DNA from: Paramacrobiotus metropolitanus
Taxonomy: Eukaryota > Tardigrada > Eutardigrada > Parachela > Macrobiotidae
Assembly (NCBI RefSeq): GCF_019649055.1
Contig: NW_026570221.1
Location: 3,658,001 to 3,722,000 of the forward strand
DNA length: 64,000 nucleotides
Reading direction: 5' to 3'
The position numbers were made by a program, and so were the translations under genes. This document shows, in pieces, positions 1-64,000 of the stretch. Under the pieces are notes generated by a model that did no database searches, was not told the DNA's origin, and worked only from the letters and a program-made list of their open reading frames with translations. How positions within the stretch are numbered: position 1 is the first letter of the stretch; the number at the start of each line of letters is the position of its first letter.

Positions 1-1477
1 ATTACAAGTTCTACCTGGCTTTTGAGAACAGGTAAAGCTATCACAGCAGACTTGCACTAAAAACAATTTTAACAAAAGCAAAAAACTACAGATTGTAACT
101 GACTGTTTTAGCCCGGTATATAGAGCCAAATTCGTGCTCTTGCTTTGCTTTGTAATATTTTGTAGCCAAAAAATTTGTATACGAGTACAGTTTGAATACA
201 GGCGTGAAATCCGGTTGCGCTCGCAACATACGCTTGGAAAGTTATGAGTTTCCAGAAAATAAAAAAGTTCAAATGCATTTAGGTGCACCAGAACTGTCAT
301 CATAAACCGATCTTCAAACTTTGCTCGTAAATGCTCGTATACACGAAGATCGTATTCTTTTACACCGTACCAGGGTTTTACCATTTTTTCCAATTTAAAA
401 TAATTTTTAAAATTTTTGAAATACATTTTAAAATTTGAAAAGATTGTTGAATTTTGGTCAGGCATAAAAACGATCTTTATACTAATGTTAATTTTTCCTG
501 CACAATTTAGGGAAGATCGGCTTATAACGAGACTTTTGGTACACCTGAAGCATTTAAACTTTTTGGAATTTTGATTTATCCATAACATTCCAGCCGAATG
601 TTGCGCGCGCAAACGGATTCACGCCTATGTATACAAATCTTTTGGCTACAAAATATCGTAAAGCAAAGGACAAAAGTCTTTGGTAGTGCGCGACACCGCT
701 AGTTCCCGTGGATGTACACGAATTTGTGCAATGTACCGGGCCAAAATGACTAAATCCCTTAAGGCGTAAATCCGAAATCTCCGTACAGATTTTCTGTAAC
801 ATGGTCCAAATACTGGAGACTCTTTCCTTTCCGGTGCAAAATAATTATCAGTTAAAGCGCAGCCACTTAATTCTGTGCTTTTATTAAAACGTTTCTTTTG
901 GCGTTGAAAAATACTTTAATGGCATACACGAGTTCAGAGTTTTCTTACGTCACTTGTCCTGATGTTTTATTATTTTATTACTAATTTATTTAGTTGTATT
1001 ATTATCGGCAGAACTACGCAGCAATCCGGCATCGATCAATAATACCACTCCCTTTTCAGTGTGTGCAAGGATTACGTGACGGAGAAGATCCACCGCGCGT
1101 TCAATTACGGCGCTGTGCCGGTGGTATACGGTGGCGCCAATTACTCAGCCATCTTTCCCAGCGGCTCCTTCATTAACGTCCTGGATTTCAGCGGTCCAAA
1201 AGCTCTTGCCCAGTACCTGCTCTTCCTGGATAAGAACCCCAGCGAATATCGCCGATATTTCCAGTGGCGAATGCACCCAACTGCATCCCGGCTGGCCGGC
1301 GGTCTGACCGCCGACAACTGGTCCTGGTGCCGAATCTGCCGGATTCTCAACACGCGCTTACCACGGCGGAAGGTCATGGTCGATATGGGGCAGTGGTGGA
1401 GGGACAGGGGCTGGTGTCGCACACCGCAAACCGAGGCTGAGCAGTGGATGAAGAATCCCGAGATTCCTCTCCTGTAG
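1..1477 (+). CDS. alpha-1,3-fucosyltransferase (GT10), 3' end, partial
   Basis: This is the C-terminal part of a Golgi type II membrane enzyme that moves fucose from GDP-fucose to glycan acceptors. Two exons are visible, 1..31 and 1060..1477, joined by a phase-2 intron (GT at 32, AG at 1058-1059). The junction restores the GT10 donor-binding signature YKFYLAFENS-VCKDYVTEK. It continues into HRAFNYGAVPVVYGG and a C-terminal region with WCRIC cysteines, ending at TAG 1475-1477. The stem, membrane anchor and N-terminal catalytic exons lie before the window. The intron carries a palindromic foldback element. In the duplicate at 22.2 kb the codon matching this TAG is GAG and the frame runs four codons further, so this copy may be slightly shortened at its C-terminus. 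Family assignment is firm; which fucosyltransferase subtype is unknown. Confidence 0.85.
101..751. mobile_element. Palindromic foldback element, copy A (in FucT intron)
   Basis: The sequence is a near-complete palindrome. The left end at about 111 (GCCCGGTATA) mirrors the right end at about 733-742 (TACCGGGCC), and the arms match over most of their length. For example, GGCTACAAAATATCGTAAAGC at the right mirrors GCTTTGTAATATTTTGTAGCC at the left. It has no coding capacity. Related copies lie at 21584, 34301 and 41195. It lies within the fucosyltransferase intron. Confidence 0.75.
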
Positions 1478-2997
1478 CCCGGCGTATGATCAGAAAGCAT
1501 GGGTGACCCGTTACGCATATTCTAGAAATTCGTCTAACTGTCGGGGCGTTGTACTGAGATGAGTTGAGCTGACGAACCGAGTTGAACTGATTTTAAGTAC
1601 AAACGTACAATGTACGACAGGATGTCACGTTAACATTGAAACGATGACAGAATAGAAAGATCACATGAACAGAAGCTGTTCGATGCGCCTAAAACATTGA
1701 TTAATTTTAAAAATCGCTACAGTACCTAGTTAAAAGAATGCATCGGGAGAAGACTACAAGTACTTTCACTACATACAGTATTTTGCGCACGGGTAACCGA
1801 TTCGAAGAGATTGGCGTAAGGTACAAATTTGTGTCTGTCGCTGACCGCTGTGTTGACGCGTTAGAAATTACGGGACATACTCTGATCATAGTACGCAATG
1901 TGAGTCTAATTTGTATAAATCAAAGTGCGATTTATAAATTAATGGTGAGCAATAATTACTCAATGCAAAGTGACTGTGACTATGCAGAGCAATTATCTAT
2001 AAAATTATGCATCTAAGATATATAATTTATAGATATAGATATGCGATTATGCGCATGACTAATTCATGGAAATAGGGAAAGTATCAGTAATCGAATGAAA
2101 GGAAAGTAATCGGTCACTGAGAAAAGTCGAAGGAGGTATAAAGCTAAACGGAAAGCGAAATGTCAGGCAAGAACTTGCCGTTCAGCAAGAGGTCGGTCAG
2201 CAAATTGAAGGTCGGTAAATTGACGTGCAACCCACCTGGACAGCAATAGTCATGACACCACTCTTCTTTCAGGGCAATTTAAGAAATCGCCGGTAGTTGA
2301 ATGATCACTGTACGAGACGACGAGTAGAATACATTGTATGTGAGTGTCATACGGATGTCAAAGCACACGATCCGAGTTGAATCGTCACTACCGTATTAAG
2401 TGTTGTACCAAAGGTTGTGGTCAGACCAACACCTGCAACATATTTACAATTTTTATCGCTGGCTTTCGTCCATTTCGTTTCGATTCTTTCTTCTTCGAAT
2501 GTTGACCTTTCCGTCTGCACATGCATCATCAGTCATCTACGGTATATTTCAAGTGAAAATAGAAAAACGTAGCTTGGCACTGACATATGTTGAATTTTAA
2601 ACGAATCCGTGATGTGCAACGAGGAGTTTGCGCCTTTGCGGGAATGTTGGTAAATGTTACCCAGAGAATGAAGAAAACAAACAGATACCGAGCTTGCAAA
2701 ATTAATGAACAACCTCCGTTGCATTCTGCTAAATGGCAGGTAGTAATGCAACGACTTGGAAAGGCAACGGTTTTCTAGGTACATGGAACTCCCAGTATTC
2801 TTCTTTATCTCATGATCTTTCTACATTATTACCAATTACCGTGAAATTCGTAATAACTTTTTATGATTTTATATAAAATTCTTCATTATTTTATATAAAA
2901 AAATTTTGTTATTCCATATATAAAAAATTATATCAAATATATAAAACAAATAATCATAAATTTATCTAATACTGAAACTATTAATTTTCAGAATAAG
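1478..2997. other. Noncoding; first ~680 bp duplicated at 22.3-23.2 kb
   Basis: No coding region was found. From about 1500 to 2152 the sequence matches 22300-23232 (shared landmarks: CTAACTGTCGGGGCGTTGTA, GTTCGATGCGCCTAAAACAT and GAAAAGTCGAAGGAGGTATA-like tracts). This extends the fucosyltransferase duplication. From about 2160 to 2997 I see only AT-rich unique sequence, with no N-terminal acyl-CoA synthetase exons. Confidence 0.6.
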
Positions 2998-3858
2998 ATA
3001 TTCAAATTTCGATAATATATTCGAAAAAGATCCGCCACGAAATGCCGCACCTCAAAGCCATCATCCAGTACCTGGGCACGCCAGCGCACGGGCCCGAGGA
3101 GGGCGTCTACAGCTGGGCGCAACTGCTGGACCTGGCCAAGTACGTGCCGGACGTGGCCATCCTGGAGCGGCACGCCGCCATCGCGCCCAACAAGTGCTGC
3201 ACGGTCATCTACACCTCCGGCACCACCGGCAACCCCAAGGGCGCCATGCTCAGCCACGACAACCTGCTGTGGACCTCGCGCATGGCCATGACGGAGGCCT
3301 TCACCACGCTGAAGAGCCGGCGCGACATCCAGGAGACCTTCGTCAGCTACCTGCCGCTCAGCCACGTGGCGGCGCAGATGACCGACCTCTACCTGTCCAT
3401 TAACACCGCCGGCGTGGTCTGGTTCGCCCAGCCGGACGCGCTAAAAGGCACCCTGGTCGACACGCTGCGGGAGGCGCGGCCCACGGCGTTGGTGGGCGTG
3501 CCGCGGGTCTTCGAGAAGATGGCCGAGAAGATGCAGGCGGTCAGCAAGAAGAACGGCGCCGTCAAGACCTGGATCGGCTCCGTGGCGCAGGATGTCGGGC
3601 TGCGCGGCAATCTCAAGCGATTCAATGGGTAAATTCTATTGACCTTTGGCAACATAATAATATTATGGCGGCATATTAGTTCACATATAAGAAATAACAA
3701 AAAAAAACTTATAGGTACGTATGCAAGATATGTCACATAATTAGGCGCATATAAATTAAGCAAATAATTTATATGAAACTATTTGTACAATATCTTGATG
3801 GCCTTTGCGCATACATATGCACGCCGCATATATGTATATCCGTATGCTCGTAATAATA

Positions 3859-4269
3859 GCGAATTTTAGATTTCACAAAACAAGTTCCGTACAGTTCGAC
3901 GTTCGGATAGAAGTTGGCGTTACGGGTTGATTCACGTCCGTTCGCGACGTATGGCGCCTTAACCCAACGTCGTTGGCTGACGCGTAAACGTGCCTTACGT
4001 GGATCTGTGCAACGGCTCAGCCATATGGGGAGCGACAGGCCAGCGTATGCTGCCTGTGGATATTTTTTGTGTGCTCTAACCGCCTCCCCGAGAGCAGGTT
4101 GGTCACGCTCTCGGCACTCTCGATTCGATCTATTTTTCAGCTGTACGTTCGCTGCAAGTGTGCATCCGTACAACCATTCTAAACGATTTTCAGTCTGCTA
4201 ACGTACTGTTTATTTGACGCGGTAGTTTCTAGTGGACGGAGCCTAAACCATATGAAATCTAAAATTCCC
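3859..4269. mobile_element. Tc1/mariner-type MITE with TA target duplication, copy 1
   Basis: This 411-bp element has terminal inverted repeats GCGAATTTTAGATTTCACA and, at the far end, GGGAATTTTAGATTTCATA read inward. It is flanked on both sides by TA (3857-3858 and 4270-4271). A second copy at 58880..59306 shares the full internal sequence. It has no transposase frame, so it is non-autonomous. It sits in ACSBG intron 1. Confidence 0.75.
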
Positions 4270-4307
4270 TAATTATGGTCTCGTACTGCGTACATAAAGT
4301 CCTGCGA

Positions 4308-4392
4308 TACGGTTTCGCATGTATATACTACATGTATATACGGTTTCGCATGCATGTATATACGGTTTCGCATGTATATGTATGTATATACA
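4308..4392 (+). repeat. Short tandem repeat array (ATGTATATACGGTTTCGC-like)
   Basis: About three imperfect units of ATGTATATACGGTTTCGC alternate with GTATA-rich spacers. The array lies in ACSBG intron 1 next to the MITE. Confidence 0.6.
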
Positions 4393-6164
4393 GGTACACC
4401 CAAGATATCGGTTATGTCATATGTGCAATGTGATACCCATTTATGAATCCTGATGGTGTCCTTTGACTAATAATATAAAGCAATAATTCGCTACTACAAC
4501 TTTAGTACTAGTATCGATATGCATACATATAGGTGGATGTATATGCACATGTATAGTCAAAGGTCGTCGTCAAGATTTATATATGGATATGACATTGTAC
4601 ATATGACATAACCGAAATATTGGGTGTATATACATCCGCAACCGTCAGCAAAATTTGTAAATACAATATACATATGTACAATGCCCAACAGATTTTCTTC
4701 GACAAATTTGCATTATATGCAAGTCTCCTTATATAGGCGCAGCAATGGCAACGGCAATCCGCTGGGCTGGACACTGGCCAACGCGATGGTCTTCAAAAAG
4801 GTGCGGCAGGCGCTGGGCCTGGACCGCTGCATCTTCACCTGCTCGGGCGCCGCGCCCATGATGAAGGAGACCCTGGAGTACTTCCTCTCCTTCAACATCC
4901 CCATCTACGACATTTACGGCATGAGCGAAAGCTCCGGTACGTCATGCTGAATCTGCTACAATATAGTGCGATAGCAGTTATTAATATGCTCTCTTTTTTA
5001 GCTCCCCACACGCTGAACCTGCCCGGCGCTTTCAAAATCGGCTCAGCCGGTCGGGAACTGATCGGCGTGGTGACGAAAATCGACAAGCTCGATGCCGTTG
5101 GCAATGGCGAGGTTTTTTAAAATTCGTGTTGCACATAAAGGTCGAAGAAATAAATGTGGTGTCTGTTGCGCGGCAGATCTGCATGTACGGCCGGCACATC
5201 TTCATGGGCTACCTGGGCAACGAAGAAAAGACCCGCGAGGTGCTGGACGCCCAGGGCTACCTCCACACCGGCGAAATCGGGCGGAAAGATAGCGAAGGCT
5301 TCCTCTTCATTACCGGCCGCCTCAAGGAGCTGCTCATTACCGCCGGCGGCGAAAATGTCCCGCCCATTCCCATAGAAGTACGTGCGCACTCGATTCGGCA
5401 ATCAAGTCACAGTATAAACATATATACCGATATCACAGCACCAATAAAATATTAAAACAGCATTACCTAATACATGTTCAAAAATGTAAATGCAAGTAAT
5501 ACTCATAAAATACATGTTAACAAATTATTGTAAAAAATTTTTGGTTTGTAAAATACAATAACAGTGCAATGTATACATACACAGTTATTATCACATTAAC
5601 ATAATTACTATGAATACTTCTATTAAAATGTTTAATATAATAAAGATGTTTAATATCAGTGATTTATAATAGGACGCGATCAAGGAAGAACTGCCGATTG
5701 TCAGTAACGCTATGGTCATCGGCGATAAGCGGAAATTCCTCGCCGTTTTATTAACGTTGAAATCGGAGATTGACCGACGACCGGCGCTCCGCTGGACAGA
5801 CTGACCAAGCCCGCACAAGAATAGTAATTAACATTATTGTGATGAGTAGCTAGTTTTCGTATTCATTAATAATTTTTTCATTAATAATTTGTATAGGATT
5901 AAGGAGAACGTCGGCCAAGATGTGAACACAGTGACGGAGGCCGTCGGACTGACCAGCCTGCAGAAGGTCATTGAGAAGCGCATGGCGCTGGTGAACAAGC
6001 GCGCCACCAGTCGCGCGCAGTGCGTGCAGAAATTCAAGCTCCTCCCCGAGGACTTCAGCATCCCCGGCGGCGAGCTGGGTCCCACGCTGAAGCTGAAGCG
6101 CAACGTCGTCGCCGCCAAGTACAGCGACCTCATCGAGCAGTTCTACGACGACACCGACTCCTGA

Positions 6165-9100
6165 GGGAAGCCGCGCCCATCTCTGGCATGCATCGTTATC
6201 GCACGCTATACTTCTTTTTCTCTCTCTGTTAAGCATGTGTACTGATAGAGTGCATGACCTTTCAGACAGTTTGTTCACTGTAGTATAATCTTTCGCCATT
6301 TTGAGGATTTTCATTTCTCAGTCATGTGCGCCGTGGTATATACTATATTGTTATTTTCCTGATATTAAGTATCTCTTACCGAGATTTCTTCGTAATAATT
6401 CGTGAATCAGCATTTTGTGAACGTAATTATGTCAACGTCGATTATGTATGCTTAAAATACATTACTTCATATACAGATAGAACAGCCTATATGTCCGCAA
6501 TATGCCCCAGTGTTTTTCCTTCCGCTGTCTCGCTGTCTGAAGCTTTGAGGGGGCACTCGCTCCGTGCAAGGACAATAAACTTCCATTATTATTATTATTA
6601 TTATTATTTTAGCGTTACTTCGGTTTTTCTCATATTTCGGTCACTGTGAATATTCTTTCTTGTGTAAACGTTCTTATATTTTGGTCACCTGTTGTTAAAA
6701 TTTCCTAACAATTGCGAAAATACCAGAAACGAATAGCTTTCATAGTAAAAATTTCGCTCAGTAATTTCGAAGCAGGAACTAAGCAACATTTCCATAAAAC
6801 ATCAAAGAACAGGGACTGGACCAGGTGCAATATTTGAAGCAACCGCTCTTCCACGTTTGCACAATTTAGAAACTTTTAATTCCAACATTTTCAGTTTTGT
6901 TCCAATGACCACCGACCAGTGACGAAGAAATGAAACAGCACGTGGTGCGATCAGCAGCTGTTCCTGTAGCGCACCACATGGGCGGTGGTGTTAGTGACCG
7001 GTGAATGAAACTCTGTACGCGTACTTCTCAGTTATAGCAGTCAGCTGATCTGCATTCTGTGCAGCGTCTTGTGCGCTAGTAAACCGTCGATCAAACCGAC
7101 AAAATTGTAAGAAACTCTCGCCTACATTGGGCGACAGCACGCCACTTTCGGACCGGCAGTTCAAAGTCCATCCTGGCGTGTGGCAGTCAGCCGAACCTGT
7201 CATCTGGCGGCCACAGAACCCTGCAGTTACCTTCGCACCATTACGCCACGATCATCCTGTCGCCTTTGCATTATTTTAAAAATCGAACCATGGCTGCGCG
7301 TCTGTACTTGGCTTTTTAGTTGTGTTTTCCCCGAAGAACGAGTCTTTCACATTGGAGCCCGGGGAGCAATAAATACTGGGAAGCATCTGGTTCCGAATTG
7401 ACTTCGGAAAGGAATCTTCCTGGAACGCTGCAGCCAACTGTTTTGACTTTGTAGCGCTTAAGCGCTGCGGAGTGTGGACAGCCATCACTCGAAAGGGACG
7501 AATTCGAAATTCGAAGAAATTTTGCCACAGAGGATCTACGTAATGGCCTGCCCCTGCAACATGCGCCGCAGCCTCTCCCGGATGACTAATTCCCAAAATC
7601 ATCCGGATATTCGGGCTCTCTTCCCTGGGAGACTGGGAGAACGGGAGCGAGGAGAACGGGATGCACGATTACGCCATCCAGTGTTTTCTTCTGGAGATGG
7701 GCACTGACAGCGCTGCCGCTGGCTGCCCGCCCGGGGCGGCAGCGCTGAGCTGGATTTAGTCGGCGTCGGGCATCCAAGGCGAAAATATCCTTTATGGCAT
7801 CACCGAAAATTGTGACGAAATACCGAAAAAAAGGTCAGATGTTGCTTTTTTTCCTGATTTATTTTCGAAACATTTTTAGTGTTGTTTAACGTAACTCCAA
7901 CTTTTTTTTCTGATTTAAGCTTATTTTGCTATTTTTAAAAACAATTATTTTCATTAACGCCGATGTAGACTTTTTAAAAATTAAGTAGATTTTTCATTTT
8001 AGGAAAATTTTTAGTTCGGTAACATTCGCAGCTTTTAGCACCTAATTTTGTCTGTTTTGGTTTTTACTGGCTCTGTTTTTAAGTCATATTTATTTGGGTT
8101 ATTTTTAAAAAAAACTAGACGCATTAATGTAATCGCAAAATTAATATGTAAAGCTAGAGTGATATTTAATAATTACATGCAATTAAATTCAGAAAGCCTA
8201 AAATATAAAACGCAGCGGAAAGAACGGGAAGTTAAAATCGAAAAATGTAAATGAAAGGATAAAATTTAAAAAAAATCTAGAAGAAGGAGAAACTGACCAG
8301 TCGGCCTCCGAGGCGGTGGGCGGTGCGCACCACCATTCCCCAACAGCGTCTCCAGCACGACGGCCGCCTGGCGGGGACCAGACTGGACATCCTTCCCGGC
8401 CAAGGACACCAGGAGCCTGTTTCCCTGAATATGGAGTCGGTCGTCCCCGCGGACCAGCAGTGCGCTGAGCAACTGGCGGAACAGCGGAAATAGGACGTGC
8501 CGGCACTCTTCTAGCAATCAGCGGAAGAGCGGACGACGGCCATGACGCCCTGGAGTTCTGGCTGATGCCGGGCTAATTCGTGCAGCGCTGACCGCGGACC
8601 AGTCCGACACACAGCCGGCTCCGTCACGCGCAGGATCGCCGGGATGATCCGGGACCCTGGAATTCAGTGAGATTGCAACTGTACACAACTAAATCAATAT
8701 CGTAAATGAACGCATCCTTTACAGATATATGGCAGTTAAAGCCATAATAAACTTAAAAGTTACGCTAAATTAATTGATTTAATTTAAATTAGAAATATAA
8801 ATTAATTTGATTCAATTAAATTATTTCTAATAAATTACATTAAGTTTAAATTAATTTATTAAATTTAATTGAAACAGGTACCACAGTCACAGTGACCGAC
8901 GCACCGCAATTATTATGAGAAGAAATTAAATGGGAATTCTTAAATTAAATTAAACTAATTTTACTTCATTAGTGGAAACTGATTCTCATTAGTGGCTCAA
9001 CTGGACGGAAAGGACAGGATCATCTGCAGCTGATCGAGGCGCTGCCTCGCTGGATTCTGTGCTGATCCGGTGCTGCAAATACGCGGCTGCTGGCGTTGTG

Positions 9101-10401
9101 CCTGTTTTCTGCAGGATCACCTTGGCGAGGACACCGACCACTACCAGCTGCGTGGCATCTGGTCAATCTGGTTGAGCAGCTGGCGGAACAGCGGAAGGAG
9201 CACGCGCCGGGCCTCTCATAACGATCAGCGGAAGAGCGGACGACTGCCCGGATTCTGCATGGCTGATAGCGGGCTGCGCGCAGCGCTGACCGGACCAAGA
9301 TCCGACACGCAGCCGGCTGCATCACGCGCAGGATCGCCGGGATGACGGGACACGGATGTGGCCGATGACGGCGCAGCCTGCAGTTCAGTGAGATCTAAAT
9401 TGTACCAAATGAAATCAATCAGCAGATGAATGTATTCATTTAAATTTCCATTAAAGCCATAATAAATTTTAAATGGCACTACATTAATTTAAATTAATAG
9501 GTTGAATTTAAACAGCAACCACAGTGACCGACGCCTTACAGCTATCATAAGTGGAAATTAACTGGGAGTTCTGCAAACTAAATTAAATTAATGTTATTTA
9601 ATTAGAGGAAAGTCCGAACTCATTTTCAGTACAACTACATACTGGCTCAACAGGATGAAAAGGACAGGATCATCTGAAGACGATCGATGCGCTGCCTCGT
9701 TGGATTTGCACGCTGATCCGGTGCTGCGCAAACTCTGCGGCTCGCGTTGCGCCTGTTTCTGCAGGATCATCTGGGCGCGGACACCTACCAGCTCGGTCCA
9801 TCTGGTCCGCATGATCCCCAGCTCTCCCAGCCTACGGGGACGACCCGTCATCCTCAACGCGATGCTGCTCTATTCCCCGGTCTTGCTCCGCTCATCTAGC
9901 GCTGCTGCTGCTTTCTTCGGCACGAGTGGAAGGCGCGGCGATAAACGGCAAGGCCATATGGTGTTACGGCAAGGTTGGTTAAAGAAAGAATTGTATTTGT
10001 ATTTTTTCTAGTGAGTGTCAGAATTACTGCTAGATCATCGTGCAGCGGCGCAGCGCGCTGACCGGTGGGTGGTGGGCCGTCTGCAGCCTGTGCGGATGGG
10101 ACGGCCGCCCAGGTGGTCGGTTCACTGCGCCTCTGGTCCTTCCTTCGTTCAGTTCGTTGCAGCTGCAGTTTGCAAGCTACCCGTGCGTTAGTTCTAATTT
10201 ACAATTTTACACTTGATCGTCAGCCTGAATTACAGCCCAGAACAGGCATATGCCTGTTATGGGCTGATTAATTACCCAAAATAATCTCAATTTCTAAATC
10301 AATTAACTAAGCCGTTTTCTACTGTTGTTGGTGTCTCTGCTGTATGATTAAAATATAATCATCATTGCCAGGTTATCGTTATTCTGCTGGCCGCCGCTGC
10401 A
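6165..10401. other. Noncoding flank duplicated at 24.3-29.5 kb, with internal tandem copies
   Basis: No gene is supported here. Long stretches match the second cassette: 6250-6390 with 24390-24447 plus 28051-28160, 6780-7010 with 28170-28390, 7190-7320 with 28450-28620, about 8190-8300 with 28690-28840, and 10060-10600 with 29240-29860. Within this copy, blocks starting near 8996 (GGCTCAACTGGACGGAAAGG) and 9644 (GGCTCAACAGGATGAAAAGG) are tandem repeats about 650 bp apart. The second cassette carries one such block, near 29145. An (ATT)n microsatellite lies at 6585..6609. Confidence 0.6.
6574..6579 (+). promoter_or_regulatory. Putative poly(A) signal of ACSBG
   Basis: AATAAA lies about 410 bp after the ACSBG stop codon, just before an (ATT)n microsatellite at 6585..6609. 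The position fits a 3' UTR end, but it is not proven. Confidence 0.4.
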
Positions 10402-13400
10402 ATGTCTCCGTGCTGGATAACAGGCACTTGCCTGTCACCGACGTGGTTGACGCTTCTTATTCTGCTGCAGCTTCACTGCTCCAACGGATGTTCCCTTCAG
10501 CAGCCGACGGCCGCCAACCGTGAGTACTGCGTAATTATCCGCAGGGAAAATATGTTTTCTCCTGGATTGCGGCGAGTGGTGCAATGGTTATTCTCTTCGG
10601 AACGCGTTCCCTGAAAACAGGCTCTCCGATTGCGCAACTGCGCCGGGTTTCTGGCTGAAATGCCGCTGTACGCATTTGTCGTCGAGTTAATTTAGTTGTC
10701 CAGTTCCGGTGCGCTAGATTCGAAAAACGTCTAATTTTTAAAATTATTACGAGGCCGGTGTGGCGAAAATAATAATGTTCGAAAATTTGTTGATTATTTT
10801 TTCATGGATTTTCTGGTGTATTTCGCAGGAAAACGTGCGTCGCTGGGCGTGGCGAGCGAAATTGGGCTTTTTCTCTGAATTCCGAGCTCGGAAAAAAAGG
10901 GAAATTTTCTTGGAATTTTATATGTTCTTGTCCATGCGGGCCGCTGGACGATTTGCCTTGATAGAAGATTTTTATCAATACTTATTTTTTCGGTTGAGTA
11001 ACTTCCATCTCATAAAATCAGGCTAAAAAAAGACACAAAAATTTTCAAAAAACCTAGCACTAATTTCCAGTATCCTGAATGCGTGATAATAATATATATG
11101 CATTAGTAAAGGAGCTGTCTACTGTAGTTCGACAATAATGATAATAATAATTGATAATAATAATGTTAATTATTAATTAAATAAAATACAATAAGTACGA
11201 TTGTGTCCGGAAATTGTCTCAGCCAGAGTCTCTGTGTTATTTTGCTGTACCTGCTTGTTTTTCTCCTTGAATCTGCTGTACCAATTTGTCGGAGACCGAT
11301 AGGTTTGAATAAGTACTTGAATTACAGAGTAATTCTTAAGTTGTTTCGAAATAAATTAAATTCGGAAATAAATAAATTAATCAATAATTAAACTCGGAAA
11401 AATCACCTTGAAATTTTTGGAAAATGCTAATGACGTCTGTAGAATTTTCGGGAACAAATCGCGCCGGGTTCCGCCGGTGTACAGAGTATCTGCGTAAAGA
11501 AGAGAATCACAGCTAACTGTCGGCGAAATTAGCGGTGCACCGGGTGTCTTATCAAAACAGGAAATAATAATTCGCATGAAAAGCGTATTTTTTCGGTAAA
11601 AATATCTCCATTTATTCGGCGGCCTTTTTTTCCCGCAGGCAATACTGCAATTTGTGTAGCTGTTTTTATTTGAAGAAGGTGTAAATGCTTTCATTAGAAC
11701 AAAATAAAAAAAAATTGCTGGCATGGTGTATGCGCTGGATGAAATATACAGGCGGCGCACTTCGCGACTTTTCGAAAAAATGGGAGTGTTTTATCTGTAT
11801 TTTTCAGCTTATGTTACTTATTATTTTTTGCTGCAACGCCGGCTGCAACAGATATGTCTTTTTTACTCGAGTTTTGTTATTTTGTCAGTGAATTTCCAGT
11901 TTAATTCACAGGAAACGTGTCGCTTCGAAGTGCGAGCAAAACCCAGCTTTTTTCAGAAAATTGACACGAACTGTAGGAACAACTCCTCCGGCACCTGGAT
12001 GCTACCCGACGATTTGCTTTAAAATAAGCTTTCTTCGTATGCATACTTCCGTTATTTTATCAATTTTTATGCATATGTTGAGTAACTGTCTATCTCCTAA
12101 AAATCAACTAAAAATGCATGAAATTTTCAACTAATCCAGAAACAACTTTCCTGTAAGCTGACAAATATCTCCATTAAAAGGAGTTGGCTACTGTAGTTAG
12201 ATAATTTGCACCGAGCGCGAAGCGCGAGGTGCTGCAATAAGTAATAAGTCTTCGTCAAGAGCATAAAATTTGTCTGACGCCACGAAGAGACGCCACGCCT
12301 TTCCAATTCCACAATCCCAGTACCATTTCCCAGTGGTGTTGGCGCTCGCGCTCGCGCTCGTGCAATAATGTGGTTAACAACCACCGCTAGTGATATCAAT
12401 AAAGAAAAAGAAAATACCGGAGGGGTACAGTTGACTGTGCAGCACTTGCTGGGCGCGATGGCGGCGTGCCGCTCCAGGATGGCCACGTCCGGCACGTACT
12501 TGGCCAGGTCCAACAGTTCCGCCCAGCTGTAGACGCCCTCCTCGGGCCCGTGCGGCGTGCCCAGCTCCTGGACGATGGAAAATGCTGATATAAATACGTA
12601 CCCACAGCCAAGCCGCTGTAAAATATTAGAAATCTTGAATTTTATTTTAAATCTTGGTTTCCGGTAATTTAAGATTATATAACTATAATCGAAAAGTGGC
12701 TGGGTAACGATGCATATAGCAATATTTCAGCAAAATTTCAAAAGCTTCTTCTAGAAATATATTTATTCTATATAAAGTGATAATAGATAAAAACACGATC
12801 GATTTGTATCCGGAAACTGCAGCTAGCACCGCCGCACCGCAGCATTAACCGCGCTCACTGTGGAGTCGGCAACGCGTAGTGACCGTGAAAGGAATAGCAG
12901 TAGGATTAGCCGGCACTACAGATAGTTGGATAAAGTTGGATAAAATAATACAAATAATTAGAAAAAATGGTAGGGTTTTGGGTGTTCTACCTTTTTAGCT
13001 AATAGCGGCCCCTCTGAACTGCGGCTTCGTGCACAACAAACGCAACCGTTTGGTTTCTCTTTATCCATAGCTTCGTATTCTTGGGAAGTACATTCGCCGT
13101 GAGGGCCTTTGTTGGAATTCAGTCAGTTTTGTTTGAGGCAGTTTGGAAATGAATTGAAACTTTACAATCAGAAATAACGATAAGGGGAAACAAATGAATA
13201 AAAAAATTATTTTTCCAATATTTTCGGTTGTAGAGTGTCAACAGAGATTGAAATACTGTGTACTGTCCCCTTGTGGCAGTGGGGCGCGCGCTGACGGACA
13301 GCCACAGTAGCTTGGCGACTGCCGAATTTATAGAGGAACGTGTTCCTAACGGAATAAGAAGACACGATGCAATTACAACCCTGCCAACAATTGAGCATGT

Positions 13401-14571
13401 AAAGATACGGGTAGAGCGATACTAGTGCGAAGGTGGCGCTTGAATGATGGCCACTGCACTACGTTCATCGTAATGCATAACTGCGCTTCGCAGTTGGATT
13501 GTCCTGTACTGCATCGACCGCTTTGTAGCCACCTTACGCCAGGCAGTTATAATTGTTCTCATTAAAATATCCGGTGTGCACCAACCCACCATCCAGCCAA
13601 ATGCATGTTACGTGTTTAAACAGTGTGGCGTGGGCGCCGTAGTACGGATTTACGCGTCACCCGTAATTAAATGTCTAATATTCGCTGTATTTACGAATGC
13701 TCAGTTTAGCGACAAGCTTTTACAACTGATTTGCACTTTAGTGAAGGACATGCTGGCGAAGGCCATGCCGCACCAGCAGGACGACCGCGCCGTATTCCCG
13801 GGCTTGGCGGTGAATAAATTCTTGACGGAATGCGTGATGTACCGGCCGTGTTTAGGGCAGGACGCGGCGTTTCACTGCCGCGTTCCGGCCGATGTCGACT
13901 GGCGCCAGGTGTCCTGGGTGCACCAACACTGGGCAGTATTCAAAGGAGGAAAGCCGCAGCCGTTGCCGGAGAGGGACACCACGGGACAGACCTACAGCTT
14001 CACCCGCGTCAACGACACCCTCACTATCTTCGTCCGCAACGTCACCATGCGCTCCGGCGGCCTCCTGCAGTGCGTCATCGACCCACCCTACATCCGGCAG
14101 CGCCGCATCCTGCAGCGCTTCCTCATTCTCCCGCTGATCACGCAGCGCCGCGACGTCTTTGCCGTGGCCGACGAGAGTAACGTGACGGCCATCGAGGGCG
14201 AGGAAGTCACGGTGCAGTGGCACATCCGGCTGCCGGTTCCCGAAGGCCTTCTCCTGAACCTGCCCAACCAGTTGATGTGGGTGCATCAGGGCCGTATCGT
14301 CCGCGGTCCTTGGGAAGCGCCGTACCGGCTCCCAATGCCCCCCGGCGAAGGACCGCGTGACGTCGAAGCTAACTACAATTTGTGCATCAACAGCCCCGGG
14401 CAGCTATTACAGGTGGAATTACACTTTCGAGCAGTCGCGCTGGCCGATGAAGGATCGGTCCAGTGCTGGTTCCGGCCCCACCTGGGCGTCCATGAGTGGA
14501 TTGTACAGACGAGGACGCTGATGGTTATTCCCAAGAACAGCACGCAGGAAAGCGGCGTTGATCCCGTATAG
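10402..14571 (+). CDS. Ig-A: secreted two-Ig-domain protein of an unnamed paralogous family
   Basis: Exons are 10402..10519 and 13742..14571 (948 nt, 315 residues). Exon 1 gives a hydrophobic leader (LTLLILLQLHC, about residues 15-25) and ends in the strong donor AACC|GTGAGT. The phase-1 intron joins C|TG to give LKDM. Ig-like domain 1 spans about residues 70-170: C85, W98, the F-strand-type stretch DTLTIFVRNVTMRSGGLLQC, and C150. Domain 2 spans about 184-300: W219 in MWVHQGRIVRGP, then ADEGSVQCWFRPH with C281. The expected first cysteine of domain 2 is W199. There are four N-glycosylation sequons (NDT, NVT, NVT, NST) and no membrane anchor, so it is predicted secreted. AG precedes the homologous frame upstream of the ATG, so a 5' UTR exon is possible. 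No named family was recognised; ligand and role are unknown. Paralogs: Ig-B, Ig-C and Ig-D. Confidence 0.7.
10740..12230 (+). repeat. Duplicated noncoding block inside the Ig-A intron
   Basis: Sequence around 10770-11130 recurs at about 11850-12205. Both copies have the order (G)GAAA(AC)GTG-CGTCGC...GCGAGC, then GAGTAACT...ATCTC, then AAAATTTTCAA..., then AAAGGAG(C/T)TG(T)CTACTGTAGTT. A related piece lies in the Ig-B intron near 29910. The repeat is diverged and noncoding. Confidence 0.45.
12213..12395 (+). repeat. Interspersed repeat, inverted copy at 39363-39548
   Basis: The block runs from GCACCGAGCGCGAAGCGCGAG through TAAGTCTTCGTCAAGAGCAT and CAATCCCAGTACCATTTCCCA to CAACCACCGCTAG. It matches the reverse complement of 39363..39548 along its length, including the GCTCGCGCTCG tract. 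No coding or tRNA-like head was seen. It is probably a short non-autonomous transposon. Confidence 0.55.
12421..12575 (-). pseudogene. ACSBG exon fragment, antisense in the Ig-A intron
   Basis: Read on the minus strand, this 155-bp piece matches 3060-3212 of the ACSBG first visible exon almost base for base. It encodes the GVYSWAELLDLAKYVPDVAI-type stretch followed by LERHAAIAPSKCCTV. It stops just before the ATP-binding motif and has no splice context. It is a captured or rearranged fragment, not a gene. Confidence 0.8.
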
Positions 14572-15572
14572 GATGGACTCAACGGTTGAGACGATAACAA
14601 CCCGCTTTGCTGGCGGAGTTGACAGTTTGTATATGATTATTGATTGGATTTCATGTTTTTGTAATGGCGGGTTAACTGGAAGTGATCGGGAATTGCGCCC
14701 GCTGATTTATGAAATTGCATAAATCATAAGAACATTCAGTTCACCATTTGCCTGTACTCGGAGTTCCTCGTCGGTGAGAACATCGTCGGAATAGAAACAA
14801 CTGTTTTTAACAAGTCTAGTTAAGTGGATCGCGAAGCAGCTTTTCACGCTTCGATCGCAACCTGAGTGTACCGGCAAATAACACGAGTATCAGTAGAAGT
14901 ATCGAACTGTTCGATAAATAAAATGAAATAAGCACAGAAAGGCTTGATAGAGCCGGTAGTGTTTATCAGGGGGCCGGCCAGAGGCACCCCCTCCGAGAAA
15001 TCTCATTTTTTGCTTGAAGACAGAGTAGCAGGGCAGTTAAAAAAATTCAGTTTCTTAGGCAATGGTCCAGTGAACGTGGCCAAAAACCAAATTAAGGAAG
15101 TCATATGCATTGGTTGTATAATACTTATGAGTTATCTAGATTGTTTCCATACTAAATATTCTTGTTTCGCCGGTGAAAATATGTGTTCCTGTCATGGTGT
15201 TGCCCATTAATATGGCTGATTGCCCCATCACTTTTCTGTTTTGTGTAACTGGCTTGGTAATGTGAAACGTTTGTTGTCTTTATCACTTATCGGCTTAATA
15301 TTTAGCACTTTCTCTAACATAAATGCTACAGTATTTTCACTATTTTGGGATGTTGTGTGTTGATGTGCATGTATTGTACGTTTTTACTGTTTACCTTCAT
15401 AAGCGGCAAGATGTCTTACTTAGAATGTTGGTATTGACACGTCAGTTATTCCAAATTAAAATCATTGCAAATCTGCAGAGAGACGGGTTAATAAACACTA
15501 TGCACGTACAGTATCGATCGCGCTTCATTTTCAAATCAGGAATTGTAAATAGCACGTCAAATAAGTGAATAA
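14572..15572. other. Intergenic region between convergent genes Ig-A and Ig-C
   Basis: This is about 1 kb with no supported gene. It holds the Ig-A poly(A) signal and otherwise unremarkable AT-rich sequence. Confidence 0.5.
14917..14922 (+). promoter_or_regulatory. Putative poly(A) signal of Ig-A
   Basis: AATAAA lies about 345 bp after the Ig-A stop codon, in the interval converging on the minus-strand Ig-C gene. Confidence 0.4.
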
Positions 15573-16477
15573 TTAAACGGGATCGGTATCTGCCATTAAA
15601 TGGCGCTTGCCGGTCTTGCGAGCCACCGACAGCTGTGTTTCCTGCATCACCCACTCGTCGATCTCCCGGTGCGGGCGGAATAAACACTGGATCCATCCTT
15701 CATCGGTCTTCCTGACGGGCCGCAGATGGTATTCAAGGCGCCATGCATTGCCGTGGATGTTGGGAGAGGGGTAATGGTAGAAGGGCTGGGGGACCAGACG
15801 CCGACGGGATTGGAACTGTCGGGCAGTAGTTACAGTGGGCGTAGTGGATACGGTGGGCACAGTGGTCACATTGGGCATTACCGCGCAGTACGGCGCTTCC
15901 GTGGGTCCTTTCACGATGCGGCCGTTGTGCCGCCACATCACGTGGTTGTCAATGTTGCTGTAGATATCCTCCGGCAGGGGTAGCCGGATGCTGCAGAAAA
16001 CGTAAACGACAGGCAGGCCTTCGGTGACGGTCAGTGGCGTTGGTTTGCTGGCGAAGACCTCATAGGCGTGCGTGATCATGGGCAGCAGCCGGAAACATTG
16101 CTCCAGGGGCGGCCGTTGCACCGGGAGCGTGATGCATTTTATCACGCCACTGGAGCGCAGATCGATGTGGTAGATGGTGAAGGTGAGGGTGTCATCTTTT
16201 GGTCGCCAGCGGATGGTGTAATTGTGACCTGAGGCGTTGGGCTCATCTGGCGCCGGCACAGCTTCCCTTGTATTATAAATATGTTTGCCCTGATACGTCA
16301 GGGTGACGCTGTTAACATAGTCTTTTTTGGGCGTCTGGCATGTGAATTCCACATTGTCCCCCAAACGGGGTCGACGCACCTCGCAGTCCGGCGTGTCGCG
16401 CATCGTGCTCAGCTCCACAAGACTTATCAAATCGTCTTCACGATAGTATGATAACTTCTCCGTTATCATGTCCTCCA
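15573..16477 (-). CDS. Ig-C: two-Ig-domain paralog, main exon (minus strand)
   Basis: This is the second, domain-bearing exon. Its acceptor TTGTAG|TGGAGGACATG lines up with those of Ig-A and Ig-B, giving L(E)DM after a phase-1 junction. It runs open for about 300 codons to the end ADTDPV. Domain 1 has DNVEFTC, DDTLTFTIYHIDLRSSGVIKC and a further C in LEQCFRLLPMITHAYEVF. Domain 2 has VVYVFCSIRLPLPEDIY, keeping the first cysteine lost in Ig-A and Ig-B, then HVMWRHNGRIVKGPTEAPY and KTDEGWIQCLFRPHREIDEW. A Thr/Val-rich insert (NVTTVPTVSTTPTVTTA) interrupts domain 2 and is absent from the other copies. The frame upstream of 16477 is intronic. A signal-peptide exon should lie further right; see 19406..19457. 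Confidence 0.7.
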
Positions 16478-16885
16478 CTACAATATTCAAAAGGAGCCGT
16501 TACCACTTGTTCACAAATCACAACCTTTCACTCCGTACATGGAATTTCCGAAATTATTATCTAGAAAATTTCAAAATTAGGAAGAAAATTGAAAATAGTT
16601 GAAAAAACGATTTCACAAATTAAAAAAACATTGGGGATTTATTGGGAAATTCCTAATAATTCAGAAATTAATTTGCAATTTTTTCAAAGTAATTTTTGTA
16701 ATAAATTGTAATCTTTTTCCAAATTTAAAAATTGATTCACGGATGAGATATTGCCGGAAATAACCCGGGAATTAATTTTCTGTCGATTGGCAAATGATTT
16801 TGACACGTACCGTACAAGTTTAGAAATTAATACTCTAAAGTTTGACTTGATTTGGACAATTAAACTGAAAAGTCATTAATAATTT

Positions 16886-18071
16886 GGGTACCCTTATAGG
16901 CACCCCCTAAAACCTCCGTATATTATAGGCACCCCTTTTTGCACCCCGTTTGTTATAAGCACCCTTTTTAAGTTATATGGTATATAATAGATTCAGTGTT
17001 CTCAGGTGATAATGCAGCTTTATTCAGCTAATATTTCAAATTTTCAGTAATTTTTTACAATAATTTATCTCTAGCGCCGAGTTCAGTACATCAAGTTTTC
17101 CAGCTGATAATAGGGCGATTCGGCAAATCAGGCAGCTTAGAGCGAATTACTGAGTTAGTATCGCCCCTTCTACTGTGACCAGGTCATTTTTCGCGTTGGT
17201 CAGTCATTCATTGGCTTCCTTCCAATCCGTTATCACCTTGTGATTTTCTCAGCTGGTAAGACTTTTGAGCCGCGACTTTTGTGAATATAAATGTTCGCGG
17301 GCGATATTGCACAGATCATTACAGCAATACAGGAAAAAGCCATCGGGACGCACTGGTTGGACCCCGACAGCAGAAGCTCAACAATTGGAATGCTACAGTG
17401 ACCGGCTTCTGTTCGCCATCGTACAGCAAAGAGAGCTGCAATTTGACATGCGGCGACACCGGACCACGTCCGTGTTCCGGTGTTAGGCAGTTCCACATTC
17501 ACGAAAGCGTTCGGATCTTTAGCATGTAACGATTGCGTCTTCCGTACGTTCACCACGGTCAACTGTTTTCGCCATATTGCGGGTTCTGTATAACTTGGCC
17601 TGTGACACCCTTGCCGGTCTCTTTAGCTATATGTCGCTGAATTGCCCTGGCAGGAAGGATTTATGCATTTATGCTACCTTCTGTGACTGAACATGGCTAG
17701 GGCGGCGGTTTCCCGGTAACGTTTTCCTACCTTCTGTCAGTCGATGGTTATGGTCGATTTCTTCTCCTACCTGGTATACGTAGGACGCGGCCGCCGATGC
17801 TGGCTGCAAGCCTGATGCGAGCTGGGCCTTGGTTTCGTAGGCTATACGAGCTCCAGAGCCGTTATTTTCGATTTCTCTATAGTGCACGGCTGCACGCATT
17901 CGTAAAACATTTTGTTATTTTACAAAAATGTTTAAACCGGAGCTTGAACATCTCGGGTCATATAGTAATATGTACGGTATTAATCAAAAATGGGTGCTTA
18001 TAATAAACAGGGTGCGAAAAGGGTTTGCCTATAATAAACGGGGGTTTTAGGGGGTGCCTATAACGGTTTTA
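16886..18071. mobile_element. 1.2-kb DNA transposon with CACCCC-type terminal inverted repeats
   Basis: The left end reads TTATAGGCACCCCCTAAAAC and then subterminal ATTATAGGCACCCC and GCACCCCGTTTGTTATAAGC. The right end is its inverted counterpart (GTTTTAGGGGGTGCCTATAA). The 9-bp sequence TAATAATTT occurs immediately outside both ends (16877-16885 and 18072-18080), a likely target-site duplication. No transposase frame was seen. It lies between the Ig-C main exon and its candidate first exon. Confidence 0.6.
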
Positions 18072-18080
18072 TAATAATTT

Positions 18081-21000
18081 AGAGAGTATTCGGAAATAAA
18101 AAAATTCTGTTAGAAATATAGTAATTTGGAACTGTAAAGGTCAAATCAAAAACTATTTTAAAAAGTTGGAAAGTTTTCGAACCTAATTAAAAATTTCGAA
18201 GTGATTTTCAAATTACTTGGAAAATCAGTAAATGCTTTAATATTTCAGCAAATTACGCTGAATTTACCTGCAACAGGTTCAAATGAGTCGAAAATGATTT
18301 AAACAATAAACAGACCATTTATCATAATAAAATTATCAAGTAACAAAAAATTATGTAATTCGATCATTTCGAAAACTATGTGTAACTGGGTTTCGAAAAT
18401 TCATTGATTATTCAAATTAATTTATTAGTTTTTTTGGAAATCAATTCGGGAGCTCAAGTCTTTAATTACAGATTTTAGATTTGATTTCGAATTTTAGAAT
18501 AAACTGAAAATTTAATTTCTAACAAAAATAATAATCTGGGAATCTGGAAGACATCGTGGAAAAATAATTTCGAAAAGAAACTTCAAAATATTTTGGAAAT
18601 CAACAAGGAACGCAATTTGAAAATTATTATTTTGTAAATGGATTTCGGAAATGCGAAAGATAATTTTAAATTAAATTCCGAAATTTGGAAATAATCTAGA
18701 AAATAGCTGGCATATTTCTTATTTCTGTGAACATATGATTTTAGGTACCGGATAGAAATTTTCTTTTAGTAATTGGAAAATTGTTCCGGACTCCGGAAAT
18801 CATCGTGAGAAGTAATCCTAAATTTTCCTGACTATTCTCTAATTATTTGCTAAATCTTGGACCGGACGCCTTATTTTAGATACGCTCATACAGTTCACAG
18901 AGATAAAATTAACTGATGTTACGTTACTGATGGCTTACGGCTGGCTGTCGACCGTGAACTATGTGCTGCTGGCGCACATCCCGTACTCGATTGTATCCAC
19001 TGCAGCAGTCCGGCAACGGACAACAGAATGTAACCAAATAGGGGGGATGAACAGGGAAACATATCGTGACTCTCTTAATAAAGAAGAAATTAAAACGGCC
19101 GATTGGGAAAATAAATATTATAAATGAAGTGGCAGAATGTTGCCGAGTAAAAACTAAAAGCGAAGATGGCTAGATGGAGTTACGAGCGAGCTAGCTAGCG
19201 AGCCATCCCCCGACGACTGGAATATGGCCCATACATAAATAACGTTAAAATATTATGAAAGCGTAAGCACGTATATAAACGAGGGTCGCTCAAGGAGTTT
19301 TAGAAATCGATATGATAGAACATTCATAAAATTATGAACTAATTTTTTAAAAACTGTAGCATTCATAACTAGATCATAGGGCATGGCCGTGGCCATACCG
19401 CCTACGGTTGGCGGTTGGCAAGACTATGAACACAGCTAGGTAGAGCTGGTTATGCATTGATCACTGAAAACGGTTACTGCATTATTGGCCGATTTTCATG
19501 ACATCATTTTGAAAAAATAATCTGCACAGAACAGCATTGATTTTTTTCATGTGTAACAGCCTATTCTCTTTCCTGAAAGAGGACCATTTTATGCTAATGT
19601 TGCCAGCTGATTCCAGCGACTTTGCGTTGAGCACTCCGTTTTGACAAGTGTGCTCGAATTTTGGGATCATTTTTTTGAGTCTCCACTTTTGAAAAGTGTT
19701 CATGGTGAAAACGCTGATCGAGAATGATTCTCAAACAACCGCGAAGCAATAGCAGAGGGATCAAGCATTATTGAACGAAAGGTGTCGCGGATGTGCTGCA
19801 GCTCCTGGCTGATAAGTTATCAGTGATAACGCAGAAGAAAATGGATTTTGACACGGTATCATCCGTGTGGTGCAATATCGCGAAAATCCACAGAAAAGCA
19901 CCCCGTCCCCTGAATTATTTTTGTTCTTGGTCTCAAGTTAATGTATCGTTCCACGTTATTTTTCTTTGTTTACCTTAGTCCTTTATCTACTCAACACATT
20001 TTTTCGCTTGAAGAAATTCTTGCGTGGCAGAAATATAAAAAAATATGGAAAACTGATAAAAAATTCTCATGGGGAGACCTCTTTGTTTCCGTGTAATTTC
20101 GCACTGGATTCGTTTTGATAGTTATGGAATCGATTTTTGCAATGAATGTAGACTAAAGAAACATAATTTATGGAAACGAAGAACAAATGTTAATGCAGTG
20201 GAAAACGGCAGAGCGATTTCTAAAACTTGTTGAGCGACCCTCGGGTAATCGGATTGTTCTCTAGTCGCTAATCTACATCTGTTGGATGCCTGGCAGGAAA
20301 ACAGCATCGGCCTTGTTCACAATGGTATTCTTAGATTTACGGCGGCGGCATTTATGTTATTAATGGGGCATACTTCGATTAGCTGGTTGGAGTAAAGAAG
20401 TACAGCCGGAAATATCCATTTATCACATCGCACACATGTGATAAAGTGCTGTTGTGTTACGAGGTACAAACTGCAGTTTGCCGGCATAATTGTACATGCG
20501 CGGCAGAATTATCGGATCGCAGCAGAATCGGCGAGCGCGGCAGAATCGGCTAGGTTTATTGTGCAGTGGCTGTGTCGAATGCCAGTAGCACTACTCGTAC
20601 TTATGGTTAATGTTTTATCGCTTTTACGCTGAAAGAGGCAGTAAATCAAACGGAGTAGTGTATTTTGTATAGGAATAATTGCTACGAATTCGGATTAATG
20701 CCAAGCATTATGCATTATCTGCTTCAATTAGCAAAAGAAGGAAAACAGTTAATGCGCCGTTTAATGCGCCGGACTCGTTCATTTCCGATATGGCCGCCAT
20801 TTACGCCGGATATTCAAAATAAAACTTTTTTATTTTTTTAAATATTAACATTTATATATATATAATTTAAATACTTTTATCGTATGATTCCATTTTATTT
20901 ATTATTTTTATGACTAATTTCGAGCCAACATTTCATCGTTTTATGTAAAACATTATAGCCAATATATAAAATAATAGTAAAATTCATTTTATTTAAAATC

Positions 21001-21131
21001 CATTATTCTATGCAATTAGCTTTTGAAATTTTGCTAGAATAACTTTTTATGCAGCCCTTATTCGGTCACTTTTTAATCAGCATACAAAGTAATGGAAAAT
21101 TAAATTAATTATTATTCTTGATATCTCACAG
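18081..21131. other. AT-rich intergenic sequence, nothing recognised apart from the candidate Ig-C exon
   Basis: About 3 kb of AT-rich DNA. A short frame at 18930-19127 (+) begins with a hydrophobic stretch but has no recognisable continuation. A GCGAGCTAGCTAGCGAGC motif occurs near 19183. Nothing else is supported. Confidence 0.4.
19406..19457 (-). other. Candidate first exon of Ig-C
   Basis: On the minus strand an ATG at 19457 opens MHNQLYLAVFIVLPTAN and ends GCCAACC|GTAGGC. This resembles the exon 1 end of Ig-A (GCCAACC|GTGAGT) and has the required phase 1. Joined to the main exon it would give about 318 residues. The leader is short and the donor weak, so this is tentative. Confidence 0.3.
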
Positions 21132-22275
21132 CGGCTTGGCAGTAGCAGTACTACGTATTCTATGGAATCCCTTGTGCACACGTTCGGCCACCTGGACCGG
21201 CAGCGGGGATCCTTCAATCTGACCTTTACGTATCGGCTGGACTCGGATGTGGTCACGGACTCTTATTTTCAGCACTTTCATCCCAATGTGATGAACGAGC
21301 AACAGCTGGATGAGCTGTTAACCAAGAAGGCAGGCTTCGCCGTGACCTTTGTCTCCAACTGCCACTGGATTCCCAGTCGACGGGATGTGTACGTGAAGCA
21401 GCTGGCCAACTATTACCATGTGGATATTTACGGGAAATGCGGGACCAAGCAGTGCAGCACCGATACTACGGAAATTTGTGATCAGCTCGTGGCTGATTGC
21501 AAGTTTTACCTGGCTTTTGAAACAGGTAAAAGCATCACAGCTCATCTGCATCACTGAAAACTTTTTAGCAACAGCAAACGAACTATTTAAAGGATTCAGA
21601 GCCAAATTCATGTACATCCATGGGAGCGTTCGCTGTCGTACACTACCAAACACTTTTTTGCTTTGCTTTATAATATTTTGTAGCCAAAAGATTTGTATAT
21701 GTAGGCGTGAAATTCACTTGCGCGCGCAGCATCCGCTTGGAAAGTTATGGGTTTCCAGAATTTAAAACAGTTCAAATGCATTCAGGTGTACCAAAAGTGT
21801 CATCATAATCCGATCTTCAAATTGTGCTCGTAAATGCAAGTATACATGATGATCGTTATTACACCGAACCAGAGCTCTACCATTTGTTTCAAATTTTAAA
21901 ATAATTTTTAAAAGTTTTGAAACTCACTTAAATTTTGGAAAAAAATCTAGAGTATTGGTCCGGCATAAAAACGATCTTTATACTAAAGTACATTTTTTTG
22001 CAAAATTTTGAGGAGATCGGTTTATAAAGAGGCTTTTGGTACGCCTGAATGCATTAAAAACTTTCTGGAACTTCACCCATAACATTTCAACCGGTTGTTA
22101 GTCGCGCAAACGGATTTCACGCCTACGTATTCAAATCTTTTGGCTACAAAATATCATAAAGCAATGCACAGAAGTTCGGTGGTGGAGGGACAGGGGCTGG
22201 TGCCGCACACCGCTGACCCAGGCTGAGCAGTGGATGAAGAACCCGGAGATTCCTCTCCTGGAGCCCGGTGTATGA
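21132..22275 (+). pseudogene. Alpha-1,3-fucosyltransferase duplicate lacking the C-terminal exon
   Basis: An exon from 21132 (acceptor CTCACAG) encodes the central GT10 region: YSMES, LTFTYRLDSDVV, then FVSNCHWIPSRRDVYVKQL, VDIYGKCGTKQC and CKFYLAFE. At the donor, copy 1 reads GAGAACAG|GT but this copy reads GAAACAG|GT. One base is missing, which shifts the frame. The intron then runs into a foldback element. At about 22178 it jumps directly into the last 95 bp of the terminal exon (GTGGTGGAGGGACAGGGG to CCTCTCCTGGAGCCCGGTGTATGA). About 700 bp including the DYVTEK donor-site motif are deleted. Earlier exons were not found upstream. The gene cannot encode an active enzyme. Confidence 0.85.
21584..22178. 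mobile_element. Palindromic foldback element, copy B (right end deleted)
   Basis: Homologous to copy A in the equivalent intron. The left terminus is eroded, the palindromic arms are recognisable (GCTTTGCTTTATAATATTTTGTAGCC mirrored by GGCTACAAAATATCATAAAGC), and the right terminus is replaced by fucosyltransferase exon sequence. The inherited position shows that it predates the cassette duplication. Confidence 0.65.
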
Positions 22276-22289
22276 CCAGAAACCACGGG

Positions 22290-24048
22290 GATCCGTTATG
22301 TATTTCCTAGAAATTCGTCTAACTGTCGGGGCGTTGTACTGAACTGACCTGAACTGACGATGATGTATCACTGCACTGGCTGGGCTTACTCTGTAAGCAA
22401 TATTCGACTAGATTGCCCACAGCTTCTTGCTTGTTCGTCACATCTTGGTTGAAGTGGTAAATGTGTCCGATTGTGCTGCGGACGGTTATGCCTTGTGTCC
22501 AATTGTACAACTACACCGGCTTTGGTTGTTTTTACTTTTAAGTAAAAACGTACAACGTGCGACAGGACGTGACGTTAACACTGAAGCGATGACAGTGTAG
22601 AAAGATCACATAGACAGAAGCAGTTCGATGCGCCTAAAACATTCATTACTTTTAAAAATCGCTCCAGTACCTAGTGAAAAGAATGCATCGGAAGGGGACT
22701 ACAGGTACACTACATACAGTATTATGCGCACGGGTAACCAGTTCGATCACCTTCATTAATGATGACGCTTGTTTGTCGCCAACGGAGGTTACACACTTGG
22801 CCGAATTACCGATCATTTATTTAATGCCGCTTCTGTTTCTGGTACGGTTGAAAATGTTGTTTTCTTCCACCGAAACTGATTCTTGATATTGTTATCGCGT
22901 TTTTGGAAATAAAAGTGCTTCACAACCAATTCGAGGAGTCTGGCGTAAGCTGCGGTATCGGTATTTGTCGCTGTGTTGACGCGCTTTAAATTACGGGACA
23001 AGCTCTGGTCATAGTCCGCAATGTGCGTTTACATTGTACAAATTAAAGTGCGATTTATAAAGGCTGATCAGTAATTACTCAATGCAAAGTGACAATGTAA
23101 AGCAATTACCTATAAAATTATGTATCTTCAGGACGTGCGATTATGCGCGTAATTAACTGAAGCAAGCAGAGAAAGTACGCGAAGGGAGTAATCGAACATT
23201 GAGAAAAGTTGAAAGGGGTATAAAGCTAAATGCCTATCACAAATCACATCCATTGTGAAAAGATAAAATAACGATGAACATCGCGGGAAAATTATATGAA
23301 GGCATGCTTGCGGTTATGGTTGTCGCTGTCATTAATGCGTTATCACCTTCATTGATGACGCTTGCCTATCGCCAACGGAAGTTACACACTTGCCCGAGTT
23401 ACCGATCACTGCACAATAAATTACTATAAAAAAACCGCTGAAATAGGGAAAGTGGGCAACCGTACTGTCGTTTTCGTTCACTTGGTATGGTCTGATAAGA
23501 ATACGGCATTCAACCCGCTATCGTTCAAGGCAACGTAATAACGGGACCATGGCGGGTATCAGTGTAAATCAAGAGAGCTTTGGGATAATTTTCATAGAGT
23601 GTTATCAGAAAAATTATGTCGGCCATTTTATCTTGTGGGGTTGACTATGAGCATGCGCATGCGCACCCTGTTTAAACACGTAACATGCATTTGGCTGGTT
23701 GGCCTTTTAATGGACACGCCAAATGTTTTAATGTCATGGATCTGATATTGGTTCACTTTCGACTTTATGGCCATTTGCCTTTTACAGCAAAGCTTCAAGA
23801 AGATCGGGTAATAGGCTACTTGCCAGACTTTTGGTACTCAACAATAAATATTAACTTTTCGCCCGTTTTAATTTGCGATTTCTCGCACACGGTTTCCAGA
23901 ACAATTTATACAAATCCTTTAACTTTAGAATGACATAACGTACTGTAAAAATGTGGTCCGGAGTGCGCGAAAGCGAAAGTTTTAGTGTATGAATCCCATT
24001 TGTGATCCCATGTACTGGGCATTTTCCTTAAAGCGTCTGTTTCTGCAG
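22290..24048. other. Noncoding; duplicated FucT flank and eroded ACSBG interval
   Basis: 22300-23232 matches 1500-2152, with an extra block near 22360-22545 and a local repeat: GATGACGCTTG...CCAACGGA(G/A)GTTACACACTTG at 22760 and again at 23355. From 23235 to 24048 no ACSBG exon is detectable, although the last exon follows at 24049. About 40 bp at 23660-23700 recur inverted at 13595-13635. Confidence 0.5.
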
Positions 24049-24316
24049 GATTAAGGAGAACATCGGCCAGGACGTGTGCACGGTAACGGAGGCCGTCGGG
24101 CTGACCAGCCTGCAGAAGGTCATCGAGAAGCGCATGGCGCTGGTCAACAAACGTGCCACCAGTCGCGCCCAGTGCGTGCAGAAATTTAAGCTCCTCCCCG
24201 AGGACTTCAGCATCCCCGGCGGCGAGCTGGGTCCCACGCTGAAGTTGAAGCGCAACGTCGTCGCCGCCAAGTACGGCGCCCTCATCGAGCAGTTCTACGA
24301 CGACACCGACTCCTGA
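24049..24316 (+). pseudogene. Isolated last exon of ACSBG (cassette copy 2)
   Basis: After the acceptor TTTCTGCAG the exon reads IKENIGQDVCTVTEAVGLTS and continues to the C-terminal GELGPTLKLKR and FYDDTDS, ending TGA 24314-24316. It is nearly identical to 5897..6164. Coding changes include N to C in VNTV and SD to GA near the C-terminus. The five preceding exons are absent. It retains a clean acceptor and open frame, but alone it lacks the ATP-binding core. Confidence 0.8.
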
Positions 24317-25073
24317 GTCAGGCCACGCCCATCTCTGCCGTCACTAGTTGTCGTCGCACGCTGCTGTCTTTTTCTCTCTCTTATTCATGTGTGTGGAGAG
24401 AATGCATGACTTTTCAGAAAGCCTTTGCTCACTGTAGTATAATCTTTGGCTATGGCTATTTTACCCCAGTATTCTGCAGTGTGGCAAAATAGCCTTTTGC
24501 TATTTTGCCCCACACTGAGTTCAAATAGCTTTTAGCTATTTTGCCCCAGTATGTGTGGCTAAACAGCCTTTTGCTATTTTGCCCCACTATGCGTTGCATT
24601 AGCGTTTTTGTATTGTGCCGCAGTATGGTCGCCAAAATATCTCGTACGTAATTTGTGGCAATATGATTACAGTACGCATGTCGTCTAGATCGCTGTCGTT
24701 TATTGCAGTGCCATTGTTGGGGGCTTTTGTCGAGTGGCGTGGAATGCGGTTGCGCATGCACAGCAGACTACAGCGTGATACTGAGCACAAATTTATGCAT
24801 TTTGTGCGGGGCGACCGAGGCGCTGCAATCCTTATTGAAGTTTTGCAGTGAAAGTAAGATTTTTCTGCTGGCAATCCATATGAACAGCATGCACAGTTTG
24901 CTGGGTGTAAATGGAGATGTTCGGCAGTTAAATTATCGAAGAGGTGACTGAGTTTAAGTTGAGCAAATGGACTGGCAGACAACTTGTACCGGAAAGGGCG
25001 ACTGAATTAACCCCAGCAATTATGGCAATGTTTGCGCATGATAAGCAGTGGAAAAATATGGACAGGCCAATGT

Positions 25074-25215
25074 CAAAACGCCGGCAGAATTTCCTGCCGG
25101 CCGAATTTTTGTGTGGTCAAAATGCCGGCCGAATTTCCTGCCGGCAGAATTTTTGTGGGGTCAAAACGCCGACCGAATTTCCGGTGGTCAAAGCGCCGGC
25201 AGAATTTTTTCAACA
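25074..25215 (+). repeat. GCCGGCAGAATTT-type repeats in the 3.6-kb element
   Basis: About five spaced units of GCCGGC(A/C)GAATTT(C/T)(C/T), often separated by GTGGGGTCAAAA-type spacers. They lie just left of the 36-bp minisatellite. Confidence 0.6.
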
Positions 25216-25338
25216 TTTTCAACTGTGAGTAAAATTACTAAAAAATATTACCTTCCTCGAGGCATACCTGCCACGCGGTGTATAACAAAGGTTTGGGACT
25301 CTACACTTACAATTACACAAGTATCTTCTTCGAGTCTG

Positions 25339-25490
25339 GTCATGGACCAAAGTTGGGTCATGGGCCCTAGTTTGGTCATGGACCCAAGTTGGGTCATGGG
25401 CCCTAGTTTGGTCATGGACCCAAGTTGGGTCATGGGCCCTAGTTTGGTCATGGACCCAAGTTGGGTCATGGGCCCAAGTGTGGCCGCGCG
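25339..25490 (+). repeat. 36-bp minisatellite, about 4 units, with decayed units to ~25800
   Basis: The unit starts GTCATGGACCCAAGTTGGGT and continues CATGGGCCCTAGTTTG. Four nearly identical units start at 25339. Diverged units continue to about 25800 (CCAAGTTTGGTC, GGCCATAGGACC). All frames stay open across perfect units because 36 is a multiple of three, so long open frames here are not evidence of a gene. Confidence 0.8.
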
Positions 25491-26618
25491 CCCCGGTTGG
25501 GTCGCGCGCGTCAGTGTGGCCATGGGCCTGTGTCCCTATGACCGAAATGGTGTAATGGACCAAACCCGGTCCAAACTCGGTCTTTGACTTGCCTCTGTTG
25601 AACCGGTCCCGTTAGGGTGGTCCACTTGGGTCTGCAACTTGGACCAGTTTGGTCCTAGTCCAAGTTGGGTCTTGCATGCCGGTTTGGTCATGCACCAAAG
25701 TGTGGCCATAGGACCCAGGTTTGGTCCTGCGCCCAAGTTTGGCCATAGGACCCAAGTTTGGTCCTGCGCCTAAGTGTGGCCATGGACCCGGTTGGGTCAT
25801 GCGCCTAAGTACGGTCTTCTGACTTTGTCTCTCCAAGATCGTGGCCATAAAAATTAAACGCTGGTCGAGACCAAAGTGGTGGCTCGTGTCCAAACGGTGG
25901 CTCCGATGGAAACATCAGGTTAGCCGGGCCAAACTCCAAAAATTAAGTTGTGGGCGCCGGTAGGCGTTTACCACGAGGAGCCGGTCTTGGAAATCTTTGG
26001 TCTTTTCTCTGGGCGGGAGTGTCTTCAGTTCGCCTCTTTGGCGGTTAGTGGTAAAATCTTTGATTTTGCCTCTGGGCGGTGCATGCAAAAGTGGGTGTAC
26101 CACAACTTCTATGTGGCTCCCACTAACTCACTTGTCCCAGTTACCTGGTATGGCAACTAGACTCATGAGCCGCTCATGGTCCGTTAGACGCATAGCGGGC
26201 CTGGTCCAACTACTATGGGCCAAGACTTGTCCACGGCTTGTCGCAACCTCTCGGCGGGCCGTCGCCATATTCTGGGCGCTGAATCTCTTCCGTGGCGGGG
26301 AACTTAGCTCGCGCCAAGTTCGGTCCGGTGGACTCCGTCGGATGGTCTGGGATGGCCAGGCCAAATTCATGGTCCCAGCCGCTAAGCTAGAGCCAATCCG
26401 GGGAATCCGGTTAAGATCCAGGGATTAAGGTCCAGTAAAGTTGACATTACATGGCCGTAGGCCACGTTTGTTGGGCGAGGGTAACAACCGTTGGATTTTA
26501 CCCATTAAGGTGGTCAAAGTTCCGCTTCAGCTTTATGGTCCCACTTCTAGGGACCAAGGCCACTTCTAGGCCAATGTCGGTCCACTTCTAGGGCCGACAT
26601 GCAGGAATGGCCGTTGGC

Positions 26619-27140
26619 CTATTCCTGCGCATCTCCGTCGTCATGGCGGTCGTCGGCCCGTTCTGGGTGTAGTGGGTCGACAACACTTTCTTCCATAAGC
26701 GCCAGTTCCTCTTGGTCCTGGTGACTGGAAGCGCTAGCCGGTTGGGCTGCTGGACCGGATTGTTCAGCCGAAGTCTGGTTCTGCGAGGACGATCGGCCTG
26801 GCTGTTGTCGGCGAAACTTCGTTGGAAGTTTCCGTGTAGCCGTTCGGTTAACGAACTCATCGGCCCCGTCCTCGTGGGCGTCAGGTTGACGGAAGCGGTA
26901 GTCTCTGTGCCGGCCCCTGAAGGTATTGTGGCCGGATGTTAACGCCTTGGTCTGCGGCGTATTTATATGGATCAAAGTCCGTTGCACTGGTACTGGCGTC
27001 AACTCGGGCCGGTGGGTCCAATGAGGGCGGTGCGGTATCCGTGTCCATTGGGACATGGATGCTGATGTTCTGGGCCACACATCTGACGCTGCGCTCGGAC
27101 CTCTTATTGGTGCGAGTAACGACCAGGCTATCATCCTCAT
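26619..27140 (-). CDS. Unrecognised reading frame inside the 3.6-kb element
   Basis: A 173-codon minus-strand frame of low complexity, rich in Ser, Arg, Pro, Gln and His, ends with acidic DDRHDDGDAQE. An alternative, more protein-like frame (MAQNISIHVPMDTDTAPPSL, minus strand from 27078) overlaps its 5' half. A real product might therefore join the two by splicing or a frameshift. I do not recognise a domain. It could be an element-encoded accessory protein or chance. Confidence 0.25.
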   Translation of the reverse strand: MRMIAWSLLAPIRGPSAASDVWPRTSASMSQWTRIPHRPHWTHRPELTPVPVQRTLIHINTPQTKALTSGHNTFRGRHRDYRFRQPDAHEDGADEFVNRTATRKLPTKFRRQQPGRSSSQNQTSAEQSGPAAQPASASSHQDQEELALMEESVVDPLHPERADDRHDDGDAQE

Positions 27141-28059
27141 TCCGCTTTCCGGGTGAGGTTGTCTGGTTAAACAGTCAAGATAATTTAATATTGTAATTAA
27201 TTAGGATTACTAATTAGTTGCATTTGGTGAATGCAGTCCAAACTAATTCTGCTTTAGCTTTCGAAGCAGGAACGTTTTCAAGAAAAACTATTATTATCTG
27301 GCCGGGTACGTTATCAACATACCATACGATAACATGCGCACAAATCGCTTGTGCACCCGTTTTCTGATCCATTTACAATGTCGACGATTCGTGATAGTGA
27401 AAGCGTGAAAGGTCAAACTCTGATAATATGCAATTCATACTGAAAGCGCATGGAGGCGCCAGTTTCGCATCTGCAAATTTTATTAAAACAGTACACATAG
27501 AGTTGAAAGCAACAAAGAAAACATTACGCATTTGAATTTTCAACCGGCCTTGCCCGAATGGGAACGGGATGCGAATGCGTATAATGAGCTGTTTCTTTGC
27601 TTAGTCTGCCAATCGCGCAGCTGTCGGAATGTGCCCCAGTGGCCGGCTGGGCCCAGCCGAACGCGTTCACTGCGGTCTAGCCGCATTCATCCCGAAAGTA
27701 TTACTAGTACTTGAAGGCATTCTCACATACATCGACGGCTGTTAAGCAGAAAGATCCAGCAATGCACCGATACAGCGGAAAACTATCAAAGGCGCGTGAT
27801 TGTAAATCGTAATGACCAAATCCAAAGCAATATTTCCCTCGAAACTGCGACAAATTAATTAGATACTATCCAAGCGCAATGTTTGATACAATAGGCTTTT
27901 CTGCCGACTGTACTGGGGCAAAACAGCTGAAGACTATTTGCGCGCAGTGTGGGGCAAAATAGCAGTAAGCTATTTCACCCCTCATACTGGGGCAAAATAG
28001 CCAAAAGCTATGTATTTTGCCACAAAGACTGGGGTAAAATAGCCACTTCGATAATCTTT

Positions 28060-29465
28060 CGCCATTTTGAGGATTCTCATTTTTCTGTCATAGATGCACT
28101 ATGCCCATGGTATAATGTTATTACATATTTATTCAGTATCTCTAACCGAGATTTCTTCATAATACTCAAAACAATTTCCATAAAAAACCAAAGTAGGAAC
28201 AGGGAGTGGACCGGGTGCAATGCACAACAACCGCTCTTCCACGTGCACAAATTTCAGAGATTTGAATTCCAACATTTTTATTTTGTTTTAATGACTACAG
28301 AGTCCCAGTGCCAACCAAATCAGAAGCACGTTGTGCGGTCCGCATCTATTGCTGTAGCGCACCACATGGGTGGTGGTGTTAGTGACCGGTGACCATAATA
28401 TGCAATCGTATACGTACAATCGTTTACAGTTCATACTGCTTTCTCGAAGTGAGCCGAACCTGTCATCTGGCGGCCACAGTCCGGCCCGCCCACAGAACCT
28501 CACAATTACCTTCGCAGAATTAAGCCATGGGCATGCCGTCGCCTTCGCATTGTTTTTGAAAAGCGAACCACGGCTGCGCGTCAGTGTTTGGCTTTTCAGT
28601 TTTCGGCCAATAACGAGTCGTACGCATTAGAAACCCAGGAATTATATTACCTAATACCGATGACAAATTCACAGTGGCAATAAATGCGTTACCGAAATCA
28701 AAATGCAACTAAATTTGGGAAGCTTAAAATATAGAAAGTAAGGGAAATAACGGGAAAAAATTTTACCTGGAAGTAAAAATAAAAAAAAATGGGAAAAAGA
28801 ATAAAATTTTAAAAATCCAGTTGAAGGTAAATTAACCTGTCGGCTAATGACGTGGTGGTCCAACAAACAACCGGCTCCATCCCGCGCAGGATCGCCGGGA
28901 TGACGGGACCCGGATGTTCCGGATGAGGGCGGCGCGCCCACCTTTAATTTAGTGAGATTTCAATTTTGCAAAATTAACGCAGATACTCGATGAATGTACC
29001 GTTTAAACCTCAATTAAGCCAAAACAGCTACTACAGTAGACGAAGCATAAACATAATTGTAGAAATTAACTGGGGATTCTTTAAACTGAATTAAACAAAT
29101 TTTAATAAATTAGGGGAAACTAATTTTCAGTAGTGGGCCTAGTGGCTGAACTGGACGGAAACGACAATCTGCAAATGATTGAGGCGCTGCCTCGCTGGAT
29201 TCTGCGCTGATCCGTTGATGCCAATATCCGTTGATGCAGGGGATAGCCGCCCCATTGGTCAGCTCACTACGCCCCTAGGTCTTTCTTCTTGGTGCCTGGA
29301 CCAGCGGCACGTGCGGTTGGTGACGCTGACAGCCTGCTGTCGTGGGTTATTGGTTATTAATTTGAGGAAACAACCTCAATTGTCTAGTTTAATTAACTAA
29401 GCCGTTATTTACTATAGCTTGGTCTCTCTGCTGTATTTTTGAGATCTAACCATTTTCCTCCAGGT
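28060..29465. other. Noncoding flank of cassette copy 2
   Basis: Matches segments of 6290-10390 in cassette copy 1 (see that entry). It carries one copy of the block that is tandemly repeated in copy 1. No gene is supported. Confidence 0.55.
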
Positions 29466-31211
29466 ATGGTTATTGTGCTGGCCGCCGCTGCGATGTCTCC
29501 CTGCTGGAAAACAGGTAGTCTAGCATGCCTCTGGTGGTGTTTCTTGGTGCTGCTGCACTGCTCGGCGGGATGTCCCTCATCATCTCCCTACTCGGCACCC
29601 GTCAACCGTGAGTACTGCGTCATTATCAAAAAGACAAATAGATTTTCCCCTAATTTTTCGCCGATCTGTGGGATGAGTATTCTTTTCGGAACAAGGCACT
29701 CCGACTGCCCACCTGCGTCAGGTCTCTGGCTAAAATGCAGCTGTACGCATTTGTGTCGTTTTCAACGCGCTGTACGTCGTGTTAATTTATTTGATCAAGG
29801 ATGCTTGATAGAAAGATTAATAACTTTAAAAATATGTCACAGGGCCGGTGTGTCGAAGCAAAAATAAGTTAGGAGTGTCATTATTTTGCAATGAATTTGG
29901 AGTTGATTTCAGGGGAAGGTGTTGCTTGGCGTTGCGAGGGAAATTCGAACTTTTATTTTTATTTTTTTGTTAAAGGGACATGTTCAAACTCCTCCTGGTT
30001 TTTTAAAACAAGTTAGCATAAAGTCAGACCGTAACATAAGGTCAGTTTAAAACAACGTCTGTGTGACTGTGTCTGAATCTAACTGAGGCAGACGCAGGAG
30101 CGGCGCAGTGAATGGCGTCTAAGCAGGGCGCAATCCTGTGGAAACCGAGAAACGGCTGAAAAAGGCACCGATGGGAGTTCCGAACCCCGGCAAAGTCGTT
30201 AGATCCGCGTAGACAGTACCACTGCACCACGGCGCAATACGTTGAAATCATTTGAAACACTTTGTCGCTGTACGTGAGCTGCTTCTCGCCTCACAGGAGA
30301 ATGGCGATAGTGTTTTGAATAAATACCGTGCCCCAAATGAGATAGACAGACGTAATAAAATGAAACTGACAGACCTGTTACTTGATAGTGAGCGACATGC
30401 TGGCGGATGCGTTGCTGAATAACCGACAGGAAGACCGCATCGTGCTGACCGGACTGGCTCCGAGCGACACCCCACCGGACAGCGTGGTGTCCCGACCGCG
30501 TTTGGGGGAGGACGCGGTGTTTCACTGCAGCGTCCCCGTCGACGTCGACTGGCGCCACGTGGCCTGGCTGCACCAGGACTGGTCCGTCTTCGAAGCAGGA
30601 GAGCCGCAGGCATTGCGGGACGGCGACACCACGGGACAGACCTACGACTTCACCCGCGTTAATCACACTCTGATTTTCGTCGTCCGCAACGTCACTATGC
30701 GTTCCGGCGGCAACGTGCGCTGCGTCATCGAGCCCCAGGGCCCCGAGTATAATACGGAGCGCCGCGTCCTGCAGCGCTTCCTGTTGCTGCCGCTGATCAC
30801 GCAGCGCAGCGAGGTCTTCGCCGCGCCCGACGCCCCGTCGTGACCGCCATCGAGGGCGAGGCTGTCGCGGTGCAGTTTAGCATCCGGCTGCCCGTACCGG
30901 AGGACGTCTTCTTCGAACTGCGCAACCATTTGATCTGGGTCCACAATGGTCGCGTCGTGGAGGGTCCGTGGGAGGCTGTCTACCGGGGTCTGGTGCCCAG
31001 AACGGAAGGACCGCGTGACGTTGAGCCGTACTACTTGGGAGGGTCGGCCAACAGCCCGGGCCAGCTGGAACACGTTAGACTCTACTTCCGGGCCGTCAAA
31101 CTGGCCGATGAAGGATACATCCAGTGCTGGTTCCGGCCGCATCAGTACCTCCATGAATGGGTCGTGCAGACGACGACGCTGATGGTTACTCCCAAGAACA
31201 GCACCCTGTAG
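29466..31211 (+). pseudogene. Ig-B: two-Ig-domain paralog with a frameshift
   Basis: Exon 1 is 29466..29607, with an alternative start at 29493 matching Ig-A. It encodes the leader LWWCFLVLLHCSAGC and the donor GTCAACC|GTGAGT. Exon 2 is 30389..31211, joined in phase 1 to give LSDM. Domain 1 is intact (VFHCSVPVDVDW, RVNHTLIFVVRNVTMRSGG, VRCVIEP). Near 30832-30843 one base is missing relative to Ig-A (GCCCCGTC then GTGACC), producing TGA. Domain 2 continues in the next frame (VAVQFSIRLPVPED, LIWVHNGRVVEGP, ADEGYIQCWFRPHQYLHEW) to a stop at 31211. The first cysteine of domain 2 is Phe. The strong conservation of both halves leaves open a recent lesion, a sequencing error, or translation of domain 1 alone. 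Confidence 0.75.
30164..30235 (-). tRNA. tRNA-Arg(UCU)-like sequence, probably a pseudogene or SINE head
   Basis: Read on the minus strand from 30235: GCGCCGTGGTGCAGTGGTA (A-box-like), an anticodon-loop region GATCTAA, then GGGGTTCGGAACTCC (B-box-like). The 3' CGGTGC pairs with the 5' GCGCCG (one G-U). Five Ts follow directly, a possible Pol III terminator. Only about three of five anticodon-stem pairs form. It lies inside the Ig-B intron, antisense. Confidence 0.45.
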
Positions 31212-32126
31212 AGCAGCATTGTGCAAGATCCGGCAGGGGATCATTCTGCTGTCGCCGTCGATGCGCTGTAAAAATTTTACCAAAAACTAACCGCAATGCC
31301 CGCTTTCCTGACGGAGATGACCTTTCTGTCTAATTCTCATGGGCTTTTTTTCATTTCCTATTGGCGGAAAGTAATTAAGATTATTCCCGCCTCTTTATTT
31401 GTATAATACTACGAAAGTGCATTCGTTTCTGGCGGGCACTGCATGACCGAAGCGTAGCAGGATTATATGATAGATTATTCACATTAGGTCGTTGGCGATA
31501 TTAGTCTATCATACGATGTTTACAATTATCGATTAGATTAGAGTTCCAAATACTATATTTCTGAGTACGGCATTTCCGGGCGGTTTTACTGGTTATTGAT
31601 TTTTGCTGTATTTCGTAAAATCCATTTTACTAACGTGGGCGTTACGAAGTACATGAAAATCTATAACCGGTAAAACCGCCCGGACAGATGAACATTTCGT
31701 TGTTCCTGAACACTGCGTAAATTTTGCCCGGGCAATTTCTTTAGCTGTGGGAGTATGTAATATTATTCATGCTGGACTTCTATTTCGAATCTCAGACAAC
31801 TGATGAGTTTCTTACCGCCAAACAAACCTGTCAACTTTTCGCTAACAATGCTTCTCATTTCGCAGCCGGTGATTTTAATCAAAAGTAATTTTCCTATTAC
31901 TGTATAAGGATTAATTTTCGATGAATTTGTTTTATCTTTCGTCTTGGTGATGCATTACTGTCAGAGTGAAGTTCACATCAGATTTTGAATTATTTTACAT
32001 AATTCCGTAAATTAAACAGGTTGTGCAATGAGTAATCACTAATCAGATACCAGAAGCAAGACAAAGCCAGTACGAGGTTAAGAATCATGCGATATGTTAA
32101 GTTGCCAATAAGTTCACGAAGACACA
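31212..32126. other. Noncoding; small palindrome and a repeat shared with 35.9 kb
   Basis: 31415-31470 (GTGCATTCGTTTCTGGCGGGCACTGCAT...GCGTAGCAGGA) recurs at about 35860-35915. A small inverted-repeat element is listed separately. No gene is supported. Confidence 0.45.
31575..31684. mobile_element. 110-bp palindromic MITE
   Basis: TCCGGGCGGTTTTACTGGTTAT at the left mirrors ATAACCGGTAAAACCGCCCGGA at the right, with further pairing inward (GATTTT / AAAATC and TTCGT / ACGAA). It has no coding capacity. Confidence 0.6.
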
Positions 32127-32621
32127 TTAGTAATTTTCGTCAGCATGGCAGCGAGGCGCAATTTCGTGGTCGTGGTTACCATGCTTCGTCGATTTGAACT
32201 TTGTTCTTTTCCGCTTACCGTTTGGGAAGAAGTCGGTGAATTTCCACGTAGAGCAGTCCTGTTTATAGCCGATTTTGATGGTGCAGATAGTTGGGAAAAC
32301 AGTGGAATATCCAGATTTCATGGTGGTGTCGGCAGAGGCATTTGCGTTAATGTGGCATTGGATTCCGACAGACTTGACGTATTTAAAAGCAGAATTACGG
32401 TCTAAACTGGAGGTATTGCAGTCCGCGGCATACAGGTTTTTGTCCCCAGGAATATTCGAGGAAGCTTCTTCGTACTGTTCACGTTTCTCATAAGATTGTT
32501 GAAGATATTCGCAAATATCTTTCGCCAGTTGTGTGCAGAGGGCAGTCAATATGTCAGTAACTTTTTGGACATAATCGGTAAAATCCGGTTGTAAATCGTA
32601 AGTAATGTCGCGATTCGACAT
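32127..32621 (-). CDS. Hypothetical 164-aa protein, unrecognised
   Basis: One uninterrupted minus-strand frame begins MSNRDITYDLQPDFTDYVQK and ends APRCHADENY. The first half is helical in composition, with a charged EYLQQSYEKREQYEEASS stretch. The second half has spaced cysteines (AADC, GIQC, PTIC, QDC, PRC) and a basic GKRKRTKFKSTKHG. There is no signal peptide or membrane segment. It lies between Ig-B and Ig-D on the opposite strand. Length and composition are better than chance for this region, but no family is recognised and a missing intron or partner exon is possible. Confidence 0.4.
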   Translation of the reverse strand: MSNRDITYDLQPDFTDYVQKVTDILTALCTQLAKDICEYLQQSYEKREQYEEASSNIPGDKNLYAADCNTSSLDRNSAFKYVKSVGIQCHINANASADTTMKSGYSTVFPTICTIKIGYKQDCSTWKFTDFFPNGKRKRTKFKSTKHGNHDHEIAPRCHADENY

Positions 32622-32796
32622 GATTTTAATAAAACATAAGGTGTAGTTTTAAAAAGGTCACGGTAGCATACGGTAATCGTGTAACTGTGCAGTAAAGCAA
32701 ACGCCCGGTCGGGTTTCAATGGTTCACGTACGTGAGTAAAAGTGCTAAATTTATTGATTGATCTCGACGTGAGCAAAAGTGAAGTGAATTATTACT

Positions 32797-32873
32797 GACT
32801 AATAAATTATTACTCATAGAATGAGAGAAAAATTATAAACCAGGAACTCATGTCACTTTCGTTACAACGGGAA
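32797..32873 (+). repeat. Direct repeat left of Ig-D (pair at 35090)
   Basis: ACTAATAAATTATTACTCAT through AGGAACTCATGTCACTTTCG is repeated almost exactly at 35090..35166. The two copies bracket Ig-D and foldback copy C. Confidence 0.75.
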
Positions 32874-33177
32874 ATCTACGGCGATTAACACAACTACGAA
32901 TAGACTCACGACTTTCATTTATTTTTCCCAACTGTCACCTTGACAACAAAAGTGTTGATGAAATATTCTACTAAGCGGCACCACCGTACGGTACGGAAAC
33001 CATACCTCTCTAAGCCGAAACCGTTTACTGATTTATGCTTTCACATTTACTGCAGCGGGGTTTGCCGGTGCAGCCTTCGTGTTTTCTGCTTATTACTCCT
33101 ATGCTTAGCAAAAATTTACCAGTTCTGATGATTTCACTTTAATAAAATCAACCTGTTCAAAAAACCAGGGCAGAACG

Positions 33178-34264
33178 ATGGCTTGTGCCGCGATAAGCGA
33201 TTTCGCGTTGTTTTTCTTGGCTTCTGCGGGTATTTTACTCGTGAACGCTGTGCCAACAAAACGGGAGACTAGCCTTTCCGGAATGCTGGGCGCACTGGAT
33301 CGTCTTACGGCGGCACTGGAGACATGCTGGAACTACACCGGTATAAGACGACAAACTGGATTCCGATTAGTGCCCATCAGGATTGTCTCTCCGCCAACAT
33401 AACACAATATTATGTGCATTTACTTCTGCTACGTAATCTGAACGCTAAACTGCCAACTAACATCTTCTCGTATCCACAGCGTGGAATCTAATCATCCAAG
33501 CGGAGCAGGCACACCGGGGGAAGAATCCTGTCTGGCTGCCGCAGCTCTCGAGGCCCCCTCCCGACCCTAAAGGTCACGTGCACCGTCCCTACCTGGACGA
33601 GACGATCAGCCTGCCGTGTGCGGTTGGATCAAGTCAGCCGAATGATGTGGTGTGGAAACACAAAGGTCACCAGTTACCCCTTAACCAGACGACGGGAGCC
33701 GTTCGCCACAGCCGCGCTCATGACAACGCCCTGATCCTGCACAACGTCACCTACGCGGCGTGGGGCAAGTTCGAGTGCCACCAGCGCTGTCCGAACTCCG
33801 GATTAGGAACGTTCTGCCTGCAAGCAGAACACTGGGTCTTCCCCAAACCTCTTCCCGATGTCCACGAGGTGTACGCGCAGTTAATGCCGGAGGTCACTGT
33901 GCCGCGATACATGCCGTTCGCGGTGACCTGTCAGCTGGATTTCCCCTGTGGTCCCAATCCGGCGCAGCACTTCATCTGGCGCTACCGCGGAATGTACCTG
34001 GCCTGGCCGCCGGGTCACTACCTGCAGCAGACGGCCTGTATCGAAAAAGACCGGCAGACGCTGATGATCCACACCACCTACTCCGAGATAACGGGCGCCG
34101 ACGGCCGCCTGCACTGCGCCTCCACGCTGACGCTGCACGTGCCCTGGCCGAACCACACCGGAGCCAAGCTGGCGTGCTGGGCACGCTCCGACACCACGCA
34201 GCAGGAGTGGTACATCCTCACCACTCCCGTCCGGTTTAATGGGAGTTTACCCTTCCCCGTATAA
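33178..34264 (+). CDS. Ig-D: secreted two-Ig-domain protein
   Basis: Exons 33178..33340 and 33480..34264 are joined by a 139-bp phase-1 intron (donor ACACCG|GTATAA, acceptor TATCCACAG), giving 315 residues. The leader is FALFFLASAGILLVNAVP. Domain 1: C101, W113 (VVWKHKGHQLPLNQTTG), NALILHNVTYAAWGKFEC with C154. Domain 2: FAVTCQLDFPCGP with C205, W221, LHCASTLTLHV with C267, and LACWARSDTTQQEW with C287. N-glycosylation sites include NQT, NVT, NHT and NGS. It has an intact first cysteine in domain 2, unlike Ig-A and Ig-B, and is the most diverged of the four. No transmembrane segment is present. It shares gene structure, exact length and the terminal -PV with its paralogs. Function unknown. 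Confidence 0.75.
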
Positions 34265-34424
34265 ACGCCGGCGTGAGTGGCATAGTGTCACCGCTTAAGG
34301 GATTTGGAAAGGTCCATAGCACTACATTCGTGTACATTGAGGGGAATATTGGCTTTCGCGCACTCCCAAACACTTTTTTGGGTTGCTTTTTGAGCGCAAC
34401 ATCCGGTTCGTAAGTTATTAGCGA

Positions 34425-34430
34425 AATAAA
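34425..34430 (+). promoter_or_regulatory. Nearest AATAAA downstream of Ig-D, inside the foldback element
   Basis: AATAAA lies 161 bp after the Ig-D stop and within the left arm of foldback copy C. It may serve as the Ig-D poly(A) signal. This rests on position only. Confidence 0.35.
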
Positions 34431-34545
34431 ATTCCATAAGTTTAAACGCGCGGAGGTGTACCAAAAGTCTCATTATGAACCGATGCACGGATGAACCGAT
34501 GCACCGATGAACCGATCTTCAAATTTTTCACGAAAACGCACATTA

Positions 34546-34733
34546 CAGTAAAATCTGTGAGATTGAACATCACAAAAGGGAGACCCCCGATAGCTGCCTT
34601 TGGGGGTCCGTCTTGCTGCCCCCGGGGGCCCCCCAAGTTGGTGCCCAGGGCAGCTACTGCGAATATTGAACACTCGTCTACTTTCAACACTTTTAAAGGA
34701 ACCGTAGGTGTTCAATGTACACAGATTTTACTG
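34546..34733. mobile_element. 188-bp Tc1/mariner-type MITE nested in foldback copy C
   Basis: The ends CAGTAAAATCTGTGAGATTG and CACAGATTTTACTG are inverted repeats, flanked by TA on both sides (34544-34545 and 34734-34735). Removing it restores the palindromic register of the host element. The interior is GC-rich with G/C runs (GACCCCC, CCCCCGGGGGCCCCCC). Confidence 0.8.
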
Positions 34734-35072
34734 TACTATGAAGATCGTTTTGGTACCGAACCAGCTTTCTATAATTTTTTTCAAATTTTAAATAATTTTA
34801 AAAACTTTTGAAATTCATTTTAGAATTTGAAAAAAATGGTAGAAAGCTGGTTCGGTACCAAAACGATCTTCATATTAATGTGTGTTTTCGTGCAAAATTT
34901 GAAAAGCATCGGTTCATAATCAGACTTTTGGTACATGGTTATTTCGCCAATATATACGAATCCTTTGGCTACAAAATATCATAAAGCAATGCAAAAAAAG
35001 TGTTTAGGAGTGCGCGACAGAGAACGTTCCCGTGTATATACCCGAATTTGCTACTACGTACCGGGCCAAATC

Positions 35073-36970
35073 ATTTATTAAGCTTCTTTCTACTAATAAA
35101 TTATTATTCATAGAATGAGAGAAAAATTATAACCAGGAACTCATGTCACTTTCGTGACAACGGGAAGGCTCTAATTTAGTCTAGTCCGTTCAACCTTTGT
35201 CTGTGTGATACCAAAAGCGTAGCGTGACGTCAGAATCACTGAAAGCTTGGTATGCTTTTTCTTTCTTTGCTTTCAGAATTAAATCGTCGGGTTCTTAAGG
35301 TACGCAACGATCTGTACGCCTAAGAAACCGAGCCAGTAGTTAAATGTCCTTATTCTTACGGTCGCAGATTTTCATTCACACTGACGTTGATAGTCTTACG
35401 ACTTACGGTTTATTCTCAATGTATCCGTCACCAGCTTCCTCGAAGCGCTACATCAGCAAGTCAGGTTTTAGCTACACTTGTAGGATCGCTTCGGTACAAC
35501 TGGAACAGCGACTCGTCTGATTTCCAAAGGTTACTATTGAGCGCTATGCCGCTGAAGATACTGTCGATGCCTTTGTAATTTCCAGCACCATCCACGCAGT
35601 TCTTAAGGCAGCATTCTCATTTCTTAGGGACGCGGAACGGTCCCGAAACCCAGAAATGTTCCGAGGCAACAATTTTGTGACACCGCGATTTTTTCTTCTG
35701 AAAGATCTTCACCGACCGAAATCCTCCATGACTGGTTTCTCCAACAAGCGAAGCGGGGTTTTGTCGTCTGTGGTGTTGTTGCGGCCGTTAAAGTGGCGGA
35801 CGCCAAAGATTATACAGATATTATTAACCAAGATTCTCCAAAGGAAATGATAAATTAGAAAAGTGCACTCGCTTCTGGAATCTGGCGCGCACTGCATAAC
35901 CGCAGCGTAGCAGGAATGCGAGTACTACATTTATTAGGTGGCCCCGTAATTGTTATCATGTTTATCTAAATCGCAGTTTCTAGACCATGAAGTGCGTATA
36001 TATATAAAATAAATCCCAGTATCCGGTGAAACCTACCGGACAGATGAACAACCCGCTCTTCTGGGAATATGGCAAAACTTTCCAAGTTTGATATTTGTTT
36101 TTGGAAAGGGCAGAATATTTTTCAAGAGTTCCGGCAAAAATCTTGCCGGCAATCCGGATAAATATTCCGCCAAACCTATTTGAACAGGGAATATTTGCGG
36201 TTCTAATTACGGCCGATGTACTCCGGACCCATTGGATCGAGGCATGGTTTGGCAGGTTGTATACGTGTTGCTCATCAATAGTCAGTACAGTTTTTAAATT
36301 CCATCCAAGACGAAGGAAACGGATATAAGTCTAGTAATTTGTACTTGCTCAAAATCCGAGTTGAGGGCGGTAACTTTTCCGGCAAAAAGCAAAAGTTTTT
36401 GCAACATGAGCTGATCATTAAATACGGTTTAAATACTTTCAGGTTAGAATAATGTAGCCATTCCAAGATGCTGCACCACTCTGGACGCGTTGTGGCGGTT
36501 ACGCACAACCCAAAAACAAAAATCGATCGATACAATCATGGTGAGAGTAGCCGGTTTTGCTGCTATCATCCGCATAAAAAAAAAAATCTTCGCATGAGCA
36601 TGCGACACGGCGAGAGAGAGAATGTGTACGTGCAAGATGTGTGAGCAAGGAAGATTTACTCCGCCCCATCTTGTGGCATGCCTATTTATCTCATGTATAA
36701 ACAGCAATCCAGTCTCAATCTCCTGGGTCATGTTCAAACCGGAATCATATCTAAGAGCGTTCAGCGCTGGCAGTATTTTTTTAGTATATTCAGTATCAAA
36801 TTTTGTAGTGTTTTAGGTTGCAGTACATTTTATGATGGCAGACTGATTTTTCCCTGCCTGATCATTAACAAACTGATCTCTTTAACTCATCTTTCGCCTA
36901 CTTCACGGAAATTGTGACGGAACACATATACATATATAATTGCTTTATTCCAAACTCCGATACCATAAGC
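35073..36970. other. Mostly noncoding; possible decayed coding relic at 35.5-35.85 kb
   Basis: Between about 35540 and 35850 protein-like stretches occur in successive + frames (EDTVDAFVISSTIHAVLKAA, then AKRGFVVCGVVAAVKVADAK to a stop near 35852). This suggests an old frameshifted exon of unknown type. 35860-36050 repeats sequence from 31415-31690. Otherwise nothing is recognised up to the serpin. Confidence 0.3.
35090..35166 (+). repeat. Direct repeat right of Ig-D (pair of 32797)
   Basis: Second copy of the 77-bp direct repeat; it starts 17 bp beyond foldback copy C. Confidence 0.75.
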
Positions 36971-38836
36971 ATGGGTACTGATTGCCGTTTGGACTTTTGT
37001 GTAAAGGTTTACAAACGTCTTTGTGCGCAAGGATCCAAGGAAACTAATGCGCTGTGGTCGCCGCTCTGTGCGGAACTCGCTCTTGTTATGGCTTGCGTTT
37101 ATGCAAAGGGGGAAACGCGACAACAAATGATTGATTTACTGGGACTCAGCGAGGACTACACGCTGGAGCACTTTGCCGCGTTGCTGACGGAAATAAAAAG
37201 GAACGCTGACCAAAACGACGCGCCTCCAAAGTGTATGTTTTTGAATTGATACGTTGACGAAGATTTTCCCATCAAAACCACTTACACCGACACTGCGCAC
37301 CTTGTTCAACACCGTCTGCCATCCTGCGCGCTTTCGCGCCGAACCCATTGAAGCCGTGGAGCGCATAAACAAACTTGTGGAGGATTCTACTTCCGGCACC
37401 ATCCGCGATATACTGGTTCCTTCGGACATAACGCCCGATACGGCGTTTATACTGATCAGCGCGGTGTATTTTCAAGCGGAATGGAACCGTGTGTTTCCCG
37501 AGCGGGGCACCGTCAAGAAACCCTTCACCCTGGCCGACGGCCGCACCGTGATGGTGGATACCATGCACGTGTTGATGGACTGCCAGTATTACGAAAGTAA
37601 AGAATTAGGCGGCGCGCGGTTTCTGCATGCAGTTGTGGTACGGCGACAAGCGCTCTAGCACTTGCTTCTTTCTGCCGGGAAAGAACGATGGATCTCCCAC
37701 GTGGACACCCGGTTCCGCATTGTCGGGTCTCCAGCAGGCCTTGACGCCGATGATGCTGGAAAAGGCGCTGGACTCGCTGCAGCCCATCACGTACGGGCCG
37801 GTACGGCACAATCCAGTTGCCGAAGTTCTCCATAGAGCAGAGCATCGACCTGGAGAGCACGCTGCAGGATCTGGGAATGCGGTCGGCTTTCAAAACCACT
37901 GCCGACTTCTCCGGCATAACGTCGGCACCCATCTGCATAGACAAGATTAAACACAAGGTTTACATAGGTAAGCACGATAAAAAGTTTGGATAAGTTTTCA
38001 CAGGTTTTATGTAGTTTTCAGGCTTTTCCTTGTTTTTCTCAGGTAGTTTTAGATTTTTCTTATGTTTTCCCAGATTTTTAAGTTTTTTAAGTTACTGTAT
38101 TTCTAAGGCTTTTTTTCACTTTCTTAGTTTTTCTAAGCTATTACTGCTGAAAAAAATTTATCGCTGTTAGTAACAAGTAGTACTATTATTCTTGTGATTA
38201 TTGTCGTATGAATTATTCTGGAGACTTTGTGCATGCTGTGATGAATCGCACCGTTGCAATTTCATCGTTGCACATGTGCAACCTTTTCAGAACGATTGGT
38301 CGTCTCAGACGTCCGCCGCTCGTTTTGGCCCCTAAACCGTCCGAAACGACCAGGGGCAGCCTAAACGACCGCCGTAAATTTTGCCCACTCAGTTTTTTTA
38401 ACGTTTTTTTTTATAATGAACAATTGGAATAACTCTAATTTCGTATCCGGTCATTTCAGCCTGAGTGTGATTTCGTATCCGGTCGGTTCTGCTTGAGTGT
38501 AATTTCGTATCAGGTCATTTCTGCCTGAGTGTAATTTCGTATCCGGTTGTTACTGAATAACAACGACGGGTTACGAAATTGTTCCTAATCACACACGCCA
38601 GAGGCCCAGAACGAATCAGCTTCTGTATCTGAGTTGTTCACTATGTTTATTCAGATGTCAGTGAGAGAGGAACGGTTGCGTCCGCGGCAACAGCGGAGAG
38701 ATTTGTATACTGTAGTGCGCCACGCCGGACCAGCGTCGAATTTGCCGCCGATCGACCCTTTATGTTCCTGCTGCGGCACGAGCAAACCGGCACAGTCCTG
38801 TTTATCGGGCACGTTGTTGACCCGTCTGCGAAATGA
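36971..38836 (+). pseudogene. Serpin pseudogene with intact reactive-centre-loop exon
   Basis: Exon 1 (about 36971..37967) shows serpin order: LDFCVKVYKRLCAQ, NALWSPLCAELALVMACVYA, RINKLVEDSTSGTIRDIL, TAFILISAVYFQAEWNRVF, LQLWYGDKRSSTCFFLPG and TIQLPKFSIEQSIDLESTLQ to HKVYI. A phase-1 intron (GT at 37968, AG at 38653-38654) leads to exon 2 (38655..38836), which begins DVSERGTVASAATAERFVY and ends RPFMFLLRHEQTGTVLFIGH and DPSAK. The hinge ERGTVASAAT fits an inhibitory serpin. Counting the usual 17 residues places P1-P1' near Cys-Ser, uncertain. Lesions: in-frame TGA at 37247, and frame changes near 37290-37300, 37620-37628 and 37800-37807. No signal peptide is visible. Poly(A) signal AATAAA at 38939. 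Confidence 0.85.
38436..38560 (+). repeat. 32-bp tandem repeat, ~4 units, in the serpin intron
   Basis: The unit starts TAATTTCGTATCCGGTCATT and continues TCTGCCTGAGTG. There are three full units and a partial fourth with scattered changes. Confidence 0.75.
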
Positions 38837-41194
38837 AGAAAATGGCACAGTCTACATTACGTGAATAATATCGTCGCAGTACAATTTAGTTTAGTAAGGA
38901 TAGTTAGGGGGTTCATTCCAGTGCTATCCGTTCCGGTAAATAAATTTTACATTACTTAATAATCGAGGCTGCCGGGCCGTAGGAATTTCGCACTCTTTTG
39001 CACAAATACCACGCTACAGCGTGGATCGTGCTGCCTCGTTTTCGCGGTTCACATCGTACAGTGAAATTGTGGATGGCGAATTGTGGATGGCGCCCCGCTA
39101 GTCGGCTGCCGTCATACGATTGTTTGTGTTTTTGTCGGATTCCAGGTGTTCCGAAAAAAACGCAATTCGTGTTTGAGTATTTGGTGATATCAGCACCACG
39201 TATGATAGTTAGGTTTGTTGTGCAGCTGGTTAATAATAGTAACTGCAAATGCTGGTTACCGCATCCAAGGATTAGTCGTGTAGGTTGGAAATATAAGAAA
39301 ACAAATAAATAAAATAAACGGTACAACTAGAAATAGTAAAGCGTAGTTATGGTAACAGTAATAACTAGCGGTGGTTGCGAATCACACTGTTGCACGAGCG
39401 CGAGCGCAAAATTATTTACCACTGGGCAATGGTTCTGGGATTGTGGAATTGGAAAAGCGTGACGTACGCTCTTCGTGGCTTCAGACAAATTTTATGCTCT
39501 TGACGAAGACTTATTGCAACACCACGCGGCTCGCGCTCGGTGCAAACAACACGAATTCTGCAGCGATGCATGTATAGTTGTAGCTGCAACAGATGCACGA
39601 TTTTCCCATACTGCTTCCATAATATGTGCCTCAGTCTGCACAGTGATTGTCGAGTATGTGCGGACCTGACGGACTGAGCACGTCCATCCCAGTGCTGCAG
39701 ATGGCCGCCAGGAAGTACACCGCTGAACCTGAATGAACAAGGATCCGTCTCGTTATACGCAAACGAACAAAGCTCATGCATGGGATAACTCACAGAGTGA
39801 GGAACTCCCGGTCCATTGGGGCGGGTGATTCCAACGCCTCCACCCAGCGCCCATGTACGTTCATTATTTTGGCGTGGATGCTCTCACCAACGGCCGGACA
39901 GTTGTCGTTGACGGTGGCGATGCAACGGCGACACTACTCGGCGGGGCGTGTCCGTGCAGCGGAAGCGCAGGAACGGAATCGGCATGTCCAAGTAGACTCC
40001 AGCGTATGACGTGATCACTCGGACGCCCGGCTTCCAACCAGGCCGTGTATCGCCGGCGCCCCTGCGAGATTGACGGCTGTAATTGGCTATTAATAACATA
40101 ACCAAATAATCGACCGCAGCGTAGCGAAGGTCCTTTATCTTCAGCGCTAATGCAAAATCCGATCAGCATCCATTCGTCGGTCACGAAATGCACATTTGCA
40201 CCGCGCACCGCCGTGCACCGCACACCGCCGCAACATACACACCGCCGCGAAATGCACATTTGCACGGTGGCTTTAATAACAGACGCACATATGCACAGTG
40301 GCCGTATATACTCACACCCCACGTCACTCGCGGTGTCCATTCGTCGGTCACCGCCACCAAATGCACATAGTCATGGTGGCCACCACTCCTAACCACATCT
40401 TCTGGCAATTTCTTGATTCTGTGTAACATCGGTCCGTTTTGACCATCGCATTCTACGTACGTACTCCAGTACACGTATGATAAAACGTATTCCAAGGTTT
40501 CTACTTAGTCAGTACTCAGTACTCACCATCAGTTATTCTACTCGGTTATTTGAGTAAAACAACAGGAAATATGCGGTGAATGGGGCACAATACATGGGAA
40601 TACGGTAAGATGATGCAGAGAGCAGTAGCATAAATAAGCGAAATAACACAGTCTGGATAATTTTGAGGATACAAGCAGAATATGATACTGCTTGTACCGG
40701 ATACAGACCAACAAAAGGTACACAATCTCCTGAAAGTGTTTTTCGACTATGAAAATACTCTGACACTGTGGTCTGTGGATACAGGTTAAAACACATGCCC
40801 GGAAATATTTTAGCAATCGCCGTGCCATGGGTGTTATCCTTAGCTGAAATTTTTTATCGCTTGCCAATGTCGAAAACAGAGCGCAATTAGGGATGTTCTC
40901 GTGCAGACGCGCTTCGATAATTCCCTGTACACCTCATGCGCTGCTAATATTTCAGGGTCAGAGCATTGCGGATTTTACACAGGTAGCTACTTAGCAGTAG
41001 CTATATTTTTTTACCCGTGTACTGCGTGTTCTCAAGTTACTTCACCTTTTACCTTCACACTAAAATGTAGGAAATTAATTTCTCTGCAATTTGGTTTCTA
41101 ACATGCCCAAGAAAACCGAAATAAGAAACTGTATACTTGAAGTGGCCGAAATCTGATGAGTGAGACAAAGGAGAGGAATGATTATTGTTAAGGA
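38837..41194. other. Intergenic; interspersed repeats, one unclassified minus-strand frame
   Basis: 39363..39548 is the inverted partner of the repeat at 12213..12395. 40140-40400 has scattered copies of AAATGCACATTTGCAC and CACCGC-rich tracts. A minus-strand frame is listed separately. No gene was recognised in the remainder. Confidence 0.4.
39416..39933 (-). other. Unclassified minus-strand open frame, possibly one real exon
   Basis: The frame is open for about 172 codons. Its upstream third looks protein-like (CRRCIATVNDNCPAVGESIH, then MNVHGRWVGGVGITRPNGPG) and ends at CTCT|GTGAGT (39793), a good donor. The downstream part overlaps an interspersed repeat (39416-39548), so it is unlikely to be coding there. 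The upstream AG lacks a pyrimidine tract. No family is recognised. Confidence 0.25.
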
Positions 41195-41867
41195 AAGTGG
41201 CCCGGTACACGGTACCATATTCGTGTACATGCACCGAAACTTTCACTTTCGCGCACTCCCAAACACATTTTTGTCTCGGTTTATGGCATTGTGTAGCAAG
41301 ATGATTTGTATACACTGACGAGAAAACCGTTTGTGCGCTCAACATCCGGCTCGGCAGCTATGGCTGTTCGAAAATTCCCAAAAGTTTAAATGCATTCAGG
41401 TGTACCAAAAATCTCATTATGAACCGATCTCATTCAAATTTTGCACATAAATGCAAATAGCCACGAAGAACGACTTTACACCGATCCACTGTTATAGCAT
41501 GTTTTTCGAATTTTAAAATGAATTTCAAAAATTTGAAGTTCATTTCAAAATTTGAAAAAAAATCATGAAAGTCTGGATCGGGGTAAAAACGATCTTCATG
41601 GCCATGTGCATGTACGTGCAAAATTTGAAAGGGATCGGTCCATAATGAGACTTTTGGTACACTTGAATGCATTTAAACTTTTGGGAATTTTCGAACAGCC
41701 ATAACTCCCGAACCGGATGTTGCGCGCACAAATGGATTTTACGCCTTTGTATACAAATCTGCTGGCTACAGAATGTCATAAGACAAAGCAAGGAACCGTT
41801 TCGGAGTGCGCGAAAATGAACATTTTCTTGCATGTTCACGAATTTGGTACCATGTACCGGGCCAGTT
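41195..41867. mobile_element. Palindromic foldback element, copy D (best preserved)
   Basis: This is a 673-bp near-perfect palindrome. GGCCCGGTACACGGTACCAT at the left mirrors ATGTACCGGGCC at the right, and the arms pair throughout (ATTCGTGTACATGC / GCATGTTCACGAAT; AACATCCGG / CCGGATGTT; GGTGTACCAAAA / TTTTGGTACAC). The centre is AT-rich near 41510-41570. It has no coding capacity and may transpose in trans. Confidence 0.8.
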
Positions 41868-42364
41868 CACTTAATATGCTGTGAGTGAGAGCCGCTCCAG
41901 TACTAAACAGGCTGGATTGTGCCGGTAACACGATTGCCGGATATGACAATGGCGCCGGCTTCGCGAAGCCCGCCTGCTCAGCAGTCCCGGCAAGCATCCA
42001 TCAAGGATTCTTGATCCTCGGACAGACTGCGCTTGGTGGAGTCGTCAAGGTCACCGGGTCCTTTCCCACTCGTGCCAACACTCGAAAGCCCACATACAGT
42101 ATGTGGGCTGCCGGGTGTACGTTCGAGTAGTGTAGCGACAAACATAGACCGGTCGACAAAAGTTTGTAGGATACCAGGCACACAACAACTCAACCTGGAA
42201 TCCCATGATTTATGTCTATTATATTCATACAAACTTACCGTCCAAAACCGTAAATATTCGGACGCGTGAACACGTCGTGACTCGTCAGTTTACGATAATA
42301 TACTGTAAACGTATGAATAAAAATTAATATCGTCTAAGTCAGAATGTATCTAACGTTTATAAGG
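41868..42364. other. Intergenic, nothing recognised
   Basis: An open frame at 41885..42130 (+) has no recognisable content. A CCCACATACAGTATGTGGG palindrome lies near 42091. No feature is supported. Confidence 0.4.
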
Positions 42365-42603
42365 GTGTGATTGACGCGACTGAAGCTCTAGGCGTGTCCC
42401 GTGGTGGCATCCTCCGCCAACGAAATCGGCTGGCTCCTTGCTCCCTTCGCAGACTGTCCCAACTTCGTGCATCCAGGCTATATCGCGCCAGTCGAAGTCG
42501 GCGGGATCACTGTGTCCTCTGGCGAACGCGGTCGGTACACCACGCATTGCGTCACTATTGCGCCCGGCGCCAGTTCCGGATGCGGTCCTCTTGTCCGCTA
42601 ATA
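42365..42603 (-). pseudogene. Relic of an Ig-family gene (fifth paralog, domain 1 only)
   Basis: Read on the minus strand, it aligns to domain 1 of Ig-A and Ig-B at DNA level: AGCGGACAAGAGGACCGCATC, then TGCGTGGTGTACCGACCGCG, then the ADFDWRDIAWMHE stretch (compare ADVDWRQVSWVHQ), CCACGGGACACG and TTCAGTCGCGTCAATCACAC. The frame is broken by several indels, and no domain 2, leader exon or splice sites remain. Confidence 0.75.
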
Positions 42604-43077
42604 CACGCTACACTACGGTGATGCAAATTAGGAACTGCAGTAGCTGCAGATTCTTGCAGGTATTGACTACCGACGCAATTAAAGCCCGCGTGCGGTGGCC
42701 CGGGCTTCTGATGCCGAGGTGCACATTTTCAAAAATTAATCTGCGAGCTCATATAAACTTCTGCATTTTGTTTGGCAACGCCCTGTTGATCACAGTAAAT
42801 GTAAATATTTTTCAAACATACTACGAAAGTATACTACCTTTCCACAAAAAAAACGAGAATTTTCCGAATTAAGAGGCGGCATATGTTCGATGGTCAGTAC
42901 TCGCGCTTATTTGACGGCTGTATAGTGCCGTAAAACAATTAAACAGAGCAAGCAACTGGATTAGGTTCGCCAAGGCAAAATTTTGGATTTCCGTTAATAG
43001 TGCCCGTTCTCCACGTGTGATTTCCACTCTCATATACGAGTACGTAAGCAAGTTAATATATACGTACAGTAAATATA
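42604..43077. other. Intergenic, nothing recognised
   Basis: AT-rich DNA with no supported gene or repeat. Confidence 0.4.
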
Positions 43078-43270
43078 GGGGGCAAAACTAAGCGTGTTCC
43101 ACGGTTCCCCTGTATTGCTGCCGTCACCCGCCTGGAGTGTGACGTTACGGCAGTACATACGGTTAAATCTGGCGCGGTACATAAGCGCCATGTTTAGCCA
43201 CAACGTAAACCTCCAGACGGGTGACGGCAGCAATACAGGGGAACCGTGGAACACGTTTAGTTTTGCCCCC
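43078..43270. mobile_element. 193-bp palindromic MITE, copy 1
   Basis: GGGGGCAAAACTAAGCGTGT and the following TTCCACGGTTCCCCTGTATT are mirrored exactly at the right end (AATACAGGGGAACCGTGGAA, ACACGTTTAGTTTTGCCCCC). The flanks are TATA on both sides. A diverged copy lies at 58027..58218. Confidence 0.8.
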
Positions 43271-43900
43271 TATATATATTTCTATGAAGCAAGCACTTAC
43301 AAGCACCAGGTAGGAAACGGCCAGTGTAACTCACAAGGCGGACGCATGCTGATTGCGGATCGAAGTGGAAGTTGTGCTTATTGTGAACTGCGATCGTTGC
43401 TCTCCTTAAGCAGAGTTACAAGATTTCGAGATACTGAACTCCTTCAGACCTTCGAAATTATTGCAACCCAGCTGTTGAAGGAAGAAAGTACGGGCTTATC
43501 TGGCTTATCAAAGTATCGGTGAACTAAGACTAAACAATAACCGCGATGCGGTGAGGCCGATGGAGGGTTGGTTGCGCGCGTAACTGCTTACTTGATTGCT
43601 CGTTGGCAATCCAGCAACCATTTATGCGCGCAGCAGAAAGGCAACTGAAAAACTAGGACGGCAAATAAAGTTTTTTTTATGAATTGCATATTTGTATGGA
43701 GAATTCTCCGTCGGGCGAATTACGATCGTTGAGTTTGAAACTCTCAAGAGACACAACTTCTTTCAGGACTTCGAAATTGTTACAACTCAGCTGTTGAAGG
43801 AAGAAAGTATGGGTTTTGCTGGCTTATTAAAGTATAGGTAAATGTAAGATTAAGATTAAGTAAGCGAAGCGCGATGGTCGAAGGAGGAGATCCTTCTTTT
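43271..43900 (+). repeat. CTTACAAGCA / TTCAGACCTTCGAAAT repeat family, two adjacent copies
   Basis: The first copy (43285-43570) contains GCACTTACAAGCACCAGGTAGGAAACGG, GCTCTCCTTAAGC, TTCAGACCTTCGAAAT and CAGCTGTTGAAGGAAGAAAGTA. A second, partial copy is at about 43700-43880. Other copies are at 50436-50630 (inverted) and 58230-58545. The region may be part of a larger transposon, but its boundaries are unclear. Confidence 0.55.
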
Positions 43901-45626
43901 ATTTGCTGATTACGAGTTTACGACAACCACATCATCGTCTATGTAATATGTATCCCACTGTAATTAGATAAGACGCACATCTGTATTGCAAGAAAAAATC
44001 AGAATCAAATCATAACTTTAGAAATGAAATGAGGGACCATGAAATTGCCCAGTTGTAAGAGAATGAAGATAACACCTTAAATCTGTTTTCTTCGACTTCC
44101 GCTTACAGTAATAACGGGCTGTTAAGCGCCCTGAAAAACTGCAGTGCAATTTTTCAAAATTGAAAGATTATAAACAATTGTGAAATAGTAAAGAAGATGC
44201 ATCCACTCAATTCTGTGCCTCAGGAAATTCTCGTCGCATTGTTAAATAATTTTATTATTCCCCGGGAATTCGTCATCATAATGTGTTAACCGCGCGCACA
44301 ACGTCTTCCGTGCCCGTAGCTTACGGTAAATAAATGAGAGTGTAGTAAGAAATTCGAAATTCACTTTCGCATAATTAACACAACGAAAGTTTTTGAAAAA
44401 AATAGTAGTAAGTGAATGACTGACCTTTTAATGAAGTCTGCGCGGCATCTGGGCCAGAGGCCAGCTGCAACTAAAAAACTGCAACTAACATTGTAAATTA
44501 ATACACATCGGCACGCTGTTTTACATATGTACATGTACGAGTTATATACTCGTAATATGTATATAATTATGCACACAGGATACATACAAGCATACGAAGT
44601 TAGGCGCCGGTATTTATGCAGCTGCAATACATAACCGAAGGTTGCAAGAAAACACGGATATTATAATATATGCAACGAAAATTAGATGTACTTATAGAAA
44701 TATTCAAGTACCGATGTAGGTATAGAGATTATAGAGATACTTGATACGCCATCCTCCGCTCTGTGCCTGGCGCCACACAAATCACTGCAGTAGCTATTAA
44801 TGATTCGATGGCCGTCTGAACAATTTCGCTGGATGCCGCAAAGTAGACAGAATCATTCACACCAGCTACTAAATTCAATTAATAAATAATCATCGCTGAT
44901 GCGCTGAATGCATGATTCGATCCTTGTTGTCCAATGTGGGATCAAACCCAAAAATTACTGTCCTCAGTTAATGTGATCTGCTAAATGGAGGATGAAGGCC
45001 AAAGTGCAGCAAGGAATACGGGTAATTTTTGAAGAAAAAATTCTGGAGAACTTTGCACAGCGGAGCATCACTCAACAGCCGAAGAACAGCGCAAATACAC
45101 TGTACTAGTCGACAGCTATCGGCACTGATCATGCTCGTGCAACGGAGACCAAACTACAACGACGAACAATAATCGCAGATAATCTTCGGTATGCATCGTA
45201 TCGAAGCCAGATAAGTGGCTCAACCCGCTACCTTGACAGCTAAGTGCCTCCCTCTAATCCTTATAACAGAGGAATAGACAAAGCAGTTATCGTGTTTGCT
45301 CTTCCATCCCTGACAATGCGTTGCTGCAAACTGTATGTGGAAAGTATATATGTTATATGCATGTGTGGAAGAATTTAGACAGTCCTTTCTTCATTTAATG
45401 CTTGCGCTCAGCCGAAGCTAGGCAAACTGGCAAAGCTAATCGGCCCGTGCGCAAAAATCAGATTCCTTCGGGAACGTTACATAAGGCCTCATATTAAGCC
45501 AAGACTATACAGATGCATATCAAACACCAAAGTACTGTTATTATTCAGAAATGATCAGTCAGGAACAAGAAAATGAAAAACGCACGAGGATATGGTAGTG
45601 TTAGTTATTCGTCAGTGAACTCCATC
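43901..45626. other. Intergenic, nothing recognised
   Basis: No gene, tRNA or clear repeat could be supported on either strand. Confidence 0.4.
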
Positions 45627-46105
45627 TTACATTATGGTACAGCATCCAAACTTATTAAAATTGCGTCCGTTGCGTGTCCGCTCACTAGCAGCGCGTTTTT
45701 CGGCAAGTGATTTCATCCGCTGTTCGTAAAGAGCCTGAAAGCGAGCCGCTTCCGCATTCAGATACGCAATGTATTCCCAGTCCTGCAATGTTCACAGTTT
45801 ACAGATGGTAGAGTTTAGACTGCAACGGTATAAAGGCATCTAAATCATTTTTCCTCTAAAAAATTGTAGTGAAAATAATAATTTGTGAAGACAACAATTT
45901 ACAGAGATACAGCGGAATTAGAAGCGGTAGCAAGATAAAAGTACTTGAAATTACAAGCTAACGAATTTACAAACCTCTAAATGATTTATTTATTACGTTC
46001 GCTATGACGTTGAAATATTCAAAACACATTCAAAATACTTGCGTTTTGAGAAAATACTTACATTTGCAAAAGTTTTCGGTTCGGCTTCCCCACAGACATC
46101 CCCTT
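45627..46105 (-). CDS. 3' end of a gene encoding a CaaX-tailed, probably prenylated protein
   Basis: Two minus-strand exons have clean splice signals. A 44-nt micro-exon (46105..46062) lies between CCTTTACAG and GTAAGTATT. The terminal exon (45782..45627) follows ACATTGCAG. Read in phase they give GDVCGEAEPKTFAN, then DWEYIAYLNAEAARFQALYE, QRMKSLAEKRAASERTRNGR and the end NFNKFGCCTIM before TAA. The terminal exon is open in only one frame. The charged, alanine-rich segment is likely helical. The C-terminal CTIM after an extra Cys is a CaaX box, predicting farnesylation or geranylgeranylation, possibly with palmitoylation, and membrane attachment. CCxIM ends are known in other lipid-anchored proteins, but the rest does not match any I can name. 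Upstream exons were not found to 47.5 kb with confidence. Confidence 0.6.
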
Positions 46106-48588
46106 CTGTAAAGGACAATAATTATTAAGAGTCAAATTTATTTTATTAATCTTAATCTTGTCTTAAGTAGAGATTCTACCGATTTCGACCTCTTTTCACT
46201 GTTCTCTCTGGCGAAATGCGTGTCCTTGTGTTGCATGCTAACTATGCATTTCACCAAACACTATGATATTTTCACTACATAAGTTAGAAGTTTGAACTCG
46301 GTTTGGGTATTTTAAAGTGTAAAAGTTACTGATTTAAAGTCGTTATTTTGCGGACGCATTAACAATTCAAGCAGATTTTTTAAATTTTTCATTCAAGCAC
46401 AACAATGTGTTCCGATGGAATGACTAAAGTATTGTGGAGCGATTTTTCAAAAAAACCCATCCGGTGCTGCAAAAAACAAACTTTATTACACCCAAAGTTA
46501 CTTTTTTTTATTTGTTAAAGAGTACATAAACATTTTCCACGAAAACGCTTCACAATTCTTTTTGAAAATGATTTTTCTGAAGTCTGATCAAAGTTAGAAA
46601 TTTTCTGAAACCTTTGCGAATTGTTATTGATCTTAGAAGTTGTTTTTCGAAAATTGTTCAGGATGGGACGAAGAACCTTCTTTTGTACTGCGCTTTCCTT
46701 TGGTCTTACCGATTCTGCGCATGCAGTGCCGCCACACTAGATTGTGTGCACACCGAAGAGGGGACTTTGGCCACTCTTTCAGGTGCACTCACGGGACAGC
46801 GCTATATCTTTCCATTGTCTAGCGCCTTTGTCATGCTCTATGCGTCCTCACTGTGTAAACATGAGCCTTGTCTGCTCCTACCACACTTGCTAACTGGCAT
46901 GGTATATAACAACCACAAGGCATCTTTCAGAATGAAAGAAGCGCTTCTTGAAGCAATCTTACTTTCACCGATTTTGACCACAGGTGGCAGTAGTGTAGAA
47001 AGATACGCCAGCCCGCCGAATCGCTCCTGGTCGGCAACGAAAAAACTTGAATAACTTTTTTCTTTTCACCGTAATTTTACTAAACTTCCGCCCAGTGATA
47101 GATGTCACCCTTCTTATTACAACTGTAGAATTTCGAAAATCTCGTTTTCCATCTTGCGACCATAGTACAAATTCTCCTTAATCTAGTCTTGATACTCCAA
47201 CGTTTCAGGGTAAATTGGTTAAGTAATCACTATTCCCACAGTCTGCAGCAAATTTTGAACGTCTAAACAGAATTTTACGGTATAGGAGTCAAAATGTAAA
47301 CAAACAGCAAAACAACGGTCATTTTGTTCGTTGATTTTTGCCCAGAAGGGGCTTTTTTGAGTTTATTCTAACGTTAAATCTACCATCATGCAACGAACAA
47401 AATTTTCGAGAGGCGAACCGATAACTGGTCCCTGGTAAACAGTAATAATTAGGCTTGTACAATAGTACCTATTATACTTGCGGATACAGCCATCGATTCC
47501 AAATTCCACACAAAATAATAAACGAGTTTTTAATAGCTGTTATACAAATTTTGATTCAGTTAATCAGCCAACAGAAGTTTATATTAAAAAAGTCGCACTT
47601 TGAGATTTCTTTATGCACACTAAGCCAATGTACAACATCACTTGTACTCGCATAGTACGTATCGGTATATTTTGTATTATAACACATATAAAAGATGAAG
47701 ATTCAACTAGTAAAATAAAATCAGCGGACCGGGGTTGTGCACTCCTGTCAGTCGCTGCCGGCCCTATGTTGGTCGGGACAAGAATCTTGCCAAATGGAAG
47801 GAGACAGGGAGATCGGTCGAAGCAGAGGATTAGCGAATAATAGCGTCTTCCCTAAAGATGTGCTTGCTGTCTATCTGTTTAGAATTCTCTGAGTCTGGTT
47901 CTGTTGAACGTCTTGCTCTCGCTTGCGAGCTGCCGCATACGATCTGCCTGTTGCAGTGTTATAGCCTCCATTGTAACTCTGCGTGAGCGAATTAACGTAC
48001 TTTGCATAGAATGTTCTGTCTGTCACCTGAGTAATGCATTGCTGAGTATATAAACCGATCCGTGTTCGGAACAAATATGTAGCCGAATTAAATAAATCCG
48101 AATAAAGCAATCGCAAAGTACGGCTTTTTTTAAGCTAAGTCGCAGTCAAGCTGAACAGAGGTTAGCTACAGATAGGCAAGATACATAAAATAAAGGCGGC
48201 CCCATAGTCAACCTGTTTTTGAGACGGAGAAAAGGTTTCTCGAGGGCCAGGCGTCGACGGAGTTTCCGTGGTAACGGATTTCCCACGACACGGTCACTCT
48301 ACGCATACGCAGGACCAGCTGAAAGTACGTTTTGACCAGGGGCCAAGGCTGACACTATTTCAAGCCGGTTCAGAGGAATGATACCGTACTGTAGCCGTAA
48401 ATCAAAATATTACAAATTTCCCGCATCCTGTCCTGCTCATATCCCATCACGACTGACTTCCTTTAACCTTTAAACGGAAATTTACAGTAATTTGAAACGA
48501 AATGTTATTGAATTGATTGCCGATAAGTTATTAGCTAATGAGATTTATTTCACAAAATGCGGTAACATCACAGTTCCAAAACAGCAAG
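46106..48588. other. Intergenic or intronic DNA, nothing firmly recognised
   Basis: This may include introns and undetected exons of the minus-strand CaaX gene. A 146-codon + frame at 46614..47054 lacks any recognisable motif. No repeat family was identified. Confidence 0.35.
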
Positions 48589-48849
48589 TCAAAGTAACAA
48601 AATTTCATTTAACGCTGCCGCTCCTTCCATCGTCCCGAGCACGGAAGCAGCGTTGCCTCGCTGAATTTCCAGCGACAGACGTTGACGGAGATACTCATGG
48701 GAGCGAGGCTCTCCCGTATGCTGTCGGAGTCGTTTGCCAATTTCTTTTACTAAACGGCTAGCTGATTTTCCCCATGGTCCAAGAGTTTCAAAGGCCAGCG
48801 GTGTGAAGATGTATCTGCCCAGCAGGTACGAGTACAATGCCGCTTGCAT
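48589..48849 (-). mobile_element. LINE ORF2 C-terminal fragment
   Basis: The minus-strand translation contains FTPLAFETLGPWGKSASRLV, then GEPRSHEYLRQRLSLEIQRG and NAASVLGTM. This is the characteristic end of one group of invertebrate non-LTR reverse transcriptase proteins (ETLG.WG ... QRGNAASVLGT). The fragment is 5'-truncated to about 85 codons and ends in a stop after EILLL. Confidence 0.7.
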
Positions 48850-49142
48850 TAGTTATTAGCTTGCATAAGTTGTGTTTATTCGGTTAGTCCGGAAGTGTTG
48901 TGTGCCGCACTATGGGGCGTCATCCTGTGATTAATAATAATAACGGAATTTATTGTCCTTCGCTACGGAGCATTGCCCCCTTTAAGCTAAGACAGAAAAG
49001 ATGGAAAACAAACAGAAATTTTCGTGTAAAAAGAAGGATGTTGTATCCAAGATCAAACAGATTCTACAGATATCACTTGGAGCCTCCTGTACAGTCAGTT
49101 TCAGCTGAAATTTAACAAAACAACAACGACAGCACATATGTT

Positions 49143-50431
49143 TCAAGCGGCAAACTGAGGGTGATTCTTAATCCACAGAGGATGCTTCTTAATCCACGTA
49201 AGTTTCATCCAATCCACGTCGTCGAGTGCCTTCTGGAACGCAGAGAGGGACTTGTAGGATTCTGGAGGTAAAGGAAGCTCATTCCACAAGGTCGCAAGTT
49301 GCTCCACGTGCGATCCATGGACAGCAGTCACGGTAGTTCCGCATACTGATGTTGGAGCCGGCATTATTGGGTGAGGATGGTGAGCCATATAACAGATTGA
49401 AGCGCAGCAGCCGAACCGACAAACTTTACAAAACAAAAATTTCCTAGCGGGACTTTACAAAACCATAATTTATACACAAAAACAAGCGCTTTCTTTACAC
49501 GGGGTAACTTGAGGCTATCCCATTTTAGTTCCTTTAAGCGTTCTTCGTAATCCGACATATTACTTCCGAGACGAATGCTTTTCACAAAGCGAACTTGGCA
49601 CTTTTCAATGATATCACTAGACATTTTAAGTACTGGGTGGACACAGGAAGCACAGTAATCGATTACCGGTAAAACTAACGACTCGAACAGGTGGATTTTA
49701 GCGCCAGAATGAGAAAACCTAAATAATCGATTAATATACATAATTCTTCGGTTGCATTTGGAAAACAGTTTTTCGCAGTTTTCTTTCCAGCTCAGTTTAC
49801 GATCAACCTGAACACCTAAATACTTGACGACATCACTTTTCTGAACATCACTGCCATTTATGTAGTAATTGTTACAGTTCATAATTTCTCGCCTTAAGGA
49901 AAAACAAACATGCACTGATTTGCCTGCGTTCAAGGACAGACAGTTTTCTTTTAGCCATTCGTTAACACACGCGATATCCTCTTGCAGTAGCTTGCAGTCA
50001 TTGTTATTAATTAGTGGACGCAAAATTACCATATCATCAGCAAAAACAAAAATCTTGCTGCCGTTTTTAAGCACAGCAAGAATCGCGTTTAATACGCAAA
50101 TGAACAAAAGTGGACCTAGAACTGACCCCTGAGGTACACCACTTATCACTGATAAAATGTCAGAAATAGCGTCCTCAACTGAAACGCACTGAGATCTCTC
50201 TTTAAGGTAGTCGTAAATCAGATGCACAATCTGACTTGGTAGATTTAAATCAACAAGGGCTTTTACAATCGAGTCGTGTGACAATTTATCAAATGCTTTT
50301 GAACAGTCCAAAAATACTGCATCAGCTTCTATGCCATTTGAAATGAAATCACTAATTACTTTAGTAAAAATAAACAGCTGATGGCGGGGACTCTGGGCTG
50401 ATGCTGCTGGACCGCAGTCGCTGAGCTGCAA
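49143..50431 (-). mobile_element. Non-LTR retrotransposon reverse transcriptase fragment (Jockey/CR1-like)
   Basis: The minus-strand frame begins inside the reverse transcriptase domain. Motifs in order: FLDCSKAFDKLSHDSIV, SGVPQGSVLGPLLF, the catalytic box FVFADDMVI, LNAGKSVHVCF and VVKYLGVQVDRKLSW, followed by the C-terminal region PVIDYCASCVHPVLK. Endonuclease and ORF1 are missing, so the copy is 5'-truncated, the usual LINE outcome. Near 49430 the homologous frame shifts by one. The tail (LATLWNELPLPPESYKSLSA) continues in the other frame to a stop at 49143. The element is dead. Confidence 0.85.
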
Positions 50432-50435
50432 TAAT

Positions 50436-51404
50436 TTCGAAGGTATGAAGGAAGTTCAGACCTTCGAAATCTTGCAGCTCAGCTTAAGGAGAGCAACGGT
50501 CGCAGTTCGCAATACGGACTACTTCCACTTCGATCCGCAATCGGTTAGTATGCGTCCACCTTGTGAATTACACTGACGGTTTCCTATCTGCTGCTTGTAA
50601 GTGGTTTCTTCATAACATACATATATACTGTATATATTTATTTGTCATGTATTAATGTATACAAATGTTGATCTATATAAATGTCTCAAAGACAAGGCAA
50701 AACTGAAAGCGTGACCCGACGTTTCACGACAGCGGTGTGCCGTGGCCGGGAAAGTTGGACAGTTACGGCCAGCTGGATGTGGACAAATCCGCATTAAAAA
50801 TGGTAGTACTACGGTTTCAAAATATATGAAAATGTTTAATCTTACTGTATATACCTTTAGAAAACTAATAAAATTAATTAAAGTCAAACGACGGCGTTTT
50901 TCAACCGCAAATAAAGTTTTTCTGTCAAAATAATTGACTACCCAACTGTCCTGCCGGCGAAGGGTCTGACCGCGATGTCTTCGTGTTACTTCTCTTATAT
51001 CTGACGCAGACGATACCCATGCACAGTCATCTAGAGACTAGAGCGGTAGCGAGGTGAAGTTGATGAAAAAACGGTGTTTTCAGTAACCTGATACCGGTTG
51101 TCAACACTTTTTAAAAACTGCGGTCTCCCGTTTTCTTAGTTGTCTTCGTCGAAATATCGCGGCTGCCCAAAAAGGCGGAAACCAAAATTTTTTGGAGCGC
51201 TTTGCTGCCTAATAAAACGATCTCGCCCAACACGTTCTAGCGCTGAATGTTAGTAAATGTTACTTTAATAATAATTGTTTACTTTACTTTAATATGTAAT
51301 TGTTACTTTTTTCTTTCTCTATCGCTCGCGAAAAAGCCTCTTGTGCAAGGCAGCTTGGCGCGGAGCTTAAGAAGCCAGCCAGCCAATCAGCGCGCTGCAT
51401 CTTT
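50436..51404. repeat. Inverted duplication, arm 1 (partner 57320-58420)
   Basis: Reverse-complement match to 57320..58420. Landmarks: GCTCTCCTTAAGCT-type tract, CCGTAGTACTACCATTTTTA, GGCCACGGCACACCGCTGTC, TCGGGTCACGCTT, ATACCGGTTGTCAACACTTT, and GCGAAAAAG(C/G)CTCTTGTGCAAGGCAGC. The 58027 MITE is absent from this arm. Confidence 0.8.
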
Positions 51405-51981
51405 TTGTATACTGTAAGTATTCAAGAAAGCCCCTTGAGTACAGTTTTGGTTCAGGTTTTGTGTTTACCACTTGGGCAGTGGGCATCGTACAAATATTTG
51501 CATAGGAGACTGAGTCTGAAGGACAAAGATTTCTATGTAGCCTGGTCCGGATCCAACCGTGCACCGCCTCGGGACAATAAAGTGTGGATGGAAAACGGCG
51601 ACACGCAGTGCCCGCCGGCGCCGATCTGATTGGCTTAAACTGATGGAATGTATTTATACAAGCCAACATCATAATGGCCATCGACATTTTTGCCCGAAAA
51701 TCCTGAGAACACTACAATGTACTACTCATACTGAAGGAATTATGGGTGTTTGATTTTCACAGCCGTTGGAGTGGGAAACAATATTATACATTTTGTTAAG
51801 AAATTTCTGCGTTCCTCCTGGTTAATGGATTAGCCACAAACACCTTCCTGGTTGAAGTGACTACGGTTGCACGACCGTAGCGCCCCCGATCCCATACAAA
51901 ATTTATTCTAAATTTCAAACTATGTGTCTTTATTAGCACAAGCCAGTCACACTGCAAATTTTGTTAATAAACCAAGAATAA
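51405..51981. other. Intergenic, nothing recognised
   Basis: No supported gene or repeat; it lies between the inverted arm and the second LINE tail. Confidence 0.4.
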
Positions 51982-52230
51982 TTATAACAGAAAAATTTCT
52001 CGTAAGTTGTCCGTTACATCCATAGTTCCAAAAACGGACACCGCATTTCCCCGTTGAATTTCGATAGACAGACGCTGGCGTAGAAATTCATGTGATCGAG
52101 GTTCACCAGTGTGCTGCTGCAGTCGCTTGCCGATTTCCTTCACTAGAGCGGATGCCGACTTGCCCCATGGTCCGAGTGTTTCGAAGGCTAACGGCGCGAA
52201 AATGTATCTACCATCGAGGTACGCGTTCAA
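51982..52230 (-). mobile_element. Second LINE ORF2 C-terminal fragment
   Basis: The minus-strand translation GRYIFAPLAFETLGPWGKSA, then GEPRSHEFLRQRLSIEIQRG and NAVSVFGTM is closely related to 48589..48849. It is 5'-truncated at nearly the same place, which suggests the same source element. Confidence 0.7.
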
Positions 52231-52390
52231 ACTATTAGTTGAAGTCTCGATGTGCCGACGGTAAAATTAAGAGGATTAATTTTAAAATATTTTTCCACTA
52301 ATTTAAAAAAAAAATAACAAGCACGAAATACAAGATGAAAAAATACATAGAAAAACACAATTTTTTTTGTAAAATATAAAAAGCTGAAGA

Positions 52391-52684
52391 GTGGAGGTCA
52401 ATCCTGCTTCATTAGTCAACCGGTGCATAGAACTGAATCCCGAAGTATTTGTTTACTTTAAAGACGATCACTCCCAAGATTGTAGCAAGCGATATTGCAT
52501 GAAATCGACGAAGGATCGATACGAGAGAATTTCGACCAGAAATAAGAAAAACTATCAAGTTTTCCGTACTATGGCCGAACACGTCTTTAAGTTTTACTCT
52601 TTCAAGACCCTCGAAAGTATATTTTGCTCGATTAACGAACTGTTTGTAAGATACCGCTTGCAACATGATGCATTTTTCAGCTGA
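52391..52684 (+). CDS. Unrecognised 97-aa open frame
   Basis: Begins MEVNPASLVNRCIELNPEVF and is rich in charged and aromatic residues (DDHSQDCSKRYCMKSTKDRY). No domain, signal peptide or membrane segment is seen. The opposite strand is also open over the same interval, so coding direction is uncertain and chance is possible. Confidence 0.2.
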   Translation: MEVNPASLVNRCIELNPEVFVYFKDDHSQDCSKRYCMKSTKDRYERISTRNKKNYQVFRTMAEHVFKFYSFKTLESIFCSINELFVRYRLQHDAFFS

Positions 52685-53445
52685 ATCAAATCGTTTTCGT
52701 TGCAAGAAAGTGCTACAAAAGAAACCAAACTAATAGCACACTGTGCAGACATAATAGAAGGATTCCTGCAGTTTCCTGGACGAGTGGCAACTGGAAAAAT
52801 CGAATGAGCTACCGTGAATCTCAACAACTGTATCCACATTCTGGTATTTTGTTAATTCTTTGGTAAAGTGAAATCCCCGGCGGCTACGATCCTGAGCCCT
52901 TGAGGGCAGTGCCCCTGGGACAGTGCCCCTGGGGGCAGTGCTCCTGTATAACAGACACCTCTCTGTAACATTCAGAAAGCCTGGAACGGAGGGTGTATGT
53001 TATAGAGAAGTTTCATTAGTGCATTAGCGCTGCAACTTGTACGTGTACAAATCACGCATACTTACATACAAGTGATACAACTAAGACGTTTTCGCAATTG
53101 CCATTGGCTGGCCCGGCCTACTTTTGCCTACTTGTATAGATGTATGCGTGAATTGTATACATACAAGTAACAAACGCAAATGCACTATTGTATTGAGTGG
53201 TGAGATAAGCGGTCCCACATGCTGGTCATCGGACAGTGGCTGCAATTATGAATTAAATTTAATCGATTATTCTCAGGTGACATGCAAAGTGTTCCGACAA
53301 CTTAACAAAAAAAAAACAGAAAAACGGAAAATATAAAAAGCACAAAATACAACGTGAAAAAACTGAAAAATAATTATTTTATTAAATATATGAAACTGAA
53401 GGGTGGAGGGCAGTTGTGTTGCATTAACAATCACGTTCAGCTTAT
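52685..53445. other. Intergenic, short local repeats
   Basis: CAGTGCCCCTGGG is repeated near 52907-52935. Nothing else is recognised. Confidence 0.35.
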
Positions 53446-53588
53446 CCGAGTCCCGTAGCGTTTTCTTTTGAGAGTCCCGTAGCGTTTTCTTTTCCGAGTC
53501 CCGTAGCCGAGTCCCGTAGTGTTACCGTCGTGGGAGTGATCGTCCGTAAGGTTCTTACCTTACGGACGATCACTCCCACGACGGTAAC
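53446..53588. repeat. Direct repeats followed by a perfect 68-bp hairpin
   Basis: GAGTCCCGTAGCGTTTTCTT occurs twice and GAGTCCCGTAG twice more, shortened. A perfect inverted repeat then spans 53521..53588: 32-nt arms starting GTTACCGTCGTGGGAGTGAT around a TCTT loop. Confidence 0.85.
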
Positions 53589-53809
53589 ATGGGGTTCTGC
53601 AAGACTTCGCCATTAATTCCTTAAAAGACTCATGCAGACGTAATTTCTCTCCATCATTACCAAACAACAAACAAAACAACGAAAAGAAGCGAGATGAAAG
53701 AATTGCTCTTTCAGTTCGTTTCGCTTCGTTGTTTTTTCCTCTAAGGAATTGTTAAGGCAGTTCCAAGTCCAGCTTAGCGCATCGTTCAAATGCATCAGAT
53801 CTTGATTGC

Positions 53810-56640
53810 TAGTAGAATGTGCAACATAAAAAATTAAAATGATTACACGCGCAACAGCACGTGTACAAGTATACGTGTAATTGGAATTCTTCTGTCATGG
53901 AATTCTTCAGTATGAATAATTCACGTTACGTACGTGAATTATTCATGACAGAATTCCAATTTTCTTGGGAAATTGTGATTTGAAAAATCAGATGAACTGC
54001 CGTGACTGGGCAACTAAAAAAAATTAAGCTGTTTTACTTTGCTGGCTCAAGTCATAATGATACTTTGCTGGTTCCGCAGTGGTTAAGTTACGCCAATTTT
54101 TTGATCACAATATTCACAAGGACTAACTAGTGAGTGACCAATATTAAACTGGTTGCTTGTTGACTTATACTTATGTCCTTTCAGGTGTGAGCGCTGGAAT
54201 AGTGGCTCGACCGGTTTTCTCGGCAGTCGAGCACCGCCTCCGCCACAATAAAAATATGGCTATAAGATCTCGGTGCTTGAATATCCTGCTGGTGAACAAC
54301 AACAAGAGAGGAAAATTTCGCGGTAAAAGCGGAAAGGCACGCTGCGCTGTGTTTGTGTTGGACGCGGCGCGTACTGAGGCGTCAGCGCTCGTACTGAAAG
54401 ACAGGGCTAAATCGGCTTTGCTATTAAAGCGGTGAATAAGTGGCGTACGTATGCACCGCAATGCATATTTCAATGCACAGTTTTGACTAAACACGCTGTA
54501 TTCTGTCTTGTAATCTCTATTCTGTCCTGTATTCAGCAATGCATGCCTATCTTCTGTTCGGCTTGACCAGGGTTAAGCCTGGTAGGTAGGCAAAATCGGT
54601 CCGTGTTTCCTTCCTTCTTTTGACCACACAAAATTTCCTTCCTCAAAAATTTCCTTTCTCCTTTTGACATTGGCCTTTTAAATAATGATTTGGTTTTAAC
54701 GTTATTACAGTACAGGTGTGTGGTGTTATGATTACTATGGTATATTTAGACGATGATGCAGTTGCCCTATTTATCAACTAAGAGGATTTTTCTCCATCGA
54801 TCAAGTCTCCATCTCGAGTAAGACAATTCCACCACCGGCCAGGCCCAAATTTTCTGAGATTTCCGAGCATGTTCCACTGGCAGTTCGCAATGGTAGGTGT
54901 CAGCCCATAATGTTATGACTTCATTAAAACCCGAACACTGGCAGTTAGGGAGCAATTCTTTATTGCTGGTAGAATGTGCAATCAATATGTGTATGTGCAG
55001 TGTGTAATCATTTTAATTTTTTATGTCATAAAAAATTAATATGATTAAACACGCAACAGCACGTGCACATGTATACGTGTAATTGGAATTCTTCTGTCAT
55101 GGAATTCTTCAGTCATGACTAATTCACGTACGTACGTGAGTTAGTCATGACAGATGAATTCCAATTTTCTTGGGAAATGGTGATTTGAAAAATCAGATGA
55201 ACTGCCGTGACTGGTCAACTAAAAAAATTTCAGCTGTTTACTTTGCCGGCTCGCATCATAATACTTTGCTGGTTCCGCAGTGGTTAATTTACGACAATTT
55301 TTTGACCGCAATATTTACCATGGCTAGCTAGTGAGTGACCCATATTAAACTGGTTGCTTGTTTACTTATACTCTTTTGTGCTTTCAAGGATAGTAAATAA
55401 CGGGTACCAATGTAAGGCACCTGCACAATCCCCAAGGTTGTACGTAATTTTTGTTACGTAAACCATGGACTTCCTTATCCAGCTGAAATCGAAGTGCTAT
55501 TATTAATAGGGTGACACTATGGCCACCCCTAACACCCCCCTTTTTTATAGCCACCCCTTTTCCGCACCCCGTTAATTCTGAGCACCCTTTTTTTAATTAA
55601 TTAATCAAGCTCAGACACCCTGTTGTGTAAAGGCACCACTTTTCTAGGCATTTTTACGCAACATAATTATATTGGGATGCAGTGATGTCTGTGCTTGTAT
55701 AGTTGTACCATACACGTTAGATACCCTTAAAATAGTCGCTCATCTACTGAAGTACTTCCTCTTATTGACAAAAATGTAAACAGAAAGTCGATATATGAAT
55801 GCTGCATACATGTACACAGTTCGTTCGTGGCTATGAACGGCACACAGTCGTTACCATCGCCAACCGACCGCTTTCCCTGGTCTCGAATCGCGAGTGGATA
55901 CGAAAGAACGGCTCCGTTTATCGACAGCACCGCGTGACCGCGTCCACTTCCGGTCGGCTGAACAGCGGGGATGGGTGCATCGGAAAGGTTCAGGTTGGCC
56001 TCCGATTGGTCGTGGAACCTTCCACATTGAACCGACACCTGCTCGATCATGGGAAAAGACGTGCTGTCCTGACTGCGAAAGTGAGGGACGCTTCATCTGA
56101 TTTTTCAAATCACCATTTCCAAAATGTTGATTTGAAAAATCAGATGAACTGCCGTGACTGGTCAACTAAAGAAATTTCAGCTGTTTTACTTTGCCGGCTC
56201 AAATCATAATGATACTTTGCTGGTTCCGCAGTGGTTAAGTTACGACAATTTTTTTACCACAATATTCACAAGGGCTAACTAGTGAGTGACCCATATTAAA
56301 CTGGTTGCTTGTTTACTTATACTCTTATGTTCTTTCAGGTGGGAGCGCTGGAATAGTGGCTTGACCGGTTTTCTCGGCAGCCGAACACCGCCTCCGCCAC
56401 AATAAAAATATGGTTATAAGATCTCAGCTACAGAATATGCTGCTGGGAACAACAAGAAGAGAGGGGAATTTCGCGGTAAAAGCGGAAAGTCACGCTGCGC
56501 TGTGTTTGTGTTGGACGCGGTGCGTACTGATGCGTCAGCGCTCGTACTAAAAGAGAGGCAGATCGGCTAAAACCGATTTAATCGGCTTTGCTAAGCGGTG
56601 ATTAAGTGGCGTACGTATGCACCGCAGTGCATATTTCAGT
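53810..56640 (+). repeat. Three tandem copies of a ~1.1-kb block with hairpins
   Basis: Core units lie at about 53965-54440, 55170-55385 and 56128-56600. Each begins TGATTTGAAAAATCAGATGA and continues ACTGCCGTGACTGG, TTTGC(T/C)GGCTC and GGTTCCGCAGTGGTTAA to the TGGTTGCTTGTT region. Copies 1 and 3 share the downstream GGAATAGTGGCT...GCGTACGTATGCACCGCA. Copies 1 and 2 are preceded by ACGT-centred hairpins (53881-53959 and 55082-55163). Copy 3 is preceded by a hairpin with perfect 21-nt arms (56092-56112 / 56128-56148). Confidence 0.75.
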
Positions 56641-57319
56641 ACGTACGAGTGCAAAGACTGGTATTAAAATTACTGTTACTCTCGGCTCAATATGTCCCGG
56701 TTTTGTAAAGTATAGCCAGCCATGCACTGTACGCGGTTCAAAACATTCGCTGAATCAGGTGAACATAAATCCACCATGAGAGTGATTGGCTGTAATACCC
56801 GTCAAAGTAGCGGCTAACGATCGGTTTTCGAGCGCGTTGAACAGTAACGGTTCAGTTTTTTCCGTCAGATTTCACAGCCTAAACTTTGAGTTTCTTAAAT
56901 TTCTTTCCACGGCAACAATAATGAGTTTTATTTTCGCAATTTTAAAAGTTCCGAAAAATAATTTAAATTTAAATCAAAACAAAAGTCAAATTGGTACTTT
57001 AAGTAAAAGAATAAGTTTGGCTTTCCAAAGAATCGCCTGATTTTGATTACTGGAGTACCCAATGAAGGGTTCGAGCTGTTCAGACGGTTCATTAAGCCTG
57101 AAAAGCCGAACTCAATGAATTCCGTGACGTCAGTATAGTGTTGCATGGAAAGACCATACAAAACTGAGACATCGTGAGTCGAGAGTACAGTAATATTATC
57201 GATTCAACGGCTTTAAAACGGCATTCAAGTGGCGTACGCGCACTACATACCCGAGCGCGTACGAGTGGCAGCAGCGGCTATATTTCAAAACCGGTTTTGC
57301 ACTGATTGCCATCTGCGTG

Positions 57320-58420
57320 CTACCTGCAGCGCGCCGATTGACTGGCTGACTTCTTAAGCTACGCGCCACGCTGCCTTGCACAAGAGCCTTTTTCGCGAGC
57401 GATAGAGAAAGAGGAAGAAAAAGTGTTTACTAACATTCAGCGCTATAACGTGTTGGGCGAGATTGTTTTATTAGGCAGTAAAGCGCTCCAAAAAATTTGG
57501 TTTCCGCCTTTTTGGGCAGCCGCAATATTTCGCCGAAGGCAACTAAGAAAACGGGAGGCCGCAGTTTTTAAAAAGTGTTGACAACCGGTATCAGGTTACT
57601 GAAAACACCGTTTTTTCTTCAACTTCACCTCGCTACCGCTCTAGATGACTGTGTATAGGTATCGTCTGCGTCAGATATGAGGGAAGTAACACGAAGACAT
57701 CGCGGTCAGACACTTCGCCGGCAGGACAGTTGGATAGTCAGTTATTTTGACAGAAAAACTTTATTTGCGGTTGAAAAACGCTGTCGTTTGACTTAAATTA
57801 ATTTTATTAGTTTTCTTAAGGTATGCACAGTAAGATTAAACATTCTCATATATTTTGAAACCGTAGTACTACCATTTTTAATGCGTATTTGTCCACATCC
57901 AGCTGGCCGTAACTGTCCAACTTTCCCGGCCACGGCACACCGCTGTCGTGAAACGTCGGGTCACGCTTACAGTTTTGCCTTGTCTTTGAGACATTTGTAT
58001 ACATAAACAAATAAATAAAATATATAGGGGAAAAATGAGTCTAGCCGAACCAGTCCCTTGTACTGCCGATGTCAGCCGGCTGGTGTTTTACGTTGTGGCT
58101 ATACATGGCGCTTATGTACCGCGCCTGATTTAACCGTATGTATTGCCGTAATGTCGCACTCCAGGCGGGTGACGGCAGCAGTACAGGGAACCGGCCCGAG
58201 AAGACTTGTTTGTCCCCCTATATACTATATATGCATTTTATGAAGAAAGAACTTACAAGCAGCAGATAGGAAACGGTCAGTGTAATTCACAAGGCGGACA
58301 CACACTGACCGATTGCTGATCGAAGCAGGTGTCCGTATTGCGCACCGCGATCGTTGCTCTCCTTAAGCTGGGTTGCAAGATTTCGAAGGTCGGAACTTCC
58401 TTCAGACCTTCGAAATCGCT
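57320..58420. repeat. Inverted duplication, arm 2 (partner 50436-51404)
   Basis: Reverse-complement partner of arm 1 across a roughly 5.9-kb loop. It contains the palindromic MITE at 58027..58218, which arm 1 lacks. It continues into the repeat family seen at 43.3 kb. Confidence 0.8.
58027..58218. mobile_element. Palindromic MITE, copy 2
   Basis: The diverged counterpart of 43078..43270 (GGTGACGGCAGCAGTACAGG and GTATTGCCGTAATGTCGCAC tracts). It is flanked by TATA-rich DNA and followed by the same ACTTACAAGCA repeat as copy 1. Confidence 0.7.
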
Positions 58421-58712
58421 ACTACTCAGCTGTTGAAGGAAGAAAGTACGGGCTTGGCTGGCTTATCACAGTATCGGTAAACTAAGACCAAACAATAAAC
58501 GCGATGCGGTGAGGTCGATGGAGAAAATCCTCTTAGCTAATAGCTGCTACACACGGCAACTGTATCGTTGTCTACGTGCACTATAAACATCAAAAAATTA
58601 TCTCAGAATTAAGCGCATTCTGCCGGATTTGCTAGCGGGAACTGTTGTGGAGACATAAACCTCCGGCCGCGGAAACACCGAGGTGAGCTACGCAGGCAGT
58701 TCTTCAATCATC

Positions 58713-61677
58713 AGCGCCTGTAGCGGGCAGATATATTGGCCTGTTTCCTGTTGGCGAGCCCGGCAGGAAAGTGGTTTTCCTCTCATAAATCTGCCGAAAT
58801 GCACCCACATTTCTGCCGACCCGATCCTATGCATTGCCTATGGGAACTCCAATATATCAGCCGAACCGGCGCAACAGTAGCGAATTTTAGATTTCACAAA
58901 CCAAGTTCCGTACAGTTCGACGTTCGGACAGAAGTTGGCGTTACGGGTTGAATTACGTCCGTTCGCGACGTAAGGCGCCGTAATCGTCGTTGGCTGACGC
59001 GTAAAACCTATCTGCCTTACGTGGAACTGTGCAATGGCTCAGCCATATGGCTGAGTACTAAGCCAGCGTATGCTGCCTGTGGATCTTTTTTGTGTGCTCT
59101 AACCGCCTCCCCGAGAGCAGGTTGGTCAAGCTCTCGGCACTCTCGATTCGATTTATTTTTCAGCTGTACGTCGCTGCAAGTGTGCATCGGTAGATTCCGT
59201 ACAAGCATTTTAAATTTAAACGACTTTCAGTCTGCTAACGTACTGTTTATATGACGCGGTAGTTTCTAGTGGGCGGAGCCTAAACCATGTGAAATCTAAA
59301 ATTCCCTAGTGAAATTTGATACTTTTCAGCGCGAGCCGGCAACAGCACTATCGGGCTGCATCATATACACATACACATACAGCCGCCTAAGCATATTGTA
59401 CCGCCACTAAACAGGCAGAGAAACCAGCGCTTTCTTTTGCGCTGTGCCCACTCCTTGCAGGAGAGGACACCATCGCAAAACAAAATTAATTGTTGAATAT
59501 ATTATTTTTTTCCAAATAACCATTCTTCTAACGCATGCAAACTGTGAATGGTGTACAATCTGCATTACCATTAGACAGCTTTACTTAAAAACTACCAAGC
59601 ACTTAATTCCGCAATAGCCACTATAAAAACCAGTTTTGTATGCCTCTACATGCGTTGATGAAACTGTAAACGAAATGAAAAACGGTTATTGAAAAGCCAT
59701 AAGTACCTTAAATTCTTCAACACGTACGCAACATGAACATATTTTTAGTTTAATTGGCGATGTCATGAGAAATTTGGGCACCCGAAATTAAAAAAGTATT
59801 TTTCATACAACGACCAATATATATCGGCCGAAGTAAACCCACATTTCTGCCGACCCGACCCTATGCATTGCGTATGGGAACTCCAATATATCAGCCGAAC
59901 CGGCACAATAATAGTGGAATTTGACATTTCTACGTAGCTGCCTAGGGACTGTACCGACACCAAATTTAGAGAAGCGCTTGCTCTTTATTAATGCAGTGCT
60001 TAATTTTTACAAATGACGCTACAATTGCCTGTACTGACTGTGTATACTGGCACCGGGCAACCGGCATCATCATCGATCGTTGCAGACGGTAATTAATTAT
60101 TTTAAAGCACTTACAAGTTGTTATTGTTTATCTGCAAAATTTTTATTTTATATCATTGTGGAGGCTGCGTTTATTATCTGCTATTATCTGCTACCCTTTG
60201 AGAATTTTACCATTAAATTTTAAAACTGCAACAGGCCATTGTGGAGCCAAATTATAAGTAATTATGAGTAAATTATGATTATGAGTAAACTGTACATAAA
60301 TAAAACTTCATCAATGTATGTAATTACTTATTGCAATGCAAAGAAGTTCATTGCCAACCATCATTACTACAATTGATATACTTATTATTTTGTGCTTATT
60401 CAAATTATTTGCGGCGATCTTCCTAACTGTCTATATGTTGCATTTGCCGTTTTCGGATGCAATTATAGAATGATGATATTATGCAGTTTAGTAAATTATG
60501 ATATCTTGCACATCGCAGCACACACGCTATTATTATCTGCTGTAATGTCCGACACCAACGCATAAACTTATTTAGCAGATATTAGTTTTTGAAAATACTG
60601 ATCAAGTTTTAAACCATCATTTCAGCATTACAAAGCCGTGTTTTGCAAAATTTTTTGCACAGTTTTTTTGTAATTCTCATAGAATGGATAATAATATGCA
60701 TAGTCTGTAAAATTATGCAGGATAAAAAATTGCCGATCATGATAGGTAACTGGTTACTTACATTTAAAATAAATCAACACTTAACACTTTTCTCTGTTTA
60801 GTACCGGGGCAATATGCCTTGGTAGCTCCATCTCATGCTGCAGCCCGGCGTTGCTATTGCCGGCTCGCGCTCAACAAAAGTAAGTATCAAATGTCAATGT
60901 TGAGCCGGTTCGGCTGATATATTGGAGTTCCTATAGACAATGCATAGCGTCGGGTCGGCAGAAATGTGGGTGCAGTTCGGCAGATATATTGGTCGCTGTA
61001 TGGAAAACACTTTTTAATTTTGGGTGCCCAAATTTCGCATGACATTGCCAATTAAACTGTCAGTGTGTTAATGTTGCTATGTATTGAAGAATTTAAGGCA
61101 TTGAAGGTGTTGAAAATTTAAGGTGTTTATGGCTTTTCGGTAAACGTTTCATCAGCGCATGTAGAGGCATACTAAACTGGTTTGTATAGTGGCTATTGCC
61201 GGATTAAGTGCTTGATAATATTTAAGTATTGCTGTCTAATGATAATGTACACCGTTCACAGTTTGTTTGCGTCAGAAGCATGGTAATCGAAAAAAATAAA
61301 TACATTCAACAATTCACTTTGTTTTGCGATGATGTCTGTGGATAAATCCACAGTCGGCAGAAGCGCTCCCCTGCAACGATTAGAGTCTTAGACACGGCGA
61401 AAGCGAAAGCGCGCGCTTCTCTCTGTTTAGTGCCGGTACAATAATTATACTTTATCTGATGCAGCCCGGCCGTGCTATTGCCGGTTCGCGCTCAGCAAAA
61501 GTATCAAATTTCACGGTTGCGCCGGTTCGGCTGATATATTGGAGTTCCCATAGGCAATGCATAGGATCGGGTCGGCAGAAATGTGGGTGCATTTCGGCAG
61601 ATTTATGGGAGGAAAACTACTTTCCTGCCGGGCTCGCCAACAGGAAACAGGCCAATATATCTGCCGGCTACAAGCGC
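58713..61677. mobile_element. ~3-kb foldback element with long terminal inverted repeats
   Basis: The left end AGCGCCTGTAGCGGGCAGATATATTGGC-type sequence mirrors the right end GCCAATATATCTGCCGGCTACAAGCGC. The outer arms (58713-59490 and 61380-61677) and the inner arms (59510-59945 and 60895-61290) pair across a 0.9-kb AT-rich centre without coding potential. The motif ATTGGAGTTCC(C/T)ATAG(G/A)CAATGCATAG occurs once in every outer and inner arm. The left outer arm is interrupted by the TA-MITE at 58880. Confidence 0.75.
58880..59306. mobile_element. Tc1/mariner-type MITE, copy 2, nested in the 3-kb foldback
   Basis: 427 bp, with the same termini and interior as 3859..4269, flanked by TA (58878-58879 and 59307-59308). 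The mirrored right arm near 61510-61530 reads through the corresponding junction (CAAATTTCAC next to GGTTGCGCCGG) without an insert, giving the empty site. Confidence 0.8.
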
Positions 61678-61689
61678 CCCCCGTAAATA

Positions 61690-62694
61690 TTCAAGGGTAC
61701 AGTACAGGTTCAGCTCGGGAAAAGGCACGGTGGGGCGACGCCGCCCGCTTTGTACATTTGCCTACAGCCTTGTGACTTGCGCAATTACTTTAAACTGATT
61801 AAGTAGCGCGCACTGGTTTGACAAATTTTATTATCTTGGTGGGGTTGTTATATATGATACATGCTGTGTATTCCGGTTACCATTCTCAGTACTGACACGA
61901 ATGTACGTCGCCGCGATGTGGGGCAGCGCCGCCCATAACGCTTGCCAGGTTAAAGCATAGTCCAACGAGCAACCGGTTTATTAAGGGTCACTCACCAGCT
62001 TGCAATGCCGCTTTGTACTCTATGCGCGCGCTGCACCCGGAAAGTGGCATGCAGGAGTACCGCTCGTTTTGCTAGCCATCAGCGCCACCAGCGCAGTTTA
62101 ACAGAGAAAATCTGTGTTTAAACAGAGTAGGTACATATTATGGCCTTCTTTCAAGAACTATTTATGCAGATCATTTCCGGCCTGGAAGGAAGGAAAATCT
62201 ATTTCCTGTAAACACTCGACAAATTGTGGTCGCTTAAACAGCGTGTGATCAGCAACGTATCACAGTATTAAGCCAAGGGGCAAATATAAAGAGCCAACCG
62301 GCCTTTAACGCGAGGTTCTCAGTGGTTCGGTCCCTTTGCGGTAACTCATACCACACGGTCGTAACACGATTCTGCGTCAAACGCACTTAAACATATATCA
62401 AGAAAATGATTTTGCTACACTATAACGTTAGCAAAAAGTTTATTTTACTCAATAAACTAACAATGCAGTTTTATAAAGTCAAACATTCCAGGATGAAAAT
62501 TACTGAGTACTGTTCATCCAAAAAAATTTCTGGAAACGCTATTCGGTGCGGAAACTGTGTAAAAGCTTATCCCACATTGGAAATCCCAATAACGTTGCTA
62601 CTTAAAATTTAAAGTGTAAAAAAGCGTACCAGGGGTGGTGGATCAGTGCCGCCCCTGAATATTTTCTGCTATAACTCTTAAAGCTTACATGATA
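61690..62694. other. Intergenic, nothing recognised
   Basis: No gene, tRNA or repeat family was supported on either strand. Confidence 0.4.
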
Positions 62695-62858
62695 TCAAAA
62701 AACGGTATGTGTGACAAGCTCAGCAGGTAGTGCTCGATTTAATGAAGCTTTTTGAGTAACTTTTGATAATGCATTGAGCTTTGATTTCTTCTGTTGACCA
62801 GTTTCATGCAAGTTAACATTAATTGCCAATTGCCCATAAATGCTGCTATCATGCAGAT

Positions 62859-62921
62859 CACAACTACAGCACACCACAACAGAGCACAAGGTGTGCTCTG
62901 TTGTGGTGTGCTGTAGTTGTG
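62859..62921. repeat. Perfect 63-bp hairpin
   Basis: Two 30-nt arms (CACAACTACAGCACACCACA and onward to GAGCACA) are perfectly inverted around a 3-nt AGG centre. It interrupts a minus-strand frame (62695..63162) whose N-terminal part has CKRC and CDEQLTGICEKNC motifs but no recognised family. Confidence 0.9.
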
Positions 62922-64000
62922 ATAAATTTGATCGCAGTGTCTTGCTATGCAGACGAATCTGAGGTGAGGCGATTCCATCCAAATGCACGATCAGTTTAAT
63001 TTTATGTGCTGGATTAATGTACAGCCCTGCCCGGGCCAAGTTGGGGCAGTTTTTCTCACAAATTCCCGTGAGTTGTTCGTCACAAGATAAAAACTTATCA
63101 AATTTTTTCATGATTCCTGTGTGTGTCCTGCATCTTTTGCATTTAAGGTTTTCCATGCTCAAAGCGTGTTTCGAATTACAGCGGGATAAAAATTAGAGCA
63201 GACTAGCTGGAAAAAGTGGTTTGACCCATCATACTTGTTAGGCATTGTCCCATTTACAATTCGTTTAAAAATTCAGTAGATGTCATAGTCTGAAATCTGT
63301 AACTTTAAACTATTTCCCATTCAGTGCTCTTGCGAATTAGTCTATATACCAGCCCATTTCAAGCAGACGTGCGTGACCTTTGCAGTCTGACTGCAGGCAC
63401 CAGAGAATTGGAGGATGACCTCCTCTGCATGCTCGCCGTATAGTCGCAGGCTGCCGGACGCACATTTTTTTAATAAATTCTTGTTCAGGAAGTTTTTGGG
63501 GTTAGTATAAGTCTCTCTATCCTCACAATAGGCTCGGGGTATTCCGTTCAAGAGTGTTCAAAAAGCGACTGTATTTTTTTATCCACAGCTTCGGTTGTTT
63601 GTTCTATGTACTTATTCGGCGCAACCGTATCCCCGTCTGTGCAACAGATGCCAATCCAACCATCAAATTTGTATTATCCATGTGTCTTCCATGAAAATAT
63701 CAGTTCGAGATTAGCACACGAGGGGCGCTAGGCAACCTTCTCCTTCTGAAGGTGCGTTATAACATACGAGTCTAAGTGGATGACACCTTATTTTGTGGGG
63801 TCCGCGAGCACCCTTTGAGCAAGATTGCTTTCCCAACTTACAATGGATACCTTTTGGTCTCTCAATAGTTTACAAAAACTTTCACTAAAAAATATCTCCA
63901 GGTGACTTTTTTAGAAGCGCAGTTATAAGCGTTCTAAAACAGATCATCACCCCACCCCTTAAATCACGGATCGGCTCGCTACAGGCTAATCCGTAAGTAC
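62922..64000. other. Intergenic, nothing firmly recognised
   Basis: A minus-strand open frame upstream of the hairpin (ATG near 63162) encodes about 80 residues with spaced cysteines before the hairpin. A real exon is possible but unproven. Nothing else is seen to the window end. Confidence 0.3.

Follow-up and report, generated by a model that had tools for sequence, protein, structure and literature searches.

A leader-bearing two-immunoglobulin-domain family of several hundred loci in the tardigrade Paramacrobiotus metropolitanus, with a possible role in soluble recognition

Results

The window, a stretch of 64,000 nucleotides of the P. metropolitanus genome (contig NW_026570221.1, positions 3,658,001 to 3,722,000), carries four copies of a gene with two immunoglobulin (Ig) domains, Ig-A to Ig-D, and the remains of a fifth. 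CAHS genes in the assembly fit a tardigrade source. A nematode origin was rejected, as the nematode cuticle collagen model PF01484 gave no match, in a search that by itself does not prove absence; COX1 gave no match in the assembly either. In Ig-A, exon 1 (10402..10519, plus strand) encodes a leader with the predicted signal peptide MSPCWITGTCLSPTWLTLLILLQLHCSNGC..., which is 92% identical in the duplicate L001, and exon 2 (13742..14571, plus strand) encodes a helix-like N-terminal segment followed by the two Ig domains and the stop. The phase-1 intron between them begins with GT at 10520 and ends with the acceptor TTTAG at 13741, and the product is exactly 315 amino acids long, with -DPV at its C terminus. 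Ig-B lies on the minus strand, with a leader exon (18939..19062, MFPCSSPLFGYILLSVAGLLQWIQSSTGC...), a phase-1 intron and a second exon (15573..16477) for two Ig domains and the stop, giving 342 amino acids that also end in -DPV; its leader is a candidate, assigned by open reading frame, hydrophobicity and phase-1 donor in the window sequence. The leader exon of Ig-C (29493..29607, plus strand, MSPCWKTGSLACLWWCFLVLLHCSAGC...) is 50% identical to that of Ig-A and has the shared donor context C/GTGAGT, and its second exon (30389..31211, plus strand) has the two Ig domains split over two reading frames by a frameshift near 30830, which marks either a pseudogene or a residual long-read error. Exon 1 of Ig-D (33178..33340, plus strand) encodes a putative signal peptide and a conserved ...DRLTAALETCWNYT segment, 47-48% identical in the paralogues L002 and L003, and after a phase-1 intron exon 2 (33480..34264, plus strand) encodes two Ig domains and the stop, so that the product again has exactly 315 amino acids, ending in -FPV. 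The fifth copy is a domain 1 fragment on the minus strand (42286..42591), 35% identical to residues 15-100 of Ig-A (E 1.5e-5). All splice sites were placed by sequence and by conservation between paralogues.

The original prediction had read Ig-A, Ig-B and Ig-D as genes in which a phase-1 intron separates the leader exon from one exon that carries both Ig domains and runs to the stop, which holds to the base, and had located the decayed fifth copy correctly at 42.4 kb. The common length of 315 residues and the -PV ends of Ig-A and Ig-D also stand, but the -PV end ascribed to Ig-C was wrong: its domain 2 frame ends in -NSTL, and it is Ig-B that shares the -PV end. The motif RSxGxxxC, proposed as common to domain 1, is present in Ig-A, Ig-B and Ig-C and is replaced by AAWGKFEC in Ig-D. 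Ig-A and Ig-D are only 23% identical and belong to separate subfamilies; their equal length therefore looks like a coincidence.

The family belongs to the immunoglobulin superfamily, as judged from its Cys-Trp-Cys core, curated models and fold. Among 87 sequences, the core residues C, W and C are conserved at 0.98, 0.93 and 0.99 in domain 1 and at 0.93, 0.94 and 0.93 in domain 2. In domain 2 of Ig-A, Trp replaces the first Cys. The Pfam model Ig_3 was matched by 69 of 84 members at E <=0.01, a threshold at which Ig-A taken by itself gave no Ig_3 match; the window copies score under the Pfam cut-offs, and what they match are generic Ig models. Neither a fibrinogen nor a chitin-binding model was among the seven families matched by the 84 members, for which exon 2 only was scanned. 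An array of alternative Ig exons was also absent from the window copies, in which each of Ig-A, Ig-B and Ig-D combines a leader of its own with one two-Ig exon and its own stop.

The best of five structure models of Ig-A (pLDDT 74.5, pTM 0.71; the other four, pLDDT 56-60) shows two tandem Ig domains, each a two-sheet sandwich, while the model of Ig-D was poor (pLDDT 61.3, pTM 0.46). The modelled fold of Ig-A is generically like those of recognition and adhesion proteins such as SYG-1, Rst D1-D2 and IgLON proteins, with a Foldseek E of 1.2e-10 against SYG-1 D1-D2 and a Z of 12.6 over 175-177 residues against IgLON5/NEGR1. Identity to these adhesion proteins is 14% and the rmsd 5-8 A, and antibody Fabs reach equal scores, so that the fold matches establish no kinship and no domain geometry. 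The 60 of 739 profile-search matches listed include titin (6.8e-23), SYG-2 (6.2e-13) and DIP-theta (3.1e-11), and Dpr2 (6.1e-7), zig-4 (PDB 8tk9, 5.9e-7) and NEGR1 stand in the same list; within it titin and FGFR3 outscore the wiring proteins, and antibodies rank beside them. Single copies searched against PDB sequences reached at best E 0.61 (Ig-A) and 0.021 (Ig-D), mostly with generic Ig chains. Kinship with a named Ig family was not supported, the Pfam and profile matches being generic, and the confident match to a known single-copy Ig family that would have spoken against a new family did not appear.

Seven protein searches of the species' own genome located about 373 loci of the family on 112 contigs, a figure that includes fragments. 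At E <=0.01 the Ig-A query alone matched 125 pieces genome-wide and the Ig-D query 136, and the resemblance among the window copies is therefore not due to chance. Excerpts of the assembly paper give 24,903 predicted genes (PMC8277472), which corresponds to a density of about 1.5 family loci per 100 predicted genes. Loci without a stop in any matched row number 222 of the 359 counted, and each of the other 137 contains one or more rows with a stop; the loci are clustered, 250 of the 359 having a neighbour from the family within 50 kb, against a random expectation of 19%. Distant subfamilies, with 12-24% identity to Ig-A, have in common with it the C-W-C cores and a domain 2 signature, ECWFRPH...HEWIVQ. 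Leaders are conserved in the paralogues L001-L003, and leaders with a phase-1 donor are kept in two more subfamilies (L086/L087 and L092/L093); for L088/L089 no leader exon turned up within 2.4 kb, and the leader candidate shared by L090/L091 sits in a region about 95% alike over its whole length, which makes its conservation uninformative. The tail after the last motif has a median of 10 amino acids in the 75 of 87 copies in which it could be tested; no membrane anchor was seen in these 75, in which tails of at least 15 amino acids are not anchor-like. Each copy has about four N-glycosylation sequons. These results support the earlier view of a multigene family whose members are built to one plan, lie in both orientations, are in part decayed and include a fairly recent duplication, at about 75 times the size suggested by the five visible copies.

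The segment that holds Ig-A (9501..14750, plus strand) has a duplicate of opposite orientation in L001 (G000:C1, about 3.632-3.636 Mb). Between the two, the intron differs at 143 of 2289 aligned sites (0.06) and exon 2 at 94 of 830, with an exon 2 dS of 0.26. The excess of exon 2 synonymous divergence over intron divergence indicates the boundary of a conversion tract, and on the same comparison we rejected the idea that Ig-A exon 2 diverged fast mainly under strong positive selection. A compatibility test indicated recombination in two groups of copies (0 of 500 permutations for gR and 1 of 500 for gW) and did not indicate it in two others (140 of 500 for gA and 101 of 500 for gD). The view that recombination or gene conversion reshuffles blocks of the coding exon between copies is thus supported, albeit less strongly.

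Omega was 0.17-0.56 in all 64 paralogue pairs above 60% identity, copies for which were picked mostly for long open frames, and these values denote purifying selection. The relaxed dN/dS near 1 that would have counted against Ig-A and Ig-D was absent, with omega of 0.32 for Ig-A and its duplicate and 0.20 for Ig-D and L002. Positive selection at individual sites is clear in one of the four groups: in gA, M8 against M8a gave p 5e-4 and M2a against M1a p 0.016. It is borderline in gR after trimming of intron codons (p 0.039 and 0.026) and unsupported in gD (p 0.087 and 0.33) and in gW, where the fit of M8 fell below that of the nested M8a, an optimiser failure that we read as no support. These p values are rough, as branch lengths were fixed and the number of evaluations was limited, and recombination can inflate such site tests. 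The untrimmed M2a/M8 signal of gR was discarded because it came largely from codons L10-S15, which lie upstream of the splice site and are intron. Hypervariable loops of the antibody kind were not seen in gA (mean omega 0.32 in loops and 0.39 in strands, p 0.14), where, unlike in antibody V domains, domain 2 is more variable than domain 1 (p 0.037).

Discussion

Judged from sequence, the P. metropolitanus genome holds a family of several hundred loci with a signal-peptide leader, a helix-like segment and two Ig domains, with no membrane anchor in the exons read, and the purifying selection among the copies compared makes the intact ones look functional. Among the results that weigh against an immune or recognition role are the lack of antibody-like hypervariable loops in gA and the fact that positive selection is clear in only one of the four groups. 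The reading that we favour, tentatively and somewhat short of calling it probable, is that these loci encode soluble recognition proteins in a family reshuffled by recombination, with immune use the likeliest. The proteins would be secreted to the body-cavity fluid or to the outer or gut surfaces of the animal; the strongly conserved F-G hairpin of domain 2 (ECWFRPH...HEWIVQ) might serve all copies for docking or dimerisation, and the ligand of each copy would be set by its variable parts. The likeliest use would be the recognition of microbes or other non-self, from a repertoire that would be held in the germ line and not produced by splicing.

Recognition of self or of a partner, either between gametes or mates or in neural and cell-contact wiring of the kind mediated by Dpr/DIP, IgLON and SYG/Rst proteins, is unlikely. 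The closest folds do include SYG-1 and Rst D1-D2 and the IgLON proteins, and SYG-2, NEGR1, DIP, Dpr2 and zig-4 are among the profile matches listed; these matches are, however, generic, with titin and FGFR3 scoring better and antibodies level in the same list, and several hundred loci are far above the size of known wiring families. In addition, the main text of the paper on the sex-biased transcriptome of P. metropolitanus (PMC11191345) contains neither "immunoglobulin" nor "immun", although such genes could be present there unnamed.

The proteins could also be feeding effectors, released from salivary glands or midgut on prey or food and diversified in a feeding arms race. Strain TYO was fed an alga and a rotifer, according to excerpts of the assembly paper (PMC8277472). 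Leader-bearing, multicopy and diverged genes would fit such effectors, but the low omega argues against this reading. Ig domains would also be unusual in that role, and we regard this explanation as quite unlikely. Very unlikely is that the copies were multiplied for dosage and supply structural or storage proteins to the egg shell, the cuticle or the extracellular matrix: the leaders, the many copies and the sequons would suit such proteins, but genes kept for dosage tend to stay alike, unlike the distant subfamilies described above. That most loci are decaying, non-functional duplicates around a few working genes is highly improbable, since the loci with stops, the frameshifted Ig-C and the decayed fifth copy are set against low omega in every pair compared (although the copies were chosen largely because their open frames are long), a majority of stop-free loci and leaders and splice signals retained where found, and some frameshifts may be residual nanopore assembly errors, to judge from excerpts of PMC8277472.

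No previous account of the family came to light in the open-licence literature on tardigrades and immunoglobulin, as covered by titles and the starts of abstracts, and the general literature on secreted two-Ig multigene families yielded nothing relevant. By term counts, the word immunoglobulin is missing from the main texts of PMC5531438, PMC8277472 and PMC11191345. It is possible, if doubtful as a whole, that several hundred soluble recognition proteins, each with two Ig domains, make up a germ-line repertoire in tardigrades that has so far gone unnoticed and that duplication and gene conversion have diversified. If true, this would mean that a large Ig-based humoral recognition system was invented independently in tardigrades. 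Tardigrade biology has focused on desiccation and radiation, and to our knowledge there is little information on their recognition of microbes, mates or food; a leader-bearing Ig family of about 373 loci, counting fragments, would rank among the largest such expansions in invertebrates that we know of. Since the species is in culture and its sequence reads are deposited (PRJDB7223), the family is open to direct tests.

Several known systems invite comparison with the family favoured here as a source of soluble recognition proteins. Snail FREPs, VCBPs, hemolin and Dscam carry Ig domains and are regarded as recognition molecules of a soluble or diversified kind, from which the tardigrade family differs in having two Ig domains only. 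The C-terminal fibrinogen domain that follows the Ig part in FREPs and the chitin-binding domain that follows the V domains in VCBPs are both missing in the tardigrade exons scanned, and the arrays of alternative Ig exons within one gene that characterize Dscam do not occur in the window copies. Dpr/DIP, IgLON and SYG/Rst proteins have a tandem Ig ectodomain of similar fold to the Ig-A model, but they are membrane-bound or GPI-linked as a rule, unlike the tardigrade proteins, for which no anchor was found. The zig (zwei Ig) proteins of Caenorhabditis elegans are likewise small two-Ig proteins, and zig-4 is among the profile matches listed, where it is weaker than many other Ig proteins in the 60 of 739 and is not specific. 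The zig proteins are mostly secreted, and their family is a handful of genes, as against several hundred loci in the tardigrade.

Results

The two-Ig-domain genes of the window belong to a large and clustered family in Paramacrobiotus metropolitanus. Five protein searches of its assembly (169,799,020 bases in 533 contigs, the contig of the window having 4,484,719), two at E up to 0.01 and three at E up to 0.001, gave 642 typed rows, which merge, according to the distance allowed, into 351–368 loci spread over 112 contigs. With merging at 1 kb there are 359 loci; 222 of them have no stop in any row, and 250 lie within 50 kb of another, versus 19% at random placement on one line. Two extra queries (E up to 1e-4) added only 9 and 5 places, and the search is therefore near saturation for queries of such kinds. 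The resulting 373 loci are a lower bound in that only the best candidates were scored. The count takes in fragments, and some other Ig genes may be present among the few weakest rows.

The original prediction of four genes in the window stood except for two details. Ig-A (plus strand; exons of 118 and 830 nt), Ig-D (plus strand; 163 and 785 nt), and Ig-B (minus strand; 124 and 905 nt) have phase-1 introns and encode 315, 315, and 342 aa, respectively, and Ig-C (plus strand) has a matching leader at 29493–29607 and a second exon from 30389, with its frame broken near 30830. The -PV end assigned to Ig-C belongs instead to Ig-B, and the RSxGxxxC motif, given as shared, is absent from Ig-D. The decayed fifth copy, a fragment of domain 1, is indeed present at 42286–42591 on the minus strand. 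The splice sites are predicted from sequence and from conservation between paralogues: Ig-A, Ig-B, and Ig-C have C|GT[GA]AG as a common donor context, with the acceptor lying just ahead of TGxxxGACATG, and the leader of Ig-A is 92% identical in its duplicate, L001, and that of Ig-D 47–48% identical in its paralogues L002 and L003. Two more subfamilies (L086/L087 and L092/L093) likewise have upstream leader exons that carry phase-1 donors and are conserved between paralogues. Of two others, L088/L089 gave no leader within 2.4 kb, and L090/L091 share a candidate in a stretch some 95% alike along its whole length, where conservation is uninformative.

Exon 2 encodes a helix-like segment and a D...LP motif, followed by Ig 1, a VF-containing linker, and finally Ig 2, which closes with ECWFRP[HD]...EWxVQ. 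In an alignment of 84 copies, where distant subfamilies have only 12–24% identity to Ig-A, the sole invariant column is a Gly of domain 1, located four positions ahead of its second Cys. Conservation is at least 90% for the Cys-Trp-Cys residues of each domain, for the Phe in the VF between the domains, and for the Trp in HEW; a separate alignment of 87 copies agrees. The first disulfide Cys of domain 2 is retained in 93% of these 87 copies and is Trp in Ig-A (14218–14220) and its duplicate and Phe in Ig-C. Of the 87 copies, 75 were matched by the motif pattern (12 are unmatched), and in these the tail past the closing motif has a median length of 10 aa and a maximum of 31 aa. Tails shorter than 15 aa are too short to hold an anchor, and among these 75 copies none of the longer ones is anchor-like, as judged from exon 2, beyond which an extra 3′ exon may lie.

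From exon 2 of Ig-A and five rows of the window only, AlphaFold2 produced a best model (pLDDT 74.5, pTM 0.71; the other four, 56–60) composed of a short helix and two Ig domains. Its top PDB match by Foldseek was SYG-1 D1–D2 (E 1.2e-10, query TM 0.43, rmsd 7.6), followed by PTP-delta and then many antibodies, and IgLON, nectin-like proteins, and Fabs were equal by VIA-align (Z 11.9–12.6). The poor model of Ig-D (pLDDT 61.3) matched RAGE, IL-1 receptor relatives, Rst, and SYG-1. Among the best 60 of 739 matches of the family profile, titin was at the top, followed by FGFR3, contactin, Robo, SYG-2, NEGR1, DIP, zig-4, and Dpr2. Modeled fold and profile thus say that the predicted proteins are members of the Ig superfamily, and nothing narrower.

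The frames are under constraint. Omega was 0.17–0.56 in 64 of 64 paralogue pairs more than 60% identical, which are mostly copies picked for long frames and in some cases include a few upstream intron codons. Under codon models, mean omega was 0.275, 0.29, 0.225, and 0.26 in four groups of copies, gA (near Ig-A; n = 11), gR (n = 5), gD (n = 6), and gW (n = 12), and the neutral class under M1a held 24–29% of sites. Site tests presume a single tree, and recombination can inflate their support. They pointed to positive selection in gA (p 5e-4 for M8 versus M8a; 0.016 for M2a versus M1a), were borderline in gR after trimming of intron codons (p 0.039 and 0.026), and gave no support in gD (p 0.087 and 0.33, respectively) or gW. 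The most variable sites of gA are largely in domain 2, in and around strands D and E, which are gappy in the alignment, and are not specially in loops.

The Ig-A segment has its opposite-orientation duplicate, L001, about 22–26 kb before the window. The two differ at 143 of 2289 aligned intron sites (6.2%; 942 gap columns), 54 of 899 in the 5′ flank, 4 of 118 in the leader exon, 31 of 171 in the 3′ flank, and 94 of 830 in exon 2 (11.3%; 10, 18, 8, 2.7, 18, and 14% in 150-base windows). For exon 2, dS is 0.26, dN 0.083, and omega 0.32. Its synonymous sites thus show about fourfold the divergence of the intron, and the 3′ flank is diverged as well. This mosaic is best read as conversion or recombination with another paralogue, a putative donor, in an event that would either have entered the exon or have homogenized the intron. 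Shuffling between copies is supported in part by a site-compatibility permutation test, which gave 0/500 for gR and 1/500 for gW, and null results for gA (140/500) and gD (101/500).

Other features were noticed as well; the gene pieces and exons among them are on the plus strand unless stated. A GT10 fucosyltransferase-like piece is at 21093–21557 (Glyco_transf_10, E 5.5e-13), and by eye a putative second one is at 1043–1474. Positions 1–600 are copied at ~21.66–22.09 kb with 79% identity, which suggests a duplicated segment. A repeat element at 1–600 and ~21658–22168 has at least 83 matches genome-wide, with the best 40 of 1115 candidates scored, and many are overlapping plus/minus pairs, i.e., it is partly palindromic. 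Bubblegum-type acyl-CoA synthetase exons (2997–5452 and 5850–6161), a second copy of a downstream exon (24032–24316), and a decayed fragment of another exon inside the Ig-A intron (12127–12726, minus strand) were recognized by eye, and the intron part with the fragment is also in L001. Serpin gene pieces occupy 36869–37959 (Pfam Serpin, E 4.6e-10 for 36869–37249; the rest by eye), and a non-LTR-type reverse transcriptase ORF is at 49367–50455 (minus strand; by eye). Adjoining an Ig-D paralogue, a 1025-aa open frame (L005:2625–5699), by eye coiled-coil, rich in proline/glutamine, and with a gag-like end, looks like a retroelement.

Discussion

Contamination is a concern because the culture was fed with a rotifer and an alga (PMC8277472). 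The published assembly of Paramacrobiotus sp. TYO (P. metropolitanus), nanopore-based and Illumina-polished, has 170,483,395 bases in 684 scaffolds, the longest of 4,484,941, with 43.46% GC and 24,903 predicted genes (PMC8277472), and PMC11191345 likewise puts the genome at 170 Mbp; the mean GC of the window is 43.9%. A search with a eutardigrade core of CAHS, a tardigrade gene family, found 18 pieces in the assembly, at up to 72% identity over most of the query, and none on the contig of the window. Five of the 12 CAHS-bearing contigs examined (C4, C9, C60, C73, and C75) also carry family loci, and one of these, L022, begins 3.8 kb away from where a CAHS gene begins (G000:C73:118482-122713). 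The family is therefore the tardigrade's own and not food contamination.

The repertoire of leader-bearing two-Ig proteins is large and clustered, combines constrained frames with decaying copies, and shows signs of shuffling, a picture that fits soluble recognition proteins. Recognition of non-self is, tentatively, the likeliest use of the family; self or partner recognition, feeding effectors, and structural roles are the rival readings. The sequence shows the gene structure, the size of the family, the Ig fold, and the constraint on the frames, and it partly supports shuffling; secretion in vivo, a function for the domain-2 hairpin, and a ligand of whatever kind are inferred.

Literature searches of PMC papers, both tardigrade-directed and general, found no paper describing the family, and three articles on tardigrade genomes or transcriptomes (PMC11191345, PMC5531438, and PMC8277472) do not use the word immunoglobulin in their main text. 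The sole paper found on a tardigrade Ig-like domain places one each in ferritin-like metabolite phosphatases (PMC11616004). To our knowledge, no description exists so far of this family, of how large it is, or of its host. Diversified secreted Ig proteins are known in other phyla.
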